Source of the DNA: a virus
Virus record (IMG/VR): IMGVR_UViG_3300027908_000013
Coordinates: 1 to 43,780 of that record
Direction: 5' to 3' (one strand)
Length of the DNA stretch: 43,780 nt
In this document: one piece after another, positions 1 to 43,780 of the stretch
Numbering within the stretch: the stretch's first letter is position 1
Layout of the letters: each line of letters begins with the position of its first letter
Program-made: the position numbers and the translations under genes
The notes under the pieces: model-generated
Seen by the model: only the letters and a program-made list of their open reading frames with translations
What the model was told of the DNA's origin: nothing
Database searches by the model: none

Positions 1-99
1 CTCTTTGTATTTCAACAACATGCAATTTCGGTCATACTAATATTTATAGTGTTTATACCGTACCTTTATAACTAGTCTGACGCCTTCTATACACCAAAC
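1..99. repeat. Left copy of 99-bp terminal direct repeat
   Basis: These 99 bases are identical to the last 99 bases of the window. An exact terminal repeat of this length is the usual mark of a circular or circularly permuted genome assembled with k=99. It is short for the direct terminal repeats of T7-like phages. The non-redundant unit would be 43681 bp. The repeat is AT-rich and contains the end of a possible small plus-strand ORF that starts near the right end. Confidence 0.95.
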
Positions 100-341
100 C
101 CGCAGAGCTTTATACAAAGACCTTAACTCGGGATAGCTGAGGGCCGGACGCCCCCAAATGCGGTTTTATGACCTGACTTACATATCGCAAAATTTTTAAG
201 ACTTAAATCCTATCCCTATAAATACTACCCCATCACCCACGAAAAAAGCCCCCAACCTTTCGGCCAGGGGCTTTCGTTCGACGCAGCAACAAACCACACG
301 CAACAAATACCAGTCCGCAGACGGGTGGAAACCCGAAGCAT
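100..341. other. AT-rich non-coding region, left part of the control region
   Basis: There is no convincing gene here. The stretch is much richer in A and T than the rest of the window, especially at 180-240, and continues across the circle junction into 43363-43681. It holds one clear element, a minus-strand terminator at 242-275. The remaining sequence, with runs such as AAAATTTTTAAGACTTAAAT near 190-210, would suit easily melted DNA at an origin, but I see no additional iterons in this half. Confidence 0.6.
242..275 (-). terminator. Rho-independent terminator for the 342-536 gene
   Basis: On the minus strand an AAAGCCCC/GGGGCTTT stem (245-252 with 267-274), with an inner CC/GG pair and a short loop, is followed directly by a run of six T residues (the A-run at 242-247 on the plus strand). 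It lies about 65 bases past the stop of the minus-strand gene at 342-536 and would keep its transcript out of the control region. In the plus direction the T tract is poor, so it is probably one-way. Confidence 0.85.
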
Positions 342-536
342 TCACTTAGGCGCGTCACCCGCAGGTGTCAACTCACGAATGCTCAGCACGTCACCAGCGT
401 CACTGAAGTACATGCGCACGCGGCAGCCACCATCCCACGTAGCCACATCCACCGTGTGTTTGCCGCCTTCACCTGCAGCTTTAAACTCAATACGATAAAT
501 CCCGGCGACAACCGTCTGCGGCTTAATTGTCCACAT
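342..536 (-). CDS. Small hypothetical protein, 64 aa
   Basis: I do not recognise the family. The 64-residue product begins MWTIKPQTVVAGIYRIEF and looks like a small beta-rich domain: alternating hydrophobic residues, a WDGGCRVRMYF stretch and a charged C-terminus. The start at 536 has a good ribosome site on the minus strand (GGAGGG just before ATC-ATG). It is the only minus-strand gene on the left side, is divergent from the late operon and has its own terminator at 242-275. That isolated, self-contained layout suggests an independently expressed accessory or regulatory gene, but this is inference. Confidence 0.65.
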   Translation of the reverse strand: MWTIKPQTVVAGIYRIEFKAAGEGGKHTVDVATWDGGCRVRMYFSDAGDVLSIRELTPAGDAPK

Positions 537-549
537 GATCCCTCCAGAG

Positions 550-578
550 TTGACAAGGTTAACACAATAGGGCAGAAT
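550..578 (+). promoter_or_regulatory. Candidate sigma70 promoter for the rightward operon
   Basis: A perfect -35 hexamer TTGACA (550-555) is followed after 17 bases by CAGAAT (573-578), a four-of-six match to the -10 consensus. It lies in the 48-base gap between the divergent 342-536 gene and the first rightward start codon. Transcription would begin close to the ATG at 585, giving an almost leaderless message for that frame while leaving the KTSC gene at 705 with its own ribosome site. Similarity to the consensus is all the evidence there is. Confidence 0.55.
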
Positions 579-584
579 TTAAAT

Positions 585-711
585 ATGAGCAACATCGATC
601 TGATATCCGACACGGAGTTGGAAGCAATCTGGCGCTGGCGAGTATTAGGATTGTGCTGGAAGCCGAACTCACGCAGCGCGAACGTCGCGCAGAAGGTCGT
701 CACCATGACTA
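585..711 (+). pseudogene. Short frame upstream of the KTSC gene, possibly split by a frameshift
   Basis: From ATG 585 one frame reads MSNIDLISDTELEAIWRWR and then runs in frame into the KTSC gene through residues of poor protein character (LGLCWKPNSRSANVAQ). One frame back, the DNA from about 638 reads ASIRIVLEAELTQRERRAEG and stops at TAA 709-711, overlapping the KTSC start ATGACTAAG. Joining the two gives a coherent charged helical peptide of about 43 residues. I see no classic slippery heptamer at the junction. It could be a frameshifted small gene, a sequence error, or an N-terminal extension of the KTSC protein. Confidence 0.35.
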
Positions 712-905
712 AGATCACCGTCCCCCTGCAAAGCACCGCGCTACGCGAAGCCAGCTACGACGACGCGACGCAGACGCTCAACATCGCGTTCACCGATGGG
801 CGGACGTACACCTACGAGGGTGTGCCCGACACCGTGTTCAACGAATTGCGCAACGCGCGCTCGCCGGGCTCGTACTGGCATGCCAACATCAAGGATGCGT
901 ACTAA
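705..905 (+). CDS. KTSC domain protein, 66 aa
   Basis: The product is a stand-alone KTSC domain, a small family common in phages and bacteria and sometimes found next to, or fused to, nucleic-acid enzymes. Family features visible are the ITVPLQSTAL opening, the central LNIAFTDGRTYTYEGVP strands and the C-terminal SPGSYWHANIKD. The molecular role of KTSC domains is not established. I chose ATG 705 because an AGAAGG ribosome site lies nine bases upstream and the domain begins at once. An in-frame ATG at 585 would add 40 residues of doubtful character. The stop overlaps the next start as TAATG. Confidence 0.8.
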   Translation: MTKITVPLQSTALREASYDDATQTLNIAFTDGRTYTYEGVPDTVFNELRNARSPGSYWHANIKDAY

Positions 906-1129
906 TGGCCGACGTGATCCTGGCGCGCGTGCCGGAGAATTTTCGCAGCGTCGAGGATGTGCTGGCGTACGCGGCAAAAATGAATTTGCCGAACGTATTG
1001 GTGCTTAGCGAGTTAGAGGATGGCAGTCTCGTATTTCTCGATCAGGGGCATGATATTGCACATACGAACTGGTTGCTCGACCGCATGAAGCACTTGATAC
1101 TTCAGCCGGACATGTTCACACGTAAATGA
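905..1129 (+). CDS. Conserved phage hypothetical protein, 74 aa
   Basis: This 74-residue acidic protein has the pattern SVEDVLAYAAKMNLPNVLVL followed by a DGSLVFLDQGHDI segment and NWLLDRMKHLILQP. I have the impression of having seen similar small proteins of unknown function near the packaging genes of other phages, but I cannot name a family. It looks like a compact alpha/beta fold and shows no catalytic motif. It is translationally coupled to the KTSC gene (TAATG) and to the methyltransferase (ATGA). Confidence 0.8.
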   Translation: MADVILARVPENFRSVEDVLAYAAKMNLPNVLVLSELEDGSLVFLDQGHDIAHTNWLLDRMKHLILQPDMFTRK

Positions 1130-1599
1130 GCGAATGGGAAACGTGCGTCGGAGAAACTGACGAGTGGTATACGCCTTCCGAACTGTTTGATGCACTTAGG
1201 CTCGTCTTCGATCTCGATCCGTGTTCGCCGGGACCGACCCATTGGGTGCCGTGCAAGTATGTGTACACCATCGCGGAAGATGGACTAGCACAGCCGTGGT
1301 TCGGTATGGTGTGGGTAAACCCACCGTTCGGTGGCCGCTTAGGACAAGTGCCATGGTTGGAGAAGTTCATACAGCACGCGAATGGAATTGCGATAGTGCG
1401 TGCGTACACTTCTGCGAGTTGGTTTCATGATTTAGTTCCACTTACACATGCCCGATTGTTTCCACGAGGCAAGACAAAGTTTGTGCGCCCTGACGGTTCT
1501 ATTGGTGGAAGTCCGGGGCATGGCATGATACTTCTCGCGATGGGCGACGTTGCCATAGCAGCACTCGAACAGTCCGGCTTAGGTATGATCTGGAAATGA
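1126..1599 (+). CDS. Phage DNA N6-adenine methyltransferase, 157 aa
   Basis: This belongs to the small phage DNA adenine N6-methyltransferase family (Dam-type, Pfam DNMT PF05869), which transfers methyl from S-adenosylmethionine to adenine in a short DNA target. Visible signatures are the N-terminal DEWYTP (12-17), the FDLDPCSP segment (28-35) and the catalytic NPPF motif (residues 65-68, WVNPPFGGR). The C-terminal part (FPRGKTKFVRP) is also typical. At 157 residues it is near full family length. It overlaps neighbours on both sides (ATGA). No partner restriction enzyme is present, so self-protection of the phage DNA against host restriction is the likely role. Confidence 0.9.
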   Translation: MSEWETCVGETDEWYTPSELFDALRLVFDLDPCSPGPTHWVPCKYVYTIAEDGLAQPWFGMVWVNPPFGGRLGQVPWLEKFIQHANGIAIVRAYTSASWFHDLVPLTHARLFPRGKTKFVRPDGSIGGSPGHGMILLAMGDVAIAALEQSGLGMIWK

Positions 1600-3575
1600 C
1601 TACGCAGACCGAGCGCGATAAGGAAGACCTGATCGTACGTCTCGGCCTCGATCACCGTCTGGCGCACCAAGCGCTGTTCCCGCACAGGCATCCCGATGCG
1701 ACACCCCCTTTTCATTTCGAGATCATCGACGATCTTCACGGTCCCTCGCACCGAGTACTCGAATTGGCCTTTCGCGGCGCAGCTAAATCAACAATCGCCG
1801 AGGAATACATTGCGATTGATGCTTGCTATCAGCGCTTCAAGAATTTCATTATTGTCGGGGAGAGCGCTACCCGAGCCGTCGAACGACTAGGCGCTATAAA
1901 GCATGAAATCGATTTCAACGAGCACATCAACACCCTGTTTGGCGGCCTTCACGGCAAGACGTGGAACGAAGACAAGATCGAGTTGATGAACGGAGTGGTG
2001 ATCCAGGCGTTCGGCCGCGGGCAGTCGATGCGCGGCGTCAAACACAACGACGTGCGGCCGGACGGCTGTCTGATCGACGACATCGAGGATGAGGAAAGTG
2101 TCAACACTCCCGAGGGACGAGACAAGACCCAGCGATGGCTCATGCGGACCTTGTTGCCCGCCCTCGCGCCCGGAGCGAAGGTGCGCATGTTGGCCAACAT
2201 GCTTGACCCTGACTGCCTTGCCGTGCGCCTGCGGAAAACGGGTGTGTGGACTGTGCGAGAGTACCCGTGGGAATACGTTGGCGCTGACGGTCAGCGACGA
2301 GCAATATGGCCGGCCCGATTTTCTTTAGAGCATATTGATACGACCCGGCACGAGTACGAGGAAGCCGGGATGCTCAACGAATACCAGCAGGAGTACATGG
2401 TGCAGGCTGTCGACCCATCCACCCGCGTGTTCACGTCGGCGATGATCAAGGTCGAGCCGCAGGTGAAGTCGTGGCAGCCCACATACGCGATGTATGACCC
2501 GGCGCGCAGCGTGAAGGTGACGAGCGCACATACGGGCAAGGTGGTGTTCTCGTGGGTGGGTACGAAGCTCGTCATCTGGGAAGGGGACGGACAGCTATGG
2601 ATGCCCGACAAGATCATCGACGACATGTTCGCGACCAACGATCAGTACCAGCCGATCAAGATCGGGGTGGAGAAGGAGGGGCTCGAAGAATTTATCTTGC
2701 AGCCTTTGCGGGCCGAACAGACGCGACGGCAGCAGATTATCCCTGTCGAAGTAATGCCTGCGCCTGTTGGCAAGCTGGCCTTCATCCGCTCTTTGCAGCC
2801 TTTCTTCGCAGCGGACGAAGTGGTGTTTGCGAAAGACTTGCCAGTGCTCATGCAGCAATTACTGAGCTTTCCGACCGGGAGGATTGACGTTCCGAACGCA
2901 CTCGCCTACGCGCTGCGGATGCGGCCGGGCCTGCCGGTCTATGAGAATTTTTCTGTGAATAACGTCGTCGACGGCATGAAGCTTACGAAGGGCAGCGCGT
3001 GCTATCTGGTGCTCGGCGCGACGCGGCAGTTCACCACGGCCATAGCGGTTCAGATCCTTGGCAATCAGGTGAGGGTGATTGGTGACTGGGTGCGTGAGGG
3101 CGATCCGGGGGCGGGGCTCGACGGGATACTGACGGAGGCTCGCTTGCTGTGCGGGCAGCGCTTCACCCTCTATGCCGGCCCGCAGCACTGGAACGCCTAT
3201 GACCCGATCGGGCTTCAGCCGGCCGCGCGCAAGCTGCAGACGTCGATCAAGACAGGCGGTGACGTCGCGGCGGGGCGAGAGGAACTACGGAAGCGGATCG
3301 AGGGCTTGACCCATGGGCGCCCGCAGCTGGAGATATCCACAGTCGCGCGCTGGACGCTCAACGGCTTCGCGGGCGGCTATGCACGCAAGGTGGTGAAGGG
3401 GGGAGGTGTCGAGGGCATGGCCGACGACAACGTGTACCGGGTGCTCATGGAGGGCCTTGAGACGTTCGCTGCCGCGGCGTCGGGGGCGTTGGCCAGGGAT
3501 GGCGAGGACACCCCGAACTATGCTACGGATGCGCAGGGACGCCGGTACTTGTCGGCGCGAGCAACTCATCGGTGA
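1596..3575 (+). CDS. terL: Terminase large subunit, 659 aa
   Basis: This is the DNA-packaging motor: an N-terminal ATPase that pumps DNA through the portal and a C-terminal RNase-H-fold nuclease that cuts the concatemer. The Walker A-like loop is FRGAAKST (59-66), the Walker B is CLIDDIED (158-165), and the segment LANMLDPD (199-206) follows as a coupling motif. The nuclease half opens at YAMYDPARS with the first catalytic Asp at about residue 301, and a second acidic site is likely at GVEKEGLEEF (357-366). At 659 residues it is longer than many TerL proteins but has both domains. The start overlaps the methyltransferase stop. A clear small terminase gene is not adjacent. Confidence 0.93.
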   Translation: MTTQTERDKEDLIVRLGLDHRLAHQALFPHRHPDATPPFHFEIIDDLHGPSHRVLELAFRGAAKSTIAEEYIAIDACYQRFKNFIIVGESATRAVERLGAIKHEIDFNEHINTLFGGLHGKTWNEDKIELMNGVVIQAFGRGQSMRGVKHNDVRPDGCLIDDIEDEESVNTPEGRDKTQRWLMRTLLPALAPGAKVRMLANMLDPDCLAVRLRKTGVWTVREYPWEYVGADGQRRAIWPARFSLEHIDTTRHEYEEAGMLNEYQQEYMVQAVDPSTRVFTSAMIKVEPQVKSWQPTYAMYDPARSVKVTSAHTGKVVFSWVGTKLVIWEGDGQLWMPDKIIDDMFATNDQYQPIKIGVEKEGLEEFILQPLRAEQTRRQQIIPVEVMPAPVGKLAFIRSLQPFFAADEVVFAKDLPVLMQQLLSFPTGRIDVPNALAYALRMRPGLPVYENFSVNNVVDGMKLTKGSACYLVLGATRQFTTAIAVQILGNQVRVIGDWVREGDPGAGLDGILTEARLLCGQRFTLYAGPQHWNAYDPIGLQPAARKLQTSIKTGGDVAAGREELRKRIEGLTHGRPQLEISTVARWTLNGFAGGYARKVVKGGGVEGMADDNVYRVLMEGLETFAAAASGALARDGEDTPNYATDAQGRRYLSARATHR

Positions 3576-3581
3576 GCGGGC

Positions 3582-5816
3582 ATGGCCAAGCGACGGAAGA
3601 CCAAGGACAAGCCCCCGGCCATTGAGCCCGAGCCACTAGAGCCTGAAAAGGATGTTGCCGAGACTGACGACGAGCCCTCCGAGACTGACCGCCGCGAGCG
3701 AGCGCGCAACCGCGACGATGAGCTTTGCGGCGAGACGGAGATCAAAGAACAAGTCATCGAGTTGATGAAGACAGTCTCCAAGGGTTTTCAGACCCAATGG
3801 GAGCGCGGCAACGATCAGCTCGATATGTGGGACGTGTACGATCAGGTGCTCGGTGGGCGGCAGGCGTACGCGGGCAACTCGCAGATTTATCTTCCCATCG
3901 TGCGCCAGGCGGTCGAGGCGCGCGTCACGCGTTTCGTAAACCAGATATTCCCGCGCTCGCAGCGCAACGTCGACTGCATCACCAGCGACGAGAAGCCCTA
4001 CGACATCATGGCGCTGCTCGAACACTATATTCGCGAGACGAAGCTGCGTACGCAGTGTGTGCCGGCGCTGATGCGCAACGGTGATGTCGAGGGGCACTAT
4101 AATTTGTACGTCGGCTGGGAGAATTCGTCACGTCACGTCGTCTATCGGACCAAAGAGCAGATCGAGATCGAGGGCGAGACGATCGAGGCGCCGGAGGGCG
4201 AGGATGACGATATCGAGGAAGTTGAGACGTTTCACATGAAGCCCACCGTTGAGGTGCTGGCCGACTGTGACGTGCTCGTGCTACCGAAGACCGCGAACAG
4301 CGTAGGTCACGCGCTGTCGATCGGTGGTTCGGTGACGGTGCTGCGGCGCTGGAGCAAAGAGCGGATCGAGCAGGCGATCGACGATGACGAGATCGATAAG
4401 GACGTCGGCAAGGCGATGATCGAGGAAATCAGCGCCGGGGCAAAGGACGACGCTGGTCAGCCGAACGCGACGAAGAAGCACGTCGATGCCGCGGGCATCA
4501 CGAGCGACGGTGGCGGGAGCAAGGTGTGGACGGTACACGAGACGTGGACGCGGCTGAAGGTAGACGGCGAGCGCCGGCTGTGTCGTATTTATTTCGGTGG
4601 TGGTGATAATGAGTTGGTGGCGTCGGTCAAGCGCGGGCCGTACTGGAACGACAAGTGTCCGGTGCTGTCGGCGCCGCTGAAAAAGATATCGAATGTGTTC
4701 AAGGGTCAGAGCGAGGTGAAGCCAGTCGCTGATCTGCAATACGCGGCGAACGATACGGTGAACGAGGCCATGGACAGCGCTGCCTACGCGCTGATGCCCA
4801 TAGTCATGACCAACCCGAGCAAAAACCCGCGCGTCGGATCGATGGTGCTCAACCTCGCAGCGATATGGGAGACGGACCCGAACGATACAAAATTTGCCCA
4901 GTTCCCGCCACTGTGGAAGGATGGTTTGACGATTGTCTCACAGCTGAAGACCGAGATTTTTCAAATCCTGTCAGTCTCGCCTGCGCAAATCCCACAGTCG
5001 ACCGGGGGCAAGACCAAGCGTAACCAGGCTGAAGTTGCGCTCGAACAGCAGGTCGATCTCGTGTCGACCGCGGATGTGTGCACAAACCTCGAAGACGAGG
5101 TGTTGACGCCGCTGCTGCGCTGGTTTGTCGATCTCGACTATCAGTTCCGCGACAAGCCTTTGACGGTGAAACAGTACGGCCAGATGGGCTTGCGGGCGCA
5201 GATGCAGGACATTCCGCCGATACAGTCGAACCGGCGCTATGAGTTTCGGTGGTGGGGTGTCGAGGCTGCGAAGTCGCAGCAGATGATGCAGGTTCAGGTG
5301 TCGACGCTGAACGTCATCAAGGGCATCCCGCCGCAGCAGTACGAGGGCTATAAGCTCAACGCGGTGCCGCTGATATCGATGATGATCGAGAACGTGTTTG
5401 GACCGCGACTTGCTCCGCAGATATTCGAGGACATCAAATCGAAGCTGACGGTCGGCGCCGAACAGGAGAATGAGTTTTTGATCGAGGGGTTGTCGCTGCC
5501 GGTGCACGAGCTCGACGACGACGAGCAGCACATGAAGGAGCATTTGAAGGCGCTGGTGAAGGGCGATCCGACCGGCGCCGTGCGCGAGCACATGCTGCGC
5601 CACCGGATGCAGATGAACCAGAAGATGCAGATCCAGCAGCAGAGCATAGCGTCGATGCAGCGCGGCTTGCCGGGCAGTCCGGGGGGCGGACCACCAGGGG
5701 CAGCGGGTGCGCCTCGGCCGGGTGCGCAACCTACAGCGCCTCGCGGTGGACAAAACCCGGCAGGTGCGATACACCAGGATCGGATGCAGGATGCGTCGGC
5801 GGTGCCGCGCCGGTAG
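3582..5816 (+). CDS. Portal protein, 744 aa
   Basis: The portal forms the dodecameric ring at the capsid vertex through which DNA enters and leaves. The protein has a Lys- and Glu-rich N-terminus, then the family-typical segment IYLPIVRQAVEARVTRFVNQ and IFPRSQRNVD near residues 100-130, an acidic middle, and the helix-rich stem and crown regions (QIPQSTGGKTKRNQAEVALE at about 470-490). The C-terminus is a disordered Gly/Pro/Gln tail after a Met/Gln helix. Size and position directly after terL match large portals of podoviruses. The gene starts seven bases after terL. Confidence 0.9.
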   Translation: MAKRRKTKDKPPAIEPEPLEPEKDVAETDDEPSETDRRERARNRDDELCGETEIKEQVIELMKTVSKGFQTQWERGNDQLDMWDVYDQVLGGRQAYAGNSQIYLPIVRQAVEARVTRFVNQIFPRSQRNVDCITSDEKPYDIMALLEHYIRETKLRTQCVPALMRNGDVEGHYNLYVGWENSSRHVVYRTKEQIEIEGETIEAPEGEDDDIEEVETFHMKPTVEVLADCDVLVLPKTANSVGHALSIGGSVTVLRRWSKERIEQAIDDDEIDKDVGKAMIEEISAGAKDDAGQPNATKKHVDAAGITSDGGGSKVWTVHETWTRLKVDGERRLCRIYFGGGDNELVASVKRGPYWNDKCPVLSAPLKKISNVFKGQSEVKPVADLQYAANDTVNEAMDSAAYALMPIVMTNPSKNPRVGSMVLNLAAIWETDPNDTKFAQFPPLWKDGLTIVSQLKTEIFQILSVSPAQIPQSTGGKTKRNQAEVALEQQVDLVSTADVCTNLEDEVLTPLLRWFVDLDYQFRDKPLTVKQYGQMGLRAQMQDIPPIQSNRRYEFRWWGVEAAKSQQMMQVQVSTLNVIKGIPPQQYEGYKLNAVPLISMMIENVFGPRLAPQIFEDIKSKLTVGAEQENEFLIEGLSLPVHELDDDEQHMKEHLKALVKGDPTGAVREHMLRHRMQMNQKMQIQQQSIASMQRGLPGSPGGGPPGAAGAPRPGAQPTAPRGGQNPAGAIHQDRMQDASAVPRR

Positions 5817-5826
5817 GACAACGCGC

Positions 5827-5997
5827 ATGTCACGCTTTTTTATAGCGCTGATTTTTGTGTGCTTGGCGACTTCGCTCAAGGCTGACGGTGGGGGTGCCTA
5901 CGTCGTGGCGACGTGCGGGACGCTGCCTGTCGCGTACGCGGTCGGCTCGACGCGGTCGATCACGGTCAACACCAGCGGCCAGGCGTGCTTGTCATGA
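5827..5997 (+). CDS. Short exported protein, duplicate of the next gene's N-terminus, 56 aa
   Basis: The 56-residue product has a Sec-type signal peptide (MSRFFIALIFVCLATSLKA) followed by only 37 residues containing VVATCGTLPVAYAVGSTRSI and ending QACLS. The mature part is a near copy of residues 25-54 of the next protein (VVAVCGVLPQAYPVGSTQPL, ending NFCID), with both cysteines in register. This looks like a tandem duplication in which one copy lacks the fibre body. ATG 5827 has AGGA eight bases upstream. The stop overlaps the next start (ATGA). The function is unknown. Confidence 0.7.
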   Translation: MSRFFIALIFVCLATSLKADGGGAYVVATCGTLPVAYAVGSTRSITVNTSGQACLS

Positions 5998-7229
5998 GGG
6001 CGATCCTCATCGCGCTGTCTTTATTGTTCTCATCGCTTGGCGTTGCGCACGCGCAAGACGCGCTGGTTGTTGCGGTTTGCGGAGTGCTTCCACAAGCGTA
6101 TCCTGTCGGTTCGACGCAGCCACTTACTGTCGACGTGAATGGTAATTTTTGTATTGATGGGAGCGGGGCGGGCACCGTAACGAGTGTTGGGCTTTCATTG
6201 CCAGCATCAGTTTTCGCTGTGACGGGATCGCCGGTGACCGTGTCCGGCACGCTCAGCGCGACGCTCCAGAACCAGACTGCGAATACGGTGTTCGCCGGGC
6301 CGACGACTGGCATCGCGAACACGCCCTCGTTCCGTGCGCTTGTGGCTGCCGATATCCCATCATTGTCGGCTACGTACGTAGCGATTGCTAGTCTAGGGAC
6401 TAACGTTAATACGGCGTTGGGTCTTACGCTTAATGGTTCCGGCGCAATATCTGCTACAACATCGCCCACGTTTGTTACGCCCACCCTTGGCGCAGCTTCG
6501 GCTACTTCCGTTGTCATTGGTGGTGGTTCAGCAATCACGTCATCGGGAGTAGGCGGATCGCTTGGTACGAATGCTTTCAACTCGACTGCGTACGCGCCGC
6601 TTGCGTCGCCGACCTTCACTGGCACCGTTACAATGCCGGACGCCAGCACGATTACGTCAGGTGGCCATACCGGCTCTGCGCTCTTTACGGTGACGGGCAC
6701 GACTGCGCCCACAATGGCGGCTGGCACCAACGTCTTTGGCGGAATAATATCAGGCCCAACTATGAGCGCCAATGGCGAAGGTGCCGTATATCTGGCGAGC
6801 GCTAACGGTCTAACCTTGATGGGAAAGGGTTCGAGTTCTGATCTTATATTTTTGAACAGCGGCGGGGGTACGGTGTGCTCAGTACCCACAGGATCGGGGA
6901 ATTTAAAATGTACCGCTTTCTTTCCGACAGGGTCTAGTGTGCCCGCTAATGGAATGTACTTACCTGCTACAAACACGGTGGGCATTGCAGCCGGTTCAAC
7001 CTTATCGCAAAGCTGGACGGCTACAGGGAGTGTAGTTGCAGGCGGTCTGGCGGTAGGAGCCCCTACAGGCGGTAATGAAGGAGCAGGCACAATTAATTCT
7101 GCCGCAGCGTACTACGCGAACGGAACGAAGGGCGTGACGTGCTCTGGTGCGCTTACTGTCATTGCTAGCATCACAATCACGAATGGCATTATTACCGCCG
7201 CGACAGGCACGGGTGGTACGTGCTCATGA
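5994..7229 (+). CDS. Exported tail-fibre-like protein, 411 aa
   Basis: A clear signal peptide (MRAILIALSLLFSSLGVAHA, cleavage before QDAL) precedes a Gly/Ser/Thr/Ala-rich body with fibre-like beta-repeat character (for example SPTFVTPTLGAASATSVVIG and SPTFTGTVTMPDASTITSGG). The C-terminal segment, GTKGVTCSG to GGTCS, resembles the knobs of phage tail fibres. The mature chain has six cysteines. The true start is the ATG at 5994 in the ATGA overlap with the preceding small gene; an upstream ATG in the same frame has no signal peptide. It lies between portal and endolysin. I infer a secreted or surface-displayed fibre-like protein; its place in the virion is unproven. Confidence 0.75.
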   Translation: MRAILIALSLLFSSLGVAHAQDALVVAVCGVLPQAYPVGSTQPLTVDVNGNFCIDGSGAGTVTSVGLSLPASVFAVTGSPVTVSGTLSATLQNQTANTVFAGPTTGIANTPSFRALVAADIPSLSATYVAIASLGTNVNTALGLTLNGSGAISATTSPTFVTPTLGAASATSVVIGGGSAITSSGVGGSLGTNAFNSTAYAPLASPTFTGTVTMPDASTITSGGHTGSALFTVTGTTAPTMAAGTNVFGGIISGPTMSANGEGAVYLASANGLTLMGKGSSSDLIFLNSGGGTVCSVPTGSGNLKCTAFFPTGSSVPANGMYLPATNTVGIAAGSTLSQSWTATGSVVAGGLAVGAPTGGNEGAGTINSAAAYYANGTKGVTCSGALTVIASITITNGIITAATGTGGTCS

Positions 7230-7294
7230 TCCCCTACGCTGTCATATTTTTCTTCGACGACGCACCCACGCTCGTTATTTACGCGAGGCGGTAA
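7226..7294 (+). CDS. 22-codon mini-ORF coupling fibre-like gene to endolysin
   Basis: The ATG at 7226 sits in the ATGA overlap with the fibre-like gene, and the stop TAA (7292-7294) overlaps the endolysin ATG as TAATG. The peptide MIPYAVIFFFDDAPTLVIYA, ending RR, is hydrophobic with a central Asp pair. It may serve to carry ribosomes across the 64-base gap to the endolysin start, or be a very small membrane-active peptide. Both junctions being perfect couplings is the main evidence; there is no family match I know of. Confidence 0.4.
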   Translation: MIPYAVIFFFDDAPTLVIYARR

Positions 7295-7821
7295 TGGACA
7301 CCAGCTGGCCAAAGGCCCTCGCCTGGGTGCGCGTATCGGAAGGTGGTAACGTCGATGATCCCGACGACGCGGGTGGGCGCACGTCGCGCGGGATCACGCA
7401 GCGTTCTTTCAATTCGTATTGTCAGGTAGCGGGCTTGCCTCAAGGTGACGTATGGAAAGCACCTGATCCAGTCATCGACGACATATATCACCGTGGGTTT
7501 TGGATGCCGTACTGTCCGGTGTTGCCCGCGGGTGCTGATTACGTTTTCTTCGACGAGAGCGTGAACAGCGGGTTTCACGAAGCGGTGCTTGTTCTGCAGC
7601 GGGCGCTTGGCGTCACGGCTGACGGACATATTGGCGTGGTGACGAGCGCTGCGCTGTCAAAGGCAGATCCGATGAAGCTCGTTGAGGCGATGACGGTCGA
7701 GCGGATCAAGGTGTACAAAGAGATCGAGGCGGCGCATCCGGTCGACGCGAAGTTCGATCACGGCTGGATGGAGCGGGTTGCGTTCGTACAGCTGAATGCG
7801 CGTACGCTAGTCGCGGGGTAG
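7294..7821 (+). CDS. GH108-family endolysin (muramidase), 175 aa
   Basis: The product is a phage lysozyme of glycoside hydrolase family 108, which cleaves the glycan strands of peptidoglycan at lysis. The signature is the catalytic Glu16 in SEGGNVDDPDDAGGRTSRGI (15-34). The C-terminal half holds the predicted peptidoglycan-binding domain typical of this family (VFFDESVNSGFHEAVLVLQR and GVTADGHIGV). The length fits the family (about 170-180). No signal peptide is present, so export needs a holin or pinholin. Two small membrane-protein genes follow immediately. ATG 7294 is coupled to the preceding mini-ORF. Confidence 0.92.
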   Translation: MDTSWPKALAWVRVSEGGNVDDPDDAGGRTSRGITQRSFNSYCQVAGLPQGDVWKAPDPVIDDIYHRGFWMPYCPVLPAGADYVFFDESVNSGFHEAVLVLQRALGVTADGHIGVVTSAALSKADPMKLVEAMTVERIKVYKEIEAAHPVDAKFDHGWMERVAFVQLNARTLVAG

Positions 7822-7827
7822 CTTTCG

Positions 7828-8061
7828 ATGCTCGATACGATCAAGACTGTCGGGGATTGCGCGCTTGGCTTTGGGGTGCTGCTCGGCGCACTCGCGCAGC
7901 TGTTTACCTGGAACACGCAGCGCCGGAATGCGGAAGTCATCGCAAGCCTCGAAAAAAATACGAACAGCATAAAGGACGCGCTCGTAGAGGTAACGGGGCA
8001 GTCCGAGCACGCTAAGGGAGTTTTGGCCGGTCGGGCAGAAATTTTGGGAGACACACGTTGA
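7828..8061 (+). CDS. Small single-pass membrane protein of the lysis cassette, 77 aa
   Basis: A hydrophobic segment near residues 10-27 (ALGFGVLLGALAQLFTW) is followed by a polar, helical tail (NAEVIASLEKNTNSIKDALV) ending in GEILGDTR-like sequence. The position directly after the endolysin and before a second small membrane protein suggests a lysis role such as holin, antiholin or spanin component. No spanin lipobox is present and only one membrane segment is visible, so the exact role is open. Its stop is shared with the TTG start of the next gene. Confidence 0.65.
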   Translation: MLDTIKTVGDCALGFGVLLGALAQLFTWNTQRRNAEVIASLEKNTNSIKDALVEVTGQSEHAKGVLAGRAEILGDTR

Positions 8062-8351
8062 GCAGCGACGAGCTCGGTCCTTCGTTTCGCAAATTCATCG
8101 ATAGTACGACGGCGATCACGCTTGCGCGGTTTTTTATGCCGCTCGTTGTCGCGGTCTTGGGGTATTTTCTGTCGACGACGCTTTCGGATTTGAAATTCTC
8201 TAACCAGCAGATTTGGGCTCAGCTTGGTAAGATGATCGACGCGCAGGCGGTGACGAACGCTGCGGCGGCGGGGGTGTCGGCTAAGGTAGACGCGGCCGTG
8301 AAGCAGCTCGATCACCTACAAGGGCAAGTGGATAGTTTGCCGCGTCGCTAG
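8058..8351 (+). CDS. Membrane-anchored coiled-coil protein of the lysis cassette, 97 aa
   Basis: The protein has one membrane segment at about residues 22-44 (ARFFMPLVVAVLGYFLSTTL) and an Ala/Val/Lys-rich helical C-terminal half (NAAAAGVSAKVDAAVKQLDH). This topology resembles inner-membrane spanins or tail-associated membrane proteins, but I cannot assign it. The start is TTG 8058 within TTGA, with GGGAG eight bases upstream. It is the last gene before a 112-base gap. Confidence 0.65.
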   Translation: MSSDELGPSFRKFIDSTTAITLARFFMPLVVAVLGYFLSTTLSDLKFSNQQIWAQLGKMIDAQAVTNAAAAGVSAKVDAAVKQLDHLQGQVDSLPRR

Positions 8352-8411
8352 TTGACTTTTAATCCTAACGTGTACAATATCTAGCGTTTCGCATGGTGGG
8401 CGTAACCCACC
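8352..8411 (+). promoter_or_regulatory. Possible promoter and leader hairpin before the scaffold and capsid genes
   Basis: The 112-base gap 8352-8463 opens with TTGACT (8352-8357) and, 15 bases on, TACAAT (8373-8378). The hexamers are good but the spacing is two bases shorter than ideal. Downstream a 6-bp hairpin GGTGGG/CCCACC (8395-8400 with 8406-8411) lies in what would be the 5' leader, without a U tract. A separate promoter for the head genes is biologically sensible because capsid protein is needed in large amounts. A GGAGG ribosome site precedes the scaffold ATG. Confidence 0.4.
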
Positions 8412-8463
8412 CCTCGCGTTCATCTGACGACTGGCCCCCGTAAGGCGCCGCTGGAGGACTGTC

Positions 8464-9297
8464 ATGTTTAAGCGACACTTGCTGTCGAGTGCTGCGTACT
8501 TTGCCCCGCGCGATGAGGGTGCCGGGGGTACGCCGGAAGACGAACGAATTCCGGGCGATCTGTCGGATGATGACGAGACGCCGACCGATCCGATCGACGA
8601 CCCGGCAGAGGACGACACAGGCGGCGGTGCGAACGACGACCAGGACGCGGAAGACGATGACACGCACGGCGAAGACGACGATGCAGATGGTGGCGCCGAG
8701 GCAGGCGCTCGTCAACCGTCGCGTGGCGAGCGCCAATACGCCGAGCTTCGCCGGCAGCGCCGCGAAGACGCCGCTGCAATCGCAACCCTTACTCGTCAGC
8801 TTGACGAAATGCGGCGTAACCCGCCGCAGCCTCAGCAGCCGACCGAGACTGCCGCGCAACGGGCCGAGCGCCTTGCGCTCATGTCCCCCGAAGAACGGAT
8901 CGCCGAGACGGTCAATTCCGCGCTCGCTGTTCATGAGCACAAGACTGCTCAGCTTACCAACCATCTGCTCGATCAGTCTGACCGGTCGTCATTTCAAGCT
9001 CGGTGCGCGGCCAATCCTGTTTTTCAGAAGATCGCGAACGAAGTCGAGCAGCGTCTTGCTGGTTTCCGGCAGCGCGGCGAGGCGAGTGTTCCGCGCGAAG
9101 TCATCGCAACGTACATCATTGGTGAGCGCGCGATTGCGCAGATGGGCAAGGCGAAGCCCGGAGCGCAGCAACGCCGGCAGCAACAGACTTCCCGGCCGAC
9201 GAACGGACGAGGCGACATTGCCCCGAACCGTTCGCAGCGTCGCAGCGGGAACACGGTAGAGGACTTCGAGCGCCGTCATGGCGACGACATAATTTAG
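8464..9297 (+). CDS. Probable scaffolding protein, 277 aa
   Basis: I infer a capsid scaffold, a protein that guides procapsid assembly and then leaves. Reasons are the position just before the major capsid gene, the strongly acidic, disordered N-terminal third (runs of Asp and Glu at about 25-80), the central helical part with heptad character (ERQYAELRRQRREDAAAIAT), and a basic C-terminal tail (QQRRQQQTSRPTNG, ending RRHGDDII) suitable for binding the capsid lining. Scaffolds diverge quickly and no sequence motif proves the call. It ends directly at a strong hairpin. Confidence 0.75.
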   Translation: MFKRHLLSSAAYFAPRDEGAGGTPEDERIPGDLSDDDETPTDPIDDPAEDDTGGGANDDQDAEDDDTHGEDDDADGGAEAGARQPSRGERQYAELRRQRREDAAAIATLTRQLDEMRRNPPQPQQPTETAAQRAERLALMSPEERIAETVNSALAVHEHKTAQLTNHLLDQSDRSSFQARCAANPVFQKIANEVEQRLAGFRQRGEASVPREVIATYIIGERAIAQMGKAKPGAQQRRQQQTSRPTNGRGDIAPNRSQRRSGNTVEDFERRHGDDII

Positions 9298-9317
9298 GGC
9301 GGTGAGCAGTCACCGCC
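9298..9317 (+). other. Perfect 8-bp hairpin between scaffold and capsid genes
   Basis: Immediately after the scaffold stop, GGCGGTGA (9298-9305) pairs perfectly with TCACCGCC (9310-9317) around a GCAG loop. No U tract follows, so a normal terminator is unlikely. Its place between a moderately needed scaffold and a highly expressed capsid gene suggests an RNA-processing or stability element. The capsid ribosome site AGGAGA lies just downstream and is outside the stem. Confidence 0.6.
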
Positions 9318-9338
9318 TCAAACTAGGAGAGCGGTGAG

Positions 9339-10679
9339 ATGCCCACGAACAGTGCAGCCCAATTTTCCGGCGACATAAGCCCGTATATTGCGGCGAAGAC
9401 GCTTCCCCTCGCGCGGCGCCAGTTGGTCGTTTATCAGTTCGGCGACCCGGCGACGCTCCCCAAAGGCCAGGGCGTAACTTACACCGCGAGCCGCTACAAC
9501 CGCGTGCCGCTGCCTTACGCGCCGTTGTCCGAGGGTGTTCCGCCCATCGGGCAGACGATGACGCTGCAGCAGGTCTCCGCGCAGGCCCAGCAGTGGGGTG
9601 ACAAGATCACCATTACCGATGTTGCGGAGATGACGATCAAGCATCCGCTGTTCAAGAAAGCGATCGAGCTCGTCGCGCTTCAGCTTTCCGAAACCATGGA
9701 GCGCAACACCTTCAACAACCTGATGGCGGGCTCGCAGATCAATTATGTGAACAGTCGCGGTGCGCGCGCATCGCTCGTCACCGGCGACGTGATCAACCCG
9801 CACGAGATCAATCGCGCGACCGCGATGCTCAGCAACCTCGGCGCTCCGCGCTACATGGGCGATGAAGTCACCGACATGAAGCTCGAAGCGGACGCGGGCG
9901 GCGCCAAGGCGTCGAGCAATCCGCGCAAGATGCCGCACTACGTTGCGGTGTGTCATCCGTTCGTCGTCGGCGACTTTTCCGAAAATTCGACGGTCGTCAC
10001 GGCCTGGTCGTATAGCGATCTCAACCGGCTGTACAATTACGAGGCGGGCGAGTGGCGTGGTATCCGCTTCTGTCAGACCAACATGGTGCCGTCGTGGACT
10101 GGTGTTGCGGCCATCAACGGTGCGGCGGTTGGCGGTGGCGCACTCGCGGCCGGCACCTATTACATCCAGCTCACCGGCCAGGACACGCAGAACCAGTACG
10201 AGAGCCAGATTTATCAGGTGTCGGCCGGCGTCGTCGTGCTGGCGAACGGCGCAGTGCAGTTCACCACGCCAAACACCCCCGGCTACACGTACAACGCCTA
10301 CATCGGCACAACGACGTCGCCGTTCAATCTTGGTGTCTCCGTGCAGGGTCCGACGACCGGGCCGCTGCAGGGACAAGCGACGCAGTTGCCGCCGAACACG
10401 GTGTGCATGATCACGGCGCTCGGCGTCGCGCAAGTGCCGCCCGCAGCGCCCGCGACCGGCGTCACCGTCTATCCGACGTTCGTTTTCGGGCGTGGGGCGT
10501 ACTCGCAGGTCGTGCTGCAGAATGCCGAGTTCACGTACCTCAAGAACGCCGACAAGTCGGACCCGCTCAATCAGTTGCGTGTGGTCGGCTGGAAGAATTT
10601 CTACGGAACGCTGATCACCAATTCGCAGTTCATGATGCGGATTGAGAGCACGTCCGCGTTCAACTCGACGTTCGGCTAA
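9339..10679 (+). CDS. Major capsid protein, N4-gp56 family, 446 aa
   Basis: This HK97-fold shell protein belongs to the N4-gp56 family. Recognisable blocks are the N-terminal KTLPLARRQLVVYQFGDPAT, TYTASRYNRVPLPYAPLSEG, QWGDKITITDVAEMTIKHPL, ERNTFNNLMAGSQINYVNSR and the ATAMLSNLGAPRY segment, in family order. After the NMVPSWTG block (about 247-255) there is an extra domain of roughly 100 residues with an Ig/FN3-like feel (GTYYIQLTGQDTQNQYESQI), and the shell fold resumes at TVYPTFVFGRGAYSQVVLQ. I recall similar insertions in relatives, so it is a family variation. AGGAGA lies nine bases before the ATG. Confidence 0.93.
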   Translation: MPTNSAAQFSGDISPYIAAKTLPLARRQLVVYQFGDPATLPKGQGVTYTASRYNRVPLPYAPLSEGVPPIGQTMTLQQVSAQAQQWGDKITITDVAEMTIKHPLFKKAIELVALQLSETMERNTFNNLMAGSQINYVNSRGARASLVTGDVINPHEINRATAMLSNLGAPRYMGDEVTDMKLEADAGGAKASSNPRKMPHYVAVCHPFVVGDFSENSTVVTAWSYSDLNRLYNYEAGEWRGIRFCQTNMVPSWTGVAAINGAAVGGGALAAGTYYIQLTGQDTQNQYESQIYQVSAGVVVLANGAVQFTTPNTPGYTYNAYIGTTTSPFNLGVSVQGPTTGPLQGQATQLPPNTVCMITALGVAQVPPAAPATGVTVYPTFVFGRGAYSQVVLQNAEFTYLKNADKSDPLNQLRVVGWKNFYGTLITNSQFMMRIESTSAFNSTFG

Positions 10680-10686
10680 CAGCCTT

Positions 10687-10725
10687 CAAGGGTGCTGCGG
10701 GCGGGCTTCGGCCCGCTCGTCCTTG
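10687..10725 (+). terminator. Large UUCG-capped stem-loop after the capsid gene
   Basis: A GCGGGC/GCCCGC stem (10701-10706 with 10711-10716) capped by a stable TTCG tetraloop is extended by G-U and G-C pairs and by an outer CAAGG/CCTTG arm (10687-10691 with 10721-10725). There is no U tract, so termination may be partial; it may also act as a 3' stability structure for the abundant capsid message. The next gene's ribosome site (AGGAGG) follows a few bases later. Confidence 0.55.
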
Positions 10726-10746
10726 CAGGTTAAACAGGAGGGTCTT

Positions 10747-11016
10747 ATGGCCTATCGGATCACGTATCAGGTCAACGTCATGTGGGTTGGCCCCGGCATC
10801 GGGCCGATGAGTGGCAACGTCGGGCCACAGGTCGGACTAGCGCCGGCAGGCGGCGCGCAGACCCTGGCGTTGTTCAACAAGACAGGCGGTCAGAACAGCC
10901 TGACCTTTCTGTCCGCCGACATCACGACGCTGACGAACGCGATGGCGGCTGACATCGCGGCGCAGATGACGACGAACATCACGCGCATTCAGAACTTCTC
11001 GACCGGCACGGACTAA
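10747..11016 (+). CDS. Small virion-region protein, 89 aa
   Basis: This 89-residue protein opens MAYRITYQVNVMWVGPGIGP and contains GGAQTLALFNKTGGQNSLTF. It looks like a small beta-rich protein with an Ala/Thr helical end (TTLTNAMAADIAAQMTTNIT). The location right after the capsid gene fits a decoration or minor head protein, but I do not recognise the family. ATG 10747 has an AGGAGG site. An in-frame upstream start lies within the capsid gene and is rejected. Confidence 0.75.
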   Translation: MAYRITYQVNVMWVGPGIGPMSGNVGPQVGLAPAGGAQTLALFNKTGGQNSLTFLSADITTLTNAMAADIAAQMTTNITRIQNFSTGTD

Positions 11017-11019
11017 GCC

Positions 11020-11322
11020 ATGGCCACGTCAACGCTCGGCACGACGGCCAACAATTCGCTGACGGCGCTTCCGATGGCCGGGGCGCTGGCGGCGGCTGAC
11101 ATCGCCACGATCGCGAACCTGATCCTCAACGATCAGATCAACACTTACCCGAACCAGCCGATCTTTGTCGGCGCCTTTGCACAGAGCGGCTTGCTCTATG
11201 TGCCGAACCGTGGCATCTTGAAGGTGCTGGCGGGCGATTACGTCGGCGTCGATGCAAGTGGCTGGCCGATCCTCGTGTCGAAGAACGCCATTGCCAACGC
11301 CGCATGGACACACGTTCCCTGA
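11020..11322 (+). CDS. Small virion-region protein, 100 aa
   Basis: The 100-residue product (MATSTLGTTANNSLTALPMA ... NAAWTHVP) has a helical N-terminal half and a beta-rich second half (GLLYVPNRGILKVLAGDYVG). Its composition and position among head genes suggest a capsid accessory or decoration protein. I know no named family. It starts four bases after the preceding stop and ends 13 bases before the next start, which carries GGAGG. Confidence 0.7.
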   Translation: MATSTLGTTANNSLTALPMAGALAAADIATIANLILNDQINTYPNQPIFVGAFAQSGLLYVPNRGILKVLAGDYVGVDASGWPILVSKNAIANAAWTHVP

Positions 11323-11335
11323 TCGGAGGTAGTTC

Positions 11336-11794
11336 GTGGCGAAGAAACCGGAAGTGCGCCGCAAGATCCCGGTGCGCAAGGATTTGCTGACGGTTGAAGA
11401 TCGCGAGGCGCTCAAGGCCGAAGCCCGCAAGTCAGTCCTTGCGGAGATGGAGCAGGACGCGCGGGATGCCTTTTTTCAGGAAGCCCTGCGCGAAGCTCGA
11501 CAAGCGCACGTTCCCGATGAGCAGATGTTGCACGTCACGGTCGACTTGGCGCCGTTCCTGCCGTACGTCATGCTCGACGAGGTGCAGTATTTTCATGGCT
11601 ACTCTTACGATGTGCCCCGCAGCCGCGCCGTCGTGCTTTACGAGCAGATGCAGCGGTCCTGGCAGCACGAGGACGAGACCCACGGCCGCAGCCGCTTTAG
11701 CCCCGGCCGGCGCCCGCGCAGCATCGTGCTCGGCCCGCGTGACGCCGGTACGGTCACCCGTGGCGTCAATGGACCCATCGTAGCGGAGTTGTAG
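11336..11794 (+). CDS. Virion-region protein with a YFHGY-type module, 152 aa
   Basis: The N-terminal 60 residues are a charged helix (LKAEARKSVLAEMEQDARDA). Residues 75-112 form a module with FLPYVMLDEVQYFHGYSYDV and AVVLYEQMQRSWQHE, followed by an Arg-rich tail. The same module recurs in an early-arm protein at 36386-36601, a notable cross-link between virion and early genes. The function is unknown; the position suggests a minor head or neck protein. The start is GTG 11336 with GGAGG upstream. Confidence 0.75.
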   Translation: MAKKPEVRRKIPVRKDLLTVEDREALKAEARKSVLAEMEQDARDAFFQEALREARQAHVPDEQMLHVTVDLAPFLPYVMLDEVQYFHGYSYDVPRSRAVVLYEQMQRSWQHEDETHGRSRFSPGRRPRSIVLGPRDAGTVTRGVNGPIVAEL

Positions 11795-11796
11795 TC

Positions 11797-12246
11797 GTGG
11801 AAGTCCCCCAGGTGAAAAGCCCTCCGGGTGCGGAGGAATTGGCTTGCGCCATTACGGTGCAGGTGACGATCGACAACGGCCGCATGATCGTGATGCAGAC
11901 CTATATCGGCCGCGACGATCCGGTGGGCGCGTATCACGACATGCTCGATAAGCTCGGCGAGGCTGTCGATCGACAGCAGGCGAAGTATCAGCTTGACGGG
12001 CTTAAAGCCAATCTCGAACTCCATGTGACGACGCTGAAAAACATGGAGGAAGATTTTAACGGCATTGAGGCTCGTGCGGAGAAGGCGTGGGCAGCGTCGC
12101 AGCGCAAGGGTCCGGTAAAGATGTCGCCGAACGAAATTGCGCAGAAGGGCACTGCCAAAACCAATATCGAGCGATATCGGCAGAAGATCGTCGAGCTCAA
12201 GCTCGACATCGCAGCCTGCGAGGCGAAGATACATCCGGTGGATTGA
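11797..12246 (+). CDS. Coiled-coil hypothetical protein, 149 aa
   Basis: The first 40 residues include a beta-like stretch (ACAITVQVTIDNGRMIVMQT); the rest is strongly helical with heptad spacing (LDGLKANLELHVTTLKNMEE and ERYRQKIVELKLDIAACEAK). I do not recognise a family. It lies between head genes and the adaptor, so an assembly or minor structural role is plausible. The start is GTG 11797 after a two-base gap; the stop overlaps the next ATG as TGATG. Confidence 0.7.
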   Translation: MEVPQVKSPPGAEELACAITVQVTIDNGRMIVMQTYIGRDDPVGAYHDMLDKLGEAVDRQQAKYQLDGLKANLELHVTTLKNMEEDFNGIEARAEKAWAASQRKGPVKMSPNEIAQKGTAKTNIERYRQKIVELKLDIAACEAKIHPVD

Positions 12247-12980
12247 TGGGGCTTCAGGCACAGCAGATTGTCACTCTCGCAACGCAGGAAGCTAAGTGTC
12301 CCGGTATGGTTTTGCAGGCCGGGCAGTTGTTGAACGCTACGCTACAGGATCTTTGTCAGAACTACGATCTCGACGCAGCGCTTGGCACCTTCGTCTTCTC
12401 GTTCAATTCGGCGGCGGGTAACGGATCGGGTCCGTACCTTTTACCGGCCGACTATCTGCGTACGCAGGTCAAGGACGGCAAGGATGAGTTTTTCTACACG
12501 ATCCAAGGTGTGCCGTACCCCCTGATCCAGGTCACTAAGGCCGAGTATGATTGGCTGGTGCAGACACCGGGTTTTAATTCCTACCCGTACAACTACGCGA
12601 CCGACCTCTCGCAGTCACCCGCGCAACTGTTTGTGTGGCCCCCGGCAAGTGGAGGCTATCCGTGCACGCTGCGCTATTACAAACTCATGCCCGACATTGC
12701 CAGCCCGCAGACAAGCACGACGGTGCCGTGGTTTCTCAATACGCAGATTTTGATACGTAGCCTCGCCGGCCGCTTGATGGGGATCACCGGCGACAGCCGA
12801 CAGGCCGAGTACCTTGGCGACGACCCGATGCGGTATCCGCTCGGTGCGGGGACGCTGCTAAACGCGTATCTGAAGAACGTCGAGGATCGAGAGGGTGCGG
12901 TACACACGGTAGGTAAAGATCGCAGGCGGTGGGGGCGGCCGTTTGATCAGTTGAAGAACACCAAGAACATCGGGTGGTGA
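12246..12980 (+). CDS. Head-tail adaptor protein (SU10/P22 gp4-like), 244 aa
   Basis: This resembles the adaptor that binds under the portal in short-tailed phages (SU10 adaptor and P22 gp4-like proteins). Seen features are the helical N-terminus, the FVFSFNSAAGNGSGPYLLPA and YPLIQVTKAEYDWLVQTPG segments, a typical FVWPPASGGYPCTLRYYKL stretch, and a C-terminal helix region with the basic tail KDRRRWGRPFDQLKN. Its order (after small head proteins, before fibres and nozzle) fits. ATG 12246 overlaps the previous stop and excludes the longer upstream frame. Confidence 0.72.
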   Translation: MGLQAQQIVTLATQEAKCPGMVLQAGQLLNATLQDLCQNYDLDAALGTFVFSFNSAAGNGSGPYLLPADYLRTQVKDGKDEFFYTIQGVPYPLIQVTKAEYDWLVQTPGFNSYPYNYATDLSQSPAQLFVWPPASGGYPCTLRYYKLMPDIASPQTSTTVPWFLNTQILIRSLAGRLMGITGDSRQAEYLGDDPMRYPLGAGTLLNAYLKNVEDREGAVHTVGKDRRRWGRPFDQLKNTKNIGW

Positions 12981-12981
12981 A

Positions 12982-14361
12982 ATGAAACGCATCGCCCTTT
13001 TGGTCGCGGTTCTCGTTGCCCTGGCGACGCCGGTGCACGCGCAAAATACGAAAGCGGCGCTTCTTTCCCAGATCACGGCGACGTTGACGAGCACGCCGGG
13101 CTCGATCACGCCTGCGACGATGACTACGCTGCTTACGAACATGGTCAACTCGTGGCTCGACGCTAATGGTGGCTCGTCGCTTGCCTGTCCAACAAATCAG
13201 TTTGTGACCGGCTTTGCGACGCTAAGCTCGCTTTCGTGCGCGCAGCCGACGTTCAGCAACATATCAGGCACGGTGGCCGCAGCGCAGCTGCCAAACCCAA
13301 GTGCAAGTACCCTGGGTGGAATTCAGTCGTACGCTGCGGTATCTCACCAGTGGATCAACGCGATATCGACGAGTGGTGTGCCGTCGTCGACGCAGCCTGC
13401 GGCCTCGGATTTAAGCAACGGCGTTACCGGTTCGGGTAGCGTGGTGCTTGCTACGTCGCCTTCAATTTCCGGGCTGACGGTGACAAGCGCGTTCACGGCT
13501 ACGGGTCTGGTGACGAATGCCGATCTCGCCGGTTCAATCGCGGCAAGTAAGCTTGTGGGGACGGACATCGCCACGGTCGGTACGCTTACGGCAGGGACGG
13601 CCAGCACCGGTTTCGTTGTTGCGGGCGTCACTATGACGTTAGGGTCGGACGCTACAGGCGATACGTACTATCGCAACTCAAGTGGTGTACTTACACGTTT
13701 GGGGATCGGGTTATCTGCTCAAGTGCTCACGGTTAGCGGAGGTCTGCCGGCGTGGGCGGCCGCGTCCGTTACGACAATCACGGAAGGTACAACCAACATC
13801 GGCAGTGGAAATGCGCCGGAGTTGCTCACTAATATTTCGGGGAAATTGCAGGGGACGGGTTTGTCCGTCGCTGCGACGCCGATCATAAACTGGACAGCTA
13901 CAAGCGGTGCTCCAACTCTGTCAGGGGCGGCAGGAGCGCTTGATATTGTAGAAAGCTCGGCATCTGGGTACGGGCTAGTGATCTTTGGTTTCGGCGCTAC
14001 TAATCCAGCAGTCACTTTTGTAGAGGCGCACGGTACAGTAGCTTCTCCAACCGCTGTAGCGAGCGGGGATTTGTTGATGCAGCAATTGATCGGCGGCTAC
14101 GACGGAACTGCTAACGTAGTCGGTACGGGCGAAATACGTTGCTCGGCCACTCAAAACTGGACACACGGTAGCGCGTTGGGTACGCAGTGTGCAATTTACA
14201 CAACGCCTAATAGTTCGATCACGGAAACGCTAGCGGCAACTTTTGGGCAGGATCAGACGCTTAACGTCGTTGGTGGGTATAAATCCGGCGGTACGGCTGG
14301 CGTCTCCAAGACCTGTGCGGTGTTACCGACCGTCGTTGGTGGTCTCGTTACCGCATGTTGA
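12982..14361 (+). CDS. Exported tail-fibre-like protein, 459 aa
   Basis: The protein begins with a textbook signal peptide (MKRIALLVAVLVALATPVHA, cleavage before QNTK). The next segment, SITPATMTTLLTNMVNSW, is a familiar N-terminal motif of phage fibre proteins. The body is low in charge and rich in Gly/Ala/Ser/Thr with beta repeats, and the end GTAGVSKTCAVLPTVVGGLV, finishing TAC, parallels the C-terminus of the exported protein at 5994-7229. The mature chain has six cysteines. It starts one base after the adaptor stop. Secretion is predicted from sequence only. Confidence 0.75.
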   Translation: MKRIALLVAVLVALATPVHAQNTKAALLSQITATLTSTPGSITPATMTTLLTNMVNSWLDANGGSSLACPTNQFVTGFATLSSLSCAQPTFSNISGTVAAAQLPNPSASTLGGIQSYAAVSHQWINAISTSGVPSSTQPAASDLSNGVTGSGSVVLATSPSISGLTVTSAFTATGLVTNADLAGSIAASKLVGTDIATVGTLTAGTASTGFVVAGVTMTLGSDATGDTYYRNSSGVLTRLGIGLSAQVLTVSGGLPAWAAASVTTITEGTTNIGSGNAPELLTNISGKLQGTGLSVAATPIINWTATSGAPTLSGAAGALDIVESSASGYGLVIFGFGATNPAVTFVEAHGTVASPTAVASGDLLMQQLIGGYDGTANVVGTGEIRCSATQNWTHGSALGTQCAIYTTPNSSITETLAATFGQDQTLNVVGGYKSGGTAGVSKTCAVLPTVVGGLVTAC

Positions 14362-14389
14362 CAAGTCTGTTATGTTTGTGCTTCTGTTC

Positions 14390-14413
14390 GACGTTCCTTT
14401 TTGGGAGAACGTC
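14390..14413 (+). promoter_or_regulatory. Hairpin holding the ribosome site of the next gene
   Basis: GACGTTC (14390-14396) pairs perfectly with GAACGTC (14407-14413), enclosing a ten-base loop CTTTTTGGGA. The Shine-Dalgarno GGGAG lies partly in the loop and partly in the 3' arm, and the ATG starts at the base right after the stem. This could throttle translation of the 14414 gene. A similar CTTTTTGGGAGA leader, without the long stem, precedes the 19301 gene. Confidence 0.5.
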
Positions 14414-14887
14414 ATGACGCGGGTTTTGTTGATCGGGTTGTTTTGTATCGCGGCTATCAGCCAGGCGCTGGCGGCCGATCCGCCGCAGCCGCTGACGATC
14501 CGGCAGGCGCGGCAGGTTTTGCAAGGTCTGCTGATGCTCGACGGCTATCAGAAGATCATCAAGGATGGCCAGATCGAAAAGACGGCGGTGCAGATTTACG
14601 ATCTCGGCGGCGGCTTGCGCGTGCAGATTGGTCAATCGATTACGGCGTTGCGGCCGGTCGACGAAGCGTTTCAACACGCAAATCTGGCGCTTATCCACAA
14701 ATACTCCGACGACGGGAACGCCGTTGCCAACGCCAAAATGCAGGATTACACTGACGAACTGAACAAGACGCTCGACGGGGTGAGCGGGGTAACAATACCG
14801 CACATCAAGACGAGCGAATTGAAGCTCGACACCAATCCGATACAGGGATCGGTCCTGTCGCTGCTCAACCCCATTCTCGATCCGTAG
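14414..14887 (+). CDS. Exported helical protein, 157 aa
   Basis: A signal peptide (MTRVLLIGLFCIAAISQALA, cleavage before ADPP) precedes a 137-residue helical domain without cysteines (TIRQARQVLQGLLMLDGYQK, then EAFQHANLALIHKYSDDG). The C-terminal half ends in a hydrophobic GSVLSLLNPILDP. I recognise similar small proteins near phage lysis genes only vaguely and assign no function. ATG 14414 with GGGAG upstream is preferred over an in-frame upstream start lacking the signal. The next gene is the holin/barrel fusion nine bases on, so a periplasmic lysis or envelope role is possible. Confidence 0.7.
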   Translation: MTRVLLIGLFCIAAISQALAADPPQPLTIRQARQVLQGLLMLDGYQKIIKDGQIEKTAVQIYDLGGGLRVQIGQSITALRPVDEAFQHANLALIHKYSDDGNAVANAKMQDYTDELNKTLDGVSGVTIPHIKTSELKLDTNPIQGSVLSLLNPILDP

Positions 14888-14896
14888 GAGGTGGCT

Positions 14897-15802
14897 GTGG
14901 ATTTGATTTTTGCGCTGGTGAACACCAGCAAGCTCGCCGGCTGGGTGCGTAGCGGCGTCGGGGCGCTGTTCGTTATGGTGAGCGGCCGATGGCCCATGTT
15001 CAATCAGTGGGTCGATCCGGCGACGCAGATCGAGATCGCCGCTGCTATTGCGACGCTCGCCGTTGGTGTGTGGTCGCACCTCGCCAAGAGCTACGCCGAG
15101 ACACCGCCTGCAATCCCCGGCTATCACCGTGACGGCAGTGTGGGCAACGTCGCGCAGCTTCTGTTCCTCGCCGTTGCGCTGTCATGGCTGCTGGCCGCGA
15201 TTACGCCGGCCAGCGCGCAGGTGGTGACCAAGACGCCGCCCTCCGCGACTTCGGGGTGCACGACGGTCTACTGCACTGGCTGGTATGTCGGCGGTGGCTT
15301 CGCGGGCAACGGCACGAACGCCGACATCATCGGCAGCGGGCTATCCGGTTCCGTCTTCGCGGCCGGCGCGATCCCCTTCGTCAACGGGGGTTGGCAGTAT
15401 TGGAACGGCACCACGTTCCTCGCGATCGAGGCCGGCGTTGGCGACCAGGTCAACGTGGGCGGGGTGACGAACAACGAAGGCGGTGTGCTCGCTTACCAGG
15501 AGGCGCAGGTCGGCGGGACGCTGTCCGGCATCTTCGGCACGCAGGCGCCGGTTGTCGTGCCGAGCAACCTGACGGCCGACCTGATATCCCTCTATGTCGC
15601 GGCCGGCATCGTCGAGCGCGGCTTCGCCACGGGCTTCGAGACAGGGGCTGGTGCGAAGTTCGTCATCGCGCCGAAGATCATTCTCGACATCGGGTATCGT
15701 TACCTGAACTATGGTTCGGCGTCAGTCGGCGTGGCGAACGCGGCGACCGCGAGCTTCAACGCCGAGAACCTCGTACGCGCATCGCTCGAATACAAGTTCT
15801 AA
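14897..15802 (+). CDS. Holin-like domain fused to outer-membrane beta-barrel, 301 aa
   Basis: Residues 1-70 look like a Pam3-gp28-type putative holin: WVRSGVGALFVMVSGRW, then VDPATQIEIAAAIATLAVGV and WSHLAKS. Residues 90-109 form a second hydrophobic segment ending AITPASAQ, like an export signal. The remaining 190 residues have the alternating pattern of a small outer-membrane barrel (GWYVGGGFAGNG, FETGAGAKFVIAPKIILDIG, YRYLNYG) and end in LEYKF, with the terminal Phe used for barrel insertion. I chose GTG 14897 because AGGAGG (14886-14891) overlaps an alternative GTG at 14891. An in-frame GTG at 15140 could start the barrel alone. A fusion of this kind is unusual. Confidence 0.7.
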   Translation: MDLIFALVNTSKLAGWVRSGVGALFVMVSGRWPMFNQWVDPATQIEIAAAIATLAVGVWSHLAKSYAETPPAIPGYHRDGSVGNVAQLLFLAVALSWLLAAITPASAQVVTKTPPSATSGCTTVYCTGWYVGGGFAGNGTNADIIGSGLSGSVFAAGAIPFVNGGWQYWNGTTFLAIEAGVGDQVNVGGVTNNEGGVLAYQEAQVGGTLSGIFGTQAPVVVPSNLTADLISLYVAAGIVERGFATGFETGAGAKFVIAPKIILDIGYRYLNYGSASVGVANAATASFNAENLVRASLEYKF

Positions 15803-15826
15803 CCTCGTTGCAGAGGTTCCTCGTGG

Positions 15827-17488
15827 ATGGCCTTACCGGGCAAACCACTGGTCTGGTCACCACGAGGCGCGTCTGACACCCTCGATAGCTCGACCGCGCC
15901 GAAAGGTGCAATGGGCGCGCTGACGAACCTGATCCCCGACCCAACTACGCGGGATCTGTGGCAGTGTCGCCCGGCAGCGATTTCATTAGCTAATTTTGTT
16001 GGCGCCAATCGGCCCTGGTCGGCGGCGTTTTCTAGCGCGTTCGGACCCGATCTTTTCGTCGGTCCGACGTTCGTCTCTGTTTATCGCGTCTACGGAACGT
16101 GGGTCTACGGGATGGTTTCTACCTCCCGCAATCCAGGGCACGACGAGCCTTTTGCGTACAACATCCTGACCGGGCTCTATACAGCGATTTCTGGTGTCAC
16201 GGCTGTAAACACACCAATCAGCCCGCAGACTGCCGGCCCTTGGAGCCCACCGTCGATGGCGCTGGTGGGTTCGACGATCATATTCTCGCACCCTGGCTTT
16301 ACCGGTGCGGGCAACGCCTATTTTGGCGTGCTCGATATCACCAACCCCGCGGCGCCGGCATGGAGTGCGCAGAATACGACGACCAACACGCTGATCGCCC
16401 CACCGACATGGGTTTTTAATTTCAACGGTCGCTGCTACTTCCTCGTCAATCCACCAAATCAGATGCCAGCCGCGTACTTCTCCGACCCGCTGACGCCGAC
16501 GATTATCACGAACGCGAACCAGATACTGACTTTCGGCGACAACGTTCCTTTGACTGGCGCGGGGGGTGTGCCGCTCGACAACCAGCTTGGCGGCGTCCTC
16601 CAGTCGATGATGGTGTTCAAGGGCGTCACCAATATCTACCAGATCACTGGCGACTACGCGTTGCAGAATTTGTCGCTCAATGCGCTCAATCCTGGCACCG
16701 GAACGTACGCGGCTAACACAATTGTCTCGACGCCCAAGGGCTTGGCCTTTGTCGCGCCGGACGGCGTGCGTGTCATTGATTTCGGCGCGAACGTAGGGGA
16801 CCCGATCGGCGTAGACGGCGATGGCATTGCCGCGCCATTCGTCTCGGCGCTCACACCGTCGCGCATGTGCGCCGCTTACAACAACGGCATCTATCGAGTG
16901 CAGCTGCAGAACGGCGGCGCGTCGGGTAATCCGCAGCAGCAGTGGTGGTATGACTTCGTTCGCACCATCTGGTCCGGGCCTCACACGCAAGCCGCTTCGT
17001 TGATGGCCGCCTATGCTAACTCGTTCATCGTCGCGCTACAAGGCACGGCCGCACTATTTCAAAGTGACACGGCACAGTCCTCAAGCACGACATATGTCGA
17101 GAACGGCGTCGCGATGAATTTCAATTGGGCGACGCCGATGCTTCCTGACACCGATCAGATGGCCGAGGTGGCGATGGTCGAGACGACGCTTCATATGGCG
17201 CTAGTTGCCGGCAACACGATCACGGTCACCTCGCAAGATCAAAATGGCGTGGTGCTTGATACGGTGACGGTTGTTCCCGCAGGCTCCGCTACTTTGTGGG
17301 GCGCGTTTATTTGGGATCAGGCGTTATGGCAAGGCGTTGCGAACGCTCTTTACCCGCGCCCGCTCCAGTGGCATTTTCCTATCGTGTTTCGCCGGATGGC
17401 AATCGTCGCGACGGGCGTCTGTGCGTCGGGGATCAAGATTGGTCGGCTGCACCTTCGCTATGAGGTGCTCGGCTACCTGCAGCAGTGA
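15827..17488 (+). CDS. Tail nozzle-like protein (P22 gp10-like), 553 aa
   Basis: Size, position and sequence style fit the tail tube or nozzle proteins of short-tailed phages (P22 gp10 type), which form the hexameric tube below the adaptor. The protein opens with a loop-rich segment (LVWSPRGASDTLDSSTAPKG) and has repeated beta-propeller-like blades such as GRCYFLVNPPNQMPAAYFSD, VFKGVTNIYQITGDYALQN and GLAFVAPDGVRVIDFGANVG, a pattern typical of this group. It lacks a signal peptide, unlike its neighbours on both sides. The ATG 15827 is 24 bases after the barrel gene. Confidence 0.7.
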   Translation: MALPGKPLVWSPRGASDTLDSSTAPKGAMGALTNLIPDPTTRDLWQCRPAAISLANFVGANRPWSAAFSSAFGPDLFVGPTFVSVYRVYGTWVYGMVSTSRNPGHDEPFAYNILTGLYTAISGVTAVNTPISPQTAGPWSPPSMALVGSTIIFSHPGFTGAGNAYFGVLDITNPAAPAWSAQNTTTNTLIAPPTWVFNFNGRCYFLVNPPNQMPAAYFSDPLTPTIITNANQILTFGDNVPLTGAGGVPLDNQLGGVLQSMMVFKGVTNIYQITGDYALQNLSLNALNPGTGTYAANTIVSTPKGLAFVAPDGVRVIDFGANVGDPIGVDGDGIAAPFVSALTPSRMCAAYNNGIYRVQLQNGGASGNPQQQWWYDFVRTIWSGPHTQAASLMAAYANSFIVALQGTAALFQSDTAQSSSTTYVENGVAMNFNWATPMLPDTDQMAEVAMVETTLHMALVAGNTITVTSQDQNGVVLDTVTVVPAGSATLWGAFIWDQALWQGVANALYPRPLQWHFPIVFRRMAIVATGVCASGIKIGRLHLRYEVLGYLQQ

Positions 17489-17495
17489 GGGCACC

Positions 17496-19208
17496 ATGAA
17501 GCGCTGGATTGTTGGGTTTATATTTTCGCTGTGGGTGTCCGCGGCTTCGGCGGGCGTTACTTGCAGCTTGCCTTTTAATTTGCAGAACGGCACGACCGCC
17601 GACGCAAGTCAGGTGATGGCGAACTATAACGCGCTGGTTGTCTGTCTCGGCAACGCGGCTGCAGCAGGCGCAAATAACGACATCACGGCGCTGCTCGGCC
17701 TGACGACGCCAATCCCGCCTTCCGGGGGCGGATCATCCGTGTTCTTCGGCGGGGCGGTGACGGGCACAGCCAACGCAATCACCTTCGCTTCGCCCGCGCC
17801 TACGGGTTTTACGCTCGTTACCGGGTACACAGTGATCTTCGTCGCGTCGCTGACGAACACAGGTGTGACCACGCTTGAAGTTGCGTCGCAGACCGTCACC
17901 GCGACCACAAACCCCGCGTGTTCGACCGGGACTTGTCCGCCGAGTTTTTATAATATCGGGCCGAACGGGCCTGTGCCGATGATTGGCGGCGAGATACAGG
18001 CTAACCAGATTGTCATTGCCCAATGGGATGGCAGCGAGTTCGAGTGTACGAATTGCGGGGGCGTGCAATATGGCGGTGTCGGGCCACTCACTAATCTCGC
18101 TTCGGCGACGACCACCGATCTGGGCACCGTCTCATCACACAACGTCAGTATCACTGGCTCGACCACGATCACGTCTTTCGGTCAGACGGCGACGACGACG
18201 TACCCCAACTATCAGGTCACGTTCACGTCGCCGCTCACGATCACCTGGAACCAGACGAGTTGCGCGACGGTTGGTGGCTGCATCCAGACGCCAGGGGCGG
18301 CTAATATCGCCGCTGCGGCGGGCGACACCGCCGTTGCGGTTTATCTCGGCAAGAGCAGTGGTGGGCTCGGCAATTGGGCGATCACCAACTACATGCGCGC
18401 GAATGGCACGGCAGTGGTCAACCCGACGCCGCTGTGCGGCGCGGTTGGGTTAGCGATCTACAACGACACGGGTACGCCGAACACCAAGATCGACATCACG
18501 GCCGGTTCGGCGGTGCTCATCAATCCGACCGGCAACGTGCCAATCTATGTGACCGGTGTCTCGGTCGCGATCAACGACACCATCAACGGCGCCAACGGTC
18601 TCGATGCCGTGTCGCTCGGCAACAACACGATGTACAATCACTACTTGATCAGCAACGGCACGACGACGGCCGGGCTTGACAGTGCCTCTGCGACGTCACC
18701 GACGATGCCGAGCGGGTATATTTATTTGTGCCGCCTTGGTGCTAGCAAGACGAACGGATCGGCCAACTTCTACGGTTTTCGCACGACGGGTGCGGTTACC
18801 CAGTACGTGAACGGTGGGGCGAACCTCTCGACCCTCCCCGTCGTAGCGCAGCATTTGAATGGTGGAACCAGCTGTGGAACCACGTCGACAACACCTACAT
18901 GGGCGGCAGAGACGATTGCGGGTACGTCCGGGGTGGCGCCTTTGTGGGCGCCGTCGACCGCGACCGATGTCGAGCTCGTCCTGGTAGGGGCGGACGCCGC
19001 TTCGGCGGCAGCAACGTGCGCGGCGCCGAATAACACGTACGAAAGCCTTGAAACGCCAAACCCGCCGCCGCTTGGGCTCAATACGGCGGTCACCACCGCA
19101 ACAGGGTGGATGAAGTTGGAGACAGCTACGATCTATGTCAGCATCAACGGGGCGGCGAATGGCCTTGTCCAAATCCTGGCCTACAAGGACAACGTAAACG
19201 CCAACTAG
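17496..19208 (+). CDS. Exported Cys-rich tail-fibre-like protein, 570 aa
   Basis: A signal peptide (MKRWIVGFIFSLWVSAASA, cleavage before GVTC) is followed by the fibre N-terminal motif LQNGTTADASQVMANYNALV, a Gly-rich linker (PPSGGGSSVFFGG) and a long beta-rich body. Twelve cysteines occur in the mature chain, several as close pairs (ACSTGTC, ECTNC, SCATVGGC), an unusual number for a cytoplasmic fibre. ATG 17496 with GAGGG upstream is chosen over a longer frame overlapping the nozzle gene. I infer a secreted adhesin or fibre with disulfides; its place in the virion is untested. Confidence 0.75.
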   Translation: MKRWIVGFIFSLWVSAASAGVTCSLPFNLQNGTTADASQVMANYNALVVCLGNAAAAGANNDITALLGLTTPIPPSGGGSSVFFGGAVTGTANAITFASPAPTGFTLVTGYTVIFVASLTNTGVTTLEVASQTVTATTNPACSTGTCPPSFYNIGPNGPVPMIGGEIQANQIVIAQWDGSEFECTNCGGVQYGGVGPLTNLASATTTDLGTVSSHNVSITGSTTITSFGQTATTTYPNYQVTFTSPLTITWNQTSCATVGGCIQTPGAANIAAAAGDTAVAVYLGKSSGGLGNWAITNYMRANGTAVVNPTPLCGAVGLAIYNDTGTPNTKIDITAGSAVLINPTGNVPIYVTGVSVAINDTINGANGLDAVSLGNNTMYNHYLISNGTTTAGLDSASATSPTMPSGYIYLCRLGASKTNGSANFYGFRTTGAVTQYVNGGANLSTLPVVAQHLNGGTSCGTTSTTPTWAAETIAGTSGVAPLWAPSTATDVELVLVGADAASAAATCAAPNNTYESLETPNPPPLGLNTAVTTATGWMKLETATIYVSINGAANGLVQILAYKDNVNAN

Positions 19209-19269
19209 CTGTGGGTAACAGCCTGTTGAAGTGGCACCGGATATAGTGTAGGTTCCGGCAGGCTCGGTC

Positions 19270-19287
19270 GGCGCTTGACGCCTTTTT
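19270..19287 (+). terminator. Weak hairpin plus T5 before the receptor-binding gene
   Basis: In the 92-base gap 19209-19300 a GGCG/CGCC stem (19270-19273 with 19279-19282) is followed directly by TTTTT (19283-19287). The stem is only four pairs, so termination would be partial at best. The T run merges into the GGGAG ribosome site of the 19301 gene. I see no convincing promoter in this gap. Confidence 0.3.
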
Positions 19288-19300
19288 GGGAGATACGACC

Positions 19301-20533
19301 ATGCGGTTTCGCAGATCCATCATTGCGGCGTTGTGTGTGTTCGGTCTCGGAACGGCCGCGGTGCGCGCGCAGAACGTGCCCTACCTGCCGTCCACCAATC
19401 CGGTGTTTGCCGACGCTTCGCATATCCTAGCGACGGTCAATCATCTGATCGAGCTCATCAACCAGTATGTGACGCCGCAGACGATGGCGCCGTACACCAC
19501 GCCACGCAATGTGCTCGACAACGGCGGGATGCAGGTCCAGCAGCGCGGCACCGGTACGCGAACGGCCGGCACAACCACAATCCCGAGTTCGGCGTACAGC
19601 GCCGATCGGTGGGGCGCCAATGTCAACGTCACGTCCGGCGCCGGCACGCTCTCGATCGAGACGACGGACCTGCCTTCATCGCCGATTTTCAACGCCGCAT
19701 CGCTGTTTTATCGCACCTCCGGCGCGCTTGCGCAGCCGCAATGTGTGATGCAGGAAATCCCGACGACGCGCTTGACGCCGCTCGCCGGCACGTACGTCGA
19801 GTTGAGTTTCTACGCCAAGGGGCTGGCGCTGATGCTCGCCGAGCAGACGACGCTTAACGCGTACCTGTTCACCGGCACCGGCGTCGATCAGGGCTTGCAG
19901 TCCTTCACCGCGTCGCCCGCCATCACGCCGGCATGGACCGGGATTGCGTCGACGAACACGACTGCGTTCACGCTGACTTCTTCGTGGCAGCGGCTGAGCA
20001 CCGGCTTCGCAATCCCAACGACCGCGACCGAGGCTGCTGTTGCTCTGTGCTGGACGCCGACGACGGGCGGTACGGCCGGCGCGACCGATGGGTTTGAGTT
20101 TACCGGCGTGCAGCTGGAACAGGGTTACGCACCGTCCGCGTTTGAATTCCGACCTTTTGTTGATGAACTCAGGGTCGCGCAATCTTTTTACGCGCAATGG
20201 GCCGACAGCCCGGCGGCGACCTTTACGTTGCCCGGCACCTGCACCGAAACTTCGTCGGGTGCGACGGCGGCTTGCACGCTCATGTTGCCGGCGACGTTGG
20301 TTAAGACACCGGTTGTCGCGGTAGCGGCTGCCACATCGTTCGGCATGACTAAAGTTGCCGATGGCACCGCCGAAGCCTGTACGACGCTTGCGACCGTGGC
20401 CAGCTCGAGCAATCTTAACTCGATCAAGCTGACGTGCGCTGTATCCGAGACTGCGGCCGTGGGCACTATGCACTTGATGCTTTACGCAGCCACGGGTGCC
20501 GCGAACACCATCACAGTCAGCGCGGACTTTTAA
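19301..20533 (+). CDS. Exported receptor-binding/tail-fibre protein with carbohydrate-binding-like domain, 410 aa
   Basis: After a signal peptide (MRFRRSIIAALCVFGLGTAA, ending VRA before QNVP), the protein has the tail-fibre block NVLDNGGMQVQQRGTGTRTA, SAYSADRWG, SFYAKGL and the closing GFEFTGVQLEQGYAPSAFEF with RPFVDELRVAQSFY. This arrangement is well known from phage tail fibres as a jelly-roll, carbohydrate-binding-like module followed by a small C-terminal domain. The last 110 residues hold four of the six mature cysteines. ATG 19301 has GGGAG eight bases upstream. It is the best candidate for receptor recognition, and the signal peptide is what makes it odd. Confidence 0.8.
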   Translation: MRFRRSIIAALCVFGLGTAAVRAQNVPYLPSTNPVFADASHILATVNHLIELINQYVTPQTMAPYTTPRNVLDNGGMQVQQRGTGTRTAGTTTIPSSAYSADRWGANVNVTSGAGTLSIETTDLPSSPIFNAASLFYRTSGALAQPQCVMQEIPTTRLTPLAGTYVELSFYAKGLALMLAEQTTLNAYLFTGTGVDQGLQSFTASPAITPAWTGIASTNTTAFTLTSSWQRLSTGFAIPTTATEAAVALCWTPTTGGTAGATDGFEFTGVQLEQGYAPSAFEFRPFVDELRVAQSFYAQWADSPAATFTLPGTCTETSSGATAACTLMLPATLVKTPVVAVAAATSFGMTKVADGTAEACTTLATVASSSNLNSIKLTCAVSETAAVGTMHLMLYAATGAANTITVSADF

Positions 20534-20547
20534 CCCAGGAGGTTATT

Positions 20548-20892
20548 TTGCCTGAACCATCGGAAGGCCTCAGCCCGGATCATTCGGCTGAGATCGAGCG
20601 GCGCAACGTGAAAGCCGCGCAGGACGAAGCCGACGCCGAGAAGAACCAGCGCGCGGCCGAGCTTGCCGCGCACCCGCACAACCAGCTGAAGAAGCTCCTG
20701 CTCGACTTGCAGGCCCCACGGATCGATCTGCACGACCGGATCGCGTCGCTGCATCGCGGGCTGACGGCGCTCACTCAGTTGGTGCTCACCCACACTCCGG
20801 CGCCGGATGATGCCGAGCTCGCGCCGTCCGATCCGGAACTGCCGGTAGGGCACGACTTTGATCCGAAAGAAGGTCCCAATGGCCAAGAGTGA
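20548..20892 (+). CDS. Charged helical hypothetical protein, 114 aa
   Basis: The product (PEPSEGLSPDHSAEIERRNV ... HDFDPKEGPNGQE) is hydrophilic, with a long central helix (QLKKLLLDLQAPRIDLHDRI) and an acidic tail. No family is recognised. The start is TTG 20548 because AGGAGG (20537-20542) lies five bases upstream; an earlier in-frame ATG lies inside the previous gene. The 3' end overlaps the next small ORF. Confidence 0.65.
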   Translation: MPEPSEGLSPDHSAEIERRNVKAAQDEADAEKNQRAAELAAHPHNQLKKLLLDLQAPRIDLHDRIASLHRGLTALTQLVLTHTPAPDDAELAPSDPELPVGHDFDPKEGPNGQE

Positions 20893-21031
20893 TATGCACG
20901 CCGGCATGAAGGACCGCTCCGCGCAGCCGGTCGACAGCAGCATGAAGCCGCCGAGTGGGAGTGTCGATGCAAACACGACACGTAAAGAAACCGCGCCTCA
21001 GCAACCCACCATCGGCCCTCGAACCGCTTAG
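20879..21031 (+). CDS. Small basic ORF, 50 aa
   Basis: This 50-codon frame (MAKSDMHAGMKDRSAQPVDS ... TIGPRTA) has GAAGG upstream of its ATG, overlaps the end of the previous gene by 14 bases and the GNAT gene by 65 bases. The composition is polar and probably disordered. Short unstructured genes at this place are common in related phages, but the long overlap and lack of a family leave it uncertain. Confidence 0.45.
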   Translation: MAKSDMHAGMKDRSAQPVDSSMKPPSGSVDANTTRKETAPQQPTIGPRTA

Positions 21032-21524
21032 CCAGCCGGTCGCGTACCGGGGCGTCACGATCCAGCGACAGCGGCTCGGCGTCATCGCGCGCGAGCTTCC
21101 CGCGCTGTTTAAAAAGCATCACGCCGAGCTCGCGGTTGATCGTGACCGGGCGCCGCTCGATCCTGATTGGGACCGCTATTTCGACCTTGATCGGCTCGGC
21201 ATCCTGCAAATCGTGACCGTGCGCGACGGCCCGGCGCTAGTGGGCTACATTTTCAATATCATCGGCCCGAACCTGCACAAGCGCTCGACGCGCTTCGGTG
21301 TCGTCGATATGTACTGGCTGCACCCAGCGTATCGCTTCGGGCTGCTCGGGCTAAAACTGTTCCGCGAGAATGAGCGATTTCTGAAGTCGGCGGGCGTCCA
21401 GAAGATCGCGGTGGCGGAAAAGGCGCACTTCGCCAATAGTGGCGGCCGCAAGGTGAATGTGCTATTCAAGCGCCTCGGTTACGTCGCCGAAGACGTGGTG
21501 CACGGCAAGTGGATTGGAGACTGA
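20967..21524 (+). CDS. GNAT-like acetyltransferase of the ejection-gene cluster, 185 aa
   Basis: The fold looks like a phage GNAT N-acetyltransferase, which uses acetyl-CoA to acetylate an amine. Recognisable parts are the strand LQIVTVRDGPALVGYIFNII, the DMYWLHPAYRFGLLGLKLF region that corresponds to the acetyl-CoA-binding core, and the closing VLFKRLGYVAEDVVHGKW. Such genes are often found next to internal virion proteins in podoviruses; their substrate is unknown. I prefer ATG 20967 (GGGAG six bases upstream) over GTG 20955. Confidence 0.78.
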   Translation: MQTRHVKKPRLSNPPSALEPLSQPVAYRGVTIQRQRLGVIARELPALFKKHHAELAVDRDRAPLDPDWDRYFDLDRLGILQIVTVRDGPALVGYIFNIIGPNLHKRSTRFGVVDMYWLHPAYRFGLLGLKLFRENERFLKSAGVQKIAVAEKAHFANSGGRKVNVLFKRLGYVAEDVVHGKWIGD

Positions 21525-21525
21525 G

Positions 21526-22512
21526 ATGGGTCTGACAATCGGTGGGCTTGGCGCACTCGCGAGCGGCGGCGCCGCGATCTACGGTCTCGCAAATGGCACC
21601 CCTTCACAGAACGTCCAGTCGCCGCAAGGATATCAGTTTCAGAACCAGTCGGGCGCTGACAGCAACGCCTACTCGGGCATCGGGGGCTTGAGCAATTACA
21701 ACGTCGCCGGCAGCCTCTTGCCGCAGTATCAGCAGATCGCGCAGCAGACGGTCGCCAATCCTTACGCGCCGGGCTACCAGCAAGGGGCGAACGCAACGGG
21801 GCAGGCGGGCTTCAACAGCGGAGCGAACATCGCCGGCAACGCGCTGAGCGCGTTGCCTGACGTACAATCCCTTTTGTCGCTCGGCTTCGACCCGCAGAAT
21901 GCGCTTTACTCGCAACTGCAAAACCAAAACCAGCAGCAGACGAACGCCATCGCCGGGCAATACGGGGTGCAGGGCACGCCTTATGGTGCCGGCGTCGCCG
22001 ATCAGTCGAACCAGAATTTCAATCTCGCGTGGCAGAACCAACAGCTTGGGCGCGCGACGCAGGGCGCGGGCGCCGCGGGAAGCCTGCTCAGTCAGATCGG
22101 CGGGGCGACCAACACCGGGCTCAACCAGATGACGGCGGGCTCGGCGCTGCCATACAACACATTCCAGGGCATCAATGCCAACGCGCTGAACACGCTCGGC
22201 CAGACCGGCCAGTTCGGACAGTCGGCCTCGGTGCTGCCGCAGCAGCAGATCACCGACTACCTGCAATACCTGTCGGGCGCGACTGGACAGCAAAACTCCA
22301 ACACCAGTCTGTTCGGGCAGCAGCTCAACCAGGCGAATTCGACGTTCAACCAGCAGCAGACGCTTGGCAACAATCTCGGCTCGAGCCTTGCGGGTCTTTC
22401 CGGGATGTCACCAGGCAGCTGGTTTGGCGGCGGGGGCGGCGGTTTTGGTGGGATCGCCCCGACGCCTACAAGCTCGTCGCAGTTCACAGGTGGGCTTGGG
22501 GGCCTCTACTAA
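21526..22512 (+). CDS. Gln/Asn/Gly-rich internal virion protein, 328 aa
   Basis: The protein opens with a hydrophobic glycine-rich helix (LTIGGLGALASGGAAIYGLA) and continues with Gln-, Asn- and Gly-rich helical sequence (YSQLQNQNQQQTNAIAGQYG, NQNFNLAWQNQQLGRATQGA), ending in a Gly run. This low-complexity style and the position before two larger proteins fit ejection proteins, which leave the capsid with the DNA and line a channel through the envelope. The family is inferred from context. ATG 21526 is two bases after the GNAT stop; the end is coupled as TAATG. Confidence 0.65.
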   Translation: MGLTIGGLGALASGGAAIYGLANGTPSQNVQSPQGYQFQNQSGADSNAYSGIGGLSNYNVAGSLLPQYQQIAQQTVANPYAPGYQQGANATGQAGFNSGANIAGNALSALPDVQSLLSLGFDPQNALYSQLQNQNQQQTNAIAGQYGVQGTPYGAGVADQSNQNFNLAWQNQQLGRATQGAGAAGSLLSQIGGATNTGLNQMTAGSALPYNTFQGINANALNTLGQTGQFGQSASVLPQQQITDYLQYLSGATGQQNSNTSLFGQQLNQANSTFNQQQTLGNNLGSSLAGLSGMSPGSWFGGGGGGFGGIAPTPTSSSQFTGGLGGLY

Positions 22513-23816
22513 TGCCCTTCAGCCTCTCCGGCGCGCTCTCTGGTCTGTCGGCCGAATACCCCGGCTACCAGAAGGGGCGTCTGACCGAAGACCAGATCCA
22601 GGTGTCCGACGTAGCGGCGCAGGATGCCAAGCGTTCGGCGCTGGCAAAGGTCGCCATGGGCAACGCGCTGCAGATGCTCGCCAGTGGCAGCGGGGGGCAG
22701 GGCAATACGTCGAATGTCGGGCCGCAGGCGCAGCCGCCCATGCCGGGACAGCCCTCGCAGCCGATGATGCGACCCGGCCAGCAACCGCCTATGGGCGGGG
22801 CTCCTGGCGGCGGTATGCCGCCTCCGGGTGGAATGCCGCAGGGTATGCCCCCGCGCCCGATGATGCCGCAAGGTGGGGCTCCGGGGATGCCTCCTGGCGG
22901 GATGCCGCGTCCGCCGATGCCTGGTGGTGCACCCGGTCCCCCGATGCAGCTTGGTCAACCTGGTGGAATGCCCGGCGGCGGACAGGGTGGCGGACAAGGC
23001 GGCGCGCTCGACTGGCGGCAGCTGGTGGCTGCGGTCAAGCAGGCCAATCCGAACTTGCCGCCTGACGTGATAGCGGAAGCCGTCAATCAGTTCCTGCCGA
23101 TGATGTCGCAGCAGTCGAAACAGGAGTGGCAGGGCATCAGCCTTCAAATCCGCGAGCAGGCGCTTCAGCAGCGCGAGCAGCAGTTTTTGATCGCCGAGCA
23201 GGGACGCAATTCGCGCAACGAGGAAAATGTTGCGGGGCGCGAGGATATTGCATCCGGTAATCGGCAATCGCGCGAGACGATCGCCAATACCCAAAGCCAA
23301 GACCGCGCCGCAGCGCTCGGCGAGCGCAAGTCGGAATTCCAGCAGCGCGAGCAGCGGCTCGAAGACGCGCTTAAATTTCGAGAGGACAGCACGTACCAGC
23401 GTCTCGACCAGCAGAAACAGGCTGCCATTCAGCGGGTGCAAGAGAGCAAGGGCAAGCAAGGGCTCGCCGAAGCGCGGGCGCTACTCGACCAGCAGGATAA
23501 GCACGTTCGCACGCGCATTCAGGCGTACTCATCTGCCAACACGTTGAAGCCCGCGGAGCGCAAGGCGCTGCTCGACCAAGCGGACAAGGACTATAACACG
23601 GGATTAGAGCAGCTGCGAGCGGCGGCTGGTCGCTCAACGCCGACCGGGGGCACGTCCGCGACGCCACAGCCCAAGACCGACGATCGCGCGCCGAGCGGCT
23701 CGCCTGGTCAACCCCCGCCCGAAGCCCTGCAGGCGCTCAAAGAGGGCATGGTAACAACCTTCCAGAACGGCCAGAAGTGGACACTCAAAGACGGTAAGCC
23801 CGAACAGGTGAAGTGA
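22512..23816 (+). CDS. Internal virion protein with Pro/Gly/Met repeat region, 434 aa
   Basis: Residues 1-60 are a short folded part (PFSLSGALSGLSAEYPGYQK). Residues 75-160 are a striking Pro/Gly/Met-rich low-complexity segment with repeats of the kind GGMP and PPMPG. The C-terminal 270 residues are a long Gln/Arg/Glu coiled coil (REQALQQREQQFLIAEQGRN). The position between other ejection-type genes suggests a second ejection protein. ATG 22512 overlaps the previous stop; a much longer upstream frame inside the previous gene is rejected. Confidence 0.65.
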   Translation: MPFSLSGALSGLSAEYPGYQKGRLTEDQIQVSDVAAQDAKRSALAKVAMGNALQMLASGSGGQGNTSNVGPQAQPPMPGQPSQPMMRPGQQPPMGGAPGGGMPPPGGMPQGMPPRPMMPQGGAPGMPPGGMPRPPMPGGAPGPPMQLGQPGGMPGGGQGGGQGGALDWRQLVAAVKQANPNLPPDVIAEAVNQFLPMMSQQSKQEWQGISLQIREQALQQREQQFLIAEQGRNSRNEENVAGREDIASGNRQSRETIANTQSQDRAAALGERKSEFQQREQRLEDALKFREDSTYQRLDQQKQAAIQRVQESKGKQGLAEARALLDQQDKHVRTRIQAYSSANTLKPAERKALLDQADKDYNTGLEQLRAAAGRSTPTGGTSATPQPKTDDRAPSGSPGQPPPEALQALKEGMVTTFQNGQKWTLKDGKPEQVK

Positions 23817-26587
23817 TGCCTGACGACTTTTGGCAGGGCCAAGCACCTCATCCCATCACTATTACGCCAGCCGCTCGCGTAGACGACGCCTGGAAAGTGG
23901 TGAGCCATCTGCCGGCGACGCAGGACACCAAGGGCCGCTCGCTCTTGCCATCCGGCGATCTGCCCAAAGGTTCGCAACTCCTGACGACGCCTGAAGGGCG
24001 CTCGAACGTGTGGGGTGTCGTCAGCCAGATGCCGATGGCAGCGGTCAAGGGCGCGATCGACGTGGTGAAGAAGCCCGGTGAGATCGCCAGCGCGGCTACG
24101 GACCTTTCGCAAAACGTGCAACGCAAAGGCTCCATGAGCGAAGAAGACGCTGAGAACGCGCGCGCGATCGGCAGCGCGGAAATTAAAGCAGGTGGCGACA
24201 TCGCTATGATGATGGGTGGAGGTGGAAAACCCGAAAGGGTCGCCCCCGAAACAGGAGCACCCAAATTCGGGCCCCATAATTACGACCTTATGGGCGACCT
24301 TCAGCGCGGCGAGATTACCCCGCTAAGTGCTAAGCCCGAAGGCGTACAGAAATTTACCAAAGAAATGGGGTGGGATGACCTTACAGAACGGTGGAAAGGG
24401 TTGCAGGCAGGGGGCTTGGCGACGCCAGCCCTCGACGCCGCGCGCAACGCCGGTAAGGTGATCGAGAATATCGCGAGCCCCGAGACTGTTGATGCCAGCG
24501 CGCAGAACGCCGCGGCTGCGATCCGCGAAGCGACGGGCACCGCAGCGCGTGATAGCGCCAAGACCACCGCGGCTCTCGAACCAGCATGGAAGACCGTAAA
24601 CGCGCTGCCGACGCAGGATCGCCTCAATTTTATCGACTACGTGGAGGGTCGCTCCAGCAAATTCTCCGGGCTCCAGATGAAAGACCCGGCGCTGCAGGAC
24701 TTGGCCAACACGATGAAGGGCGCCTTTGACAAGCGCATGGCGAAGCTCCAGGCGCTGCCGTCGACCGCGCAGCTGAGCTTTATAGAGGATTATTATCCCC
24801 ACATGTGGAAAGACCCACAGAAGGCGCAGCAGTTTCTCGCCGGCTTCGGTAAGCAAGGCAGCGGTGGCTTCACCAAAGGGCGTACGCTTCCGACCGTCGC
24901 TGATGGCTTGGCCGCAGGGCTCGAACCTCTGACGACCGATCCCATCGCCGCCACCATTCGGTACGTGACGAACGCCGACCGCTTCATCGCGCAGAACGAA
25001 GTGTTCGACACCGCGCGCAATCTCGGCACCGTCAACTACCGCACCCCCGGCAAACAGCTGCCCGGCGAGGTGGAGTTAAAGGGGCGCCTTGGGAAGCGAA
25101 CGACGCCGGCCGGCCCGCAGGTCGCGTACGCGCCCGAAGGCTGGGCACGCGTCTATAATAACTACATCTCGCGCGGCATCGCCGAGCTCGACCCGGCCTT
25201 GCAGCAGGGCTACGACGCTGTGCGCCATACCGCGAACGCGATCACCGGCCTCGAACTGTCGCTGTCGGGCTACCACACAATGACGGTCGCGAAGGCCGCG
25301 CTCGACAACTCGTTAAGCCAGGCGATCTATCTCGCGCGCAAGGGCAAGCCGATCGAGGCTATCAAGCAGGTGGCGAAGACGCCGTTCGCGCCCGTCAACT
25401 ATGCGCGTCAGGGTGGCACGGTCAAAGAAGTATACCTCGGCCTGCGCCCCGGCACGAGAGAGCTTGAGGGCATCGTTGATGAACTGACGAAGGCGGGCGG
25501 GCGCGTCGCCGGCCGTGATTATGCGCCTGAATATGAATTCTCCAAAGGGGGAGACTACTGGAAAGCGTTCAAGCGTGGTGCGCTGAAGCTTCAGCTTGCG
25601 GCCGATCGCGCCGAGGCGATGGGAAGCCCGGTCGGCGCCGCCAAGGTCGGCGCGCGGCACGTCGGGCGGATCATGGACACGATCGCTGCGCCGCTGTTCG
25701 ACAAATACATCCCGGCCGTCAAAGCGGGCGCCTTTAAAGAAAACCTCGCCAACTGGATGAAGGTGCACCCACAGGCCGCGCCCGAGGAAGTCACCAAGGC
25801 GGCGCGCCAGATTTGGGACAGCATGGACGACCGCTTCGGCGAGATGGTGCAAGACAACATATTTATGAACAAGTTTATTAAGCAACTCGGCACCGTCGCG
25901 CTGCGGTCGTGGTCGTGGTCGGTCGGCCAGGACGTGCGGATGCTCGGCGGCGCTGCCCGTGACGTCGTTCGCGCACCTTTTAAAAGGCCCACCGGCATCG
26001 CCCCGAACGACGGGCGCTGGACACAAAAGATGGACATGGCCATCGCCATGCCGATCGTCTACGGCACACTGTCGATGATGTATCAGCTGTGGAAAACGGG
26101 CGAAGGGCCGGAGAGCGCGCAAGACCTGATGGCGCCGAAGACAGGCGGCATCGACGCAGCCACGGGCGAGCCCGAGCGCCTGCTGATGCCCGGTCCCGAG
26201 AAGGACGTCTTCGGGATGTACGAAAACCCGCAACAGGAGATCGGCAACAAGGTCGGCACCGGACCGCGGCAGGTGTGGGACCTGTTCTGGAATTCCGACT
26301 GGCGGGGCGACCCGAATTTTTCGCGAGCCGAGGAAGCGCCGCCGTGGTACACTCAATTCTGGAACTACGTGACCGACAATTTTGGCCCGATCTCGCTGCG
26401 CAACTTGGCGAAGGGCAGAAAAGACGATAGCAATGTGTCGCTCGGCGAGCAACTGCTCGGCGCCCGCACCGCGCCCCGCTACCTAACCGACCCGGAAGGG
26501 TACGAGGATATGATGAAAAAAATTCACGGCAGCCAGTGGAAGACCAAAGAGCGACACGACCGCGCACAACAAAGGCTGTATGACTGA
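23816..26587 (+). CDS. Large internal virion/ejection protein, 923 aa
   Basis: This is the largest late gene after terL and portal. It is helix-rich, with segments such as FIEDYYPHMWKDPQKAQQFL, GLELSLSGYHTMTVAKAALD and YKFKRGALK-like stretches, a style I associate with the LPD38-type regions in large phage proteins delivered with DNA. A hydrophobic patch (MAIAMPIVYGTLSMMYQLW, near residue 742) could insert in a membrane during ejection. No lytic transglycosylase motif is evident. The start ATG 23816 overlaps the previous stop. The role is inferred from size and position. Confidence 0.65.
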   Translation: MPDDFWQGQAPHPITITPAARVDDAWKVVSHLPATQDTKGRSLLPSGDLPKGSQLLTTPEGRSNVWGVVSQMPMAAVKGAIDVVKKPGEIASAATDLSQNVQRKGSMSEEDAENARAIGSAEIKAGGDIAMMMGGGGKPERVAPETGAPKFGPHNYDLMGDLQRGEITPLSAKPEGVQKFTKEMGWDDLTERWKGLQAGGLATPALDAARNAGKVIENIASPETVDASAQNAAAAIREATGTAARDSAKTTAALEPAWKTVNALPTQDRLNFIDYVEGRSSKFSGLQMKDPALQDLANTMKGAFDKRMAKLQALPSTAQLSFIEDYYPHMWKDPQKAQQFLAGFGKQGSGGFTKGRTLPTVADGLAAGLEPLTTDPIAATIRYVTNADRFIAQNEVFDTARNLGTVNYRTPGKQLPGEVELKGRLGKRTTPAGPQVAYAPEGWARVYNNYISRGIAELDPALQQGYDAVRHTANAITGLELSLSGYHTMTVAKAALDNSLSQAIYLARKGKPIEAIKQVAKTPFAPVNYARQGGTVKEVYLGLRPGTRELEGIVDELTKAGGRVAGRDYAPEYEFSKGGDYWKAFKRGALKLQLAADRAEAMGSPVGAAKVGARHVGRIMDTIAAPLFDKYIPAVKAGAFKENLANWMKVHPQAAPEEVTKAARQIWDSMDDRFGEMVQDNIFMNKFIKQLGTVALRSWSWSVGQDVRMLGGAARDVVRAPFKRPTGIAPNDGRWTQKMDMAIAMPIVYGTLSMMYQLWKTGEGPESAQDLMAPKTGGIDAATGEPERLLMPGPEKDVFGMYENPQQEIGNKVGTGPRQVWDLFWNSDWRGDPNFSRAEEAPPWYTQFWNYVTDNFGPISLRNLAKGRKDDSNVSLGEQLLGARTAPRYLTDPEGYEDMMKKIHGSQWKTKERHDRAQQRLYD

Positions 26588-26769
26588 TGGCAAAGCCCCC
26601 GATCAACGACTGCGCTTACTGCGGGAAGTCCGGTTACTGGAAGCTGCGGCCACTGGGTATTGCGACGGCCGAGAAGCTGCCATTCTGCCCCGAGGGCTGC
26701 TACGAAAAGTATAAGTCGGCGGCGTTGCGCGCAGAGCGTACACTGCAGGAACACCTCGCTTCCAAATAA
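26587..26769 (+). CDS. Small zinc-ribbon-like protein, 60 aa
   Basis: The pattern CAYCGKSGYW ... FCPEGCYEKY gives two Cys pairs (CxxC and CxxxC) about 26 residues apart, as in small treble-clef or ribbon zinc domains. A helix follows (AALRAERTLQEHLASK). It is coupled to the ejection protein (TGATG) and to the next gene (TAATG). The function is unknown; similar mini zinc proteins may bind nucleic acid or a protein partner. Confidence 0.7.
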   Translation: MAKPPINDCAYCGKSGYWKLRPLGIATAEKLPFCPEGCYEKYKSAALRAERTLQEHLASK

Positions 26770-27098
26770 TGCGCGTATTGACGCTCAATGGGTTGACGCT
26801 GCTTAACCGGCTACGCGAACAGGAACGACAGATGAGCAAATTACAGGAGATCGCCACCGCCGCGCCGGCCGCGGTCAAGGCGCTGGAGGCTCGCGCCGAC
26901 AAGCTCGCTGGTCGACTGTCTGCGCTGGCGAAGCGCGGGGATGACGTATTCAGCAAGTGGGACGCACATCTCGACGAGCAGGACACCGCCATTACCGCAG
27001 CCGAGAACGCCATCAACCAGTTGTCGAACGCCCCTTTACCCGGTTCCGAGCAGCCCTTTCGAGCGCCCGGCGCGGGCAATGGCGCAGAACATGAGTGA
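26769..27098 (+). CDS. Coiled-coil hypothetical protein, 88-109 aa
   Basis: The product is a charged helical protein (SKLQEIATAAPAAVKALEAR, then AEQ-like heptads and DAHLDEQDTAITAAENAINQ) with a disordered Gly/Pro tail. Two starts are possible: ATG 26769, coupled to the preceding stop, or ATG 26832, which has AGGA seven bases upstream and matches the usual MSKLQ-like opening of such proteins. I think 26832 is at least as likely. No function is assigned. Confidence 0.65.
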   Translation: MRVLTLNGLTLLNRLREQERQMSKLQEIATAAPAAVKALEARADKLAGRLSALAKRGDDVFSKWDAHLDEQDTAITAAENAINQLSNAPLPGSEQPFRAPGAGNGAEHE

Positions 27099-27276
27099 GC
27101 CGGGTAAAAAGCCGATGCTGCAGATCACGTGCTCGCGCTGCGGCGAAAAGAACACGCTTGAAGCCAGCGATCCGGTGCACCCGCATTTATTCATCGCCGA
27201 CATGCGGCGGCAGGGGTGGAAGGTCTCGGACCACAGCTCTGACATCCAGTGCCCTAAATGCGTGTTCTCATCATAG
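27091..27276 (+). CDS. Small zinc-ribbon protein, 61 aa
   Basis: The sequence has two CxxC knuckles, CSRCGEKN near residue 13 and CPKC near the C-terminus, separated by about 38 residues with WKVSDHSSDIQ between, the layout of a zinc ribbon. It may bind nucleic acid or a protein. The ATG at 27091 overlaps the stop of the previous gene, and another in-frame ATG is at 27079. Its 3' end overlaps the PurD-like gene by 19 bases. Confidence 0.65.
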   Translation: MSEPGKKPMLQITCSRCGEKNTLEASDPVHPHLFIADMRRQGWKVSDHSSDIQCPKCVFSS

Positions 27277-28598
27277 ATCCCCAAGGTAACGGCCTCGACT
27301 TCGCGCTCCGCGCTCAGCGCGACGGCCACGAGGTGCGGCTAGCCGTCCGCAAGACCGAGAAGACCAAGCACATCGGCAAAGGGCTCGTGACGCTGGTCGA
27401 CGATTATCGTCAGTGGGTGCGGTGGGCGCACCTCGTCTTCATGACCGACAACACGTTTTACACCTACGATCTCGATCAGCGCTGGCGCGACGAAGGGGTG
27501 AAGGCGGTCGGCGCCTCGATCGAGACGGCGAAATGGGAGCTCGATCGCACGGTCGGCATGAAGGTGCTCAAAAAACACGGCATCGAAGTGCCCGCCTATA
27601 AGGAATTCAACGACTACGATCAGGCCATCGCCTACGTCAAGCGCGAGGATCGGCGGTTTGTGTCGAAGCCGTCAGGCGACGCCGACAAGGCGCTGTCGTA
27701 CTGCTCGAAGACGCCAGCCGACATGATTTACATGCTGCAGCGGTGGAAGAAGCTCGGCAAGCTCAAGTCGCCGTTCATCCTGCAAGAATTCATGCCTGGC
27801 ATCGAGATGGCCGTGGGGGCCTGGTTCGGCCCTGGCGGCTTCAACGCCGGCTGGTGCGAGAACTTTGAATTCAAAAAGCTAATGAACGATGACATGGGGG
27901 TGGCCACCGGCGAGCAGGGCACTATTCTTCGCTACGTGCGCACCTCGAAGCTCGCCCGCAAAGTCTTGGCGCCGCTCGCAGACGAGCTCGCCCGCGCCCA
28001 CTACTGCGGGTACGTTGACGTCAATTGTATAATCGACGACAATGGTACGCCGTGGCCTCTGGAATTCACCATGCGCCCCGGCTGGCCGACGTTCAACATC
28101 CAGCAGGCGCTCCACGAGGGCGATCACGTCGAGTGGCTTGACAACCTATGGCACGGCAAGGACGCACACAACTGGGTGATGAACGGAGTGGCGGCTGGCG
28201 TAGTCGTCTCCATACCCGACTATCCGTACTCGCACTTGACGAGGAAGGAAGTGATCGGCGTACCGATCTACGGGCTCAAGCAGGAGACGTGGGATCACGT
28301 TCATCCTTGCGAGATGATGATGGGCATGGCGCCGATCAAGATCAAAGACAGTTTCGCGGTCGTGCCCATGATGGTGACGGCGGGGGACTACGTCCTGGTG
28401 ATGTCGGGCACGGGGCACGACGTGAAGACGGCGACCGACACAGTATACCGTCGCTTAAAGACATTGATCATGCCCAACTCCCCGATGTACCGGACGGATA
28501 TCGGACGGCGTCTGAAGAAGCAGCTGCCCGATTTGCAGCGGATGGGCTACGCGACGGGCATGGAGTTCTCGACAATTCCACTCAGCTTGAGCGCGTAA
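27258..28598 (+). CDS. PurD-like ATP-grasp enzyme, 446 aa
   Basis: The sequence parallels phosphoribosylamine-glycine ligase (PurD), an ATP-grasp enzyme that joins an amine to a carboxyl group using ATP. All parts are there: the N-terminal VLIIDPQGNGLDFALRAQRD, the GASIETAKWELDRTVGMKVL lid region, the FILQEFMPGIEM grasp strand, GYVDVNCIIDDNGTPWPLEF, and the C-terminal domain ending YRTDIGRRL (compare PurD CRKDIGWRA). The metal-binding motif, EFNxRFGDPE in PurD, reads EFTMRPGWPT here, so substrate or activity may differ. Purine synthesis, base modification and peptide ligation are all possible. It sits at the end of the late arm beside virion genes. Confidence 0.8.
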   Translation: MRVLIIDPQGNGLDFALRAQRDGHEVRLAVRKTEKTKHIGKGLVTLVDDYRQWVRWAHLVFMTDNTFYTYDLDQRWRDEGVKAVGASIETAKWELDRTVGMKVLKKHGIEVPAYKEFNDYDQAIAYVKREDRRFVSKPSGDADKALSYCSKTPADMIYMLQRWKKLGKLKSPFILQEFMPGIEMAVGAWFGPGGFNAGWCENFEFKKLMNDDMGVATGEQGTILRYVRTSKLARKVLAPLADELARAHYCGYVDVNCIIDDNGTPWPLEFTMRPGWPTFNIQQALHEGDHVEWLDNLWHGKDAHNWVMNGVAAGVVVSIPDYPYSHLTRKEVIGVPIYGLKQETWDHVHPCEMMMGMAPIKIKDSFAVVPMMVTAGDYVLVMSGTGHDVKTATDTVYRRLKTLIMPNSPMYRTDIGRRLKKQLPDLQRMGYATGMEFSTIPLSLSA

Positions 28599-28627
28599 CC
28601 GAGAAGGCACTGGCCAACGCCGAGAAC

Positions 28628-28861
28628 GTGCTCGACCTGGAGCTCAATCCGGGAGACGCTGGCGCAGATGGTGCGTTTGGTCCTACGATCCGCGCCAAAA
28701 CATCCGTGATCGCGACGGTGCTTGCGACACAAGCGAAGGTCGACGAGACGCGCCTTCGCCGGCAGACGCTCGATCGGTTGCCGGCGTTATTGCGGCTGGT
28801 GAACGAGACAGCGGCGCGACTACCATCACCGCAACAGGTGACTACGATCGACGCGCTGTGA
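28628..28861 (+). CDS. Conserved phage protein of uncertain start, at least 77 aa
   Basis: This frame reads LDLELNPGDAGADGAFGPTI, then AKTSVIATVLATQAKVDETR, LRRQTLDRLPALLRLV, a helical pattern I associate with small phage proteins that may be small terminase subunits or packaging accessories. The only usual start near the plausible N-terminus is GTG 28628 without a good ribosome site, yet the frame is open upstream and DNSTQLERVTEKALANAENV immediately before looks like part of the protein. The true start, or an unusual one, remains open. It is the last late gene and converges with the next one. Confidence 0.5.
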   Translation: MLDLELNPGDAGADGAFGPTIRAKTSVIATVLATQAKVDETRLRRQTLDRLPALLRLVNETAARLPSPQQVTTIDAL

Positions 28862-28868
28862 TGCCGCG

Positions 28869-29090
28869 TTAGTGCGATGGCTGCGTGAGCGGTCGCCAAT
28901 GTGTAGGCTTTTCCGCCCAGCCAAAATGCTCGCAAGTCCAGAGCATTTTGGCCTCATCGGCATGTCCGAGATAATAGGGCGTGTAGGAAGCAAAGACATG
29001 ATGACCACCTTTGATAACGCCAAGTACACGCACCGACGCACCTTCTTTACTGGTTGTCGGCGGCTCACTTATCGGCTTCCACTCACACAT
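28869..29090 (-). CDS. DUF551-like protein, 73 aa
   Basis: The sequence CEWKPISEPPTTSKEGASVR ... AYTP-like aromatic middle ... THWRPLTQPSH has the W-P-I-x-x-P-P opening and the PTHWRPL closing that mark DUF551, a small domain frequent in phages and of unknown role. ATG 29090 has GGAGGG six bases upstream; a further 10 codons to 29120 are open but lack this. It ends 8 bases from the last late gene, tail to tail. Confidence 0.8.
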   Translation of the reverse strand: MCEWKPISEPPTTSKEGASVRVLGVIKGGHHVFASYTPYYLGHADEAKMLWTCEHFGWAEKPTHWRPLTQPSH

Positions 29091-29116
29091 CACGTTCCCT
29101 CCGCAGTCATGGTGCA

Positions 29117-29362
29117 TCAACTCGCCGGTTTAACTTCGTTATATATACGGCGGCCACCATCCGTGATGTGGTAGCACGGCGTCACGTATTTCTTTTTCAG
29201 ACCGTCTAGTTTGAGCAAGCCACGCTTCACCAGTGAATCACAGACGCGCTCTTGCGCTCGGTCCTGCGGATAGATTGGAATGCCAATAGTGGCATTAGCA
29301 GCAACACTCAAGACGTGAACCTGCTGCTTTCCAAGAAACGATAATCCACCCCGCTCGCTCAT
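29117..29362 (-). CDS. Winged-helix-like small protein, 81 aa
   Basis: The helical middle DRAQERVCDSLVKRGLLKL and the strand turn KYVTPCYHITDGGRRIYNEV look like a compact winged helix, suggesting DNA binding or regulation. I chose ATG 29362 because GGGAG lies six bases before it; the upstream start at 29386 overlaps the primase gene's end. The family is not identified. Confidence 0.65.
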   Translation of the reverse strand: MSERGGLSFLGKQQVHVLSVAANATIGIPIYPQDRAQERVCDSLVKRGLLKLDGLKKKYVTPCYHITDGGRRIYNEVKPAS

Positions 29363-29375
29363 GATCTTCTCCCGC

Positions 29376-32252
29376 TTATTCCGCAACAGTTTGTGCCCCT
29401 CGAAGTTCCGTGACCGTCGTCACGAGCCCGCTCATCGCGGGGTGCAACGCGTTCACTTCGATGCAGGGTATCTGGGCGCCAGGGATGTCGGTGCCGGCGC
29501 CGAGCGTACAGGCGCGCTTCTTAGACACCACGATCTGTGCGTCGAGCAACTGCTCGACGATGGTACGCGCCGACATCTGACGCCTGATCGCCCACTCGTT
29601 GAACACGTTCCACGAAATGAACACACGAGCTGGCGCGATCTCGTAGCGCACCGACAACTTGTTGTGAGGCTTTAAGATCGGCACCATGTGCCGCTTTGGC
29701 TGATACTTGTCGGGGACGACGACGGTCTCGCCGTAATGCTCGTTGATGAAGTTGCCGAGCGCGCCGATCGCCGCGTCGATCGACGTAACAGCGCTCACCG
29801 TGCCTTGATGGCGCCCCTGGCCGATCTCGTCAATGAGCCACTCGACGATCCGGTTGGTCTGGAAATGCAGGATGCCGAGCTTGTTGACAAGTGCAGCGGC
29901 GACGGCAATCGCGCCGACAGCGCGTACGCGAAACCGATGCGCGCTGTCCGCACGCGTTACATCCCAAATGTCTTGCGTCCACTTCTCCAACGCCGCTTTC
30001 GTCCACGCCAACACGTCGGGATTGAGCAGATAGCGCAGATACGCGTCGCCCGCGTGACCCGCGTTCTCGGCCATGACCTTTTTAAGCTGATCACCCTTTT
30101 TCTTGTCGATGTTGGCGGGGAGCTCGGTCGAAAGCTCCATGACCCGAAAGGCCGGCGCGTCGACGCCGTCCGTCTGCAGCTGGTCGATCAGCGAGAGGTT
30201 CGCAGCCGACAGCATGATTGTCTGCCAATTGGCCTTGGTGTGACGTATGCCGCCGTCGACCGTGCCGCGCATGCGATCGCGGCCTTCGGTGAACATCACC
30301 ACCATGCGCTTGATCACCTCGGGATCCTTGTCGCGCAGCTCGTCGTAAATCACCGGCAGGTTGCCGAGCGTGCCAATCATTATTGGCTTCGAGACGCGGG
30401 TATCCTCGTTGGTGAGCGTAAGACCTTCCTTCGTGCCCCATACTGTCCAGGCACCCATGAGTGCGGTTGTCTTGCCCTGCCCGCTCCCCGGCGTAAAGAG
30501 ATGGATGATAGCGCCGCCTTCTTCGGCCGACTGAAACCGCATAAGTGGAGCGGCGAACGAGGCGAGTACCACGCTTGATATCGCTTCCATGTCCGCAGCA
30601 AAGAGACTATCTGCGGCCTCGGTCCATGCTTGTACGGAACCGCGGGCACGAGGCCCGAGCCACTGCGATCGAGCTTGTACTTCTTTGGCACCAATGCTTT
30701 CGACCGGTCCCACTGATGTGTAAAGCATTTTCCCGAATAGAAACGATGAATTCTCGTTTTTCCACCCGAACTGATCGTAGCGGGTCTCGGTGACTTCCTC
30801 GGCATGATATTCATCCACTGCGTGCCTCGCATACTTCAAAAAAGCTTTAGCATCATGCACGACGACGCCTTTGCCGAACATCTCAGAAATGCCGGCCGAG
30901 CTATGGAGTGTCTTCGCGTCAATGATGACGTCGGACCAGCCTTCGTGCGGCAGGAATTTCCTGAACAGATAGCTGAACGACGAGCGTTCGAGCTCTCCGG
31001 TCTGCACCCCTTCGAGGTAGACTGGATGCTCGCTGACCACAGTCGCGATGCTGCCGCCATTGTTGTCTTCCTGGGTGATGCAAAGCTGATTTCTCGCCGA
31101 CCATATGAACGGTGATGGTGGGGGTGGCAGTTGCAACCCGCCGTCTTCGGTTTCGGTGAGAGGCGGCGCAACGGTGGTGAACTGAATTGCAGGCTCTGGA
31201 TGTCGGAACCCCAAAGCGATGGGAGATTTGATCCGGCCGAAGTGGGGGCACCTTGGGCAGACGCCTGGGTTGACGTCGTGGAATTTTGCGCAGGTGGTGG
31301 CGCCGGTGAGTTGTCGAGCGCGGTCAAGCTTGAAAGAGGTCCCCCCGGCGCTGTAGCCTGTATAATCTCTTGCCGACCATTCATGAGCACGTACGTCGCC
31401 GTCGTGGCAGAACCCGAGCACGCCAAGACCTGCGTACCATAGAGGTTCGTGTAAATTGCCTGTGATACGGAAATGGTTAAGCTGACCACATTCGTCTGCG
31501 ATATCGTCAGCGTATACGGCGCTGTAGCTTGCATCGCCGACAATTCGTTCGAGGATCGAACCTGTCGGTACGCTTCGTCGATCTGGTCGCTGATGAGCAG
31601 GCTGTACCCGAGCAGCGGCACAGAGAGTGCTAAGAGTGCCGAGATCAAAGCGGCGTAGGCTGCGTGGGTCGACCTGGACAAGGTTCTCTCCGTTCTTTCG
31701 GTGGTAAGTCCCTGGTGGTCGCAGGATGCTCGATATGTCGCTCGTTCGCGACGGGTCGGCTTTCAGTCCTTCTACGGTGCAAAGGGCTTTAAGTCCATTA
31801 GCGTAGACATTCCAATCGGCGGGACCAAGCTCGACAGCAAGCGGCCAGTAACAGTGAATGCCAGTGCCGCTACCGACAAAGACAGGCACAGGCAGACCCA
31901 CACGAGCACAAAAATTGGCGACGGATTGCGCGGCGGCGCGCGCGTCGGGATAGGCTTTATCGGATCCTGCGTCGACATCAAGCCAAAGGGACCGACACGC
32001 GCGGACGTTGACTTGGGATCGGGGTTTTGCGACGCGCGGATCGACGTACGCTGCGCAGCCATGAAATACCGTCGTGCCGACTTTGTCGCTTGCCAATATG
32101 ACATCGGTCAGTTCCTCTATCGTCGAGCAGAACTTTTGTCGCGGGAAGTCGACGCCCGGCTTCGGGTTAGGACTGTCAAAGACGACCGCGCAGTAGTAGC
32201 CCTCAGCCGGTAGCACGCACGCGAGGAACGCCAACGTTTCGTCCCGCATCAT
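29376..32252 (-). CDS. Primase-helicase (AEP primase fused to DUF927 helicase), 958 aa
   Basis: This multi-domain replication protein combines an N-terminal archaeo-eukaryotic-type primase with a DUF927-family helicase. The primase part has the catalytic DxD (LWLDVDAG, Asp92 and Asp94), a SGTGIHCYWPL motif with His133, and the DPSRTSDISSILRPPGTYHR block. A Cys cluster (C321 with C332 and C335 in VCPRC) could bind zinc. The helicase part carries a Walker A TPGSGQGKTT (587-596), then VIYDELRDKDPEVIKRMVVM. It would unwind and prime the phage chromosome. The start overlaps the HTH gene by 50 bases. Confidence 0.85.
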   Translation of the reverse strand: MMRDETLAFLACVLPAEGYYCAVVFDSPNPKPGVDFPRQKFCSTIEELTDVILASDKVGTTVFHGCAAYVDPRVAKPRSQVNVRACRSLWLDVDAGSDKAYPDARAAAQSVANFCARVGLPVPVFVGSGTGIHCYWPLAVELGPADWNVYANGLKALCTVEGLKADPSRTSDISSILRPPGTYHRKNGENLVQVDPRSLRRFDLGTLSTLCAAARVQPAHQRPDRRSVPTGSILERIVGDASYSAVYADDIADECGQLNHFRITGNLHEPLWYAGLGVLGFCHDGDVRAHEWSARDYTGYSAGGTSFKLDRARQLTGATTCAKFHDVNPGVCPRCPHFGRIKSPIALGFRHPEPAIQFTTVAPPLTETEDGGLQLPPPPSPFIWSARNQLCITQEDNNGGSIATVVSEHPVYLEGVQTGELERSSFSYLFRKFLPHEGWSDVIIDAKTLHSSAGISEMFGKGVVVHDAKAFLKYARHAVDEYHAEEVTETRYDQFGWKNENSSFLFGKMLYTSVGPVESIGAKEVQARSQWLGPRARGSVQAWTEAADSLFAADMEAISSVVLASFAAPLMRFQSAEEGGAIIHLFTPGSGQGKTTALMGAWTVWGTKEGLTLTNEDTRVSKPIMIGTLGNLPVIYDELRDKDPEVIKRMVVMFTEGRDRMRGTVDGGIRHTKANWQTIMLSAANLSLIDQLQTDGVDAPAFRVMELSTELPANIDKKKGDQLKKVMAENAGHAGDAYLRYLLNPDVLAWTKAALEKWTQDIWDVTRADSAHRFRVRAVGAIAVAAALVNKLGILHFQTNRIVEWLIDEIGQGRHQGTVSAVTSIDAAIGALGNFINEHYGETVVVPDKYQPKRHMVPILKPHNKLSVRYEIAPARVFISWNVFNEWAIRRQMSARTIVEQLLDAQIVVSKKRACTLGAGTDIPGAQIPCIEVNALHPAMSGLVTTVTELRGAQTVAE

Positions 32253-32520
32253 CGCGCTGTTCCCGGATGTATGTTGGTCTGTTGTGCCAGCTTAACGACG
32301 CAGGCACCGGAAAGCCACGTTTTCTCTTGATGCAGAGCTCAAGGCGGGTAAGCCACTCTTGCGCAAGCCGGCCAGCCGGCCCATGCGGATCGCGCCCGCC
32401 GTGTTCGGGCAGCCACGTCCGCACGGTGCAGACCGGCCGCGCGAACCAGTGCGCCAGGTCCGAGATTGTCAGCTCGCCGTGCTTTTTACACGCGGCGAGC
32501 CGCTGCGCGAAGGAACTCAT
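32203..32520 (-). CDS. HTH DNA-binding-like protein, 105 aa
   Basis: The segment ELTISDLAHWFARPVCTVRT has the two-helix and turn spacing of a helix-turn-helix, and the following LPEHGGRDPHGPAGRLAQEW with LTRLELCI is a conserved style I have seen in phage regulators. The basic C-terminus (CIKRKRG) supports nucleic-acid binding. It lies directly upstream of the primase-helicase, overlapping it, so a replication or transcription regulator is likely. Confidence 0.65.
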   Translation of the reverse strand: MSSFAQRLAACKKHGELTISDLAHWFARPVCTVRTWLPEHGGRDPHGPAGRLAQEWLTRLELCIKRKRGFPVPASLSWHNRPTYIREQRDDAGRNVGVPRVRATG

Positions 32521-33707
32521 CCTCGTCTCGTCGGCAGGTTCATCGCCTGCGCCAACGCCTCACCGATCGCGGCAGGCGGCGCGGGCGGGGTGCCGATGCC
32601 GAACCGAGGCGGGGTGGGCGCGGGCGGCGTGTTGTCGGCACTGCGCTGGAGAAACGCAGGGATGCCGTCAGTACTCGATACAGCCTGCGCAGGGGGCGCG
32701 TGTGCGATCGGTGCGGTTGCCGCGGGCGTCGACGGGAAGGCCACAGGTTGGGCAGCAGCCGGGGCCATAAACGGTGCTGCCGGCGAAGGGGAGGCGGGCG
32801 GCAGCTGAGCCTGTGCCTTCGCAGGTCCCCGGCCGCGCCTGGGAGCCTGCGGGGCTCGGGGCGCGGCCGGGGCGCCGGCAGGCAGGGGCTGGGGGGCTGG
32901 GGCTGCCTGGCGAGGTGGGAGTTGTTGTTGTTGCCCGGACTGCAGTGCGGGGGAGGGTGGGTTGCTTCCCAAGGCGCCCGCTGATGCCTGCCTGCGAGCG
33001 GCGATCATTTGCGCGACGAAGGCTGGATCGTGGGCGACGTCATTGCGGCCGACCGCCGCGTCTGACAGGTTATTTTGCACAATGTATTCGAGCATCTGCA
33101 GGGTGCGCTCGTCATCGGCCCAGGACACCGCCTGGAACGCCAGCACGAACTGGCGTGCCGGATCGAAGCTGACGCGGGTGACGAAGTCGGCGAAGTCGGC
33201 CGGCGCATTACGATGGGGGCACATCTGAGCGCCCACCCAATCGCCGTAGGTGCGCAACCCGGTCAAGCTGGCAGGCGGGATCTGGAATTCGTAGACCGTG
33301 CACGACTGGTCGTCGGGGAGAATAAAGGCGAGCTTTTTTCGGTTGCTGCAGGCTGTCGTGGCCTTGCCGGTGAACGTCTGGTCGGAGCCCCGGACATTAT
33401 GAGGGCAGATAGCGCATGTTGTCGACTGCGGCGACATGGACTGCGTCGAAGGTCCGGTGCCGTTATCGCTGAAACATGCCGGGGGCTCGTCGGTGTTGTC
33501 GGCAAAGTCGCCCTCGAAGTAGACCCGCGCCGAGTTCCGGTTGGCGTCCACAATGATGATGTCGACATAGTGCGTGTCGAGCAACACCTCCGTCGCGGCG
33601 ATCAGCCGGAAGCGACCACCGCGGATCGAGAGGTGCGGGCCGCGCGTCGAACCGAGGCCGCTGGTGGCATCGTCGACAATTCGTCGGCGAGGTAGGGGAG
33701 TGTTCAT
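32517..33707 (-). CDS. Cys-containing phage protein with a Pro/Ala-rich tail, 396 aa
   Basis: The first 250 residues are a folded domain with four conserved-looking cysteines (C78, C98, C101, C120; the block CAICPHNVRGS is distinctive), consistent with a zinc or iron-sulfur site. Relatives occur widely in phage replication clusters, without a known function. The last 150 residues are Pro, Ala and Gln-rich and probably disordered. ATG 33707 is chosen because GGAG lies six bases upstream and it overlaps the previous stop (ATGA). A recombination or single-strand-DNA role is a guess from context. Confidence 0.7.
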   Translation of the reverse strand: MNTPLPRRRIVDDATSGLGSTRGPHLSIRGGRFRLIAATEVLLDTHYVDIIIVDANRNSARVYFEGDFADNTDEPPACFSDNGTGPSTQSMSPQSTTCAICPHNVRGSDQTFTGKATTACSNRKKLAFILPDDQSCTVYEFQIPPASLTGLRTYGDWVGAQMCPHRNAPADFADFVTRVSFDPARQFVLAFQAVSWADDERTLQMLEYIVQNNLSDAAVGRNDVAHDPAFVAQMIAARRQASAGALGSNPPSPALQSGQQQQLPPRQAAPAPQPLPAGAPAAPRAPQAPRRGRGPAKAQAQLPPASPSPAAPFMAPAAAQPVAFPSTPAATAPIAHAPPAQAVSSTDGIPAFLQRSADNTPPAPTPPRFGIGTPPAPPAAIGEALAQAMNLPTRRG

Positions 33708-34102
33708 CACGATCTCCGAATGTTGCACTTGGTGAAATACGAAACTTTGAGACCGGGCGGCTCGACGCCGTTGTTCTTATCAAGCCAGTCCTTGACGGGC
33801 TCTTTCAAGGCGCCCGCGTCAAGCATGTCCCATCGCCCCTGTTGCGAGATAAAGTCGAGGAACTGCTCGCGGTTGTCAACCTTGACACTCATGCTCGTCT
33901 GTTGATAAGCAGTGCCGCCGTTCTCGGACTTCGCATTCTGCTGCCCAGTGCGCTGAAGCTCGGCCAGCACGGCGCTTTTGATCAGGTTGATGGCATCCTT
34001 GTAGGGTTTCATCGCTGCGCCGTAGGCGGCGTCTTCAGCCTCGACGTAGGTCTCAAGCTCTTTATATTTGTCAATCAAATCGCCGAGGGTGGGGGTTGTC
34101 AT
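33707..34102 (-). CDS. Gp157-like phage protein, 131 aa
   Basis: The N-terminal helix (LGDLIDKYKELETYVEAEDA) and the middle block GGTAYQQTSMSVKVDNREQF resemble the Gp157-type family of phage proteins, thought to act with recombination or DNA-protection proteins. The C-terminal LKVSYFTKCNIRRS is also typical. ATG 34102 has GGAG eight bases upstream; the open frame to 34222 is not needed. It is coupled to the Cys protein downstream. Confidence 0.72.
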   Translation of the reverse strand: MTTPTLGDLIDKYKELETYVEAEDAAYGAAMKPYKDAINLIKSAVLAELQRTGQQNAKSENGGTAYQQTSMSVKVDNREQFLDFISQQGRWDMLDAGALKEPVKDWLDKNNGVEPPGLKVSYFTKCNIRRS

Positions 34103-34323
34103 ATAATGTCTCCGGAAGAAAGCCACACCAATTTTTTGGTGCGCGCGTTCAGCACTTGAAACCGATCGCCGTAGCCGTGCCGCGTGAGGTGACCTAGCTG
34201 GTTGTGTCCCCCGCGCTGCCACACTATCGGGTGACCCACAGGGTATTGCGTGCGCAGCGCTTGTTCTAAGCGCTTCTCTGCAGCGCGAAGGGCAACCCTG
34301 GCATTCTTTACTAGGTCGGTCAT
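34099..34323 (-). CDS. Small basic hypothetical protein, 74 aa
   Basis: The product has a helical start (KNARVALRAAEKRLEQALRT) and a beta-like second half (FQVLNARTKKLVWLSSGDII) reminiscent of SH3-like or small nucleic-acid-binding modules. No family is recognised. It is coupled on both sides in the early operon (its start overlaps the helicase stop). Confidence 0.65.
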   Translation of the reverse strand: MTDLVKNARVALRAAEKRLEQALRTQYPVGHPIVWQRGGHNQLGHLTRHGYGDRFQVLNARTKKLVWLSSGDII

Positions 34324-35915
34324 GCTGCTCTCACTAGATCGAGGATGGCGCCTTGCATCGATTGACTGCTGGCGGCGCGTTTGAAGATTTCACGCTCAAC
34401 CGGCGTTGACGCTAGTTGGACAATGGTGGTCGCGCCAATCTGACCGGGACGATCGACCCGCTGCTTACCTTGCAGGTATAGCTCGGTCCTATCCGTGCAG
34501 CCCCACCAAACCTCAACCGACGCCGCAACCATTTCGTTGATCCCGTGTGCCGTAGTAGCAGGGTCCACTATAAGAATATGGGGGTCCTTCGCATGAAGAA
34601 AGCTAGAAAGTATCTCGTTGCGTGCGCTCGTCGGTACATCGCCGTTTATGTAGGCGCGACTATATTCTTTGAGATTGTCATATATCATATGTACCACACT
34701 TGTCAAGGGTGTAAAGATTACAACCTTGCGACTAGCCTCCGCGATCACGGCGCGCAGTTCGGCAAAGCGCGGAGCGCAGTCCAGATATGTAACGGTACGC
34801 TTTCCGTTGCCATCCTTGCCGTAGATAGCTCCAGCACAAATTTGTATGAGTTTTCCGCGCAGTGCAGCTTCGTTAGGTACGTCGACACGTCCTTTTTCAA
34901 GCATAAGCTGCAAGTCACGTTTAAGCTCTTTGTACAATTTCTGTTGCTCGGCGCTCAGCTCCACGTCCCGCATCTGCTCGGTGCACGGCGGCACGTCGGT
35001 GCACTCGCGCATCTCGAAGCGGATTGATGGCTGCAGCAGTTGGTACGCTTGCTCGTGAGCGCCGACGCGGGGTACCCACACGAACTGCGAGAGGCGATAC
35101 ATCACCCGATTTTTGTACGAGTGAAAACTTTCACCAAAAGCTCCGTTGACAAGGCGTGCAAGGCCATGTGCATCGAGAGGACCATTCGCTGTTGGTGTTC
35201 CGGTGAGAGGCCAGAAGTAAGGCTTGTGTGCAAGCACTGCACGAGCAATCCGATGTCTTCGAGTAGTTCCGTCTCGGTACGCGGAAGCCTCGTCGATAAT
35301 GCATATGCCAATATCCTGTCGAGTGGCGATGTCATTGGCAAGCCCTTCGAGCTTCAGTTTCGACTTCTCGCTCTTGGCGCCGATGCCAACGCCGTCGTGG
35401 TTGATGATGTAGAAATCGGTATTCTGTGCCAGAAGCTTTCGCCGCTTCTTCGCGTCGCCGTACACTATAGTGTAGGTGCGCCGGCCGAGGAAGTGCTGTG
35501 TGAGCGCGTCACCCCATACACGCTGCAGGATCGAGAGCGGCGCGCAGATGATGGCCTTGGTGCATGGATGCTGCTGCATCACGTAGTCCGCAGCCCATAG
35601 CGTCGCCAACGTTTTCATCGTTCCCATGTCCGACAAATTGAACGACCGCGGGTTCATCACCATAAAATTCGTCATGAGCTTTTGCTGCTCGCGCGGACGC
35701 CAGGGCTTCTTGATTGGCCAATCGTAAGTCTGATCGACGATGGGGATAACGGGAAGTTTACAGTACGCGAGCACCTGACAATTATACAGGTTCGCAGGGC
35801 AGGCCATATAGCCGTTGTGGAGTGGTGTGCCTCCATGCAGGTACGGCAGGATACGGTCGCGCAGCGGCGTGTCGTACACCAAGCTGTTGGTCTGCTGGTC
35901 GTGCCAGAAGGTCAT
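34320..35915 (-). CDS. SNF2-family DNA helicase/translocase, 531 aa
   Basis: This is a superfamily 2 ATPase of SNF2 type, which moves on or remodels DNA with ATP. Motif I is SDMGTMKTLATLWAADY (95-111), where the usual glycine before the Walker lysine is methionine. Motif II is IIDEAS (206-211), motif III LTGTPTANG (237-245), and motif VI in the second lobe is LQGKQRVDRPGQ, a good match to the QxxRxxRxGQ signature. Roles in replication-fork or recombination handling are typical of phage relatives. It is embedded between small early genes. Confidence 0.88.
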   Translation of the reverse strand: MTFWHDQQTNSLVYDTPLRDRILPYLHGGTPLHNGYMACPANLYNCQVLAYCKLPVIPIVDQTYDWPIKKPWRPREQQKLMTNFMVMNPRSFNLSDMGTMKTLATLWAADYVMQQHPCTKAIICAPLSILQRVWGDALTQHFLGRRTYTIVYGDAKKRRKLLAQNTDFYIINHDGVGIGAKSEKSKLKLEGLANDIATRQDIGICIIDEASAYRDGTTRRHRIARAVLAHKPYFWPLTGTPTANGPLDAHGLARLVNGAFGESFHSYKNRVMYRLSQFVWVPRVGAHEQAYQLLQPSIRFEMRECTDVPPCTEQMRDVELSAEQQKLYKELKRDLQLMLEKGRVDVPNEAALRGKLIQICAGAIYGKDGNGKRTVTYLDCAPRFAELRAVIAEASRKVVIFTPLTSVVHMIYDNLKEYSRAYINGDVPTSARNEILSSFLHAKDPHILIVDPATTAHGINEMVAASVEVWWGCTDRTELYLQGKQRVDRPGQIGATTIVQLASTPVEREIFKRAASSQSMQGAILDLVRAA

Positions 35916-36103
35916 TTTGGAGTAAGGTGGCCCACAGCGGCTTCCAGCTTGTCTAGCAAGTTTTCAATCGCTCGTTGGACGTCACCTTCGTAAGTGTCAT
36001 CGCCAGGGTCATATTCGCCAAATACCCGATCGACACGCAGTTTGTACGCGAGTACCTTCGTATGTAGCGTTTTGATAGTACGCAGCTTCAGCGGGTTACC
36101 CAT
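35912..36103 (-). CDS. Small hypothetical protein, 63 aa
   Basis: This helical, charged protein (MGNPLKLRTIKTLHTKVLAY ... AIENLLDKLEAAVGHLTPK) has no family that I recognise. ATG 36103 overlaps the stop of the VRR-NUC gene (TGATG) and has GAGGTG before it. Tight coupling upstream and a four-base overlap with the helicase suggest it works with the surrounding nuclease and helicase genes. Confidence 0.65.
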   Translation of the reverse strand: MGNPLKLRTIKTLHTKVLAYKLRVDRVFGEYDPGDDTYEGDVQRAIENLLDKLEAAVGHLTPK

Positions 36104-36396
36104 CACTTACACCTCAAAAAGAACGTCGCAAGCTTCCCGATCAGCTCGTCGGCATTGTCACCCCATATCACGAACGCGCCCGCCTTCATCATCTCGCCCA
36201 TGGTGAAATCCTGACGCGCCGTAGGCTTTTTCCCCGGCGCCTTGGTCTCGATCGCGAAGAACCTGCCGCGGTAGCACCCAACGAAATCGAGGGTCGGCGT
36301 GCCGTAGCCGCTCGGCACAGGCATGTGAACGTACGCACCTTGGGCTTTGAGGTAGGCGCGAATTTTGTCCTTAAGCTTGCCTTCCTCAGTTTTCAT
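36103..36396 (-). CDS. VRR-NUC domain nuclease, 97 aa
   Basis: The protein is a minimal VRR-NUC (PD-(D/E)XK) nuclease, known in phages and repair enzymes to cut branched DNA such as Holliday junctions. Key residues are Asp37 (TLDFVG), the Glu50-x-Lys52 pair (FFAIETKAPGKKPTARQ) and Gln62. The N-terminal helix KTEEGKLKDKIRAYLKAQGA is characteristic. The length (97) is the usual stand-alone size. A debranching role during replication or packaging is likely. GGAGATG precedes ATG 36396, inside the end of the upstream gene. Confidence 0.88.
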   Translation of the reverse strand: MKTEEGKLKDKIRAYLKAQGAYVHMPVPSGYGTPTLDFVGCYRGRFFAIETKAPGKKPTARQDFTMGEMMKAGAFVIWGDNADELIGKLATFFLRCK

Positions 36397-36601
36397 TTCG
36401 GTACATCTCCATTTTCGCTAAGAGCACGGCGGCCGTCTCGTTAGACACCTCGTATTGATAACCGTGAAAATACCTCAAACCGTTTTGGTTCGATATGTAC
36501 GGCATCAGCTCCCAATTTTTGCAGGCACAAGGCGGTTGCATCGGTACAATGGCTTCGTTGTGACGCCGCTCTCCGACCAGACCCAAGTCGATCGTGACCA
36601 T
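36386..36601 (-). CDS. Early-arm protein with YFHGY-type module, 71 aa
   Basis: The protein opens VTIDLGLVGERRH and has a CxC (PPCACKNW), then a C-terminal module LMPYISNQNGLRYFHGYQYE and VSNETAAVLLAKMEMYRNE. That module matches residues 75-112 of the virion-region protein at 11336-11794, including YFHGY, Y-x-V and the following helix. The function is unknown. ATG 36601 is chosen; a GTG at 36607 is possible. It overlaps the VRR-NUC gene by 11 bases. Confidence 0.65.
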   Translation of the reverse strand: MVTIDLGLVGERRHNEAIVPMQPPCACKNWELMPYISNQNGLRYFHGYQYEVSNETAAVLLAKMEMYRNEN

Positions 36602-36603
36602 TT

Positions 36604-36966
36604 TCACTGCTTCGTCTCCGTCCCTGGCACTGTCGGCGTAGGGAGGTTCACTCCACCGTCCTTGGGAGGCGCCGCGTCAGACCATACGAATATGGTCGCG
36701 ATGTTATCGTGCGGCTGGTACACCGCTTCGTTGATAAGCTGCCCCATCGCTTTGATCGCCGTCACGAAGGTGACCATGGAAAAGCCGACCTGCATGTCCA
36801 TGTCGAACCAAAGCCCCTGCTTCGTGACAACGCGGATGTGCCTACCGGGGACGCGGGTGACGGGCGCGGGTCCAGGCTGTGTGCACCCACAATTAGGGCA
36901 CTGTTCACCCGGCATGGCGCCCCCTTTTCGGCACACATAGCACGTCCCATCTGGATATACGCTCAT
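36604..36966 (-). CDS. Zinc-ribbon-headed hypothetical protein, 120 aa
   Basis: The N-terminus has a zinc-ribbon pattern, CYVCRKGG followed by CPNCGCTQ. The remaining 85 residues contain beta strands (HIRVVTKQGLWFDMDMQVGF) and a helical segment (FVTAIKAMGQLINEAVYQ) and end in a Pro/Thr tail. No catalytic motif is evident. ATG 36966 overlaps the upstream stop (TGATG) and has AGGA five bases before it. The neighbours are nucleases, so it may aid nucleic-acid handling. Confidence 0.65.
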   Translation of the reverse strand: MSVYPDGTCYVCRKGGAMPGEQCPNCGCTQPGPAPVTRVPGRHIRVVTKQGLWFDMDMQVGFSMVTFVTAIKAMGQLINEAVYQPHDNIATIFVWSDAAPPKDGGVNLPTPTVPGTETKQ

Positions 36967-37643
36967 CACTTCCTCTTATGGCTGGTGTTGTGCTCGCAGC
37001 TGAGAACTCCGCACCAGCCGCACAGCGGATTTTTGCGCTTGGGCCACTCGCCCGATCGCATGTAGCCTTCGGCCTCGGCGCGCAGCGCCTGGAGCCTGGC
37101 GAACGTGTCGCCGAACTTCGTAAGGGTATAGCGCAGCCCTTTGCTGCCGGTCTTTATCCAGTAGTATTCGCCGATCACTTCGGTAAGCGTCGGGTGGTTG
37201 ACCTTCAGCAAAAGCGCGTTGGTTTCGAGCTCGAAGGGATCCTCGCGGACACTGCCAGTCTTCCAGTCGACGATCCAGGCGGTCGCGCGCTCGTTTGTAA
37301 ACACCGACACGTCGGCTTTGCCGCGGAACCACGCGAGTTTGTCGTCCCAGAAGTCGCAGGGCTCACCCCTCGCTGTCATCGCCAGCTTTGCCTCGACAAG
37401 CGTGGGCAGCTTATCGTAAATCTGGCGAAAGGCGGATGCTACCTCAACTGCGTCCTTCATGGTGTCAGGCAACGGCGTACCTTTAGCTATGGCGTTCTCC
37501 ATGGCCGTGTGTACGTCGTTGCCCCATTTCATTTCCGGGCTTTCGGTACGCGGGATGTCCTTCAGCACATATAAATGCCACGCTTTATGCGGGCAATTTT
37601 CCATGTTGTTATAGAACGTGTATGTGCCGATAGGGAGTTTCAC
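36966..37643 (-). CDS. PD-(D/E)XK exonuclease, Cas4/AddB-like, 225 aa
   Basis: This protein matches the RecB/Cas4-type nuclease fold: GNDVHTAMENAI (His45), the RGKADVSVF strand with Asp111, and WIVDWKTG with Asp126 and Lys128. It has a cysteine near the N-terminus (Cys17) and a C-terminal cluster (Cys208, Cys211, Cys216 in CGWCGVLSC), the one-plus-three layout that holds a 4Fe-4S cluster in Cas4 and AddB. It probably resects DNA ends for recombination or replication. It starts at ATG 37643 and overlaps the gene above it. Confidence 0.85.
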   Translation of the reverse strand: MKLPIGTYTFYNNMENCPHKAWHLYVLKDIPRTESPEMKWGNDVHTAMENAIAKGTPLPDTMKDAVEVASAFRQIYDKLPTLVEAKLAMTARGEPCDFWDDKLAWFRGKADVSVFTNERATAWIVDWKTGSVREDPFELETNALLLKVNHPTLTEVIGEYYWIKTGSKGLRYTLTKFGDTFARLQALRAEAEGYMRSGEWPKRKNPLCGWCGVLSCEHNTSHKRK

Positions 37644-38239
37644 CCGTACACCCTCCCAAGTGCCTCGATCACCCGCTTACGGCCGGCGTGCGTGAGGTCC
37701 TGCAGCGATTTGCAGGCTTCGGAGAAGAATGTGAGCTCCGCGCCCTTGAGGTCCGACACGACCGCCAGCACCGCCGCCAGTTGGTTCTTCATTTCGAGCG
37801 GACGGTTGGGGTTTTTAGCGGGCTTGCTGTCGGGGATCGCGTGGAGGACCGGACGACGTACGCGCTTCGGCTTGCCCGGCGCGAGGTGCGCTTTGGCAGC
37901 GCGCAACGACTGCCGATTAGTTGGTTTTTTCACCGTTTTTCCCTTCTTCGCTTTGAGCGCCGCAGCGCGTTTAGCCTTCAGTTTTTTGATCTCGACCGCC
38001 TTCAGCTTCTCGTTACGAACGCGCGTGTGGGCGGCTTTCTCGCCGCGTCCGAGTATTGGTCCGCTGCGTCCTACGGCTCCGGGCGGCAACGGCGCTGTGC
38101 GGCAGTCATCGTCAAACATCGGCGGTGGCGCGGCGCTCGGTACTTGCGCAGCAAAATTCGGACCCGTCTGGTTAGGCGCTTCGCCCGCGGCGCGTGACGG
38201 GATGGCGGGACGCGGGGCAACGTTGGGGATGTCGCTCAT
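37640..38239 (-). CDS. Basic Lys/Ala-rich hypothetical protein, 199 aa
   Basis: The N-terminal 70 residues are Pro/Ala-rich, the middle is a Lys/Ala/Arg-rich helix of histone-H1-like style (AVEIKKLKAKRAAALKAKKG), and the end is a small helical domain (MKNQLAAVLAVVSDLKGAEL, ALGRVYG). This suits non-specific DNA binding or compaction. There is no recognised family. It lies between the polymerase and the Cas4-like nuclease with four-base overlaps on both sides. Confidence 0.7.
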   Translation of the reverse strand: MSDIPNVAPRPAIPSRAAGEAPNQTGPNFAAQVPSAAPPPMFDDDCRTAPLPPGAVGRSGPILGRGEKAAHTRVRNEKLKAVEIKKLKAKRAAALKAKKGKTVKKPTNRQSLRAAKAHLAPGKPKRVRRPVLHAIPDSKPAKNPNRPLEMKNQLAAVLAVVSDLKGAELTFFSEACKSLQDLTHAGRKRVIEALGRVYG

Positions 38240-40131
38240 GGTTTCTCCGGTTTAGCGAACGTGTCGCTGATATATCCTTCGCTGTCCAGGGGAAGTTCAG
38301 GCATCCACTCGGGCGCCCGTGACATCTCCTGGCCCATGTACGCAAATGCAGCCTCGGCTTCACCCTCACGTACGCAGGCAATAAGCTTATCATGCTCCAT
38401 ACTCACCATGTCAAGTCCGGCACGGCGGCAACGCAGCCAAGCCTGTGAGACATGCACCCTCGCGGCGAACTGAATGACGTTCTCGGTGAACTTGCCGCCG
38501 TACAGCTTGGTACATCCGTCGCGGGTCTTGATCCGCCAGAATTTGTCACCGTTTTCAGCGACATGCCACTCCAGCGTCGTATAGTCGATCGACAGCCCGT
38601 TGGGTGCGTAGAGCCGCTTTTCGCGGATGTGGAATATTCCCCAACTAAATTCCTGGCCGGCGTGCATCTTCGGCAGAACGTCATAGCCGGCCGTGTCCCA
38701 ATAGCTCTGCACCGCGGGGTGGGTTGCCCGGTAAGCGTCGCGTGCCCGCACACCTTCCTCGTCGGTCAGGTGGACGCCGGCTTGCGTGCGCAGCGTGTGC
38801 TTGATCTTGGCGCCTCCCGACTGATAGCCGCACTGCAGCTCCAGCACCTTGCCGACCTGGCGCTGGTCGGGATGATCTTTTTTGTTCACCTCATAGCCGA
38901 AGAACGCCGACGCCACACCGACGTAGGGATCTCGACCGAGCCTGAAATCCTCGACCTTGTCCCACTGACCGGCGCACATATTGAGCAGCCGGCACTCGAT
39001 CTGCGAAGCGTCGCGGATGACGAGCAGGTGGCCTGGCGGCGCGCGTTGGGTGCGCTGCATCTTCGCGGCGCGCTTCGCACTCGTCTTCATTTGTTCGGTG
39101 GGCTTCAACCCTTCAGGGATTTCTTTGGGTCGGGGGAAGTTTTGGTAGTTGGTTTTATCGCCGCCTCCCCACCTTTTAGTGTGTGCGGCTGCGTATCCGA
39201 GGTACACGCACATCGAGCCTCTGGTTGACATCCAGCCCAATCTTGCACTGCGAGTTGCAACGAGATTTGATTTTTCGGATAGTCGAGCTTCTGCGAGCAA
39301 AACCAAGCTATCATCGTCCCCCTCCAAAAGATCGCGCATGAAAACGTCAGTCTTCGCAAACGCATATATCTCGCGTTCACCCCCGTCCTTATCCGGCTTC
39401 CCGGCCTTCACACCTGGCTCGACGCCACGCGCTCGTAATAGGTTGGCAAAGACTTCGTTCTTGCGGAGCGCCTCGCCCGTAATGCCCAGCTCGGCAAGTA
39501 GCGCTGCCTTCGCAGCCTGTTCCTCTTGCCAGATTTCAGCGAGTAGATCGGTGTCACCGACCAGCTTAGGCTCGGTGAACATGCGCACGGTCGCGTCGAC
39601 GAGTTCGTACTCCTCATCTGGGAACGCGGACGCGAGACGAAGAAAAATATCCCATGTAAGCTGTACATCGTGACAACACCCCTCTCCTACCCACCGTTGC
39701 TCATGGTCCGTCAACTCGGACCAGTGCTTTCCTCTGAATACGTCATACGGCACGTCTTTGGCGCCGAGCCCAAACTGTTCGGCAAGCGAGCCGAGCCCCG
39801 CGGATAGGTGGTTGCCGATCAACGCACGCGCCATGCTCAGCGTGTCAAACCAGAACGCCGGCCGAATGCCGTAGTGGTGGTTGAGGATCAGCCCATCGAA
39901 ATGAGCGTGGTGGGCGAGGCAGGCGGTTTTGTCCCAGTCGATCCCACGGAGCTTGTTGCGCAGCGTGCAGTGCGCACCATCGTCAAACCACTCTACACGG
40001 CCGTCCGGCCAGCGAATTCCTGCGCCATGGGCTTTGAAACGCGGATCGCGTACGTAGTGCTCCGTCGTCATCTTTGACAACGTGTAACCGTCGTCGAAAA
40101 AAGTTTCAAAATCAAGTGTTACAATATCCAC
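38236..40131 (-). CDS. Family A DNA polymerase with 3'-5' exonuclease, 631 aa
   Basis: This is the replicative polymerase. The exonuclease domain has Asp7/Glu9 (DFETFFDD), HHAHFD with Asp79 and GCCHDVQLTW with Asp155. The polymerase domain has motif A IRDASQIECRL (Asp374), motif B RQVGKVLELQCGYQSGG (Lys428, Tyr436) and motif C MEHDKLIACV (His580-Asp581-Lys582). The catalytic aspartates are kept, but motif C reads HDK, not the usual HDE. There is no 5' nuclease domain. The start is GTG 40131; its ribosome site is weak. Confidence 0.92.
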   Translation of the reverse strand: MDIVTLDFETFFDDGYTLSKMTTEHYVRDPRFKAHGAGIRWPDGRVEWFDDGAHCTLRNKLRGIDWDKTACLAHHAHFDGLILNHHYGIRPAFWFDTLSMARALIGNHLSAGLGSLAEQFGLGAKDVPYDVFRGKHWSELTDHEQRWVGEGCCHDVQLTWDIFLRLASAFPDEEYELVDATVRMFTEPKLVGDTDLLAEIWQEEQAAKAALLAELGITGEALRKNEVFANLLRARGVEPGVKAGKPDKDGGEREIYAFAKTDVFMRDLLEGDDDSLVLLAEARLSEKSNLVATRSARLGWMSTRGSMCVYLGYAAAHTKRWGGGDKTNYQNFPRPKEIPEGLKPTEQMKTSAKRAAKMQRTQRAPPGHLLVIRDASQIECRLLNMCAGQWDKVEDFRLGRDPYVGVASAFFGYEVNKKDHPDQRQVGKVLELQCGYQSGGAKIKHTLRTQAGVHLTDEEGVRARDAYRATHPAVQSYWDTAGYDVLPKMHAGQEFSWGIFHIREKRLYAPNGLSIDYTTLEWHVAENGDKFWRIKTRDGCTKLYGGKFTENVIQFAARVHVSQAWLRCRRAGLDMVSMEHDKLIACVREGEAEAAFAYMGQEMSRAPEWMPELPLDSEGYISDTFAKPEKP

Positions 40132-40212
40132 GGTTTATTCTCAAATCTAGGGGGTACTTACGTAGCTCGATGTCCGAAATAACGTACCAGCGGCCATTTG
40201 TGGGGCTCGGTT

Positions 40213-40425
40213 TTAGTGCATATCCTCGAATGCGTGCGCGATCTGCGGTGGGATGAGCAGTCCGTCTGCTGCAGCCGTAAGGACTAGGTAGCGCAGTTCA
40301 GGTACAGTCCAATCTTGCGTATTATCCCAATACACAGCACTAAGCGGAACTTCAATGTCGATCACATATAGCAGGTAACGCGCGGCACGCTCCGAAAGCC
40401 CATTGATCATTTCGTTCGTGGTCAT
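40213..40425 (-). CDS. Small hypothetical protein, 70 aa
   Basis: This small alpha-helical protein (INGLSERAARYLLYVIDIEV ... LRYLVLTAAADGLLIPPQIA) has the look of a short accessory domain, but no family is recognised. Its start overlaps the stop of the upstream gene (TGATG). The 81 bases between its end and the polymerase start hold no gene. Confidence 0.65.
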   Translation of the reverse strand: MTTNEMINGLSERAARYLLYVIDIEVPLSAVYWDNTQDWTVPELRYLVLTAAADGLLIPPQIAHAFEDMH

Positions 40426-40613
40426 CAGCGCACGAGCACGTCAAGGTGTTCCGCGACGGCTTCCTGCTCGATCTCCCGCGCCGCCTCGTCTGTCACACTG
40501 ACGGGCGCCGGCTCGGTGAATTTGCGCCGGACCCATGCCTTGCCGGCTTCGGTCTCGCCGATGACGGTGGCGCGTCCCCACCTGGTGCTGACGTGGATTG
40601 AGATGTCAGGCAT
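40425..40613 (-). CDS. Small hypothetical protein, 62 aa
   Basis: The product begins with a beta-like stretch (MPDISIHVSTRWGRATVIGE) and continues with a charged helix (VTDEAAREIEQEAVAEHLDV). Nothing identifies a family. AAGGA precedes ATG 40613. A 17-codon frame overlaps its start. Confidence 0.65.
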   Translation of the reverse strand: MPDISIHVSTRWGRATVIGETEAGKAWVRRKFTEPAPVSVTDEAAREIEQEAVAEHLDVLVR

Positions 40614-40659
40614 CGGCTATCCTTTCCAGAAAGTAGTGCCCGTTCTGTGCGGTTAGCAT
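40606..40659 (-). CDS. 17-codon mini-ORF between XRE gene and the next
   Basis: ATG 40659 has GAGAGG seven bases upstream and reads MLTAQNGHYFLERIADA before a stop that overlaps the next gene's start region. It could bridge ribosomes from the XRE gene to the 40613 start across 47 bases. The size is so small that this is only a possibility. Confidence 0.25.
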   Translation of the reverse strand: MLTAQNGHYFLERIADA

Positions 40660-40660
40660 G

Positions 40661-40957
40661 TCATATCCTCTCGCAAACGCGTTGTCGCCGCCCTACCATC
40701 CTCTCGATAACCGGGTGTGCGTCCATTAAGCGCCCAACATCGTTTAGGGTGATAGTCACGGCGTTCGGCTCGTAAAGTGCTAGCACCTGCAGCAAGATCG
40801 CCGCCTGCTGTTTCGGCCACGGCCGCGTGCGCTCGCACTCCCAGTTCGACAGCGTCTGCGCATCATAGCCGAGCGCAAGCGCCATGTCTCCCTGGGTCAT
40901 GTGCAGGTGCCGGCGCGCGCGGTGGATCTGCTGGCCGAAGGTGATTATGGGTGTCAT
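40661..40957 (-). CDS. XRE-family HTH regulator, 98 aa
   Basis: The N-terminal 65 residues form a Cro/CI-type helix-turn-helix: FGQQIHRARRHLHMTQGDMA, then LALGYDAQTLSNWECERTRP, where TQGDMALALGYDAQTLSNWE is the two-helix reader. Such proteins dimerise and bind palindromic operators. It is one of two XRE proteins in the early arm and could bind the CATATG array upstream of the arm. The C-terminal 35 residues are helical. It is coupled to the upstream coiled-coil gene by ATGA. Confidence 0.85.
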   Translation of the reverse strand: MTPIITFGQQIHRARRHLHMTQGDMALALGYDAQTLSNWECERTRPWPKQQAAILLQVLALYEPNAVTITLNDVGRLMDAHPVIERMVGRRQRVCERI

Positions 40958-41292
40958 TTACTGTGCCTCTCGATCGCACTGCGCGCAGCTGCCAGCGCGT
41001 TCTCGACCACTTTGCCGCTGCCGTCTGTCAGATCAACAACCTTTTCCAAGTCGGGCAGCAGGTTTTCGTCGAGCGCCTTCACCAGCGCTTCCAATTCCTC
41101 TAACAAATCGTCCCGGTCGCGCTCCGCGTCGACGAGCTCATCCCCGGCATCTGCAAGTTCGGCTTCCAGATCTTCCACGCTGGCGAGACGATCGACGCAG
41201 TCAATGAACTGCGGTGGCATTCCACCCTTGATCGCGTTATAGCGCAGCCACGCGATGAATTCGTCGGATGAGGTGTTGCAATGGAAGATCAT
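40954..41292 (-). CDS. Coiled-coil hypothetical protein, 112 aa
   Basis: The first 30 residues (IFHCNTSSDEFIAWLRYNAI) are followed by a long acidic coiled coil (DLEAELADAGDELVDAERDR, DDLLEELEALVKALDENL). No known family. It probably oligomerises. It overlaps both neighbours by four bases. Confidence 0.65.
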   Translation of the reverse strand: MIFHCNTSSDEFIAWLRYNAIKGGMPPQFIDCVDRLASVEDLEAELADAGDELVDAERDRDDLLEELEALVKALDENLLPDLEKVVDLTDGSGKVVENALAAARSAIERHSK

Positions 41293-41708
41293 TTGTACAC
41301 CGCCACGCCGTTCGTATACGCAACGGCCATGCGGTCCTTTTCGCCGACGTACAGCGCCGCGCCTCGCGGGTCGGTCTGAACGTAAGCGGTCAAGAGCGGA
41401 TAGGACGCCATGATCTTCGCGAGGCGTTTCTGCGCACCACGCTCGCGGTCGGCGAGAGGGTAGTAACGCGCCTTGCTCTCGCTGTGAAAGTGCGTTTCCA
41501 TAAAGGGCTTGCCGGCGTCATCATGCACAAATTTGCCGTCGACCTTCCGGCCGCGTGTGACGCAGTAACTCTTATAGTTGTCACTGCTGCCACACTCAAG
41601 CTCGTGCCAGCGGTGCAGCGTCATGGCGATCCAGCGTAAGTCATGAGCGTCTGCGTGGCTGATACCGAGCAAACGCAGGCGATAACGACAGTCGTCGATC
41701 ATAAGCAT
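41289..41708 (-). CDS. Conserved phage protein, 139 aa
   Basis: The blocks DLRWIAMTLHRWHELECGSS, RYYPLADRERGAQKRLAKIM and AYVQTDPRGAALYVGEKD recur in many phages in this style, always without a known function. It is mixed alpha/beta and has several conserved-looking His, Cys and Asp residues but no clear catalytic set. ATG 41708 has GGAG eight bases upstream, and a second ATG is two codons further in. Confidence 0.75.
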   Translation of the reverse strand: MLMIDDCRYRLRLLGISHADAHDLRWIAMTLHRWHELECGSSDNYKSYCVTRGRKVDGKFVHDDAGKPFMETHFHSESKARYYPLADRERGAQKRLAKIMASYPLLTAYVQTDPRGAALYVGEKDRMAVAYTNGVAVYK

Positions 41709-41709
41709 A

Positions 41710-42090
41710 TTATTCTCCCTTCACCCGCCTCACGCGGCAGGCTTGCAAATTGTCGGAACCGTACGAGCCGTAATACTCCGCACCGTTGGTGCCTCGCACG
41801 CGGATATGCGTCAGGCGGTACGGATGGCACGGGTGTCCGCCGATATTGTGGTAGCGCCATGCCCCGGTGCGTGCGGACGTGACGCGCCCAAGGTCTACTC
41901 CCGACCAGGTCGTTATCGCGTCGCCCGACACGTACACCAGGAAGTGCTCGGGCTTGTCATTCCACCTCTCGAGCTCGGCTTGAGCCAGCGTGGCGTTGTG
42001 CGCCGCAATTTGCGCAGGCGTCACGACGCCGCGCAGTCTGCCGTCCGGGTCGAAGGCTTTGCCCTGGAAATCGAAGATGTAGCCGGTCAT
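41710..42090 (-). CDS. Hypothetical protein, 126 aa
   Basis: The protein begins TGYIFDFQGKAFDPDGRLRG and contains a beta-rich second half (GGHPCHPYRLTHIRVRGTNG, EYYGSYGSDNLQACRVRRVK). It may be a small nucleic-acid-binding domain; no family is recognised. It starts in an ATGA-type overlap with the gene above (TCATGACC) and ends one base before the next. Confidence 0.65.
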   Translation of the reverse strand: MTGYIFDFQGKAFDPDGRLRGVVTPAQIAAHNATLAQAELERWNDKPEHFLVYVSGDAITTWSGVDLGRVTSARTGAWRYHNIGGHPCHPYRLTHIRVRGTNGAEYYGSYGSDNLQACRVRRVKGE

Positions 42091-42263
42091 GACCGCACCC
42101 GTCTAGCGAGCGTCTCTATTGTCTCAGCTTTGCCCGTTCCGCCCTTGCGCCGCACAGCACTTGCGACGGCGTAGAGCAAGTTGCACAGGCCGACTTTGTC
42201 AAGCATCGCCTCCAGCTGAAGCATCGCTTCCGTGCCTTCGGCAAAATATGGTCCTTCGTTCAT
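42087..42263 (-). CDS. Small helical protein, 58 aa
   Basis: This 58-codon gene reads MNEGPYFAEGTEAMLQLEAM, LDKVGLCNLLYAVASAVRRK, GGTGKAETIETLARRVRS. A strong ribosome site (AGAGGGG) lies seven bases before ATG 42263. The stop overlaps the next ATG. The helix with LLYAVASAV resembles small phage proteins of unknown function. It is easy to miss because of its length. Confidence 0.75.
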   Translation of the reverse strand: MNEGPYFAEGTEAMLQLEAMLDKVGLCNLLYAVASAVRRKGGTGKAETIETLARRVRS

Positions 42264-42327
42264 GTATGTCCCCTCTTGTTACGTGTGTTACAGTTGTCAA
42301 GCTATAATAGTTTGTATAAAGGTCAAT
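42264..42327 (-). promoter_or_regulatory. AT-rich gap with possible internal promoter
   Basis: This 64-base gap between early genes is AT-rich. On the minus strand TTGACC (42321-42326) and TTGACA (42295-42300) resemble -35 boxes, and TATTAT (42304-42309) resembles a -10, but none of the pairs has ideal spacing. It is the largest gap in the first part of the early arm, so a secondary promoter is possible. Confidence 0.25.
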
Positions 42328-42528
42328 TCACGGTTTCGTGATAGTGCGTTCCTTCGCGCGTCGCGCCAGGTAGTCGCACCGCGCTGTTGCTACTGACAGT
42401 TCAGTATATGCGCTGTCGCTTACGGAGTGTGTGGTGCCGGCCTTGTACACCGTGAAGTGAACGTACGGCTTGTGGTCGCGCGCAACCCAGTAGTTGCCGT
42501 TTTCGTGCATGATGTCATCTTCGCACAT
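42328..42528 (-). CDS. Small hypothetical protein, 66 aa
   Basis: The product (MCEDDIMHENGNYWVARDHK ... CDYLARRAKERTITKP) looks like a small alpha/beta domain with an aromatic-rich middle. ATG 42528 is preferred because AGGAGG lies five bases upstream; the ATG at 42531 would be only two bases away from it. The start overlaps the XRE gene stop. No family is recognised. Confidence 0.65.
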   Translation of the reverse strand: MCEDDIMHENGNYWVARDHKPYVHFTVYKAGTTHSVSDSAYTELSVATARCDYLARRAKERTITKP

Positions 42529-42929
42529 CATCGCCTCCTGGCCCGCTTGGCTTCCACTGCGGCGAGGTATTCGGGGCTGTCAAGCACAGTGAGTGGCCAG
42601 CGCCCGCCTGTGGGGTTAGGGCCGAGCATCACGTTTGGGTGCTCCGAACCAATACCACGGTCTTTCTCAAAGCCTTTGGCGTAGACGTCAAGGTCCGGGT
42701 ATTTCCTCGCGGTCTCGATCGTCAGGAATTCCACTGCGGGCGGTGCTTTTGGGGCGAGGGTGAACGTCAGGCGCTCCAGGTCCGCAGCGAGATTGACCGG
42801 TAGCGGCGTGTGGCCGGCTTCCCAGCTGCTGATCGTCTGCCTGGTCTTAGGCGGCTTGAGCATGGCGCCCAGCTGGTGCTGCTTGAGTTTGTGCACGCGG
42901 CGCCAGATTAGGAGGTCTTCTTTGGTCAT
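42528..42929 (-). CDS. XRE-family HTH regulator, 133 aa
   Basis: Residues 3-60 look like a Cro/CI helix-turn-helix (LIWRRVHKLKQHQLGAMLKP, KTRQTISSWEAGHTPLPVNL). The C-terminal half (EFLTIETARKYPDLDVYAKG, and the PNPTGGRWPLTVLDSPEY block) may serve dimerisation or ligand sensing. As the third gene from the control region, it is a prime candidate to bind the CATATG sites there. GAGG lies seven bases before ATG 42929. Confidence 0.82.
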   Translation of the reverse strand: MTKEDLLIWRRVHKLKQHQLGAMLKPPKTRQTISSWEAGHTPLPVNLAADLERLTFTLAPKAPPAVEFLTIETARKYPDLDVYAKGFEKDRGIGSEHPNVMLGPNPTGGRWPLTVLDSPEYLAAVEAKRARRR

Positions 42930-42941
42930 TGGGTGACCTCG

Positions 42942-43100
42942 TCATAGCTTTTCAGGATATCGTGCTGCATGACATACGCAAGGTTTGCCGGACACATAGA
43001 GGGCCAGCGGCACGTCGGCTCTCATGATCGGGAACGCCAAGCATTGTTCGTGCCAGCGGGCCGTGAGACGCCGCGTGGCGGTTTCTTTGGTGCAAGGCAT
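42942..43100 (-). CDS. Small Cys-containing protein, 52 aa
   Basis: The 52-codon frame reads MPCTKETATRRLTARWHEQC, LAFPIMRADVPLALYVSGKP, CVCHAARYPEKL. Four cysteines (C3, C20, C41, C43) and two histidines suggest a metal site. It fills most of the otherwise empty stretch between the XRE gene and the first early gene, has GGAG about ten bases upstream of ATG 43100, and follows the strand of its neighbours. Confidence 0.55.
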   Translation of the reverse strand: MPCTKETATRRLTARWHEQCLAFPIMRADVPLALYVSGKPCVCHAARYPEKL

Positions 43101-43104
43101 CTTG

Positions 43105-43362
43105 TCACACTCCGACAAACGAAACGCGCGTCATGTTGGCCTCGCCGCGCGGTAAGCCGAGCTCTTGGCGCAGATAGTTGGCCAGCACCGGCCTAACATT
43201 TTGATCCACCACAGACGCCACGAGCATACGTCGGCCGAGCTTGGTGTACCTCGGAAACAGTACGGTTACAGCGGTTTCGTCACCTTGCACGCGGCATAGG
43301 CATGAAATCCCACTGTAAGTAGCGCGCCATGCTTGATCGATCTTTCTCGCTTCGCTTGGCAT
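43105..43362 (-). CDS. First early-arm protein, 85 aa
   Basis: The product (MPSEARKIDQAWRATYSGIS ... ETAVTVLFPRYTKLGRRMLV ... LANYLRQELGLPRGEANMTR) is a small, basic alpha/beta protein without a family I know. It is the first gene of the leftward early arm, right beside the palindromic array; its start codon lies inside the first site. A product made first and controlled this directly could be a regulator or a host-takeover protein. Confidence 0.6.
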   Translation of the reverse strand: MPSEARKIDQAWRATYSGISCLCRVQGDETAVTVLFPRYTKLGRRMLVASVVDQNVRPVLANYLRQELGLPRGEANMTRVSFVGV

Positions 43363-43457
43363 ATGGAAATCCTCGCTTGTCGTATGTTAATTTTTGCTTG
43401 CCATATGGAAAGCAAAATCTACCATATGTCAAGCTAAAATCTTACCATACGGAAGGC
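43358..43457. promoter_or_regulatory. Array of five CATATG-centred near-palindromes, about 21 bp apart
   Basis: Five related sites occur, with cores CATATG 43360-43365, CGTATG 43381-43386, CATATG 43402-43407, CATATG 43423-43428 and CATACG 43446-43451. The core centres are 21, 21, 21 and 23 bp apart, two helical turns. The clearest site is GCTTGCCATATGGAAAGC (43396-43413), with GCTT and AAGC arms. Two weaker copies lie at 43592-43597 (CGTATG) and 43610-43615 (CATTTG). On the minus strand TTTCCA (43406-43411) and TAACAT (43384-43389), 16 bp apart, could form an early promoter within the array. Operators for an XRE regulator or origin iterons fit. Confidence 0.8.
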
Positions 43458-43681
43458 TGATCACGCGTTTGTGATCGACTATAAAAACTTAGTCTGAAAA
43501 CGTGCTAGTTTAAGGCTATGAAAACAAACAACAATTTTTAAACTAAGAAAGTATGGAGGTCCGGCGATATGACGCCTATATTTCTCCGTACCGTATGGAA
43601 GCTGCTTTCCATTTGTCATTTCAATTCTATAGGTCTTATGTTTTTATATATTAATAGATATACTATCCTAGAATGGAATTT
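43363..43681. other. AT-rich control region, right part; candidate origin and early promoter
   Basis: This 319-base stretch has no convincing long gene and, with 1-341, forms the only large non-coding block of the circle. It contains the phased array, an inverted repeat at 43459-43476, a hairpin-forming pair TAGTTTAA/TTAAACTA (43506-43513 and 43538-43545) and a short ORF with a strong ribosome site (43569). Bases 43620-43681 are almost pure A and T with few G or C. It is the natural place for replication initiation and early transcription. Confidence 0.6.
43459..43476. repeat. Inverted repeat GATCAC/GTGATC
   Basis: GATCAC (43459-43464) and GTGATC (43471-43476) are exact inverted copies separated by GCGTTT. 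The repeat lies just beyond the CATATG array. It could be a binding site for a different dimeric regulator or a small hairpin. Confidence 0.6.
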
Positions 43682-43721
43682 CTCTTTGTATTTCAACAAC
43701 ATGCAATTTCGGTCATACTAA
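43569..43721 (+). CDS. Short AT-rich ORF with strong ribosome site, 50 aa
   Basis: GGAGGT lies eight bases before ATG 43569 and the frame reads MTPIFLRTVWKLLSICHFNS, IGLMFLYINRYTILEWNFSL, YFNNMQFRSY. It runs into the terminal repeat (stop TAA 43719-43721, equal to 38-40 on the left copy). The hydrophobic segment LLSICHFNSIGLMFLYI could be a membrane helix. The coding potential is doubtful in AT-rich DNA, but the ribosome site is among the best in the window. A hairpin (43506-43545) lies in its leader. Confidence 0.35.
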   Translation: MTPIFLRTVWKLLSICHFNSIGLMFLYINRYTILEWNFSLYFNNMQFRSY

Positions 43722-43780
43722 TATTTATAGTGTTTATACCGTACCTTTATAACTAGTCTGACGCCTTCTATACACCAAAC
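43682..43780. repeat. Right copy of 99-bp terminal direct repeat
   Basis: This is an exact copy of bases 1-99. Joining the ends at this overlap restores a continuous AT-rich control region between the first early gene and the 342-536 gene, which supports a circular map. Confidence 0.95.

Follow-up and report, generated by a model that had tools for sequence, protein, structure and literature searches.

We propose, at about even confidence, that a large clade of uncultured podoviruses finishes its virions outside the cytoplasm: the neck protein and the tail fibres would be exported through the Sec route, trimmed, disulphide-bonded and attached at lysis. In the textbook view, tailed-phage morphogenesis is cytoplasmic until lysis. 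Export of the fibre-like set is well supported by the sequence comparisons given below; that the proteins are then cleaved, oxidised and, at or after lysis, attached is what we infer. The literature searched, mostly outside subscription journals, gave no precedent for fibres being added to a tailed phage beyond the cytoplasm, no account of tailed phages that export their tail fibres and no description of two-compartment assembly in such phages.

The window is the whole virus contig IMGVR_UViG_3300027908_000013 (43,780 bases), from an uncultured, soil-type podovirus. A direct terminal repeat of 99 bp in this 43.8-kb stretch indicates that the genome is probably complete. Genes are named here by their first position. 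The plus strand carries, in order, a Dam-like methylase, TerL, the portal (PHROG 332), the exported pair 5827/5994, a GH108 endolysin, the scaffold, the capsid (called from a weak Phage_capsid_4 match), small head genes, an SU10-type adaptor, 12982, 14414, 14897, the nozzle, 17496 and 19301. Downstream of 19301 lie a GNAT protein and then three large proteins without a family; the replication genes are on the opposite strand. No family model matched the nozzle. The features discussed are collected in Table 1.

Table 1. Exported proteins of the late region and their signal-less neighbours (arrow, predicted cleavage site)
Feature	Coordinates	Strand	Signal and cleavage site	Basis
Exported free-standing 37-aa Cys-pair domain	5827..5997	+	5827-5883	Signal score
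Exported fibre-like protein	5994..7229	+	about 5994-6053, AHA↓Q	Signal score; weak PHROG 9625 match
Head-tail adaptor, read as partner of 12982	12246..12980	+	none	PF24175 SU10_adaptor above cut-off
Exported neck/fibre protein	12982..14361	+	12982-13041, VHA↓Q	Signal score
Exported small protein	14414..14887	+	14414-14473, ALA↓A	Signal score
Holin-like two-helix segment, internal signal, barrel-like domain	14897..15802	+	about 15140-15217, ASA↓Q	
Tail nozzle	15827..17488	+	none	Gene order beside the adaptor; naming in the initial annotation
Exported tail fibre 1, anchor domain GVTC...NGTTADASQVMANYNALVVC	17496..19208	+	17496-17552, ASA↓G	
Exported tail fibre 2	19301..20533	+	about 19301-19369, VRA↓Q	PHROG 4492

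Signals were scored with a home-made predictor that combines a von Heijne matrix with rules for the n-, h- and c-regions (basic start, uncharged hydrophobic core and cleavage site); its scores are approximate. All six proteins to which the initial annotation had assigned classic N-terminal signals (5827, 5994, 12982, 14414, 17496 and 19301) passed, and none of the 48 other gene models in the window did. Whole-protein shuffles passed at 0.7-2.7% for five of the six proteins and at 6.7% for the short 5827; with rates this low, six signals in one cluster are far beyond chance. Each of the six has a basic n-region, an uncharged hydrophobic core and small residues at -3 and -1, and by inspection none has a lipobox Cys at +1 or a twin-arginine FLK motif. 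Judged by these features, the signals are of the Sec/SPI type, neither lipoprotein nor Tat, and cleavage is predicted. For 5994 and 19301 the likely cleavage sites were obtained by comparison with relatives. The internal signal that had been described in 14897 was also found: this protein has no N-terminal signal, and its third, internal hydrophobic stretch ends in the cleavage motif at residue 107. The nozzle, said to lack a signal, indeed has none.

Searches of IMG/VR returned many relatives, and the signal pattern was clade-wide, recurring in dozens of relative phages. Conservation in related phages, which the initial annotation had named as a check, was borne out: the exported families carry a signal on 102 of 110 distinct relatives, and the portal, capsid, adaptor, nozzle and other late proteins on 3 of about 470. 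For 17496, 74 of the 81 distinct relatives have a signal by the strict score; for 19301 the count is 13 of 14 distinct relatives (the remaining one, in L021, is signal-like by eye) and for 12982 it is 11/11, and no relative of 5827 or 5994 lacks one. The counts for the neighbours were 0/74 distinct nozzles, 0/69 adaptors, 0/9 portals and 1/34 capsids, and two small head-gene families had one signal-positive member each. In a survey with crude gene picking, the fibre-type genes between the nozzle and GNAT carried signals in most of ~45 contigs. Burkholderia-type prophages with a homologous nozzle had essentially no signals on their fibre-type genes. The first scan ranked matches against a signal-bearing sequence and could have biased the sampling; when it was rerun with a signal-less seed, most relatives were still signal-bearing, and we rejected this bias as the cause of the signal abundance.

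Cultured phages searched for relatives of the nozzle, the fibres and the anchor domain of 17496 gave none or very partial matches. In INPHARED, neither the nozzle nor fibre 2 had a relative and fibre 1 had partial matches at most. Capsid relatives were <30% identical in the best full-length cases. MW202444 was considered as a relative and dropped, as it has only 45 residues in common with 12982. No NCBIfam family matched. The anchor domain also occurs in exported chromosomal proteins of Bradyrhizobium, Bosea, Reyranella and others, beside a large exported RHS-type protein. The Bradyrhizobium and Bosea loci (L117 and L119) were rejected as prophages of the clade, there being no nozzle in either genome, and the presence of the exported domain in chromosomes without a nozzle means that the domain alone is no proof of a virion role, a point against our favoured reading. 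The signal-bearing bacterial homologues are mostly alphaproteobacterial, which is a host hint only.

The anchor domain of 17496 (GVxCSLPFNLxNGTTADAxQVMANYNALxxCL) has two Cys. Among 102 distinct anchors, 90 have a signal and 12 do not. The signal-bearing ones contain the Cys pair in 72 cases, no Cys in 18 and a single Cys in none, and the pair is found in 0/12 of the signal-less anchors. The Fisher p for the association of Cys and signal was 6e-8, and a separate Fisher p was 8e-6; neither is to be taken literally, since both overstate independence, the independent events being few and the anchor tree poorly resolved. This small number of independent events counts against the favoured reading. 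In the poorly resolved tree of the 47-column domain, L104 and L110/L033 are nested among signal-bearing relatives and the Burkholderia anchor group stands separate. From this topology, the signal and both Cys were probably lost jointly, and secondarily, at least twice. The cleavage sites predicted in the anchor family follow AxA in 47 of 62 cases, with S, T or V at -3 in most of the others.

The position of the predicted cut was compared with the start of signal-less homologues. In 54 of 86 anchors, cleavage is predicted 15 residues before the ADA core, and most signal-less anchors have their native Met 16 residues before the same core. The Kagunavirus neck protein gives a second such comparison: its natural start (MAKTKTEMFALIGTNLADNTTGAITPELL) matches, from one end to the other, the N-terminus that cleavage would leave in the 12982 family (QKTKAALITEIGVNWPDNTTGAITPALL), with MAKTKTE of the neck protein opposite QKTKAAL of the mature protein. 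As predicted cleavage restores the N-terminus of signal-less homologues, the signals appear to have been added cleanly ahead of virion domains. The N-terminal domain of this Kagunavirus/Guernseyvirinae neck protein, TKxxxxxxIxxNxxDNTTGAITPxxLR, is ~50% identical to the mature 12982-family domain. Unlike 12982, the neck protein lacks a signal, has a domain free of Cys, comes from a siphovirus and has another C-terminal part. The shared domain stands beside the connector gene, as 12982 directly follows the adaptor gene. We did not find full-length homology between the two proteins, the match covering approximately the first 40-48 residues, and on this alignment 12982 is classed as sharing a domain with the neck protein only.

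In 6 of 76 distinct adaptors, the adaptor frame reads without a stop through a hydrophobic AxA stretch into a 12982-type domain. A Rosetta-stone reading of these fusions would make the adaptor and 12982 partners, and the retention of AxA suggests that signal peptidase still separates the two parts. If cleaved, such fusions leave the adaptor with a hydrophobic tail, which is an observation against the favoured reading. The restriction of the Cys pair to signal-bearing anchors, the restoration of the homologue N-terminus and the in-frame adaptor-signal-12982 fusions together argue for real, cleaved export.

The two proteins downstream of the nozzle belong to tail fibres by homology, and their presence in the virion is predicted from it. 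By fold, the AF2 model of 17496 (pLDDT 74.6) fits BFVD entries that are annotated as tail fibres (E 1e-14 to 1e-7), and 19301 matches PHROG 4492 (tail fiber) at E=3.9e-18. In L171, L181 and L151 the same slot directly after the nozzle holds a signal-less fibre 1; in L171 and L181 the signal persists on fibre 2, which is the gene that follows. In the Burkholderia-type prophages, the fibre gene directly downstream of the nozzle begins with an anchor that has no signal. That fibre 1 occurs with and without a signal means that export is not essential to its role, and this too is a point against the favoured reading.

The exported pair near the portal is of another make. The start of 5994 overlaps the stop of 5827. 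The first domain of 5994, 37 residues long, is copied in 5827 as a protein of its own, with 44% identity to the 5994 N-terminus. A Cys pair and an N-terminus that is a signal, or resembles one, occur in all relatives of this domain, and the small-then-large tandem recurs in L006, L138 and L140. Mature 5994 has 6 Cys; PHROG 9625, which it weakly matches, is a family of unknown function. Mature 14414 has 137 aa and no Cys, and sequence and family searches found no homologues. In 14897, the first two helices resemble a small holin, and the C-terminal part may be an outer-membrane beta-barrel. It matches PF13505 at E=0.0055 (17.3 bits, under the curated Pfam cut-off of 28.7); the AF2 model of 14897 has eight strands at low confidence (pLDDT 35), and the protein ends in ...ASLEYKF, with an aromatic final F. 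L029 and L030 encode relatives of 14897 as genes of their own, each with an N-terminal signal, and the N-terminal segment of 14897 stands alone in L002. Hence the initial annotation's consistent set of exported fibre-like proteins stands as far as export in relatives, AxA sites, Cys pairs and restored N-termini go, and it does not extend to 5827, 14414 and 14897 as demonstrated fibres; to count all seven as fibres would be wrong.

Burkholderia Bcep22-like podoviruses (Lessievirus, BcepIL02, JC1) and Pseudoalteromonas vB_Pun_Y3 have a similar order of portal, capsid, neck/adaptor, fibres around a nozzle-type protein, GNAT and virion proteins. However, no nozzle homology to the window was detectable in the phage collection used for this comparison, the BcepIL02 fibres gp58-61 have no signal peptides (gp62 has a marginal score), and the fibre-region genes of Y3 are without signals. 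The JC1 fibre gp56 has been detected in virions by mass spectrometry (PMC9144972). Filamentous phage coat proteins such as pIII have a Sec signal and mature in the periplasm with disulphides before they join the particle, and the particles are extruded through the envelope. On the favoured reading the exported fibres would likewise be virion proteins with a Sec signal, matured with disulphides before joining; in contrast, the window phage is tailed, with its DNA packaged in the cytoplasm and its progeny released by lysis. For 14897, the nearest likeness is to the lambda Lom-type proteins, which are phage-encoded, exported outer-membrane proteins. Both are exported and encoded among late genes, and 14897 is barrel-like; its barrel-like domain, below the Pfam cut-off, is fused to a holin-like segment, unlike the Lom type.

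We lean slightly towards reading the exported proteins as true parts of the virion, namely a neck/whisker protein and tail fibres, that are made through Sec and join particles at or after lysis. Precursors would be produced by translation coupled to the adaptor and nozzle genes and exported by SecYEG, and signal peptidase I would cut at AxA, giving an N-terminus equal to the start of the signal-less homologues. DsbA-type oxidation would then close the disulphides, including the anchor-domain pair, and the proteins would fold, and probably trimerise, in the periplasm. Heads, adaptor and nozzle would assemble in the cytoplasm, the two halves meeting once the inner membrane is breached at lysis. 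The proteins 14897 and 14414 would be other exported late proteins, perhaps acting in receptor masking. We favour addition to particles over the other two fates named in the initial annotation, secretion and display on the infected cell, because signal-less homologues occupy virion positions.

The main rival, which we consider rather unlikely, is that the fibres are released or displayed as decoys or surface adhesins, masking receptors against superinfection or blocking re-adsorption of progeny to debris, with the barrel part of the same programme. The resemblance of 14897 to an outer-membrane barrel and the bacterial exported proteins with the same anchor domain fit this reading, and adsorption can be blocked by recombinant receptor-binding protein (PMC12946066). 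Phage-like fibres can serve as exported adhesins, as the adhesive, signal-bearing MAT fibres of Bdellovibrio illustrate (PMC10769870), and one of these (8OND) was the top PDB fold match. The MAT fibres are bacterial and outside any phage, and the match is weak (E 8e-4, TM 0.12), so membership is not claimed; their conserved ~130-aa beta-rich domain was not found after the 17496 signal, where the model has a short segment and an alpha-helix. Against decoys, the virion would be left without a recognisable receptor-binding protein: we recognised no signal-less fibre candidate among the gene models of the complete genome. Moreover, signal-less versions sit in the identical slot, and the domains at the mature N-termini have their matches among virion neck and fibre proteins.

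The remaining explanations rank below decoys. That the signals are uncleaved hydrophobic N-terminal helices, structural in the particle or serving membrane penetration, would explain the six lineages in which an adaptor fusion encloses the stretch, a place where no N-terminal leader would be looked for, but the basic n-region, the AxA frequency, Cys pairs only downstream of signals and the coincidence of cleavage with a native start are signatures of signal peptidase and make it improbable. We give just as little credence to inefficient export with two pools, the cytoplasmic, uncleaved one going to virions and the periplasmic one having another role such as exclusion; it accords with fibre 1 having a signal in some phages and none in others that are otherwise alike, but the cytoplasmic pool would have a reduced Cys pair, and the sequences hold no hint of weak signals. 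Finally, hydrophobic starts might arise by chance, or from miscalled start codons, in a genome rich in alanine, and some off-frame ORFs in the window do pass the signal score. This explanation is scarcely credible, as none of the annotated-type genes passes, and the retention of signals in diverged relatives, with neighbours lacking them, already refutes it.

If virions of this clade are indeed completed outside the cytoplasm, the Sec route would give the fibres disulphides and keep them from immature heads. A free receptor-binding protein would also be placed at the envelope during infection. The recognition of receptor-binding proteins in metagenomes would change as well; a signal peptide there is often taken as the mark of a bacterial or non-virion gene.

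The anchor domain, which forms the predicted mature N-terminus of the exported tail fibre 1 (17496), is not confined to phage contigs. Judged from sequence, its form with the cysteine pair appears in putatively exported, signal-bearing proteins of 300-370 aa encoded on alphaproteobacterial chromosomes (Bradyrhizobium, Reyranella, Bosea and Hyphomicrobiales; loci L117, L118, L119, L121 and L126). At each of these loci the gene is adjoined by one for a very large protein, ranging from at least about 1200 aa (this gene runs off the end of its locus) to 2060 aa; the large neighbour at L117 is RHS/YD-repeat-like. The phage nozzle was looked for in two of these genomes and was not found. Anchor-domain proteins with a signal and without the cysteine pair were observed on Myxococcota and Magnetococcales contigs (L129, L130 and L133), and those at L129 are arranged in tandem.

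Several relatives carry an in-frame fusion in which the adaptor gene continues through an internal signal-like stretch with an AxA site into a domain of the type of 12982, the exported neck/fibre protein (L084, L054/L024, L081, L005/L030, L034/L035 and L059/L022). The parts of the composite gene 14897 are individual genes in L002, L029 and L030. The tandem of small domain and fibre (5827/5994 type) recurs in L006, L138 and L140. The GNAT-like acetyltransferase gene of this phage has counterparts in BcepIL02 and Pseudoalteromonas phage Y3.

Features of the phage genome
Position	Strand	Feature
5827-7229		Free-standing 37-aa Cys-pair domain, then fibre opening with that same domain
14897-15802		Single frame: holin-like segment, internal signal, outer-membrane-barrel-like domain
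20955-21524		GNAT-like acetyltransferase gene; conserved position 3' of fibres
27258-28598		Phage-encoded PurD-like GARS protein; phosphoribosylglycinamide synthetase domains
29376-32252	-	958-aa protein; DUF927, weak match to primase-polymerase
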